Shown piece after piece: positions 1-35,674 of a stretch of DNA of 35,674 nucleotides. Numbering within the stretch: position 1 is the stretch's first letter; every line of letters begins with the position of its first letter. A program made the position numbers and the translations under genes. Source of the stretch: Microcaldota archaeon (GTDB lineage Archaea; Micrarchaeota; Micrarchaeia; Anstonellales; Bilamarchaeaceae); assembly GCA_029557835.1 (NCBI GenBank), contig JAKQHW010000026.1:1-35674 (forward strand), read 5' to 3'. A model generated the notes under the pieces. That model had not been told where the DNA came from and made no database searches. It saw nothing but the letters and a program-made list of their open reading frames with translations.

Positions 1-1087
1 AATACCCACTTATAACGTCAAATCCACCCTGCTCAAATGCATAAACTCCATAAAGGCCTCGGATTATCCGGGCGAAATGGAGATAATAGCGGTGGACGAC
101 GGAAGCACGGACGGCACCCGCGAGCTCCTCAAGGAGATAGACGGCATAACGCCCATCCTCAAGGAAAAGAACGAGGGGAAGGCCGCGTCCATAAACAAGG
201 CGGCCAAAATCGCGAGGGGCGAGGTGCTGGTTTGCGTGGATTCGGACTCCTACCCGGAGCCAAACGCGTTCCGCGAGGGGGTCAACCTCCTCATGCAGTC
301 CCCCGAAGTGGGCGCGGTCACCTGCTTCATACGGGTGGAGAACCCAAACTCCCTCCTCAAGAAAATCCAGGACATCGAATATCTCACCGGGTTCGGCTTC
401 TCCCAGATAACCACGCGCGCCCTCGACGCCATTTTTGTCACCCCCGGCCCGACCACCATCTTCCGCAAGTCCGTGTTCCTGGAGGTGGGGGGATACGACG
501 AGGAGAACATAACCGAGGATTTGGAGATGGCCTGGCGGCTCAGGAAGCACGGGTACAGGATAGACTACACCCCCGAGGCGGTGAGCTACACGGACGTCCC
601 AGGAGACCTCCCCACCCTTTTCAGGCAGAGGATGAGGTGGTACAGGGGCAAGCTCTTCAACCTCCGCAAGCACAAGGACATGATGCTCAACCCCAAATAC
701 GGCTATTTCGGCACCTTCATCTTCCCGTTTTCGTTCACCGCCGAGTTCGCCGGGATAGTCCTCAGCTTCTCGTTCCTCTACCTCATCCTCAACCAGCTGT
801 TCTGGTCCGCAAGGTACGTATGGTCGAACTTCATGCTCGGCGCCCCCCTCCTCGACCTGAGCAGCATGCTGATGGTGGGCGGGGCCGTTGTGCTCATGGG
901 CCTCATCCTGGTGAGCCCCTGGTTCCTCACGGTGTACCTGAGCCATGTCATAGGGGGCAAGAGGTTCACCCTTTCCGACGCCCCTGCCGCCGCCCTGTTC
1001 CTCCTCTTCTACGGCACCATTATATCCTTTTTCTACTGCATAAGCTTCTTCAAGGAAGTAAACCGGAGTGATTACAGATGGAAGTGA
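1..1087 (+). CDS. Processive family 2 glycosyltransferase (cellulose/hyaluronan synthase-like), 5' truncated by window edge
   Basis: Frame is open from base 2 (IPTYNVKSTLLKCINSIKASDYPGEMEIIAVDDGSTDGT...). GT2 motifs VDDGSTDG, VDSDSYPEP, TEDLEMAWRL and QRMRWYRG (QxxRW), followed by C-terminal TM segments. Confidence 0.9.
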   Translation, partial: IPTYNVKSTLLKCINSIKASDYPGEMEIIAVDDGSTDGTRELLKEIDGITPILKEKNEGKAASINKAAKIARGEVLVCVDSDSYPEPNAFREGVNLLMQSPEVGAVTCFIRVENPNSLLKKIQDIEYLTGFGFSQITTRALDAIFVTPGPTTIFRKSVFLEVGGYDEENITEDLEMAWRLRKHGYRIDYTPEAVSYTDVPGDLPTLFRQRMRWYRGKLFNLRKHKDMMLNPKYGYFGTFIFPFSFTAEFAGIVLSFSFLYLILNQLFWSARYVWSNFMLGAPLLDLSSMLMVGGAVVLMGLILVSPWFLTVYLSHVIGGKRFTLSDAPAAALFLLFYGTIISFFYCISFFKEVNRSDYRWK

Positions 1088-1728
1088 AGAAAGACGTCAT
1101 AGGCAAGGCGGTGCTGCTCACAGCGCTGCTGTTCGCGGCTTCGATGTACGCGGGCTACCAGATAGAGTCCGGCAAATACGCGGAATCCGAGGCGCGCATC
1201 TCCGAGCTGGAGGCCGGCATAGAGAACTCCCTCCTCTTTTCCATGTTCCTGCGCACCCACAGCGACAGCTCGGTGTGCGGCGTCCTCAAGTCCCAGCTCG
1301 ACGAGACCGCTCAGCACACCTACAACCTTTACGGGGAACTCGAGGAGGCCGGGAGCACCAGCGTCTTCCGCAACTACGGGCAGCTGAGGAAGAAGTATTT
1401 CCTCGCGAACATGCGCTTCTACCTGATGCTGAGGGAATACAAGCAGTCCTGCAACGACACCGAATTGGAGCCGGTCCTGTTCTTCTACTCCGCCTACAAC
1501 GAATGCCCCCAGTGCGTGGCCCAGGGCCGCGTCCTGGACTCCGTGCGCTACGAGTGCCCCGAAGTGCGCGTTTACGCGTTCCCGGCAGATGCGCAGGAGA
1601 TAGAGATGATAAGGACCTTCAAATCCTATTACAGGATAGAGGAAACCCCCTCCATGGTGGTTAGGGACCGGACATACCCTGGCCTGGTGCCCAAGGATGA
1701 GATAAAATCCATCGTCGGCTGCGGCTGA
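1078..1728 (+). CDS. Membrane-anchored thioredoxin-like protein
   Basis: N-terminal hydrophobic segment. VLFFYSAYNECPQCVAQG is a thioredoxin-fold CxxC, with a later cis-Pro-like ETPSMVV. Overlaps the end of the GT2 gene. Confidence 0.65.
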   Translation: MEVKKDVIGKAVLLTALLFAASMYAGYQIESGKYAESEARISELEAGIENSLLFSMFLRTHSDSSVCGVLKSQLDETAQHTYNLYGELEEAGSTSVFRNYGQLRKKYFLANMRFYLMLREYKQSCNDTELEPVLFFYSAYNECPQCVAQGRVLDSVRYECPEVRVYAFPADAQEIEMIRTFKSYYRIEETPSMVVRDRTYPGLVPKDEIKSIVGCG

Positions 1729-1729
1729 C

Positions 1730-2158
1730 TCAGAATGTGCGCCTGGTCCTGAGGAAAAGGTCCGCCCCGAATTTCTTCTTGACCATCGCCTTGAGCCCCT
1801 TTATCCTGGAGCCCGCCTTCCCTATCGCTATCCCGCGCTGGACGTCCGGCACGGTAACGAAGAGCGCGACCTGCCCTGGCGCCCTCCTCTCCTCCACATC
1901 AAGTATCTGCACGTTGTTCAGGAAGCCGCGGAGGAAGTCCTCCGCGCTGTCCGCGTCCTTCGCTATCATCACGTTCGGGCCCAGCCTGGCCCTCAGCTTC
2001 CTTATGTTCGCGCCTTCCTTCCCTATCGCCTTCCCCAGCGACATCGGGTCGACCAGGAACACATACCCGCCCTCTATCTTCGCCATGTCAGAGGGTATCA
2101 CCCCGCATAGGGATGCGAAAAGGTTGATTATCCCCAAATCATCCTGGGTTATTTCCAC
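1730..2158 (-). CDS. nusA: NusA-like KH-domain transcription factor
   Basis: KH-type motifs (AIGKEGANIRKL, GIAIGKAGSRIKGL) and position downstream of rpoA2-L30e, as in archaeal RNAP operons. Confidence 0.9.
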   Translation of the reverse strand: MEITQDDLGIINLFASLCGVIPSDMAKIEGGYVFLVDPMSLGKAIGKEGANIRKLRARLGPNVMIAKDADSAEDFLRGFLNNVQILDVEERRAPGQVALFVTVPDVQRGIAIGKAGSRIKGLKAMVKKKFGADLFLRTRRTF

Positions 2159-2162
2159 TCTC

Positions 2163-2585
2163 TCACTTCTTCTTCGCGAAATCCAGTATGTTGGAGACCC
2201 CTTCCTCCCTCACGGTGAGCAGGAGCACGGGGTGAGGCTTCCCGCATATCGAGCCCAGCTCTATGCTCGTCCCGGGGAACTCGACCACCGGTATCCCGGA
2301 AAGCCTTGCGTATTTCCCCGCATCCTCCCGGACCGCTTTCGGCGCATTGCCCGCCATGACCGCCATCTTGGCCTTCCCTAGCAGGAGGTCGCGCGCGCTC
2401 TCCTTGGAGCCGAAGCAGACCTTGCCGCTCTCCACCGCGAGCCTTATCGCCGCGGAAAGGGGGTTCTCCCTCTCCTTCTGGCTCTTCCTTTTCCGGACCA
2501 CTTCCTTCTTCTGCCTCCTGGCCCTGCTGCCCTTCTGCTTTTCCGGCTTGCCTTCGGTTTCTTCCAGATCAACGTCCTCTTCCAT
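2163..2585 (-). CDS. rpl30e: L30e/L7Ae-family ribosomal protein with charged N-terminal extension
   Basis: AIRLAVESGKVCFGSKESARDLLLGKAKMAVMAGNAPKAVREDAGKYARLSGIPVVEFPGTSIELGSICGKPHPVLLLTV matches the L30e pattern. Lies between rpoA2 and nusA. Confidence 0.85.
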   Translation of the reverse strand: MEEDVDLEETEGKPEKQKGSRARRQKKEVVRKRKSQKERENPLSAAIRLAVESGKVCFGSKESARDLLLGKAKMAVMAGNAPKAVREDAGKYARLSGIPVVEFPGTSIELGSICGKPHPVLLLTVREEGVSNILDFAKKK

Positions 2586-2596
2586 TTCAATTCACC

Positions 2597-3622
2597 CTAT
2601 TTCTTCGCCTTCATCCTCAGCCTGATCTTGCCAGTGCCTATAGGTATTGTCTGGCCCACGATTATGTTCTCGGTCACCCCCACGAGGTTGTCCTCCTCAG
2701 CGGTGACCGCCGCGTTCACGAGGTGCTTTATCGTCTCCTCGAAAGCCGCCCTCCCGAGCACGCCCGCCTTCTCGCCGCTGAGCCCGTGCCTGCCTATCGA
2801 TTTCACCTTCCCGTCCGCGCACATCGCGTCCGTGAGGAGCATTATGTGCCTGGGGTCCACCGCGAGGTTCTGGAGGTCCATGACCTGCTTCACCTCCATC
2901 TCCAGCGACTTCCTCGCCGCCTCTATTCCGAAAACCTTCAGTATCTCCATCACGTTGTTGGTGTAGATGCGGGAAGCGTCCACCTCCTCGTGCGCCGAGA
3001 CCTCCTTTATGTTGAAGCCGCTGGCCCTCACGAAGTACTCCCCCTCCGCGTCCCTAACCACCACCGCCTTCTTTATTCCCGCAATCCCCTTCACCAGGGT
3101 CTTGCCAAGCTTCCCGGTGAGCTTCCTGAGGGACTTGAGCACAGGCTCGTCCCCCTCCTTCCTGACCTTGACCACGAACGCGCGCTCCTCGCCCTTCTCG
3201 ACCTCGAGCGCCCCCGCCGCCTTCTTCACGGCCTTCTCCACCATCGCGGATGTCACGCGGAGGGCCTTCGCGTCTTCCGGCCTAATCCTCACCACTATGT
3301 TCTTCTTCCACATCTCCTCGCGTACGTCCGCCACCTCAGACAGGTGCACAGACTCTATCTTGTCCGCGAACTCCGCGGCCTTCGCCTCGCTCCTGGAATG
3401 GGCGGATTTCAGGTATATGTTTATCAGGGGCTTCTTAGGCTCCTTCTTGGCGTCCACCAGCTCGATGAGCCGCGGCAGGCCCGTGGGCACATGCTCCGCG
3501 ACGCCCGCGTAGTGGAACGTCCTCATCGTCATCTGCGTGCCCGGCTCGCCCAGGCTCTGCGCGGCGACTATCCCAACAGCCGAATAAGGGTTGATTGTTT
3601 CTTTCTTTGCCATCAGAATCAC
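2597..3622 (-). CDS. rpoA2: DNA-directed RNA polymerase subunit A''
   Basis: [46 protein letters not shown] (trigger-loop region). GTG start overlaps the rpoA1 stop (GTGA). Confidence 0.97.
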
Positions 3623-6081
3623 ACCGTGTCAACGTCATCCTGCTTCGCCATCTCGGCGTATTTGGCGCTCGAGGCGAGCATCGGGTCGTTCGCGTCCCCC
3701 CCATACAGGAACTCTATTATCGCGCCCCTCCCGTTCCTCACCGCAAACTGCTCGTCCACCACCAGGTCCTGCAGCGCGTGTATCAGCCGCCTCTGCATGT
3801 AGCCGCTCCTCGCGGTCCTTATCGCGGTGTTGACCAGCGACTCCCTGCCCCCCATGGAATGGTGGAAGAAATCGTCCGGGCTGAGCCCATGCCTGAAAGA
3901 GGCCATCACGAACCCGCGCTCCCTTCCAGTGAGCGCGCCCCTCTTGTAAAAAGGCAATGTCCTCCCCCTGTATCCCCTCGTGAGCCTCTTGCTCCTCACC
4001 GCCTGCTGCCCCAGCATCGCGGACATCTGGATCGCGTTGAGCAGGCTCCCCCTGGCCCCGATCTTGGCCATGATTATCGAGGAGTTCTCCATCCCGAGGT
4101 CGCTTTCCACCACTTTCCCGACATCCTCCCTGGCCTTGCTTGCGACCATCATTATGTTGCCTTCCAGCGTCTCCTTGAGCGTAAGCCCCGGGGACCTCTC
4201 CAGCTTACCGTTCTTGTACTGCATGATCAGGTTCTCTATCTCCCGGTTCGCCTTCTCGTCTATGTCCCTCACCTTCTTCTCGGCCGGGCCGCTGAGGGAA
4301 TAGTTCTTCATCGACACGCTCAGCCCCCTCCAGGAGAGCGCCTCAAGGCACATGTTGGTGACGTTGTCCAGGAACTCCCTCGCCGCCCCCGGCCCGTGCG
4401 CCACGAATATCTGCTCCAGCAGCTGCTTCTCCAGCGCCCTGCTCTCCACGGCGCCCTTAACCAGCTGCCCGTTCTTCACCACTATCTCCTCGCCAAGCTT
4501 AGACTTCAGCTTCGCGTTAAGCCCCTTCGGCAGGAGCAGGGAGAAAAGCTCCTTCCCGGAGTACATCCCGTTCTTCCCCGGCTTCGGGAGCTCTTTTATC
4601 CCGGCAATCATGAGCAGCCTGGACGCATCCGCCTTGTCGAATTCCGCCCCGTCCTTGGTCATGAAATAGGATGCGGACACATGGTCCTCCTGCGGCTTTA
4701 TTATCGCGTGCCCGTGCCTCGGGGATATGATCTGGTTCTCCACCTTCATGAGGAACCTGGCCTCGGCCTGCGCCTCCTGCGTCTGCAGGACGTGCAGGTT
4801 CATCTCGTCCCCGTCGTAGTCCGCGTTATACGGCGCGGTGACTGTCGGGTTCAGCCTGAAAGTCTTCCCAGGGATGACCTTCACCTCGTGCGCCATCATG
4901 GAAATCCTGTGCAGGGACGGCTGCCTGTTGAAGAGGACTATGTCCCCGTCCTTGAGCTGCCTCTCGACCGCCCAGCCCACCTTCAGCTCCTCGGCCATCG
5001 CCTCCCGCATCTCGTCAACGATCCTTACCTTCTTCCCGTCCGGCCTGAGGATGTAGAGCGCCTTCGGGTATTCTTTGGCCAGTATGTACTTCTTGCATTC
5101 GTCCACGTTCCATTCCGTGACCTCCATCGGCACGGTCAGCTCCTCCGCGACCGCGGGCGGCACGCCCACCTCGTCTATCCTCAGCCTAGGGTCCGGGGAG
5201 ATGACGGTACGGGCGGAGAAGTTGACCCTCTTCCCCAGCAGGTTGTACCTGAACCTCCCTTCTTTCCCCTTCAGCCTCTGCGCGATGGTCTTCAGCGCCC
5301 TCCCGCTCCTGTGCCTCGCGGGCGGTATGTTCGCGGTCTCGTTGTTCATGTAGGTCGTCACGTGGTACTGGAGCAGCTCCCACAGGTCCTCTATGATCAG
5401 CTGCGGCGCACCCGCGTTTATGTTCGCCTCCAGTTTTTGGTTTATCCTTATGATGTCAACGAGCTTGTGCGTGAGGTCGTCCTCGCTCCTCTCCCCGCTT
5501 TCCAGGGTTATCGACGGCCTTATGTTCACCGGGGGCACAAGCAGCACCGACAGCACACCCCATTCCGGCCTCGCGTATTCCGGGTCGTAGCCCAGCTTCC
5601 TCAAATCATCGTTCGGAACCCCGGCCACCCAGTCCCTTATGTCCGTGGGCAGCATCTGCACCCCGTCCCTGAAGAAGGTCGTCGGCTTCAGGTATTTCAC
5701 ATCCGGTATCTTCGTCCCGCAGTTCGGGCATTCGCCCTTCGCCTTCCTGCCGCTCTCCTCGACCACCCGCTTGCATTCCGGGCATGACGCCTTCATTATA
5801 TTATAGATATATTTGGCGAGCTCCACGTGCACGACCGGCCTGACCAGCTCGATGTGGCCGAAATGCCCCGGGCACTCCTTCACGCGCCCCCCGCAGCTCT
5901 TGCACCTCAGCCCCGGGTCCACCACCCCGAGCCTCGAGTCAACGAGCCCCCCGTCTATGGGATACCCGTCGTCGTCGTACGTGTCCGGGATTATCACGCG
6001 CGCGGCGGAAATCTTCCTCACCATGTCCGGCGAGAAAAGAGAAAACTTTATTTTTCCGATAACTTTTTCAACCTCTTCCAT
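3619..6081 (-). CDS. rpoA1: DNA-directed RNA polymerase subunit A'
   Basis: Zn motif [56 protein letters not shown], and bridge-helix region [24 protein letters not shown]. Confidence 0.98.
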
Positions 6082-6091
6082 CGTTCCACCA

Positions 6092-7930
6092 TCAGGCCTT
6101 TTCCTTCAGCAATATCCTAGGGAGTATGAACATAGACCTTATCTCCCCGAGCAGCAGCTTGAACGCATAGCTCATCTCTATGGGCACCACGTCGCTGCTC
6201 CCGCACAGCGAGCACAGGTACTTGTTCTTCACCACGTCGTGGTGCGCAAGCATCCCGCACTCCTGGCACACGTACTGCCTGGTCTTGTCGCTCTCCTCCA
6301 GCAGCCTCTCCCTCACGACCATGCTGGCCCCGTACCCTATCAGGCAGTCCCTTTCCATCTCCCCGAACCTGAGCCCGCCTTCCCTCGCCCTCCCTTCGGT
6401 GGGCTGCAGGGTGAGCAGCTGGACCGGCCCCCTGCTCCTCGCGTGCATCTTGTTGGAGACGAGGTGGTGCAGCCTCTGGTAGTAAATCGGGCCGATGAAC
6501 AGTTTCATCTTTATCCTTTTTCCCGTCACCCCGTCGTATACCCATTCCTCACCGTGCTCGTCAAGCCCCGCCTCTTTCAGGGCCTTCGCATAATCCTCCT
6601 CCGTGTTCCCGGTGAACGCGGTCCCGTCCATTATCCCGCCCTTCATCGATGCCGCCTTCCCGCCCAGCGTCTCGAGCAGGTGCCCCGCGGTCATCCTTGA
6701 GGGGATTGCATGCGGGTTGAGTATCAGGTCAGGCACTATCCCGTCCTTCGTGAACGGCATGTCCTCCTCCGGAAGCATGAGGCCGACCACCCCCTTCTGC
6801 CCGTGCCTCGAGGCGAACTTGTCGCCCACCTCCGGCACCTTCTCGCCCCTCATCCTTATCTTCACGAGCCTGTTCCCGCTCGGCGCCTCGGTGACCATCA
6901 CCGAGTCCACGACCCCCTTCTCCCCGCTCTTCATGGAAAGGGAGCTCTCCCGCTTCTTCTCCTCCACAACCCCGAAAACCGAAATCTCTTCAAGGAACCT
7001 GGGCGGCGAGGTCTTCCCCACCAGCACCACCTTCCCCTCGACCTTGCTCTCCGGATGCACCACCCCGTCGTCGTCCAGGTGCCTGTATGCCTCCTCGCCC
7101 CTGAATCCAACGGTGTCCGGGCCGGGTATCTCTATCTTGTCCTTCTGCCCGCCCGGATACAGCCTCTCCTCGCTGTCGTAGGTCTTGAACATCATCACGC
7201 GCCCGAGCCCGCGGTCTATGGCGCTCCTGTTCACCACAACCCCGTCTCCCATGTTGTATCCTTTGTAGGTGGTGATTGCGACAACGAAGTTCTGGCCCGC
7301 CGCCTTCTTCTTCATGTCCAGCACCTTGTACCCGTCCGTCTGCACGAGCGGCTGCTGGGGGTAATACATTATGTATGCCCTTGTGTCGAACCTCTGGCTG
7401 AAGTTGTTCGCGTACACGCCCAGGGACTGCTTGGTCATCGAGCACGCCATCGTGATCCTCGGCCCGGAGTTGTGCTCCGGGTAAGGCAGCATCGAGGAGG
7501 TTATCCCGAAAATCGCGGATAGCACCGATTCCAGGTGCGTGTGCTCCGGGGTGAGCTCCTCCTCAGTCATCGCTATATATGTGTTCTCCTCCTCCTCGGC
7601 GTCGAGGTATTCTATGACGCCCATCTTTATGAGGTGTTCCCAGGTCAGCTGGCCCGCTTCCACCTTCTTCAGTATCTCCGGGGTGAGCCGGCTCTTCCCG
7701 TTCTCCACGACCACGTACGGCTTCCGCACCCTTCCCGCGTCCGTGTTTATGTGTATCTCGTTCGCCCTCTCGTTATAGTACGTATTCGTCTCATAATTAA
7801 GCTCGTTAACCCTCCTTTTCTCCCTCATCCTCTGCACGAGCCCTGCGCCGTCAGCGTGGAACCCGACCAGGTTCCCGTTAACGTAAATCGCGCACTTTCC
7901 CCTTTTCCTTTTCTTCTTCTCTTCAGCCAT
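6092..7930 (-). CDS. rpoB1: DNA-directed RNA polymerase subunit B'
   Basis: VGDKFASRHGQKGVVGLMLPEEDMPFTKDGIVPDLILNPHAIPSRMT and C-terminal zinc motif CQECGMLAHHDVVKNKYLCSLCGS. Confidence 0.98.
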   Translation of the reverse strand: MAEEKKKRKRGKCAIYVNGNLVGFHADGAGLVQRMREKRRVNELNYETNTYYNERANEIHINTDAGRVRKPYVVVENGKSRLTPEILKKVEAGQLTWEHLIKMGVIEYLDAEEEENTYIAMTEEELTPEHTHLESVLSAIFGITSSMLPYPEHNSGPRITMACSMTKQSLGVYANNFSQRFDTRAYIMYYPQQPLVQTDGYKVLDMKKKAAGQNFVVAITTYKGYNMGDGVVVNRSAIDRGLGRVMMFKTYDSEERLYPGGQKDKIEIPGPDTVGFRGEEAYRHLDDDGVVHPESKVEGKVVLVGKTSPPRFLEEISVFGVVEEKKRESSLSMKSGEKGVVDSVMVTEAPSGNRLVKIRMRGEKVPEVGDKFASRHGQKGVVGLMLPEEDMPFTKDGIVPDLILNPHAIPSRMTAGHLLETLGGKAASMKGGIMDGTAFTGNTEEDYAKALKEAGLDEHGEEWVYDGVTGKRIKMKLFIGPIYYQRLHHLVSNKMHARSRGPVQLLTLQPTEGRAREGGLRFGEMERDCLIGYGASMVVRERLLEESDKTRQYVCQECGMLAHHDVVKNKYLCSLCGSSDVVPIEMSYAFKLLLGEIRSMFILPRILLKEKA

Positions 7931-7943
7931 GAGAGCGACCCCC

Positions 7944-9413
7944 CTACTTCTTCCACTCCTTCTCTATCCCGAACTTGTTCAGCATGTCCATGACCTCGGC
8001 CTCATCCCCGCCCTTGGTCACCTGCGCCAGCATCGAAAGGTTCTTCACAAGCGAGCAGCTCGGCCCCTCCGGAGTCTCGCTCGGGCACAGCTTGCCCCAA
8101 TGCGTCCCGTGCAGGTCCCTCGCCTTGAAGTGCGGGTGCTTCTTGCTCAGGGGCGATATCACCCTCCTCGCATGTGAGAGCGTCGCGAGGTTGCTTGTCC
8201 TGTCCAGCAGCTGCGAAACCCCGGTCTGCCCCGCAATCCAGTTGCCAGTCGCCATCGCATACTTTATCCTGTCCACGAGCGTGTCCTGCCTCACGAGGGT
8301 GTGCACCTGCAGCTTCCTCCCCCTCGCGTCCGCCCTGCTGGCCTGGTATACTATATCCTTCACCAGGAACTGGAACGCATACCTGAACAGCTCCTCCATC
8401 AGGCTGCCGACCAGCTTCACCCTCTTGTTCGCATAATGGTCCTTGTCGTCCGGCTTCATCCTCTTGTGCGCTACGCGCACCGCCTTTTCCGCCATCTTTA
8501 TGAGGTAATACGCCTTCATCCTCCTGTCCGCCTTCTCCACCCCGAGGTGGGGCAGCAGGTAAGTGTCCAGCAGGTTGTCCAGCCTGTTGAGCCTGAACTC
8601 CTCCGGCTGGCCCGGGGATATCTTCTTGCTCAGCGTCTGGACCGCCTCGTCCCTGCTCTTGCTCTCCTCCAGCTCCAGGCTGAGCAGGACGTCGTTCCTC
8701 ACTATCGGCTCTCCGGAGAAGCTCGCCTTTATGTCCTCGTCCTTGTCAAGACCGAGCACCCTGAGCACCTGCATCAGGGAAAGGTCGGTCGGCGTCGCAG
8801 GGAACTCGCACTTCAGCATGCCTTCCGCGCTCCTGCTCACCACGCACCTCGCCCTGAACCCGTGCCTGGTGGAGAACACCTTCGCGACGACCCCCCCGGT
8901 CTCGACCGTGGTCATGACCTTGTTCGGCACCAGGTCCTCTATGCCCACCAGCACCCTCTCGCTTCCGTTGACTATGAAATATCCCCCCGGGTCGTCCGGG
9001 TCTTCCCCGTTCTCAATCAATTCATCCTTGGTCTTGCTGCCCAGGTAGCATAGCCCGCTCTTCACCATCACCGGTATCTCCCCGATGTAGACATCCGAAT
9101 ATGTGGGCCTCTCTATCCCGTTGAAAAGCGGGACGATGTCAAGGAACATCGGCGCGGCATAAGTGATGTTCCTCAGCCTCGCTTCCGAGGGAAGTATGGG
9201 CCTGTACCCGCCCTTTACTTCATAGAACCTGGGCGGCTCGACCCTTATCTTGCCCAGCCTGAGCGAGAACCCCTCCACATGGGTGTCTATCTTCCCCACG
9301 CGGTCCACAATGCTCTGCATCCCCGTGTCTACGAAGCGGTTGTAAGAATCAAGCTGCTGCTTCACGAGGCTGTTTGTCCTGAAATAGCAATCCATCAAGG
9401 CGTCTACCATCAT
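7944..9413 (-). CDS. rpoB2: DNA-directed RNA polymerase subunit B''
   Basis: VNGSERVLVGIEDLVPN, RRVISPLSKKHPHFKARDLHGTHWGKLCPSETPEGPSCSLVKNLS. Confidence 0.98.
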   Translation of the reverse strand: MMVDALMDCYFRTNSLVKQQLDSYNRFVDTGMQSIVDRVGKIDTHVEGFSLRLGKIRVEPPRFYEVKGGYRPILPSEARLRNITYAAPMFLDIVPLFNGIERPTYSDVYIGEIPVMVKSGLCYLGSKTKDELIENGEDPDDPGGYFIVNGSERVLVGIEDLVPNKVMTTVETGGVVAKVFSTRHGFRARCVVSRSAEGMLKCEFPATPTDLSLMQVLRVLGLDKDEDIKASFSGEPIVRNDVLLSLELEESKSRDEAVQTLSKKISPGQPEEFRLNRLDNLLDTYLLPHLGVEKADRRMKAYYLIKMAEKAVRVAHKRMKPDDKDHYANKRVKLVGSLMEELFRYAFQFLVKDIVYQASRADARGRKLQVHTLVRQDTLVDRIKYAMATGNWIAGQTGVSQLLDRTSNLATLSHARRVISPLSKKHPHFKARDLHGTHWGKLCPSETPEGPSCSLVKNLSMLAQVTKGGDEAEVMDMLNKFGIEKEWKK

Positions 9414-9429
9414 CCCACCAGGCTAAAGC

Positions 9430-9696
9430 TCAAACGACCAACCGGTAATAATCGTATTCCCCGGTCTCATCCCTTCTCCTTATCTTCACGACGTCCCCGG
9501 CCTTCGCCCCTATGGCAACGGCTGCAGGGTCGTTGTAGTTCATCCTGGGAAGCATGCTCAGGTCAATTCCGAATTTTTCAAAAAGTTGCTGCTTCCCTTC
9601 CTCCCTCATCACTTCCATCTTGGGGACAAGATGGTGCTTTAATACGTCGATGTTCTCCGTTTCCTTGCTCAATGTCACACCCGGGCGGCTAGGCAT
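9430..9696 (-). CDS. rpoH: DNA-directed RNA polymerase subunit H (Rpb5 C-terminal domain homolog)
   Basis: HHLVPKMEVMREEGKQQLFEKFGIDLSMLPRMNYNDPAAVAIGAKAGDVVKIRRRDETGEYDYYRLVV. ATG at 9696 preferred over the track start at 9750 because of the spacing to the upstream TATA-like site. Confidence 0.92.
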   Translation of the reverse strand: MPSRPGVTLSKETENIDVLKHHLVPKMEVMREEGKQQLFEKFGIDLSMLPRMNYNDPAAVAIGAKAGDVVKIRRRDETGEYDYYRLVV

Positions 9697-9764
9697 TATC
9701 CAGCAACCCCGCTGGGAATCGCTGAATAAAGATGAGGCTAGCAGTGGCATCTAATCTTAAAGGG

Positions 9765-9778
9765 ATGTATTTAAAAAG
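9765..9778 (-). promoter_or_regulatory. Putative archaeal TATA/BRE promoter of the RNAP operon
   Basis: Minus-strand sequence aacctttttaaatacatcc upstream of rpoH. Confidence 0.5.
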
Positions 9779-9808
9779 GTTATCCATGCGCGTGCAATAG
9801 ACATTGCC

Positions 9809-10342
9809 TCAAAAATCCTTCTCATCTTCGCCCGGCCCAGGCTCCCGCACATTCTTCCCCAGTAGCCTGTCCAGCGCCCTCCCATATCTCCCCCCGAGCC
9901 TGGCGGCTATGCCCTCAACGCTCTTGGCGTCGAACTCGCCCAGGTGCCTTTTCACTATCTCAAAAACCGCCATCTCCGCGACCGCGCAAACGGCGGGGCT
10001 CCTGTCGCTCAATGCCATCTTCAGGCACCTGAGCGCGCCCCTATCCCCTATTTTTGAGAGTATCAGCGCCGCGTTCGCCCTTATGCTGTGGTCGGAATGC
10101 GAAAGCGCCTCAAGCGCAGCCGGCATGCACTCCCTCCCCGCGCCATGCATCTCCCCAATCGCAAGATAGGGCATCTTCTCGGCCGGGCTGTTGAGCCATC
10201 TGATTAGCCTTTCGTTCATCTCTTCGGCTGTTTCAGCCTTATGCCCCTTCCCGAAAACCATCTTCCCTTTTCCTGCTTCCGGAACGGCCATTTCCGCCTT
10301 TTTGCCTGTTGGAGGCTGCATGCGCATATATCCCACCATCAA
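9809..10342 (-). CDS. HEAT-repeat-like protein
   Basis: AALEALSHSDHSIRANAALILSKIGDRGALRCLKMALSDRSPAVCAVAEMAVFEI is typical of HEAT/PBS-lyase-like repeats. Confidence 0.6.
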   Translation of the reverse strand: MMVGYMRMQPPTGKKAEMAVPEAGKGKMVFGKGHKAETAEEMNERLIRWLNSPAEKMPYLAIGEMHGAGRECMPAALEALSHSDHSIRANAALILSKIGDRGALRCLKMALSDRSPAVCAVAEMAVFEIVKRHLGEFDAKSVEGIAARLGGRYGRALDRLLGKNVREPGPGEDEKDF

Positions 10343-10402
10343 TTTTTATGTGCACAAATCTTTATAACTCGCAACGCATTCCCCCCATCATTCTTTTAAG
10401 AT

Positions 10403-11275
10403 GTGCGCAAACAATCCCTTCCGATGAACAAGGAAACGAAAGCCAGTTTTTTCGCATGGCTCATCAACATAATCCTATTCGCAGTCAAGCTTGCCGCAGG
10501 CCTGCTCTCCGGCTCCCTGGCGGTCCTTTCCGATGCGTTCAACTCCCTCACGGACATAATATCATATCTAATCGTCTTCATCTCAGTCAAAATATCCGGG
10601 AAGAAGCCGGATGCCGGCCATCCCTATGGACACAGGGGCGCCCAGCCCATCGCCGCATTCATAGTCGCCGTTTTTCAGGGCGTGCTCGCATTCGAGATAA
10701 TCCGGGCAGCCGCATCCAACCTGCTTTTCGGGGAACCCGCCGTTTCCGTAACCTCATTCACCTTCGCCGCCCTTGCCTTCAACATAATCGTCAAGTACGC
10801 CATGTCATTCCAGTTGGGAAAATACGGGGAAGAGCTCAAGAGCGCCTCCCTCTGCGCCATTTCGGTGGATTCCCGCAACGACGTCCTCGCCTCCTTCATC
10901 GCAATAATCGGGATAGCCGGGGCCCTCTATGGAATCCGCACGTTGGATGACATCGCCGCAATTGCAATCGCCCTGTATATCGCATATTCCGGATACCGGA
11001 TGGCAAAGGAGAACATGGACTATCTGATGAGCGCCAGCCCGCCCAGGAAGCTCCTGGACGAAATACGCGCCGCCGCGGAATCCGTCAAGGGCGTCAAAAA
11101 GGTCGAATCGGTAAGCGCCCATTATATCGGCGACCGGGTGCACGCCGAGATAGAGATAATCCTCAGCAGGAGCCTTAAGCCCAGGGAATCCCATTCAATA
11201 GGCGAGAGGGTCCAGAAGGAAGTGGAGAGGATGAGGATTGTGGAGCGTGCTTTTATCCATATCGATTTCGAGTAG
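10403..11275 (+). CDS. Cation diffusion facilitator family transporter
   Basis: SLAVLSDAFNSLTDIISYLIVF, PDAGHPYGHRGAQPIAAF, DSRNDVLAS and the C-terminal cytoplasmic domain pattern. GTG start at 10403 or ATG at 10424. Confidence 0.9.
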   Translation: MRKQSLPMNKETKASFFAWLINIILFAVKLAAGLLSGSLAVLSDAFNSLTDIISYLIVFISVKISGKKPDAGHPYGHRGAQPIAAFIVAVFQGVLAFEIIRAAASNLLFGEPAVSVTSFTFAALAFNIIVKYAMSFQLGKYGEELKSASLCAISVDSRNDVLASFIAIIGIAGALYGIRTLDDIAAIAIALYIAYSGYRMAKENMDYLMSASPPRKLLDEIRAAAESVKGVKKVESVSAHYIGDRVHAEIEIILSRSLKPRESHSIGERVQKEVERMRIVERAFIHIDFE

Positions 11276-11375
11276 AAGACGAAGAAGTAGGTATCTATCC
11301 TTTAAGCGTTGGAAAAGGTAAATTTATTGCCCCCTAAAAAACCTTCTTAAACCTTGCCCTCAATCTTATTGCCAT

Positions 11376-11837
11376 ATGAAACTTCTGCTTGAATGCCTCG
11401 TCGCATCTTTCATCGCGCTCTTTGTGCTCAACTGGCTTGGCCTGAACGTCTCGCTCCTCGCCGCTGTGACCTCCTTCTTCGTAGTCCTCCTCATAATCGT
11501 GCTGATAGAGGAAAAAGGGGGCCTTTCCCCGCGCTACATACTCAGGACCTTCCGCCTCGAGCGCTCGATAATCGCAACCGCGCTCGTATTCGCCCTCCTC
11601 TACCTGGTCGCAATAGTCTTCTCAGTCATAAACACCAAGATGAGCGCATACATAACCCCATTCGTTATCTCAATGGAATCGACCATAGGCCTCATCGGCC
11701 TGGCGCTCATCGCAGGCATCTCCTACCGCCTTTTCTACCACTTCATGTACAAGGAAATAGATGTGGACACCGGCCTGCAGCTGGTCAAGAAAGTGGGGAG
11801 CCAGATAGACCGCAGGATGCCCAAGAAAAAGGAATGA
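11376..11837 (+). CDS. Conserved-looking integral membrane protein, unknown function
   Basis: ORF with several hydrophobic helices. The antisense alternative is low complexity. Upstream AT-rich promoter-like aaatttatt. Confidence 0.6.
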   Translation: MKLLLECLVASFIALFVLNWLGLNVSLLAAVTSFFVVLLIIVLIEEKGGLSPRYILRTFRLERSIIATALVFALLYLVAIVFSVINTKMSAYITPFVISMESTIGLIGLALIAGISYRLFYHFMYKEIDVDTGLQLVKKVGSQIDRRMPKKKE

Positions 11838-11904
11838 CCCATATCCTTCCCTAATATGCGCGGGCCACATCCAGCTTCGGCGTTTTGCGGTGAAATCGCC
11901 GCCA

Positions 11905-12315
11905 TCATTCCCCGATAACCTTCACCAAAACCCTTTTCTCCCGCTGCCCGTCAAATTCACAGTAGAATACCTGCTCCCAGGGCCCGAAGTCCAATTCCCC
12001 TTTGGTCACAGGCAGCACAACCTGGTGCCCCATCAGCTGCCTCCATATATGCGCGGCCGCGTTGTCCTCGCCCACATTGTGCTCATATTCGCCCCCATAC
12101 GGCACAAGCCCCTCCAGCACCCTCGCATAGTCCCTTTTCAGCCCGCCCTCCTCGTCGTTCACTATCACCGCGGCGGTTATGTGCATAGGGTTCACCAGCG
12201 CCAGCCCCTCCTTCACCCCGCTCTCGCGCACCACCTTCTCCACCTCCCGCGTTATGTTGACGAACTCGATCCTTTTCGCGGTCCTGAATTTGAGGTATTC
12301 GGTTTTCGATTTCAT
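11905..12315 (-). CDS. YjbQ/UPF0047 family protein
   Basis: [40 protein letters not shown]...[52 protein letters not shown] is the YjbQ signature. Confidence 0.95.
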
Positions 12316-12368
12316 GCGCCGCTTTACGCATCAATCTTTTTTAATTCATCCCGCCATAACCAGAAGGC

Positions 12369-12845
12369 ATGAAAGCAAAGCCCGAGAATCCCGCACACGC
12401 ACCTGCGCCCCATGCCCCGAAGAACGTTTTCGCCGCAAAGGCGGCCGCATTCATGCTCACCCTCTCTTACGCATGCTCGTCCTTCTCCCCTGCGCAGGCC
12501 CCATCCGCGCCCGCGCGCACCTCCCGAATATCCTCCGAGCACGGGAAGGTGGGCGTTTGGAGCTTCAGGCGCTTCGGGGATTTTGCCTGCGAATTCCTCA
12601 ACACCGAGTCCGGGGCTTCCGTATCCATAGGGAGGGAGATGGTGGTGGTCAGGCGGCCCTCCCTTTCCGGAACGGAACTGGAGAGGAATTTCCCGCTCGG
12701 CGGCATAGGACTGGATTCCCTTGGCGCGGCCTCCAGCGGCGGCTCGCTCATCCTCACCTTCCCGGGCCCCTCAGGCAAATTCTTCGAGATGACCGTCTCC
12801 CCAGGAGGGGAAAACCCGGCCCTGCGCACGTTCGTCCGCGAGTGA
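12369..12845 (+). CDS. Hypothetical exported protein
   Basis: N-terminal Ala-rich hydrophobic segment AAKAAAFMLTLSYACSSFS, then a beta-rich domain. No family recognised. Confidence 0.4.
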   Translation: MKAKPENPAHAPAPHAPKNVFAAKAAAFMLTLSYACSSFSPAQAPSAPARTSRISSEHGKVGVWSFRRFGDFACEFLNTESGASVSIGREMVVVRRPSLSGTELERNFPLGGIGLDSLGAASSGGSLILTFPGPSGKFFEMTVSPGGENPALRTFVRE

Positions 12846-12877
12846 TGCCGGAAACAATAGCATTATAATACTTGTAA

Positions 12878-13225
12878 ATGGAGCGTAAGCAAGGTGTCAA
12901 AATGAAAGCAACCCTGACGCACATAGGGGCGATTTCCCTGGGGAAACTGCTCGCAATATGGTCCTTCGTGCTCGGCGCGATACTGTACGTGTTCTACCTC
13001 CTGCTCACGCTCATGATGTCCCTGTTCGGGCTGGTCGCAGGGGACCAGAACGCTCTCGCGGGCGGCATAATCGCGTTCCTCATGACTGCAATCTTCGGCT
13101 TCATAGGGCTGATATTCTACTCGATAGGGATGTTCATCTTCGGGTTCCTCGCCGCGGTGGTCTACAACATCATCCTCGGCGTGGGCGGCGGAATAGATAT
13201 TGACCTGAAGGAAAGGACGAACTGA
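12878..13225 (+). CDS. Small integral membrane protein, unknown function
   Basis: Multiple hydrophobic helices. TATA-like sequence ~12863. Likely ATG start at 12902 (MKATLTHIGAISLGKLLAIWSF...). Confidence 0.6.
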   Translation: MERKQGVKMKATLTHIGAISLGKLLAIWSFVLGAILYVFYLLLTLMMSLFGLVAGDQNALAGGIIAFLMTAIFGFIGLIFYSIGMFIFGFLAAVVYNIILGVGGGIDIDLKERTN

Positions 13226-13236
13226 TTAGTTTTTTC

Positions 13237-13854
13237 TTATTTTGATTTTTCTGATGCAATATTCGCAGCCATGACCGAAACCCAGTAAATTACGAGGAAG
13301 GCCAAAAGGAAGGGATAATCCGTGAAGAAGCGCACGACCAGCCCTGCGCAGCCCGCGGCAACCAGCGCGGCCGGGACTTCCGCCCCGGCAGCATCCTTAT
13401 CGTAATCAAAAAGCCTGGCATAGCCATAGTTATTAAGGGACGGGAACATGCCGAAAACTATTGCGCTCCTGGCGAAAGCAAGCAGCGGGAAAATTATTGG
13501 AAGGAGGTCGATGATGTTGGAGCTTCGGAGGAACTCCATGTAAACCTGGAGGGCACCTGCCAAGGAAAACGGGATTAGCGTTGCAAGGGCCACCAAAACC
13601 ATGAGAGTCGCCAATACGTCGTCCGGCACACCCTCCACGAGCGCATACTTCACCGAGAGGAATTGGACATAAATGAAAACCAGGAAGGCGATACCAAAAA
13701 CTACCAGGCACTGCACATTGCCCAATATGGCGGTTCCAAGCAGAATCTGCCCGATAAACGCCATCGCTTCCGCGCTATATAATATGAAAACAATGATGAG
13801 CGATAGCGTTATGGCAAAGAGGTCAATTTCCCTGAATTTTGGCAAAAACTCCAT
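13237..13854 (-). CDS. Integral membrane protein, unknown function
   Basis: 205-aa ORF with several TM segments; ends convergent with the preceding gene. Confidence 0.55.
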   Translation of the reverse strand: MEFLPKFREIDLFAITLSLIIVFILYSAEAMAFIGQILLGTAILGNVQCLVVFGIAFLVFIYVQFLSVKYALVEGVPDDVLATLMVLVALATLIPFSLAGALQVYMEFLRSSNIIDLLPIIFPLLAFARSAIVFGMFPSLNNYGYARLFDYDKDAAGAEVPAALVAAGCAGLVVRFFTDYPFLLAFLVIYWVSVMAANIASEKSK

Positions 13855-13903
13855 AACATCTCTTCGGATTATGCTGAATCCAACCGGATTATGATTGATC
13901 CAA

Positions 13904-13976
13904 CGCCCCGGATCGGGCTCGAACCGATGGCCTCCTGCTTAACAGGCAGGCGCTCTACCAACTGAGCTACCGAGGC
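13904..13976 (-). tRNA. tRNA-Asn (anticodon GTT), no encoded CCA, no intron
   Basis: Minus strand gcctcggtagctcagttggtagagcgcctgcctgttaagcaggaggccatcggttcgagcccgatccggggcg. 7-bp acceptor stem (gcctcgg/ccggggc), T-loop ttcgagc, anticodon loop ctGTTaa. Confidence 0.96.
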
Positions 13977-13980
13977 AGTC

Positions 13981-14080
13981 AAAAACGCGGGGGAGGCGTC
14001 CCCCCCATTTTTAGACGTCATTCTGACCCCCCTCAACTTCACTTCATCACTCTTTACCCGTACTCCTTACGCGTTTCATT
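13981..14080 (-). repeat. Dispersed intergenic element, copy A (short form)
   Basis: Shares AAAAACGCGGGG...CCCCCCATTTTTAGacGTCATTCTGACC...CACTTC...TACTCCTTACGC with copies B and C. Confidence 0.8.
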
Positions 14081-14130
14081 TCCGTTGAGAGAGTGGAATA
14101 ATTCTACCCCTAATCTTTTTATAAAACTAT

Positions 14131-14244
14131 TTACGCTTCCTCGCAGAACGAGTAGCCGCAGTTCGGGCACCCCCTGCACCCCTCCCGGTATATTATCGCA
14201 AAGCCGCAAACCGGGCAGATCCTCTTCCTTTCCTCTTCGTCCAC
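14131..14244 (-). CDS. 37-aa zinc-ribbon microprotein
   Basis: GTG start, translation VDEEERKRICPVCGFAIIYREGCRGCPNCGYSFCEEA*. Six Cys (CxxC x9 CxxCxxC x4 C) and an upstream purine-rich ggggggagag. Below the 60-aa track cutoff. Confidence 0.65.
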   Translation of the reverse strand: MDEEERKRICPVCGFAIIYREGCRGCPNCGYSFCEEA

Positions 14245-14296
14245 ATACCTCTCCCCCCGCCCGGGTTTTAAACTTTTCCGGTAGAAATCCAATCAG

Positions 14297-14875
14297 GTGT
14301 CTTTTATGAATAGAAATCCGAAGGACGGAGAGGAGGCGTTGTCCCTCCTTTTGGATGGCAACAGGAAATTCATGGCCGGTAAGCTCACCCAATACGACCT
14401 TGCCGCGAGGAGGAGGGAGCTGCTAGCGGGCCAGCACCCGTTCGCGACGGTGCTCTGCTGCTCGGATTCAAGGATAGACCCGGTAAAGATATTCGACGCC
14501 AACCTGGGGGAGATATTCACCGTCGAATCCGCAGGCAACGTCGTGGACGACATCGCAATCGGCAGCATAGAATACGGGACAGGCCACCTCCACACCCCGA
14601 TCCTGGTCGTGCTCGCGCACGAGAAGTGCGGCGCCGTGACGACCTGCTGCGCGGGCGCGGTCTGCACCGGCCATCTCCCCAGCATAATGAAAAGGATAGA
14701 GCCCTCCGTTGTGAAGGGCGACGTGGAGGCGAGCACGGATGCCAGCGCCAAATCCACCAAAAAATGCATAATAGACAACAGCGAAGAGGTCCGCAACCTT
14801 GTGCTGGAGGGGAAGCTCAGGGTCGTCGTCGCAAAATACTGCCTGGAGAGCGGAGAGGTAAAGATACTGGAATGA
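14297..14875 (+). CDS. Beta-class carbonic anhydrase
   Basis: CCSDSRIDP, GEIFTVESAGNVV and AHEKCGAV provide the Cys/His/Cys zinc ligands. Confidence 0.93.
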   Translation: MSFMNRNPKDGEEALSLLLDGNRKFMAGKLTQYDLAARRRELLAGQHPFATVLCCSDSRIDPVKIFDANLGEIFTVESAGNVVDDIAIGSIEYGTGHLHTPILVVLAHEKCGAVTTCCAGAVCTGHLPSIMKRIEPSVVKGDVEASTDASAKSTKKCIIDNSEEVRNLVLEGKLRVVVAKYCLESGEVKILE

Positions 14876-14881
14876 TTCAGC

Positions 14882-16084
14882 ATGGCCGGGGAAAAGGAAT
14901 ATGAACTTAAGAAGATGGTGCGCAAGCTGAGGGAGTTCAGCGGCAGCGGCACCCAGCTCATCTCGGTATACATCCCGGCCGGCTATCCAATCCACGAAAC
15001 GGGCGGGAAGCTCCGAGAGGAGGTCTCCCAGGCCTCTAACATCAAGTCCAAGCAGACGCGGACCAACGTAACGGACGCGCTTGAGAAGATAATAAACTAC
15101 CTGAAGATGTTCAGGAAGACGCCAGACAACGGAATTGCGATATTCGCCGGCAACATCTCGGACAACCCCGCAAAGACCGACATCCAGCTCTTCTCGCTTG
15201 AGCCCCCGAGCAAGCTCAACGTTTCCATATACCGGTGCGACTCCCGCTTTTTCCTCGAGCCCCTCGAGCGCATGATGGAATCCAAGGATTCCTACGGGGT
15301 GATCGTGCTTGACGGGCGGGAGGCTACGCTCGCGATAGTCAAGGGCACCGACATCCAGGTCGTGGACCGGCTCATCTCCCACGCGCACGCAAAGGTCCGC
15401 AAGGGGGGGCAGAGCCAGAGGAGGATAGAGCGCCTGATAGAGGAGTCGATAGAGAAATACTACAAGCGGGTCGGAGAATCGGTGGACAAGCACCTCCTCG
15501 GGAGGGTAAAGGGCATAGTGGTGGGCGGCCCCGGCCCCACAAAGGAATTTTTCGTAAAGATGTCCCCATTCAATTACCAGATAAAGGTGATGGGGGTCGT
15601 GGACACCGGCTATACGGACGATTTCGGGGTGAGGGAGACACTCTCAAAGGCCGAGTCCATCCTGGAGGGGCAGGAGATGGTGCGCGAACGCGCACTCGTG
15701 GAGCGCTTCATAAAGGAGGTCGTGAAGGAGGGGCTTGCCACCTACGGGCTGAGGGAGACCATGGAGGCGGTCGAGACCAAAAGGGCCGACACCGTTCTGG
15801 TCTCAGAAGGCCTCACATTCAACCTTGTCGAGTGGAAATGCTCATCCTGCGATGAGTCCCTCTCCAGGCCGACCAAGGACGAGCCGAAGCCGGTAAAGTG
15901 CCAGAAATGCGGCGCGGAGATGGAAGTAATGGGCGTGATCCCGCTCATTGATTACCTGATTGAGAACGCCGAGCAGAAGGGCATAAAGATGGAGGTGATA
16001 TCCACCAATTCGGTCGAAGGCAACCAGTTCCTGCACGGATTCGGGGGGATAGGCGCCTTCGTCAAATACAGGAAAAACTATTGA
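14882..16084 (+). CDS. prf1: Archaeal peptide chain release factor aRF1
   Basis: SNIKSKQTR (NIKS stop-codon recognition motif), KVRKGGQSQRRIERL (GGQ) and C-terminal zinc CSSCDES...CQKCG. Confidence 0.98.
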   Translation: MAGEKEYELKKMVRKLREFSGSGTQLISVYIPAGYPIHETGGKLREEVSQASNIKSKQTRTNVTDALEKIINYLKMFRKTPDNGIAIFAGNISDNPAKTDIQLFSLEPPSKLNVSIYRCDSRFFLEPLERMMESKDSYGVIVLDGREATLAIVKGTDIQVVDRLISHAHAKVRKGGQSQRRIERLIEESIEKYYKRVGESVDKHLLGRVKGIVVGGPGPTKEFFVKMSPFNYQIKVMGVVDTGYTDDFGVRETLSKAESILEGQEMVRERALVERFIKEVVKEGLATYGLRETMEAVETKRADTVLVSEGLTFNLVEWKCSSCDESLSRPTKDEPKPVKCQKCGAEMEVMGVIPLIDYLIENAEQKGIKMEVISTNSVEGNQFLHGFGGIGAFVKYRKNY

Positions 16085-16704
16085 GCTTCTTCCCCCTCTT
16101 CCGGATTTTCAGGCACATCCGCACCCGTCCCGTTCTGCTCAACACTGGTGTTCAATGCGGGCGGGATTGCGGGGAACGACGGCCCCGCCGGGCGCGCGCC
16201 TATGTTGCAATCGAACTGGACGTAGTTCTCCCCTATGCCCACCACCAGCTCATTCTCAAAAATCCTGGTCTCGTTGTATTTCCTTATGTACACTATCGAC
16301 TTTCCTGGCGCATCCCTCGCCGAGCCTATCTCCGACAGGCACTCGGAAAGCGGGACTGTCTTCGCGGTCCCGTCCTCCAGCGTGGTTATGCATTCCGAAT
16401 CAAGCGAGAATATCCTCTTGTCTATGTTGCCTATCGCCGTGCTGTATGATATGTCCACCGCGCACTGCATTATGTTCCGCCTGATGCTGTTCTCGCTTGC
16501 GCCCCTCAGGTCCATAACCACATACATCTCGGATGATGATGCAAGGTTGTCCGCGAAATCCTCCATATATGCCTCTTCCTTTCCGGCCCATAGGTCCGCT
16601 TCCTCCCCCTGGGGCTGCATGAAATATATGTAAGTGCCTATCGCAACCGCCAAAACCGCCAGCACAACGGCCGCCACAGTTTTCCCGTTCACTCCATCAC
16701 CCAT
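16078..16704 (-). CDS. Single-pass membrane-anchored protein with four-Cys extracytoplasmic domain
   Basis: N-terminal TM VAAVVLAVLAVAIGTYIYFM. The domain resembles the C-terminus of the upstream gene product. Confidence 0.65.
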   Translation of the reverse strand: MGDGVNGKTVAAVVLAVLAVAIGTYIYFMQPQGEEADLWAGKEEAYMEDFADNLASSSEMYVVMDLRGASENSIRRNIMQCAVDISYSTAIGNIDKRIFSLDSECITTLEDGTAKTVPLSECLSEIGSARDAPGKSIVYIRKYNETRIFENELVVGIGENYVQFDCNIGARPAGPSFPAIPPALNTSVEQNGTGADVPENPEEGEEAQ

Positions 16705-18821
16705 TCGTTTCCAGGGCCGGCCTGCGCCTGTGCCGCGCCCGCCTCAACCGGGACCGAAAGCATTGTGGCGACCTCGCAGCCCTGGAAATACTGCTCGTCC
16801 CCGGTGAATATGGCATTGTCCACGAAAACCACCGAGAACTCCGGCCTCGTTGGAATTGCGGAATACTTGAGCGTTATCATCGGCTCCTCGACCGCATTGT
16901 AGCAGCCCTCAAGCGTGCCCCCCTGCATCGTTATGCAGTCCCCGTTCACCTTTTCGTATATTGTTACCTGCCTCGGCGACAATTTGTCCGCCATCTTCTG
17001 TGCGCAGGATTTCATGTGCGCCAGCGCCCCAGGGCTGACGCCCTGCCCTTCGACGATTATCGCGACATTCCCGGATTTTGCGAGCGAAGCCCGGTATTCG
17101 GAGAAGTCCGCATCCGATGACGCCCCCTTCAGCGTGAAGTACGCGCCGGCGGAAACCGCTCCGACCGCGAGCAGGCCCATCCCTAGGAAGACGAATCCCA
17201 CAAACATGGCGCCCCTGCTTTTCCTCCTGCTGGCCACCCTTGCGAAAAAGAACAGGAACCCCAGCGCAAGCAGCGAGCCAAGCGAAAAGAATGAAAGAGT
17301 GGACAGCATAAGCGGCGTGAACTCCGAAAGGTGCTCCTTGTCCTCCCGGCTCATTGGCTGCACCGCAGCCGCTACGTCCAGCACCCCCTCGTTGGTGTTC
17401 CTTGCCGCGGCCATGAAAGGGCTCATGTAAACGCTTCCAGAGGAAACGCCCCTGACAATCGGCTCGGCGGCCCGGGTTATCTCCAGGTAGCCATCCCTCA
17501 TCTCCGTATACCTCTCCGGGGCCAATCCGGCCACGAACCCGCGGTCCAGGTTCTTCTTCCTTGCGGAAAGAGCAGCCGCAGTTGCCGCCTGCTCTTCGTT
17601 CAGGTTCGAGGTTTCCAGTATGAATATCGAAACCGCGGCCTCCCCCCGGGCCTGCTCGGTTGAATTGTAAATCTCCCACTGCCCCGGGACTGCGGCCCCC
17701 ATCCTCGCCGTCCTGGCCCTCAGCTCGTCCATCGATGCGTTTATGTCCGCGAACTGCCCGGCCAGAAGGTCCGCATCAACCTTCGCAATCAAGGCGTCGA
17801 TCCTGTCCGCATCCGCCTTCACTGAATTATTCGCGACCACCGCTAGCAGCGCCCTCGCATCCGAAACCGCCCTCTGGGATGCCGCCTTCTGCGGGTCATA
17901 ACTCGAACGGTAATACGCGCGCGCCGCATTGTCCTCAGCCATCCTCACCCGCGCATCCGACCTCTCGCCAATCAGCGTACCGAGCGCGCTGTAGTCCCCC
18001 AGCATCTCGGTCTTCCTCAACAGAGCATCTATCTTCACTTCCGCGCCCTCAAGGTGCTCCTCGTCTATGAGTATCCTCGGGCATAGCCCGATGCAGTCCC
18101 TGCACCTGTCCTCGCCCCTCGGGAGCCTGAACCGGGTGGATTCAAGGGCCGCCTCATCCTCGAGCATCCCCGGTATCATCGCCTTCAGCTCAACCAATGA
18201 CTCCCTTATGTTGCTGCCGTTCATATTGTCAAAAAGCTCCTCCGCCCTTTTCTCGCATTCGGTCAGGCGGTTGCTCGCAAAAGAGAACGACTCTATGTCC
18301 GGCTGTATGTCCGAAAGCTTTGAGCATCCGAGCGCATCCCCGTATTCCTCGCACATGAAGAGCGCGGTATAATGGCAGTTGCTGCTGTTCGTGCATGGGA
18401 ACACATTGAGGAACATGCTGTACCTGCAGACCTCCTCCTCCATGCCCATCCTTTCCTTCATCCCCGGCAGCTGTACTTTTGTGTTGGGATAATCATCCCC
18501 GTTGTTCCTGCTGTCATGGTATGCCCCGAAGTCCGCCCTCAGCGCCGCAATCTCCGCGTCGGTTGGATAGTAAAGGTCGGTGAAATGCTTGTTCACGACC
18601 CGCCCTATGAGCGCATGGTCCGTTATTATGCTGTGGCTCCCGTCAATGAGGAAGGTCGGCTCCCCCCCGATATACACCAGGGTGTAAGGCACCCCGCCAA
18701 CAATAAAGGTGCTCTGGTCCGTTATCGCCTCGCCCGGCGCAAGATACTGCGTAAGGTCGGCGGAGAATGCTGCGGGGAGCAGCAGTAATAGTCCTACTAC
18801 GAGGCTGGTGGTCGGTCGCAT
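16689..18821 (-). CDS. Large exported Cys-containing membrane protein with C-terminal four-Cys domain, unknown function
   Basis: Signal peptide MRPTTSLVVGLLLLLPAAFSA, two TM segments near aa 500-570, several Cys pairs. Start of the 16078..16704 gene overlaps its stop. Confidence 0.75.
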   Translation of the reverse strand: MRPTTSLVVGLLLLLPAAFSADLTQYLAPGEAITDQSTFIVGGVPYTLVYIGGEPTFLIDGSHSIITDHALIGRVVNKHFTDLYYPTDAEIAALRADFGAYHDSRNNGDDYPNTKVQLPGMKERMGMEEEVCRYSMFLNVFPCTNSSNCHYTALFMCEEYGDALGCSKLSDIQPDIESFSFASNRLTECEKRAEELFDNMNGSNIRESLVELKAMIPGMLEDEAALESTRFRLPRGEDRCRDCIGLCPRILIDEEHLEGAEVKIDALLRKTEMLGDYSALGTLIGERSDARVRMAEDNAARAYYRSSYDPQKAASQRAVSDARALLAVVANNSVKADADRIDALIAKVDADLLAGQFADINASMDELRARTARMGAAVPGQWEIYNSTEQARGEAAVSIFILETSNLNEEQAATAAALSARKKNLDRGFVAGLAPERYTEMRDGYLEITRAAEPIVRGVSSGSVYMSPFMAAARNTNEGVLDVAAAVQPMSREDKEHLSEFTPLMLSTLSFFSLGSLLALGFLFFFARVASRRKSRGAMFVGFVFLGMGLLAVGAVSAGAYFTLKGASSDADFSEYRASLAKSGNVAIIVEGQGVSPGALAHMKSCAQKMADKLSPRQVTIYEKVNGDCITMQGGTLEGCYNAVEEPMITLKYSAIPTRPEFSVVFVDNAIFTGDEQYFQGCEVATMLSVPVEAGAAQAQAGPGNEWVME

Positions 18822-18841
18822 GGGGCTTTTATTGCCCTTAC

Positions 18842-18853
18842 TTATTTATAAAG
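18842..18853 (-). promoter_or_regulatory. TATA box for the 18821 gene
   Basis: Minus strand ctttataaataa centred about 28 bp upstream of the ATG at 18821, consistent with a leaderless transcript. Confidence 0.6.
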
Positions 18854-18904
18854 TTTTTGAATTGAAGTGGGCCCAGCCCTTCAGCTTCACTATATTTTCC
18901 CTCC

Positions 18905-19062
18905 CCCAGAAGAAACGTGGGGGAAGCTAATTCGCTCCCCACCCTCCTTCACTGCAATTCCCTGCAACGGGGCGTCGACCGAACCCCCCCATTTTGAGGG
19001 TTCATTCTGACCCTCCTTCACTTCGCTTGGCATCGCTTTGCATGTACTCCTTACGCATTTCT
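18905..19062 (-). repeat. Dispersed intergenic element, copy B
   Basis: AAACGTGGGGG...CCCCCCATTTTGAGggTTCATTCTGACCCTCCTTCACTTC...TACTCCTTACGC. Contains an internal 13-bp direct repeat accctccttcact at 18941 and 19010. Confidence 0.8.
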
Positions 19063-19740
19063 GATCAGTTTTACTATATTTTCTCTCCCGCGCTTTATCC
19101 TCTTCACGTATCCCTGCGCTTCCAATCCCGAAACCAGAAGGCTCATCTTCGCCTCCGTGCATTTCATTATCTCGCGCAATTCCTTCTGGTTCCTCATCCC
19201 CTCGCTGTTTCCCAGTATCTCCAGCACTTTTTTCTCTTCCTCATCCAGCTTTTTCTTTTCCAAATGAATTTTCTCCACCGCCCCCTCCAGCATTTTCCTT
19301 TTCATGAAGAAATACGCAAGCGCAACTACCGCAACACCCAAGGCCGCCCCCAAAAAAATTAAAGGCGCCAAATCGTGCTCCTGCTCCGGAATTTCCTCAT
19401 CCAACCCCGGCACATCAAAACCAACAACGGCCTCGAACTCGTCCGGTGCAAACAGCACGAAATCATAAGAGGCGCCGCCCTCCCCGAGCATTATCCGGTC
19501 TTCGGCGTATCCCCCCAGTTTCCCTTCCGGGTAATAGAACGCCTTCACAGTGTACTCCCCGGCGGGAATGTCCATCGCATATGTTCCGTCCGTTGAAAAT
19601 GCCTGGTAGGTGGAGGCCCCCTCCGCCTTCACCACAACCCCCTGCACAGCATCAAAGCTGTCCATGCTGTAGATGCTCCCGCTCAGGTTCGCGGCATGCA
19701 ATGCAGCAAGAAGCGCAAAAAGCGCCCAAAAGGCCCTCAT
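19051..19740 (-). CDS. Exported/TM protein with C-terminal cytoplasmic winged-helix domain
   Basis: Signal peptide, carboxypeptidase-regulatory-like beta domain (SIYSMDSFDAVQGVVVKAEG...IPAGEYTVKAFYYPEG), TM LAPLIFLGAALGVAVVALAYFFM, then wHTH (EEEKKVLEILGNSEGMRNQKELREIMKCTEAKMSLLVSGLEAQGYVKRIKRGRENIVKL). Confidence 0.75.
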   Translation of the reverse strand: MRAFWALFALLAALHAANLSGSIYSMDSFDAVQGVVVKAEGASTYQAFSTDGTYAMDIPAGEYTVKAFYYPEGKLGGYAEDRIMLGEGGASYDFVLFAPDEFEAVVGFDVPGLDEEIPEQEHDLAPLIFLGAALGVAVVALAYFFMKRKMLEGAVEKIHLEKKKLDEEEKKVLEILGNSEGMRNQKELREIMKCTEAKMSLLVSGLEAQGYVKRIKRGRENIVKLIRNA

Positions 19741-19759
19741 GAGTCCCTATTCGTAAAAA

Positions 19760-19790
19760 AGCTTTCATAAAGCTTTCGCGAAAGTTTCGA
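19760..19790. promoter_or_regulatory. Palindromic operator-like site between divergent genes
   Basis: agctttcataaagctttcgcgaaagtttcga: perfect 12-bp palindrome CTTTCGCGAAAG at 19773-19784 plus a direct repeat of AGCTTTC. Confidence 0.45.
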
Positions 19791-19828
19791 TTTAAATGCC
19801 CGGTTCGAAGCCGGTGCTGGTGATTTGC

Positions 19829-20797
19829 ATGAAAAAGGCGATTTGGGCGCTTGCCCTGTTCGGGCTGATGTTCGCGGCCGCAAACGGCGCGGGCGCATCC
19901 CAGGACGTGAGGCAAAGCGTATTGGAGATGAGGTATGCGCAGATGGAATGCAGGGCGAATTTCATGTATGCATCCATGGGCAGCGCAGAGGACGCTGGCG
20001 GAAACCTTTCCGGTGACCGGAGAAACATGGAATCGGCCATGACACATCTGAGGGCATATGCCGTTTCAGGAGACGGCGCTGGTTTCAACCAACATATGGC
20101 CCAGACGCAAAACGCGTTCTCGGTAGCGGTGCGCAACATACATGGCGCAAGGGCCGGGGCGCTGAATGCCGCGGGCTCATGCAACGGCGGCGATGGCGGG
20201 CAAGGCGGCCAGGGCCAGGGCGGTGCACCAGTGTCCATATCCCCGGGATGCCAGGCAAGGACCCAGCTTTTGAACCAGCTCCGCACACGGCACGATGCGG
20301 CAAACTCAGAATATGCCGAGTGCATGAAGTCTGCCGTAAGGGGCAGGGTAAGGGCGGAAGTTTCGGAATTCAAAGGATGGGCAGCAAGGAGCCGGACGGC
20401 TGTAAGCGGCATGGAATCCCGCGGCTATACGGTTGCAGGGCTGAACAGGATAATGAATCAGGCAGAGGCCGAGGCGGATGCGCTTGAAGCGGAAGCGAGT
20501 TCCGGCACGGATGCCGATGCCCTCCTTGAGAGAAGGCAGGGGCGCCTTGGAAAGATATTCTATCTCTGGGCCCAGTTTCAGCAGGAAAGGATCGGCCTCC
20601 TGCTCGACCGCTTCCAGGGGAGGACCAGCGGATACGAGACCGAGATTGCGGAGATAAGGGCGATACTCGCCAATGCCGCGAGCCTTGGAGATGATGAGGC
20701 CTACACCGCAGAAGAGGCGCAGGAGTCCAGGCGGCTTGTCGGAGTTGCCGCGCAGCAGTTCGGCGCGCTTGTCGGAGAAGCGAGGGGAGAGGAATGA
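19829..20797 (+). CDS. Secreted alpha-helical protein, unknown function
   Basis: Signal peptide MKKAIWALALFGLMFAAANGAGA from the ATG at 19829, Gly-rich linker (NGGDGGQGGQGQGG), helical remainder. Confidence 0.65.
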   Translation: MKKAIWALALFGLMFAAANGAGASQDVRQSVLEMRYAQMECRANFMYASMGSAEDAGGNLSGDRRNMESAMTHLRAYAVSGDGAGFNQHMAQTQNAFSVAVRNIHGARAGALNAAGSCNGGDGGQGGQGQGGAPVSISPGCQARTQLLNQLRTRHDAANSEYAECMKSAVRGRVRAEVSEFKGWAARSRTAVSGMESRGYTVAGLNRIMNQAEAEADALEAEASSGTDADALLERRQGRLGKIFYLWAQFQQERIGLLLDRFQGRTSGYETEIAEIRAILANAASLGDDEAYTAEEAQESRRLVGVAAQQFGALVGEARGEE

Positions 20798-21054
20798 AGG
20801 AAGGGCTTTTTGCGCTCCTTTCCGTTTCCTTTCTTCTGCTGGGATGTGCCGGTGGAGGCGCCGGGATAAGTTCCGGCGAAATCCCCCCTGACGAGATTGG
20901 TTTCGGCCTGGAGGATGACGGAACGTCCCTCCCACAGGCAGTCCCTTCAGGCACCGTCAGCTCCATGGACATCAGCGACGAGGACCTGGCCCTTGATGAC
21001 CTGTACATAGACCTTGGGGATGACAGCACGGCGCTTCCGGAGGCCGTAAGTTGA
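20794..21054 (+). CDS. Small acidic putative lipoprotein
   Basis: Start overlaps the upstream stop (ATGA). Signal ending LLLGCAGGG (lipobox-like), then an acidic tail. Confidence 0.6.
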   Translation: MKEGLFALLSVSFLLLGCAGGGAGISSGEIPPDEIGFGLEDDGTSLPQAVPSGTVSSMDISDEDLALDDLYIDLGDDSTALPEAVS

Positions 21055-21055
21055 G

Positions 21056-21451
21056 GTGAAGAAAATGATGAAGGAGTTCGAGTCCGGTGCAAATGCCGCG
21101 GAAGGCAGGAAACCCGTCCGCGCCAGCCCCCTGCTCGGGAACCAGAGGATGGCAAGGCTGGTCAGGGACCTCTTCAGCGAGGCCCGCAATGAGAGGGTTT
21201 TGGCTGCACGGGAGCTCAGGCACATCGCAGGCAAGGGCGGGGACATATCCGAGGCATTCCCCGCCGTCCTCGCCTCCCTCCGCCAAAGGGAGCGCGATGT
21301 TGCGGACAACCTCCTTTGGGCGGCCAGGTATGCGCACAGGAATGGCTTCGACATATCCAATATGCTCCCATCCATCGCCATTCTGCGCAATTCGGGGGAT
21401 GGAACCACCCGCGGGCTCGCAACAATAATCTGCGAAACCGCGGGAGGGTAA
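21056..21451 (+). CDS. Hypothetical helical (HEAT-like) protein
   Basis: 131-aa ORF one base after the lipoprotein gene. Helical repeats ARLVRDLFSEARNERVLAARELRHIAGKGG... / AFPAVLASLRQRERDVADNLLWAARYAHRNG. Confidence 0.5.
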   Translation: MKKMMKEFESGANAAEGRKPVRASPLLGNQRMARLVRDLFSEARNERVLAARELRHIAGKGGDISEAFPAVLASLRQRERDVADNLLWAARYAHRNGFDISNMLPSIAILRNSGDGTTRGLATIICETAGG

Positions 21452-21459
21452 CCCTTTCT

Positions 21460-22770
21460 TTATTTTTTCCCTGCCCCCAGCACTTCCGCCGCCCTTTCCA
21501 TTATTTCATGGGAGTTCGCGACAAGGATTTTCCTCCCCTCCATCAGCACCTTCCCGTCGCAGACCACCGTGTCCACGGCCGAAGGGAACGCCGAATACAC
21601 AATTTGGCTGACGGGCTCGTTCAGGGGTATGAACGCGAGATGGTTCGTGGAAAGCAAAAGCAGGTCCGCCTTCTTCCCCTTCGCGAGCTCCCCCGTATCC
21701 GAAAACCCGAGCGATTTCGCGCCCATGGATGTCCCCATTTTGAACGCTTCCCCATACCTCATCGCGTTCGGGTCGTGGTGGTACACCTTCTGCATCAGGC
21801 AGGCGAGCCTCATCTGCTCCATCATGCTGAAGTTATAATATGCCGCGACATCGGTCCCAAGCCCCACGGCTATCCCCATCTTTAGCATTTTGGGGATGCG
21901 GGCGGTACCGCTCGCAAGGAACATGTTCGAGCCCGGGCAGTGCGCAACCTTCACCTTCCTTTTTTTGAGAAGCTCGAGCTCCTTGTCCGTGCACCATATG
22001 CAATGCGCAAGCAGGGTCCTCTCATCCAGAAGCCCCAGCTTCTCGAAATGCCTCACAGGGCCGGTCCCATACATGTCCACGTCCCCCTTCCTCTCCAGCA
22101 CGTTCTCGTCCGTGTGCGTGCGGAAGAAAACCCCGTATTTCCTTGCCATCTCCCCCGCCCCGCATAGCAATTCATCCGTGCAGGTGAGCGCAAACCTGGG
22201 GGTGAGCGCATAATGCAGCCTCCCGTTCCCCTTCCCGTGCCATTTCCTCAGCAGTCTCTCGCTCTCCCTGAGCGCGAAATCCGTATCCTCCTCCTGCCCC
22301 GGGGGAGAGTTCCTGTCCATCAGCGTCTTCCCAATCATCCCCCTAAGCCCGAACCTCTCCGCTACCCTGAACGCCTCCTCAGTGTGCCTGACCGCGGTGA
22401 AGTCCGAAAAGGATGTGGTCCCACATCTTATCATCTGCAAATATGCGACCTCAGCGCAGGCCCTCGCCCTTTCCCTGTTCAGCCCCCCTTCCCACTTCCA
22501 TATGTATCTCTTGAGCCACCCGAGCAGCGTCATTCCCGGGGTCAGCCCTTTTGTAGCCACCTGGTAGGAGTGCATGTGCGCGTCCACAAAACCAGGGCAC
22601 ACTATCCTGTCCTCCCCGCCGATTGAATCCGAGAACTTGTGCCTTCGCCTCAGCTCGCTTCTTTTCCCCATGTCCACTATCCGGCCCCCCTCGACCGCCA
22701 CCGACCAGTTCTCCCTCGCCCCGCCGGGGGTTAGCACCCACTTTCCCCAAAATTCCCAGATTTTCCCCAT
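21460..22770 (-). CDS. Amidohydrolase-family deaminase (SAH/MTA/deoxyadenosine deaminase-like)
   Basis: CPGFVDAHMHSYQVATKGL, HTDENVLE, AHCIWCTDKELELLKKRKVKVAHCPGSNMFLASGTARIPKMLKMGIAVGLGTDVAAYYNFSMMEQMRLA. Confidence 0.92.
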   Translation of the reverse strand: MGKIWEFWGKWVLTPGGARENWSVAVEGGRIVDMGKRSELRRRHKFSDSIGGEDRIVCPGFVDAHMHSYQVATKGLTPGMTLLGWLKRYIWKWEGGLNRERARACAEVAYLQMIRCGTTSFSDFTAVRHTEEAFRVAERFGLRGMIGKTLMDRNSPPGQEEDTDFALRESERLLRKWHGKGNGRLHYALTPRFALTCTDELLCGAGEMARKYGVFFRTHTDENVLERKGDVDMYGTGPVRHFEKLGLLDERTLLAHCIWCTDKELELLKKRKVKVAHCPGSNMFLASGTARIPKMLKMGIAVGLGTDVAAYYNFSMMEQMRLACLMQKVYHHDPNAMRYGEAFKMGTSMGAKSLGFSDTGELAKGKKADLLLLSTNHLAFIPLNEPVSQIVYSAFPSAVDTVVCDGKVLMEGRKILVANSHEIMERAAEVLGAGKK

Positions 22771-22774
22771 TCCA

Positions 22775-23104
22775 TCACTTCCCCAGCACTGCAATGGCCG
22801 CCGCCACCCCGGCAAGCAGAAGCGCGAACATGTTCACGGGCCCGGGCATGTTCTGGAATATCAGGTAGTTCATCACAAGCGTTGCCAGTATCAGCACAGC
22901 CGTCCAGATTATGTGCGCGGTTATGAAACTGCTTTGAGCAGTCCCGTCGTGGTATCCCCAAGCGATGAAATACTGCGCAAGGAGGAGGATAGGCACCATC
23001 ATCGCAAAATTCCTTATGTTGAACTCGTTCTTTGAAAGCCATCCGTTGCCCAGCTGTATGCCCAGGGCTCCCACCAGCAGCATGATCACAAATATGTATT
23101 CCAT
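22775..23104 (-). CDS. Small four-TM membrane protein, unknown function
   Basis: 109-aa product from the ATG at 23104 (MEYIFVIMLLVGALGIQLG...). The longer track ORF start would run antisense into the CaCA gene. Confidence 0.6.
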   Translation of the reverse strand: MEYIFVIMLLVGALGIQLGNGWLSKNEFNIRNFAMMVPILLLAQYFIAWGYHDGTAQSSFITAHIIWTAVLILATLVMNYLIFQNMPGPVNMFALLLAGVAAAIAVLGK

Positions 23105-23186
23105 AACCCGTCCACCCCCTTTGGCGTCCGCCATGCAGCCGTTTCCAGCGCAACATTTTAATACCTCATTCCGGAAACCCATTGCA

Positions 23187-24179
23187 ATGATATTCGAGGC
23201 ATTGGTGCTAGTCGCCGCGCTCGCAATCCTTGCGAAATCCTCCGACCTTGTCAGCGACAAGTCCGTGGTGCTTGCGGAATATTTCCGCATCTCGCAGATG
23301 GCCATCGGGTTCATCCTCATCTCCGCCTCGACCTCCATACCGGAGCTTGCGGTCGCGGTGGTCTCGGCCTCGACCGGGCAGGGCGCCCTCTCTGCAGGGA
23401 ACGTTTTCGGAGCAAACGTCGCGGACATACTCTGGGTAGCGGGGATATGCGCGTTCGTATACGGCCTCAGGCTGAGCAGGAAGGACCTCGTCGATGTCGC
23501 CGCGGTAATACTCGCCACCACCGCGATAATGGTCTATTTCGTATATTCCGCGTTCGTGCTAGGCTCCCCGACCATCGACGGGACGGAGGGCGCGGTCCTG
23601 GTGCTGGCGTTTTTCGCATACGTCTTCTACGTTCTCAGGAAAAAGAAATTCGCGGACGGAGACGGCAACAAGGTGGCCCGGCGCGATGCGGCGCAGGCGT
23701 TCGCCATATTCTTTTTCGGCATAATCCTTGTGCTGGTGAGCTCAGGCTTCGTGGTGGACTATGCGGTCCGCATATCCGAGGCATCCGGCCTTTCAAGGAG
23801 CCTGATAGGGGGGACAATAATCGCGCTGGGCACAACCCTTCCAGAATTGTCCGTGGCAATCGCATCAATGCGCAAGGGCAGGCACGGGCTCGCGCTCGGC
23901 AACGTGCTAGGGAGCACGGTGATAAACATGACGCTCGTGCTGGGGGCGGGCGCATTGATAAACACGATAACGATAGGCGTCCCGGCCTCCTTCCTCACCA
24001 TACTCCTGTTCGCCATATTCTCAAACGTGCTCGTTTTCTATTTCTCGCTCACAAGAACGAAGATAGGCAGGGCCGCCGGCGCCTTCCTCCTCGCCCTCTA
24101 TTCCCTCTACATAGTCCTTCTCCTCTACTCGGAAAGCATGCCGCCCATAGCGCAAGGTTTTAATTCCCCGCCGCTGTAG
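23187..24179 (+). CDS. CaCA-family sodium/calcium exchanger-like protein
   Basis: Two alpha repeats: GFILISASTSIPELAVAVVSASTGQGALSAGNVFGANVADI and GGTIIALGTTLPELSVAIASMRKGRHGLALGNVLGSTVINM. Confidence 0.92.
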   Translation: MIFEALVLVAALAILAKSSDLVSDKSVVLAEYFRISQMAIGFILISASTSIPELAVAVVSASTGQGALSAGNVFGANVADILWVAGICAFVYGLRLSRKDLVDVAAVILATTAIMVYFVYSAFVLGSPTIDGTEGAVLVLAFFAYVFYVLRKKKFADGDGNKVARRDAAQAFAIFFFGIILVLVSSGFVVDYAVRISEASGLSRSLIGGTIIALGTTLPELSVAIASMRKGRHGLALGNVLGSTVINMTLVLGAGALINTITIGVPASFLTILLFAIFSNVLVFYFSLTRTKIGRAAGAFLLALYSLYIVLLLYSESMPPIAQGFNSPPL

Positions 24180-24189
24180 CCCTTCCGAG

Positions 24190-24582
24190 GTGTCACAAGT
24201 GGTTGAGAAAAAACTCAAGAGAGGGCTGCAGGCGCTGGTCGGCCCATGGGCGTACATTGCGGGCATGGTGATAACGGTTGTCGCGGGCTTCGTCTTCCCG
24301 TTCAACCTCATAACCCCGTCCGAGGCGACCATGACGGTGATAGGGGTGCTCTCGGCGCTCGGTATTGCGGTCGGCCTGCTCAACATCAGGGACATTGAAA
24401 AGACCAAGTTCCTGATAGGGGTGCTCACGCTCCTGGTTGCGGGCACGCAGATAACCCTGCTGACCTCCAACATCCAGTACCTTGGCAACCAGATACAAAG
24501 CGCAGTATTCTACCTGATGGCGTTCACGATACCGGCCGCCACGGTGGTTGCGATAAAGGTAATACACGAGGTCGCCTCGTAG
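24190..24582 (+). CDS. Small integral membrane protein, unknown function
   Basis: 130-aa ORF with about four TM helices, separated from the CaCA gene by a short gap. Confidence 0.6.
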   Translation: MSQVVEKKLKRGLQALVGPWAYIAGMVITVVAGFVFPFNLITPSEATMTVIGVLSALGIAVGLLNIRDIEKTKFLIGVLTLLVAGTQITLLTSNIQYLGNQIQSAVFYLMAFTIPAATVVAIKVIHEVAS

Positions 24583-24596
24583 GGTTTTGGTTTCCC

Positions 24597-25244
24597 ATGC
24601 GCATAGGGCGGATGCTCCTTCTTATGCAGAGGGAGTCTTCCAGGAGGGGGGCCCCCGTCCTTTCCGTCGAATCAGCGATTGGGAGGGGTCCCTTCGCCAT
24701 CCTCTCATTCACCGTCCTCTCCGCCCGCACCCGGGACGAAACGACAATAAGCGCCGGAAGGCGCCTCCTCTCCCGCGCGCCCACCCCGCATAAGCTCGCC
24801 CGCCTCACCCTCCCGCAAATCCAAAAGCTGATTTACCCTGTCGGATTCTACAAGACAAAGGCCAGGCACCTCCACTCCCTCTCCAGGACGCTCATCCGCA
24901 ATTTCAGAGGGGAGGTCCCCGGCGATTTCAAATCCCTCATCTCCCTCCCAGGGGTGGGGAGGAAGACCGCCAACATCGTGCTCGCCTCCGCCTTCGGGAA
25001 GCACACGATAGGCGTGGACACCCATGTGCACCGCATAAGCAACCGCCTGGGCCTGGTTAAAACAAAAACCCCTGGGAAAACTAATGATGCGCTGGACAGG
25101 CTAATCCCTGAAAAATACAAGAAAAAGCTGAACATGTCCATGGTTGCTTTCGGCCAGACCGTTTGCACACCTCTCCGCCCAAAATGCCGGGAGTGCCCGC
25201 TTTCCAAAACCTGCCCGAAAATAGGCGTTCATCCTAAAGCGTAA
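24597..25244 (+). CDS. nth: Endonuclease III-like DNA glycosylase/AP lyase
   Basis: HhH LPGVGRKTANIVLASAF, catalytic GVDTHVHRISNRLG, and FeS cluster Cx6Cx2Cx5C (CTPLRPKCRECPLSKTC). Confidence 0.95.
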   Translation: MRIGRMLLLMQRESSRRGAPVLSVESAIGRGPFAILSFTVLSARTRDETTISAGRRLLSRAPTPHKLARLTLPQIQKLIYPVGFYKTKARHLHSLSRTLIRNFRGEVPGDFKSLISLPGVGRKTANIVLASAFGKHTIGVDTHVHRISNRLGLVKTKTPGKTNDALDRLIPEKYKKKLNMSMVAFGQTVCTPLRPKCRECPLSKTCPKIGVHPKA

Positions 25245-26103
25245 ACGAGAACGCGCCGAAATCCCCCAGTTTCCCGGCAATCTCCCTTGCCTTCGCCGCA
25301 TCCGGGGCCAGGATAAGCACGCATCCCCCTCCGCCAGCCCCGGTTATCTTCGCGCCCAATGCCCCTTCCCCGAGCGCAATCCCCCTTATCTCCTCTATTT
25401 TTGGGGTTGAGAGCCCGAGCCTCGCCAGCAGCTCGTTGTTGTTGTCCATAACCCTCCCCAGCGCTTCCGCATCCCCTTTTCGGAGCGCCTCCAGCGCCTT
25501 CTCCACAAGCCAGCCCTCCGCCTCCTCCATCGCCCCGTATTCCTCCGGCTTCCCTTCCCTAAAAGACGAAACCATCTCCACCAGCTCCCGGGTCGGCCCC
25601 TTTTTTCCCGAGTTCGCTATCACAAAATGGAATTTCCCGCCCAGCGCGACCGCCTCCGGTCTTTCCCCCTTCCTGAAAAGGAGCGCCCCCCCGTGCGAGG
25701 CCAGCGCGTTGTCTATCCCCGAAGGATTCCCATGGAACACCTTCTCCCCTTCGAAGGCAATCTCAGCCGCCTCGGCATCCCCCATCCCCTTCCCGGCGGC
25801 CTTCCCTGCCGCGCGCGCAAGCGCCACGCAGTAGGATGCGCTCCACCCCACCCCCGCACCCGCGGGAAGCCCGCTTTCCACCCTGACCTCGAAATCCGCA
25901 TCCCCGGCAACCCTCTCCAATATCCTCCCTGTCGCCTCCTTCAGCAAATCCCCGCACTGGAATGAGAACGCAAGGGAGGGCGCCCTCCTCACCCTCACCA
26001 CCGTTTTCAGGGGTATCCCTATCCCTATCCCCCTCGCCCCGTGGACCACGAAATGCTCGCCTATGAGTATGGCCTTCCCATACCCCTCGCCCTCAAACCA
26101 CAT
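25234..26103 (-). CDS. mvk: Mevalonate kinase (GHMP kinase family)
   Basis: MWFEGEGYGKAILIGEHFVVHGARGIGIGIPLKT, LPAGAGVGWSASYCVALARA, NPSGIDNALASHGGALLF, KITGAGGGGCVLIL. Start at the ATG at 26103; the longer track start overlaps apgM. Confidence 0.92.
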   Translation of the reverse strand: MWFEGEGYGKAILIGEHFVVHGARGIGIGIPLKTVVRVRRAPSLAFSFQCGDLLKEATGRILERVAGDADFEVRVESGLPAGAGVGWSASYCVALARAAGKAAGKGMGDAEAAEIAFEGEKVFHGNPSGIDNALASHGGALLFRKGERPEAVALGGKFHFVIANSGKKGPTRELVEMVSSFREGKPEEYGAMEEAEGWLVEKALEALRKGDAEALGRVMDNNNELLARLGLSTPKIEEIRGIALGEGALGAKITGAGGGGCVLILAPDAAKAREIAGKLGDFGAFSFTL

Positions 26104-26155
26104 ATGGAGAAAAAGCCACCAAAAACTATTTAACTTTCCTCTTTTTACCCTTACC

Positions 26156-27367
26156 ATGGCCAAAGCTATCGTTCTGGTGATGGACGGCGTGGGTGACCTT
26201 CCCGACGCAAAGGGATACACCCCCCTCTCGGCAGCCCTGAAGCCCAACATGGACCGGCTCGCCGAAGAGGGTTCCACCGGGCTTTTCTCGTCCATCGGCA
26301 GGGGCATCGTCCCCGGAAGCGACACTTCCCACCTGAACATCCTGGGATACGAATATGAGAGATATTACCCGGGAAGGGGCCCGCTCGAGGCGCTGGGCGC
26401 AAAATTCCCCCTCAAGGACGGGGACATAGCGTTCCGGGCAAATCTCGCCACCGTGGACAACGGGAAGATATGGGACAGGCGCGCGGGAAGGATAACCACT
26501 GAGGAGGCCAGGGTTTTCGCGAAATACGTGCAAAAAATGCCCCTCGGCAACGGGGTGGAAGCCATCTTCCAGCCCACCGTGGAGCACCGCGGCATCCTCG
26601 TTTTGAGGGGCAAGAACCTGAGCCCCAGCATCACCCCGACCGACCCGCATGCCTCCTCTGTCCCGCTGCCGAAATCCCTCCCCCTGGACCCGAAGGACAA
26701 GGCCGCAAAGCGCACCGCCGAGTCCCTCAACAAATTCACGAAGATGTGCATGCAGAAGCTGGAAAAGGCCAGGGAAAACAGGGAGAGGAAGCGCCCTGTG
26801 AACGCAATAATCGCCCGCGGCGCCGGCACCTATTCCCAGATAGAGCCCATGTTCCAGCGCTTCGGCGTCCGTGGCGCCTGCATCGCGGGAGGGGCCCTTT
26901 ACCGGGGCGTCGCCGCATATGTGGGCATGGACATAATTGAGGTGAAGGGCGCGACAGGCACCTTCGAGACCGACCTGAAGGCAAAGGGGAAGGCCGCGCT
27001 CCAGGCCCTCTGGTCCCATGATTTCGTGTTCGTGCACGTGAAGGCCACGGACTCGTTTTCCCACGACGGCAAGTTCGACGAGAAGAAGAACTTCATAGCG
27101 AAGGTGGACAAGGAACTGATGCCCACACTCCTGCGCGGCAACTGCCACATAATCATCACCGGGGACCATTCCTCGCCCGTGAAAAGGCGCGCCCATTCCG
27201 GCGACCCCGCCCCATTGCTCATCTGGGGCCCGGACGTCCGCAGGGACCAGTCCAGGAAATTCGACGAGTTCGCATGTGGGGAGGGGAGCCTCGGGAATGT
27301 CAGGGGGACCGAACTATTCCACATAATGCTCAACCTAATCGAAAAGCAGAAGATGTGCGGGACGTAA
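26156..27367 (+). CDS. apgM: Archaeal-type 2,3-bisphosphoglycerate-independent phosphoglycerate mutase
   Basis: KAIVLVMDGVGDLP, GRGIVPGSDTSHLNILGYE, ATDSFSHDGKFDEKKNFIAKVD, ITGDHSSPVKRRAHSGDPAPLLI. Confidence 0.95.
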   Translation: MAKAIVLVMDGVGDLPDAKGYTPLSAALKPNMDRLAEEGSTGLFSSIGRGIVPGSDTSHLNILGYEYERYYPGRGPLEALGAKFPLKDGDIAFRANLATVDNGKIWDRRAGRITTEEARVFAKYVQKMPLGNGVEAIFQPTVEHRGILVLRGKNLSPSITPTDPHASSVPLPKSLPLDPKDKAAKRTAESLNKFTKMCMQKLEKARENRERKRPVNAIIARGAGTYSQIEPMFQRFGVRGACIAGGALYRGVAAYVGMDIIEVKGATGTFETDLKAKGKAALQALWSHDFVFVHVKATDSFSHDGKFDEKKNFIAKVDKELMPTLLRGNCHIIITGDHSSPVKRRAHSGDPAPLLIWGPDVRRDQSRKFDEFACGEGSLGNVRGTELFHIMLNLIEKQKMCGT

Positions 27368-27396
27368 TAAAGAAAGAAAATGGAAAATAAAGAAAT

Positions 27397-27933
27397 TCAG
27401 GAGACCTGGGCGATCCTTGAGATGACGTTCGCCTTTATCTGGTGCCTGACGGTCTGGTCTATATCGTTCGCGTAGTTGTACCAGACCACCATCTTGCCCC
27501 TGAATTCCTGGTTGGGCTGGCTTACAATCGGGTCCCCGCGCGAATCAACGCAGGGCACGCCCACCAATGTGATCGAGGCGCCGGCATTAAGCTGGTCCTG
27601 GACCTGGACGCTTGCTGGAGTAACCCTCCCGTGTGGGGGCACCTCGTTCCCAGGCGCGTTTGTGCACATTATCTCCTTGACCACTATGTTCTGCCCGGCC
27701 TGGTTCCACACCTTCACATTCATCTTCAGGTTCCCGTTGCCGTCCACATACAGCTGGGGCGGGGGCTCGTTGCATGTGAAGCCCGCCTGCTCGAAAAGGC
27801 AGATTTCCGGGGCCCTGAACGGGTTCAGGAATATGAGCGCGGCAATCACGAGCACAATCGCAAGTATCGCCCACCCATATGTCATCAGGTATTCCATGGC
27901 CGCTTGGCCTTTCAGGTTGCTCATCTCATACAC
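27397..27933 (-). CDS. Type IV prepilin-like protein with class III signal sequence
   Basis: MSNLKGQAAMEYLMTYGWAILAIVLVIAALIFL: KGQAAMEYL class III processing site followed directly by a hydrophobic helix. Confidence 0.85.
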   Translation of the reverse strand: MYEMSNLKGQAAMEYLMTYGWAILAIVLVIAALIFLNPFRAPEICLFEQAGFTCNEPPPQLYVDGNGNLKMNVKVWNQAGQNIVVKEIMCTNAPGNEVPPHGRVTPASVQVQDQLNAGASITLVGVPCVDSRGDPIVSQPNQEFRGKMVVWYNYANDIDQTVRHQIKANVISRIAQVS

Positions 27934-27934
27934 C

Positions 27935-28993
27935 TCATATCATTGTCGCGAATATCGACTGCAGGAAAGATGACACCACGAAATAAACCATGTATGCCAC
28001 CACCAGCATGAACGGGAAGAACTTCAGCCCCTGCGTCTTGGCGCCGGTCTGTATCGTCCCAAGCAGCAGCGACGCGATCAGGCACGTCACGAATATGGTC
28101 GCCACGCTGAACCACTGGAACTCGTCCGAGGTTATTACCGGCGCGGAAGGCTGCACAAACGTCATCTGGGGCACCTGCCCGCCCAGCCCGCCCGGAGGCA
28201 GGTAGGAGAACGCGATCGCAAGCACCTCTATCAGCCTGCTCGCGACCGAGAACAGGAACGGGGTCCCCAGCACGGACGCAAAAACGAGGAATATCACATA
28301 GACCAGCAATGTGGACGCTATGTCCTTCTTCTGTATCGCCACCTCCCTTGCATCCTCCGCTGTTATTTCCAGTATCTCCGCGACCTCCCCCCCGGTCGCC
28401 ATCGCCTGCTTCACAAGCAGCACGGTCCTCTCCAGTATCTTCGAATTGAACCTCATCGCGAGCCTGTCCAGCGCCTTTTCGAACGGCTCCCCGCTGAACG
28501 AGCTCTTTATCACATTCTTCACTTCTATGGAAAGTATCCCGAACTCGGGCTTCGCCGCATACCACATCGCCTGGTCCACGGTCATGCCGGAACGCACGTT
28601 CGCCGAGATGAGGGCGAGGAAATCTGGCAATGCCGCCTCAACCGCGGACTTGCGCGCCTCCCCCTGCAGCTGCAGGAACACCCAGGCGAGCATCCAGACC
28701 GAGAACGTGACCGCGCCCGCCGCAACCAGCAGCGTGAGCAGGTATATCGCGAAATCCGGGAGGTAGAAGCCCTCCCCCATCACCGCGAGGAGGAAGTTCT
28801 GCAGCACCGAATAATTGAGCATGACCAGGAAAGCGAACACCGCGAGCAGTGCGGTTATCAGTATCAGGAAGCCGGCGAAAGCCTCCGCGGAATGGCCGTA
28901 CCCGGCCCCGCGAAGCATCCTCTCCATCCCCCTTATCCTCTCCCTTGAGAGGAGCCTCCCGACCGCCTCATAAAAGTTGTTGAACATCATCAT
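27935..28993 (-). CDS. GspF/TadC-like pilus assembly membrane protein (1)
   Basis: T2SF pattern: LPDFLALISANVRSGMTVDQAMWYAAKPEFGILSIEVKNVIKSSFSGEPFEKALDRLAMRFNSKILERTVLLVKQAMATGGEVAEILE. Confidence 0.88.
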   Translation of the reverse strand: MMMFNNFYEAVGRLLSRERIRGMERMLRGAGYGHSAEAFAGFLILITALLAVFAFLVMLNYSVLQNFLLAVMGEGFYLPDFAIYLLTLLVAAGAVTFSVWMLAWVFLQLQGEARKSAVEAALPDFLALISANVRSGMTVDQAMWYAAKPEFGILSIEVKNVIKSSFSGEPFEKALDRLAMRFNSKILERTVLLVKQAMATGGEVAEILEITAEDAREVAIQKKDIASTLLVYVIFLVFASVLGTPFLFSVASRLIEVLAIAFSYLPPGGLGGQVPQMTFVQPSAPVITSDEFQWFSVATIFVTCLIASLLLGTIQTGAKTQGLKFFPFMLVVAYMVYFVVSSFLQSIFATMI

Positions 28994-28996
28994 CCC

Positions 28997-29884
28997 TCAT
29001 ATAACATATTTCGGCCTCGAGCTCTCCACCATCGCCAGGAACAGGAACTGCACTACCGAAATCATCACGAACACCAGCAGCAGTATCGAGGCGTCAATCC
29101 CGAACCTGGACGAGCCTATGAGCGAGAGCAGTATCACCGCGAAAGCCAGCCCCAGCGACGGGAAGATTATCCCGAAAATCATGTAGAACATCACCAGCGG
29201 GTTCAGCTTCTGCCCGTACGCCTTCAGCGCGATCACCTGCTCCCTGAACACCTGGTTGAGCACGACCTCCAGGGAGTCCGCGACGTCCGAGCCCGAGTTT
29301 ATCGCGTTGGCTATCTGCAGCATTATCCTGTTGAAATCGTTCGAGGGGCAGTTCTGGATGACCTCCCTTATCGCCTGCGTCATCGACATCCCGAGTGTCA
29401 CCTTCTCCACTATGTGGTTGAACTCCATGCTTACCGCGCCGTATCCCCTCGAGACGCCCACCAGGGAATCGAAGAGCGGCATCCCGGATTTGAGCGCAAT
29501 CAGCAGGTGCCTACCCGCGAACACCAGCTCGTAGTCTATGTCCCTTTTCCTTTTCGTTATCTTCACGTCGGGGTACAGCATGAAATACTGGTAGCACATG
29601 AAAATGTAGGCGAGGAAGAGCGGGGCCAGCCATATGGCTTCGACATTTATGGATTCGAAGAAAAAGAACGTCAATACGGTGAGCACCACCGCGCCGATTA
29701 GCGCGGAAACCACCACGCCGTTCAGGAACTCCTCCGGGCCCTTTTCTATCCCGGCCATCGTGAGCTTCTTCTTCATGTTCGGGTAATACGGCATCAGCCA
29801 TTCGGACACGGCCATCAACGGCTTCGCGCCCTTGCCCTTCTCCCGCACGGGGAGCGCAACCGGGGTAACTTTTGTCTTTTCCAT
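28997..29884 (-). CDS. GspF/TadC-like pilus assembly membrane protein (2)
   Basis: ELVFAGRHLLIALKSGMPLFDSLVGVSRGYGAVSMEFNHIVEKVTLGMSMTQAIREVIQNCPSNDFNRIMLQIANAINSGSDVADSLEVVLNQ. Confidence 0.88.
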   Translation of the reverse strand: MEKTKVTPVALPVREKGKGAKPLMAVSEWLMPYYPNMKKKLTMAGIEKGPEEFLNGVVVSALIGAVVLTVLTFFFFESINVEAIWLAPLFLAYIFMCYQYFMLYPDVKITKRKRDIDYELVFAGRHLLIALKSGMPLFDSLVGVSRGYGAVSMEFNHIVEKVTLGMSMTQAIREVIQNCPSNDFNRIMLQIANAINSGSDVADSLEVVLNQVFREQVIALKAYGQKLNPLVMFYMIFGIIFPSLGLAFAVILLSLIGSSRFGIDASILLLVFVMISVVQFLFLAMVESSRPKYVI

Positions 29885-29901
29885 CCGCTCACCACCTATC
29901 C

Positions 29902-31275
29902 TTATCCACCGCCCGTATTTATGCCTTTCCGCGCCCTTATGCGCCTGGCTTCCGCGAGGGCCTCCTCCCTCGCCATCTCCCCTCTCGAATATTTGGAGTA
30001 TTCCAGCGGCTCCTCCGCCTGCAGGAGCGCCAGCAGGTCCTCTTCGGTCTCGAACCCTGCCGCAGGGCCGCCCCTAGCCTCCGCCTTCCTCTTCTCCACT
30101 TCCGAATCTATGTCGCTCCATACCGCCTGCCTCAGGGAGAGGAACTCCGCGGCGTACGTGTCCGCCGCCTTCTCGGCCATTTCGCCCGCCCCCTTCAGCT
30201 TCCCCTTCTTCTCAAGCTGCCCGAATTCAGAGGAATGCTTGCCCACAAGGTATTTCTCATAGCTGGACGCAAGCCCGCCCACCTGCTCCCTGAGCTGCTC
30301 CGCCCTGGAGACGAAAGCCGGTAGCGCATCCGCCGCCTTCCCAAGCGCCGCCTCCTCCTCAAAATATTTCACCAGGGGCGCGAAGGCCCTCTCATACGCC
30401 TCGTTCACCGCCTTCTTCGCGGCCGCCAGCTCGTATTCCTGGTCGTTCCTCACGACCGCCATGATGTCCGCCTTGGGCGCGGCCGCACCCGCGGCCTTCT
30501 TGCCCGCCTCGGACAGTATCGTCTTGAGCGCCACTATCTCCTTCTTTATCTCCTCTCTCCTCTCGTTGGATTTCTCCCTGAAAAGCTCGCGCGTGAGCTC
30601 GAGCATCCTCTTCTTCACTTCCTCCGTGTCCACCTTCTTCCCGGCCTTGACCTCGCTCCCGAACTGCTTCTCTATCCTTTCCACCGTCTCAGTCGCCCCC
30701 TCCAGGGGCGAGACCATCAATATCGGCGGAATCCTTATCCTTATTTCCGGAACCTGCGTGGCCGCCCGCGGCCTTGGCGGCGGCGCCGCCCGCCTCTCCG
30801 CGATTGCCACCGGCACTTCTCCCCTGCCCTTTTCCTCCTCCTCAAATTCCGGTTTTTCCTCCCTCTTCTCTTCAAATTCGACTTCTCCTGCCCGGGCTTC
30901 CTCTTTTGCGGGCCCGATTTCCATTTCCGGCTCGGGGGGCGGGGGCGCAGGAGGCGCTGCCGCCTCCACTTCTTCCCTGCGCGGCACCATCGCCTCCATG
31001 ACCGCGCTGACCTTCTCCTCCGCGGGGGCCGCGGCAGGCGCCGGCGCTGCAGGCGCCTCTGCCCCGTACATCTTCATCAGCATCTCGCTGCCCGCAATGA
31101 CCTTTTCCACACGCCCGTTAAGCGTGAGCGCCTCTTCATAGCCCATCTCGGAGAACTCGGGCGGCGAGAACTCTATCCTCCTCCTGGCCGGCCCCCCCTC
31201 CCCTTCCGGGGCGGAATATTCCAGGGCCTTTGCCTCCACGGAACGGACAATCCCCGCCGCTTCCTCAAACTCCAT
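29902..31275 (-). CDS. Ala/Glu/Pro-rich cytoplasmic protein embedded in pilus operon
   Basis: 457-aa ORF, 3 bp from the ATPase gene and 17 bp from a GspF-like gene. Low-complexity linker, then a helical C-terminal domain. Confidence 0.75.
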   Translation of the reverse strand: MEFEEAAGIVRSVEAKALEYSAPEGEGGPARRRIEFSPPEFSEMGYEEALTLNGRVEKVIAGSEMLMKMYGAEAPAAPAPAAAPAEEKVSAVMEAMVPRREEVEAAAPPAPPPPEPEMEIGPAKEEARAGEVEFEEKREEKPEFEEEEKGRGEVPVAIAERRAAPPPRPRAATQVPEIRIRIPPILMVSPLEGATETVERIEKQFGSEVKAGKKVDTEEVKKRMLELTRELFREKSNERREEIKKEIVALKTILSEAGKKAAGAAAPKADIMAVVRNDQEYELAAAKKAVNEAYERAFAPLVKYFEEEAALGKAADALPAFVSRAEQLREQVGGLASSYEKYLVGKHSSEFGQLEKKGKLKGAGEMAEKAADTYAAEFLSLRQAVWSDIDSEVEKRKAEARGGPAAGFETEEDLLALLQAEEPLEYSKYSRGEMAREEALAEARRIRARKGINTGGG

Positions 31276-31278
31276 CTA

Positions 31279-32865
31279 TCAGAACACCCATTTCTCGTTC
31301 CTCTTCACGCTGTCCAGCACCTCCTCCCTGTTGAGGTAGTAGTGCGAGACAATCGAGCCGACCTCGTTGACCGACTCATACCCGTTCTTCACCATCCAGT
31401 TTAGCACATCGACCTTCTCCCAGACGTTCTCCTCTATCTCCTTGTCCGTGAGCCCGGAATACAGGTGCAGTATCTCGGAAATCCTGGACGCCCTCCCCAC
31501 CTTCGGGGTCTTGTCCGCCTTCGCGTCCCACCTGTAAACCACGTTGTATTCTCCGTTCTTGTGCACCTCCGCGAACTCCAGCGTCCTCCTGAGGTTGAAC
31601 CTCCTGTGCCTGAACTGCACCACCACTCCCGCAAGCGCGTCCAGCATCTCCTCCGGCACGTTTATCGGCGGGTTGGTGAGCCTGGATATGGCCTGCTCCG
31701 TGTTGTCCGCGTGCAGCGTCGCGTACACGCTGTGGCCGGTGTGCATCGCCTCGAAAAGTATCTCCGCCTCCTTCTGCCTCCTGACCTCCCCGACGATTAT
31801 TCTGTCCGGCCTCTGCCTGAGCGCGTTCACCATCAGGTCCAGCATGGTTATCTCGCCCTTCCCCTCCGGATTTGGCTCCCTCGTCACCATCGGCACCCAG
31901 TGGAGGAAGGACGGGAGGGTGAGCTCCCTCGTGTCCTCTATGCTCACTATCCTCTGGTTCGCGGGGATGAGCCCGGCAAGCGCGTTGAGGAAGGAAGTCT
32001 TTCCGCTTCCTGTGCCGCCCGCCACCACCAGCGAGAGCTCGTTCTGCACGCACAGCCATATCATGGCCGCGACCTCCGAGGTTATCGTCTGGCCCCTTAT
32101 GAGGTTTGTTATGGTCCAAGGGTTCTTCGAGAACTTCCTGATGACCATTGTATTCCCGAAATTGGAAACCGGGAATAGCGTCGCGTTCACCCTGTCCCCG
32201 GTGGGGAGGTGCGCGTCTAGAAGCGGGGTCAGGGTGTTTATCTGCCTGCCCACCTTCCTCGCCACCAGCGATGAGAAGTCGTATATCTGCTCCTCGTCCT
32301 TGAGCCTTATGTTGGTCTTGCACCATCCGTGCTTCTTATGGTATATCCACACCGGCTCGCTCGAATTGTTGACCGCAATTTCCTCCAGGAAATCATCGTG
32401 TAGCGGGGTCTCAAGCTCGCCCAGCCCGAGCGTGCTCTGCACGAGGTAGGACGCGAGTATCCCCTGCTTGTCCTCCGAGAGCATCGGAAAGTTCCTCTTC
32501 AGGACTCTCGCCGCCGCCTCCTGGAATTTCCTCTTGACCTCCGGCACCTTCTTCGGGTCCAGTATCTCGGTTATGTCCAGCTTGACCTCGGTTATCAGTT
32601 CGCCCCTCAGCTTCGTTTCAAGGAGGAGCTTGGTCCCTCCCGCGATGCCCGGTATCGAGACATTGTACATGGGCACGAACCCGCCCCTCATCTCCACGGT
32701 TATCTCGACAGGGATGTTCTCGCTGAGGAAGCTGTAGGAATCGACCACCTTTTCCCTCTGCCTCTCGCGCGGCTCCACCGGCGCGGGCTCGTCCTCGAGC
32801 GGCGCCGCCGGCTCTTCCCTGAACCTGCTGACAATCCCCTTTATTTCCTCTTTTCGCTCATCCAT
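31279..32865 (-). CDS. Type IV pilus/archaellum-like secretion ATPase (VirB11/TadA/GspE family)
   Basis: Walker A VVAGGTGSGKTSFLNAL, Asp box SIEDTRELTLPS, Walker B-like RPDRIIVGEVRRQKEAEILFEAMHTGHSVYATLHAD. Confidence 0.96.
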   Translation of the reverse strand: MDERKEEIKGIVSRFREEPAAPLEDEPAPVEPRERQREKVVDSYSFLSENIPVEITVEMRGGFVPMYNVSIPGIAGGTKLLLETKLRGELITEVKLDITEILDPKKVPEVKRKFQEAAARVLKRNFPMLSEDKQGILASYLVQSTLGLGELETPLHDDFLEEIAVNNSSEPVWIYHKKHGWCKTNIRLKDEEQIYDFSSLVARKVGRQINTLTPLLDAHLPTGDRVNATLFPVSNFGNTMVIRKFSKNPWTITNLIRGQTITSEVAAMIWLCVQNELSLVVAGGTGSGKTSFLNALAGLIPANQRIVSIEDTRELTLPSFLHWVPMVTREPNPEGKGEITMLDLMVNALRQRPDRIIVGEVRRQKEAEILFEAMHTGHSVYATLHADNTEQAISRLTNPPINVPEEMLDALAGVVVQFRHRRFNLRRTLEFAEVHKNGEYNVVYRWDAKADKTPKVGRASRISEILHLYSGLTDKEIEENVWEKVDVLNWMVKNGYESVNEVGSIVSHYYLNREEVLDSVKRNEKWVF

Positions 32866-32881
32866 ATGCCCTCACCGGTGA

Positions 32882-34585
32882 TTACCCTACATCCCACAGT
32901 CTCTTTATTAAATCCTTTAATTCTTTCCTTTTTTGCTCGAACTCGCCCTGCTCCTCCGCGGTGAGCCTTATGCGCTCCTCCCTATCTGCGGCCTCCTTCG
33001 GGCCCGGCGCCCCCTCCCTCAATGAGATGAGCTCAGCCTCCCTCGCGAGTATGCGTATGTTCTTCTCGATCCTCGCCGCCTTCTCGTTCAGCTCCGTGAT
33101 AAGCGCCCTTGCCTGCTCGAGCCCCTCCTTCTTCTCCTCCAGCTCCGCAAGCATGCGCACCGCGTCCTTCACGTTCTCGCTCCCCAGCGCCTCAGTCAGG
33201 TCCCCCAGCTTCCTCGTGGTCTCACCCTTGAGCGCAACCAGCTGCTTCGAAACTGCCTCGCTCTCCTCATTTATTCGTTCCAGCTGCGCGAGATGCTGGT
33301 CCACAGAAAGCTTGGTCTTCGCCTTTATCTTCTGGAAAGTGGAATATGTGGCCGTCTCCTCCTCCATCGCTTCCTTCACTTCCTTGGCCTGCTTCGACAT
33401 CGCCTTGCCTGCCTTCTCCACCTCGCCCCTGAGCTCCTCCAGCTCGCGCACCACCTCCCCGAACTGGAGCACATCCCCGGTCACCGCGCTCAGGTTCCTC
33501 TCGAACCTCTTGTACTCCTCAACAAGCTGCTCCTCCCTCCTCTCTATCCCGGACACCTGCCCGACGAGCGTGTCCTTGTCCGGGAGCTTCTCCATAACCT
33601 CGTGCGCCACCTTCAGCGCGTCCTCGTACTGCGCCACAAGCTCCAAATCCTCCTTCAGGTGGTTCTCTATCTCGGGCATGTTCCTTTTTATCGCCTCAAG
33701 CTTCGAGTAGTTCTCCTCCAGCTCCTTCCTCACGGAGGTGGAACTCTTGGACACGTTCGCCATCAGCTCCCTCACGGTCTGCAGCACCTCTGCGCTCTGC
33801 CTGAATTCCGAGATGAGTTCCTTCACGCTTCTGGATTCGTCCCTCACCTTCATGAATTCGCCCTGAAGGCGCTCCATGTCCCCCTTCAGCCCGGAAACCT
33901 CAACCCTCTTGTCCCCGCGCGGCGCCCTGCTCAGCGCAAGGTCCGCCTTGGCCAGCACGTCCGCCACGCGCCTCTCCAGCGCCTCCACCCTTGACCTGTA
34001 TTCCTCCAGGTCCGCGGCTTTCTTCCCCGTGCCCTCCCTGCCCATTATCTTCTGGTGTTCCCTCAGCTGCTTCTCCAGCTCGGAAACCGACTCCCTTATG
34101 GAGCCGACCTTGCCGGCCAGCTCCTCGATCCTATCCATCGTCTGCTTGGATACATCGCCCCTCCTCTCGCCCATCCCCTTCACTTGTTTCGAGAGGTCCT
34201 CGAGGCTCCGGAAACTCTCTTCAAAATGCGAATAGAGTTTTTCTATGCTCTCCGCCTGCTGCCTGAGCTCCTCCCTCCCTTTCCTCTGCACCTCCTGCAG
34301 CTGCCTCAGGTCGCCCTCCAGCACCGCTTTCCTCTTTTTGAATTCCGCCTTCTCGGCCTTCACCTGCTCCGGGGCCGGGGAAACCCATACAAGCCTCACC
34401 TCAGTGAGCTTGTACTCTATCCGTATCACCTTCTCATCCTCGAGCACGTGCGCCCAGTCCTCTATGGTCGCCGGCGGTATGCCGAGGAGCTTCGCCGCCA
34501 TGTTGAGCTCTACCTGCTTTTTCTCCTGCACAAGCCGTATGAGTGAGTCTACGCCCGTGGTTATCAGCAGTTCGTCGAACTCCAT
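32882..34585 (-). CDS. N-terminal winged-helix plus long coiled-coil protein
   Basis: Start at the ATG at 34585 (MEFDELLITTGVDSLIRLVQEKKQVELNMAAKLLGIPPATIEDWAHVLEDEKVIRIEYKLTEVRLVWVSP), then ~450 aa of heptad-like coiled coil. Ends 16 bp before the ATPase gene. Confidence 0.8.
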   Translation of the reverse strand: MEFDELLITTGVDSLIRLVQEKKQVELNMAAKLLGIPPATIEDWAHVLEDEKVIRIEYKLTEVRLVWVSPAPEQVKAEKAEFKKRKAVLEGDLRQLQEVQRKGREELRQQAESIEKLYSHFEESFRSLEDLSKQVKGMGERRGDVSKQTMDRIEELAGKVGSIRESVSELEKQLREHQKIMGREGTGKKAADLEEYRSRVEALERRVADVLAKADLALSRAPRGDKRVEVSGLKGDMERLQGEFMKVRDESRSVKELISEFRQSAEVLQTVRELMANVSKSSTSVRKELEENYSKLEAIKRNMPEIENHLKEDLELVAQYEDALKVAHEVMEKLPDKDTLVGQVSGIERREEQLVEEYKRFERNLSAVTGDVLQFGEVVRELEELRGEVEKAGKAMSKQAKEVKEAMEEETATYSTFQKIKAKTKLSVDQHLAQLERINEESEAVSKQLVALKGETTRKLGDLTEALGSENVKDAVRMLAELEEKKEGLEQARALITELNEKAARIEKNIRILAREAELISLREGAPGPKEAADREERIRLTAEEQGEFEQKRKELKDLIKRLWDVG

Positions 34586-34606
34586 GATTCCCCTTTTAAA
34601 AAGCAC

Positions 34607-34617
34607 CTTTATAAAAG
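34607..34617 (-). promoter_or_regulatory. TATA box for the coiled-coil/pilus operon
   Basis: Minus strand acttttataaagg about 27 bp upstream of the ATG at 34585. Confidence 0.55.
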
Positions 34618-34625
34618 TTGCGACC

Positions 34626-34785
34626 AAAAACGCGGGGAGGGCAAAAAACCCTCTTCGCCCCGAGCCCCATATATCGGGGCACGGGCCGAATCCCCCCATT
34701 TTTAGGTGTCATTCTGACCTCCTCCCACTTCACCAGGCAACGCTTTGCGCTCCCCCCTTGCGCAATGCAACCTTTGTTCATGCGT
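34626..34785 (-). repeat. Dispersed intergenic element, copy C
   Basis: AAAAACGCGGGGAGGG...CGAATCCCCCCATTTTTAGGTGTCATTCTGACCTCCTCCCACTTC...GGCAACGCTTTGCG. Includes hairpins GCCCC/GGGGC and GAGGG/CCCTC. Confidence 0.8.
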
Positions 34786-34904
34786 GGTTCCATTTGTCCA
34801 TATCCGCCAACGTGCCATCTTCCTTGGAATTAATGCTGGGTCCAGACACGACTGGGCGCATAAGGTTTTAAACTTTTATCAAAAAACCTTTTCGGAGATT
34901 TCGG

Positions 34905-35674
34905 ATGGCAGGCAAAGGCGAAGGCACAGGCTCCCTCATACAGAAGCTCGAGGAAACCAAGGTACAGATGCTTAAGAACAAGAACAAGATCCTCAAGAGA
35001 TTCGGCAAGCCCGGGCTCAAGGCGTACCGGGGTATAGTGAAGGGCGGCGTATCTTTGGGGGAGCTATCCGAGAAATCCGGCATCCCCGAGGGGGAACTCG
35101 CTGAAATAGTAGAATTCATGGAAAAGGCCGGCATTGTCGAGGTCTCAGGGGAAATCCCGGCAAAGCCAGCCGCAGGGGGGGAAAAGAAAGCGGCTCCGCC
35201 CCCGAGGGAAATCCCGCGGCCGCCTGCCCCTGCCCCTCCGGCCGCGCCGCCCAGGCCTCCGGCCTCCAGGGAGGAAAAGCCGAAGCCCGGGGCGCGCAAG
35301 CCCTCCGGTTTCGAGATAAAGCCGATTAGCGACGAGGAGATCGGGGAGGAGGAAGAGGCGGAGGAAAAGAAACGCAAGGAGGAGTTCCGCAGGCAGCCCC
35401 CCGAGGTCGAGCCCGAGGAAATCGCGCCCCCTCCGGAACCGCCGCCCCGCAAGCCTGAATCTAAGCCCCCCCCGGGCATAACGCCAATAGAATTTGAGGA
35501 AAAGGCCCCGGCCCCTCCGAGGGAACCCCCCAGGGCACCGCGGGAACCGCCAAAGGAGGAGCCGCCGCCCCTTCCTCCTGAAGAGGAAGCAGTGGAGGAA
35601 GAGCCCGAGGAGGAATTCCTTACCCCCTCCGAGAAGGCGATAAGGGAGAGGTACGGGGAAACCGGGCTTCTTGT
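34905..35674 (+). CDS. N-terminal winged-helix protein with Pro/Glu-rich tail; truncated by window end
   Basis: Open from the ATG at 34905 (upstream ggag) to the window end: MAGKGEGTGSLIQKLEETKVQMLKNKNKILKRFGKPGLKAYRGIVKGGVSLGELSEKSGIPEGELAEIVEFMEKAGIVEVSGEIPAKP.... Absent from the track because no stop lies inside the window. Confidence 0.75.
   Translation, partial: MAGKGEGTGSLIQKLEETKVQMLKNKNKILKRFGKPGLKAYRGIVKGGVSLGELSEKSGIPEGELAEIVEFMEKAGIVEVSGEIPAKPAAGGEKKAAPPPREIPRPPAPAPPAAPPRPPASREEKPKPGARKPSGFEIKPISDEEIGEEEEAEEKKRKEEFRRQPPEVEPEEIAPPPEPPPRKPESKPPPGITPIEFEEKAPAPPREPPRAPREPPKEEPPPLPPEEEAVEEEPEEEFLTPSEKAIRERYGETGLL

Follow-up and report, generated by a model that had tools for sequence, protein, structure and literature searches.

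Three related blocks in a Micrarchaeota contig

The window, meaning the whole 35,674-nucleotide stretch of DNA that was analyzed, was contig C61 of a 941,648-base (0.94 Mb) Micrarchaeota genome, here called G000. A core sequence, GGTCAGAATGANNNCNNAAAATGGGGGG, occurred exactly three times in the window, always on the minus strand, compared to an expectation of 0.00 in shuffled sequences. The original prediction of a three-copy block with a shared core (copies A, B, and C; Table 1) was therefore borne out in the window, and the shared ends, GC-rich hairpins, and non-triplet length differences were as it had described them.

The hairpin of copy A, which had the foot GTC/GAC, adjoined the 5' end of a tRNA-Asn gene at a distance of 0 to 1 nt (ARAGORN distance 0). 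Copy B, the lower limit of which was placed by hand from the hairpin, was flanked by two copies of a gene end. The left copy was part of an intact 229-aa gene (19051-19740) whose stop codon, TAA, was provided by the element, and every difference between the left and right copies was synonymous. Orthologues of this gene in genomes G001 and G004 ended without an element. We looked for a flanking duplication at copy C and found none.

Table 1. Features of the three element copies and their flanks in the window
Feature	Position	Strand	Evidence or remark
tRNA-Asn (GTT)	13904..13977	-	Rfam tRNA, 72.8 bits
Copy A, full length (5' half and hairpin)	13978..14072	-	Model R1, 109.5 bits, E 5.1e-27; alignment A3
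Terminal hairpin of copy A, 16 bp, conserved 1-nt bulge, G.G mismatch	13978..14016	-	Model columns 57-95; covariation
Right copy of gene end by copy B (displaced end of the 229-aa gene)	18881..18905	-	0 nt after hairpin
Copy B, extra TTCGG...CGAA module in hairpin loop	18906..19056	-	
Left copy of gene end by copy B (GRENIVKL...)	19065..19089	-	88% repeat
Copy C, with loop module, between two divergent genes	34623..34763	-	Model R1, 73.1 bits

Copies and distribution of the element family

A BLAST search of G000 with a 60-nt query from one copy yielded 23 matching stretches at about 20 loci. We also built a covariance model (R1) on eight copies without long loop insertions, using a gap-free alignment of 95 columns (A3). 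The model gave 49 matches in G000 at E<=0.1, a number that included antisense echoes of the hairpin, and 26 matches with stricter filters at E<=1e-6. The number of family copies was about 30 or more in G000 and 15 to 27 in each of four congeners, and G013 also had covariance-model matches. Thus, the predicted count of three and the single orientation held for the window but not for the genome, in which copies outside the window used both contig strands. A stricter search of 84 genomes from the order gave matches in each of the five genus members (14 to 26 at E<=1e-6), and the copies found outside the genus were scattered and patchy.

In the Rfam search of the window, tRNA alone produced matches and no family scored above its gathering score for the element. 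A virus-borne vector was rejected, as no IMG/VR contig had the exact core pattern. The element was not described in the open-licence papers that we searched, in agreement with the earlier remark that no described family was recognized. Element length was usually about 60 to 190 bases. One copy in G000 (C1:24702-24798) was located in frame within a protein gene, where it encoded ...GGGRYDYPKERRGVAPPSSSW..., and this stretch was absent from the G002 orthologue.

There is good support for the view that the three blocks belong to a real, mobile, and undescribed family and that its insertions leave the target gene regenerated. The covariance-model search that had been proposed as a check recovered both further copies, in G000 and its congeners, and a covarying stem.

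A covarying hairpin forms one end of the element

Read on the minus strand, the element consisted of a 5' half (GCGTAAGGAGTRCG...GTGAAGTGGGGG), then a small hairpin (GGTC-AGAAT-GACC), and finally a 16-pair terminal hairpin that contained a G.G mismatch and a conserved bulge. RNAalifold placed no pairs in the consensus fold of the 5' half from 67 copies. For the terminal hairpin, 96% of the cells were paired over 72 copies, two-sided changes were found in 14 of the 16 pairs, and the covariation score was 0.554 versus 0.197 in shuffles. The 72-copy alignment was fitted to the model and therefore leaned toward this structure, but the ungapped alignment of eight copies did not, and covariation was present in that alignment as well. 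The three outermost pairs changed as a set (GTC/GAC, CGG/CCG, GGA/TCC, AGA/TCT, CCC/GGG, or ACC/GGT).

Some copies carried extra hairpin modules in the loop (CAATAG... or TTCGG...CGAA), which explained the varying, hairpin-prone middle that had been noted in the window. There were two kinds of left end, GCGTAAGG or a G-run, and several copies had no 5' half and began at the G-run. We saw no terminal inverted repeats by eye, although they had been suggested as something to look for, and the left end GCGTAAGG was unrelated to the right end. A protein-coding block was considered because the core can be read as VRMTPKNGG. Hairpin covariation and non-triplet indels opposed this idea, in line with the earlier judgment that a shared protein was unlikely.

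Two further features of the element bodies were observed. The loop modules CAATAGTTTCGCC..GCGAAACTGTGCGCATTTTTCCCGCGGGAAAAATAGC and TTCGGTCGACGCCCCG... recurred across subfamilies (L114, L140, L142, and others), as would be expected of small insertions in their own right. In addition, the copies G000:C18 (L104) and G000:C39:1664 (L105) had near-identical bodies and were both mosaics, with a 5' foot (CCGG) and a 3' foot (CTC) from different subfamilies, so that the foot was unpaired.

The hairpin end abuts tRNA genes

The insertion boundary was sharp at the outer end of the hairpin. Among the 92 copies with flanks, at least 36, including copy A, had this end 0 to 3 nt from the end of a tRNA gene; the nearby tRNA end was the 5' end if the two were on the same strand and the 3' end if they were on opposite strands. 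We estimate that chance would produce well under one such case, assuming about 45 tRNA genes per genome. Break points within tRNA genes were in the anticodon loop and the T arm, which are places that tyrosine integrases use, and tRNA loops and ends are the usual integration sites in archaea (PMC8371274). At G000:C21, an intact tRNA-Thr was flanked by two copies, and beyond these copies lay two pieces of another tRNA-Thr, a 5' half and a 3' fragment. Occupancy beside the same tRNAs was kept in several congeners.

Gene ends are repeated around insertions, and some sites are empty in relatives

In 22 of 86 testable copies, the sequence from the hairpin end onward formed a direct repeat with the left flank; about two thirds of the copies had no duplication. 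Mismatched controls, in which left and right flanks of different copies were paired in two permutations, produced one repeat. The left repeat belonged to a host gene that was intact, usually to its 3' end and in some cases to its start, and the right repeat was a fragment of the same gene end that continued into native downstream sequence. The target-site duplications that had been proposed as a check were therefore present, but they were unusual: they were long and variable (14 to 95 bp), they were located at gene ends, and they were synonymously re-coded. About 20 target ends were unrelated to each other, and the single enrichment was a G at position +2 (53 of 85).

The target genes included a cupredoxin-like gene, a Trm1-like gene, and genes for MIP synthase, a KH-domain protein, and an AAA ATPase; we read one further target as PEP carboxylase (PPC). 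Comparison of the genomes identified empty sites. The MIP synthase gene carried the element in G004 and was empty in G000, G001, G002, and G003; PPC carried it in G002 and G004 and was empty in G001; the KH gene carried it in G002 and was empty in G001, G004, and G000; and the AAA ATPase gene carried it in G000 and was empty in G001 and G002.

The left and right copies were perfectly identical in several cases (C18, C14, and G001:C2). The duplications at C18 and C14 were also long (30 and 95 bp, respectively), and these two look more like target-site duplications. At G000:C14:894 (L019), the hairpin core was inserted behind the G-run of an older 5' half, and the 95-bp duplication took in that older 5' half.

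Differences between gene-end copies are mostly synonymous

We compared 14 coding pairs with 188 codons, and found 60 synonymous, 6 non-synonymous, and 4 stop-codon-swap differences; the pairs were framed by hand and came from detectable repeats only, so the sample was not selection-free. Third positions held 63 of the 76 base changes between gene-end copies. When full drift or drift of one copy alone was simulated, 0 of 20,000 simulations in each case had so few amino-acid changes, even with only half of the changes neutral. With drift of the right copy, about 29 non-synonymous codons were expected and 6 were observed. The synonymous bias ruled out duplication followed by neutral drift, and the gene-end copies carried the signature of purifying selection.

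Most simply, both copies would have been functional gene ends at the time of divergence, in which case the replacement came with the element and the right copy was the recipient's own end. In the MIP synthase gene of G004, the left end was like that of the G000 gene (AINAF, QY), and the right end had the residues of most other congeners (AVN).

Third-position differences were less common near the junction (8 of 36 within 15 nt versus 40 of 67 further off; p=0.0004), a distance effect of moderate weight because the detection method favors identity near the junction. With the same moderate weight, this identity fits the core of a site-specific recombination site rather than a guide from which the sequence has to escape.

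Cargo genes and candidate enzymes

In a few copies, a cargo gene separated the regenerated target from the hairpin. At G000:C11, a 163-aa GNAT gene was located between an intact tRNA-Thr and the copy, which was followed by the displaced 3' half of tRNA-Thr from the anticodon loop on. At G001:C4, a 67-codon open frame, the stop codon of which came from the element, was located between an intact tRNA and the copy, and a T-arm fragment followed the copy. In G003, a Fic-domain gene was found between tRNA-Thr and a copy.

We did not find a consistently linked recombinase in these genomes; PF00589 matches were present in G000, G001, and G003, and absent from G002 and G004. An XerA-like tyrosine recombinase was found twice in G000 (one, of 311 aa, at C37) and twice in G003, and a truncated start was found at a G002 contig end. 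The integrase genes were outside the copies, but two adjoined a copy: at G003:C24 and G002:C31, the recombinase began just past the hairpin and tRNA-derived sequence. We view the XerA-like recombinase as a lead, not proof, for the joining enzyme. Absences of enzymes are weakened by the incompleteness of metagenome-assembled genomes.

The XerA-like family (L220, L214, L217, L221, and L128) scored below the cut-off of the model, with an E of 1.3e-17, and the recombinase reading frame of L220, L217, and L128 started in sequence of the tRNA 3' part. A repeated motif, GGAAACCGGAAACCCGAAACCGG and similar sequences, was found near integrase genes and elsewhere (L220 at about 1100-1300, L221 at about 1150-1300, and L163 at about 1500).

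Other enzyme systems were also examined. A casposon or Cas1-solo derivative was rejected because G000 had no cas1 in a search whose positive control rang, and a retroelement was rejected because five of six genomes had no reverse transcriptase and G003 had one fragment. TnpB-type genes of about 400 aa were present in G000, G002, G003, and G004 (L164-L167, L169, and L173), even though the search for a Y1 transposase (TnpA) in these four genomes gave none. A TnpB/IS605 omega-RNA was rejected because the right end of TnpB elements (...GGGCGGGGAGCATGTCAC) was different and had no such duplications; there were no R1 matches beside intact tnpB genes. For IscB/HEARO there was no RRXRR match, a weak negative because no control genome rang. 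In two cases, G003:C29:2074 (L143) and G004:C50:5267 (L149), a hairpin copy appears to have inserted into a TnpB element at its left end (CCAGTGATGCCAGTAATGG).

A model for insertion and its alternatives

We give about an even chance to the explanation that the blocks are a miniature integrative element, the right-end hairpin of which is joined to the target by a site-specific recombinase with regeneration of the target. The right end would be the long hairpin, and insertion would connect its base to tRNA ends, tRNA loops, or the outermost ~100 nt at either end of protein genes. With a target inside a gene, the left side would bring a replacement for the severed gene end and make the gene whole, and the displaced native end would stay as a fragment to the right of the hairpin. 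Passage of the replacement end from one related species to another, along with the element, would account for the synonymous differences between the two copies. The joining enzyme would probably act in trans on the hairpin in an integrase- or integron-like manner, and copies at orthologous sites may have moved horizontally. The presence of copies in all five congeners and only patchily elsewhere, the four targets that are occupied in some congeners and empty in others, the start of right repeats at the hairpin end (22 of 86 versus 1 in controls), the predominance of synonymous codon differences between gene-end copies, the third-position identity near the junction that is expected of a recombination core, the tRNA break points, which match those of tyrosine integrases (PMC8371274), the regenerated target with its displaced fragment, as in integrated islands (PMC4383910), and the GNAT cargo that separates an intact tRNA-Thr from its displaced 3' half are consistent with this model. 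It is opposed by the lack of a consistently linked recombinase, by target cores that share no motif beyond the G at +2, unlike those of ordinary integrases, by the two perfect long duplications, and by the copies without a duplication. A bolder proposal, which we put forward tentatively as the less probable case, is that a selfish element of about 100 nt enters many essential genes, with a re-coded repair end for its target in each lineage. A trans-acting recombinase or guided nuclease would recognize the hairpin rather than the target, and "cleave or insert, and rescue" would operate without a protein of the element's own.

The perfect duplications at C18 and C14, the precision of the right end, and the two forms of left end are what might be left by a transposon or retroelement whose target-site duplications were long and variable, provided that the right copies were refreshed by recombination with element-free relatives. 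We consider this unlikely, given that a drifting right copy predicts many more non-synonymous codons than were seen (about 29 versus 6) and that reverse transcriptase (apart from the G003 fragment), Y1 transposase, and, in G000, cas1 were not found. RNA-guided homing ("cleave and rescue") would involve a hairpin RNA and right flank that guide a nuclease to the element-free allele, after which repair would copy in the element and an uncuttable, re-coded end. One nuclease could serve many targets, such a drive needs re-coded rescue ends of the kind that we observed, TnpB genes are present in four genomes, and the right flank is native and begins at the hairpin like a 3' guide. However, the differences avoid the first 15 nt, where the guide seed would be, several copies have perfect left/right identity, TnpB elements end in a different structure without such duplications, the IscB search (which had no positive control) produced no RRXRR match, and tRNA flanks would also target other tRNA genes; we regard homing as quite unlikely. 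Slightly less credible still is a host-useful RNA or DNA element, such as a bidirectional terminator or a tRNA-processing signal, that spread by its benefit. Conserved occupancy beside the same tRNAs, T-runs on both strands of the hairpin in one subfamily, and strong covariation speak for this possibility, but the TATGATTACC subfamily has no T-runs, and some copies separate a gene from the 5' end of a same-strand tRNA, a position in which a terminator would block the co-transcribed tRNA. Duplicated gene ends and the in-frame copy inside a protein gene are left unexplained by a host-useful element, as they are by the recurrent regulatory leader of the original prediction. Hairpins of the REP or IS200-IS605 type, mobilized by a Y1 (RAYT) transposase, are also small, imperfect, intergenic, and numerous, with a conserved bulge. 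This origin is very improbable because no Y1 transposase (PF01797) was found in six genomes in a search whose positive control rang, the model sequences had no GTAG or CGTC tag, and such elements are not known to produce duplications.

Comparison with known systems

The trace that defines integrated islands is a regenerated target accompanied by a displaced fragment (PMC4383910), and integration of SSV1 leaves a 44-bp repeat (PMC3293823). Like tRNA islands with tyrosine integrases (PMC4383910, PMC8371274), the element had a regenerated target on one side and a displaced fragment on the other, used the anticodon loop, T arm, and 3' end of tRNAs as sites, restored gene ends in a re-coded version, and at times carried a cargo gene. 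Unlike these islands, it was mostly 60 to 190 bp long without its own integrase, had dozens of targets per genome rather than one or a few specific att sequences, carried a common covarying hairpin at one end, and docked at tRNA 5' ends too. The Islander program drops candidates under 2 kb (PMC4383910).

Previously known target-rebuilding elements are islands several kilobases long that encode an integrase and have a fixed target, whereas the present element is free of protein, about 100 nt long, and marks dozens of tRNA and protein-gene ends of a single small genome in the same way. Moreover, the re-coding is visible codon by codon, and sister species have empty sites. If the model is confirmed, the family would show that disruption of a target can be coupled to its rescue in nature. 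It would also provide DPANN archaea with replaced gene ends and displaced tRNA fragments, and would point to a novel low-specificity recombination enzyme.

As in integron cassettes and archaeal attC sites (PMC9668308), a structure-conserved hairpin is the likely recombination site, and the few cargo-like genes include GNAT and Fic genes. In contrast to attC, the element had no RYYYAAC/GTTRRRY core boxes; by eye, its feet were GTCTAAAAA/TTTTTGAC and variants. It also differed from integron cassettes in being dispersed as single copies rather than arrays, in having no dedicated integron integrase, and in duplicating host gene ends.

The MITE-like label of the original prediction was apt in that the element is short, non-coding, and mobile, and less so with regard to the missing terminal inverted repeats and the unusual duplications. 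Prokaryotic MITEs (PMC10969869) are likewise short, non-coding, dispersed, and presumably moved in trans, but our element had no visible terminal inverted repeats, no short duplication of fixed length, and no parent transposon that we could find. REP elements differ in their terminal GTAG or CGTC tag and RAYT, and the target-regenerating pattern is not described for them (PMC3733652). With REP/GTAG and CGTC palindromes and Rickettsia palindromic elements, the family shares small intergenic hairpins in many copies and the occasional in-frame insertion in protein genes (PMC3733652).
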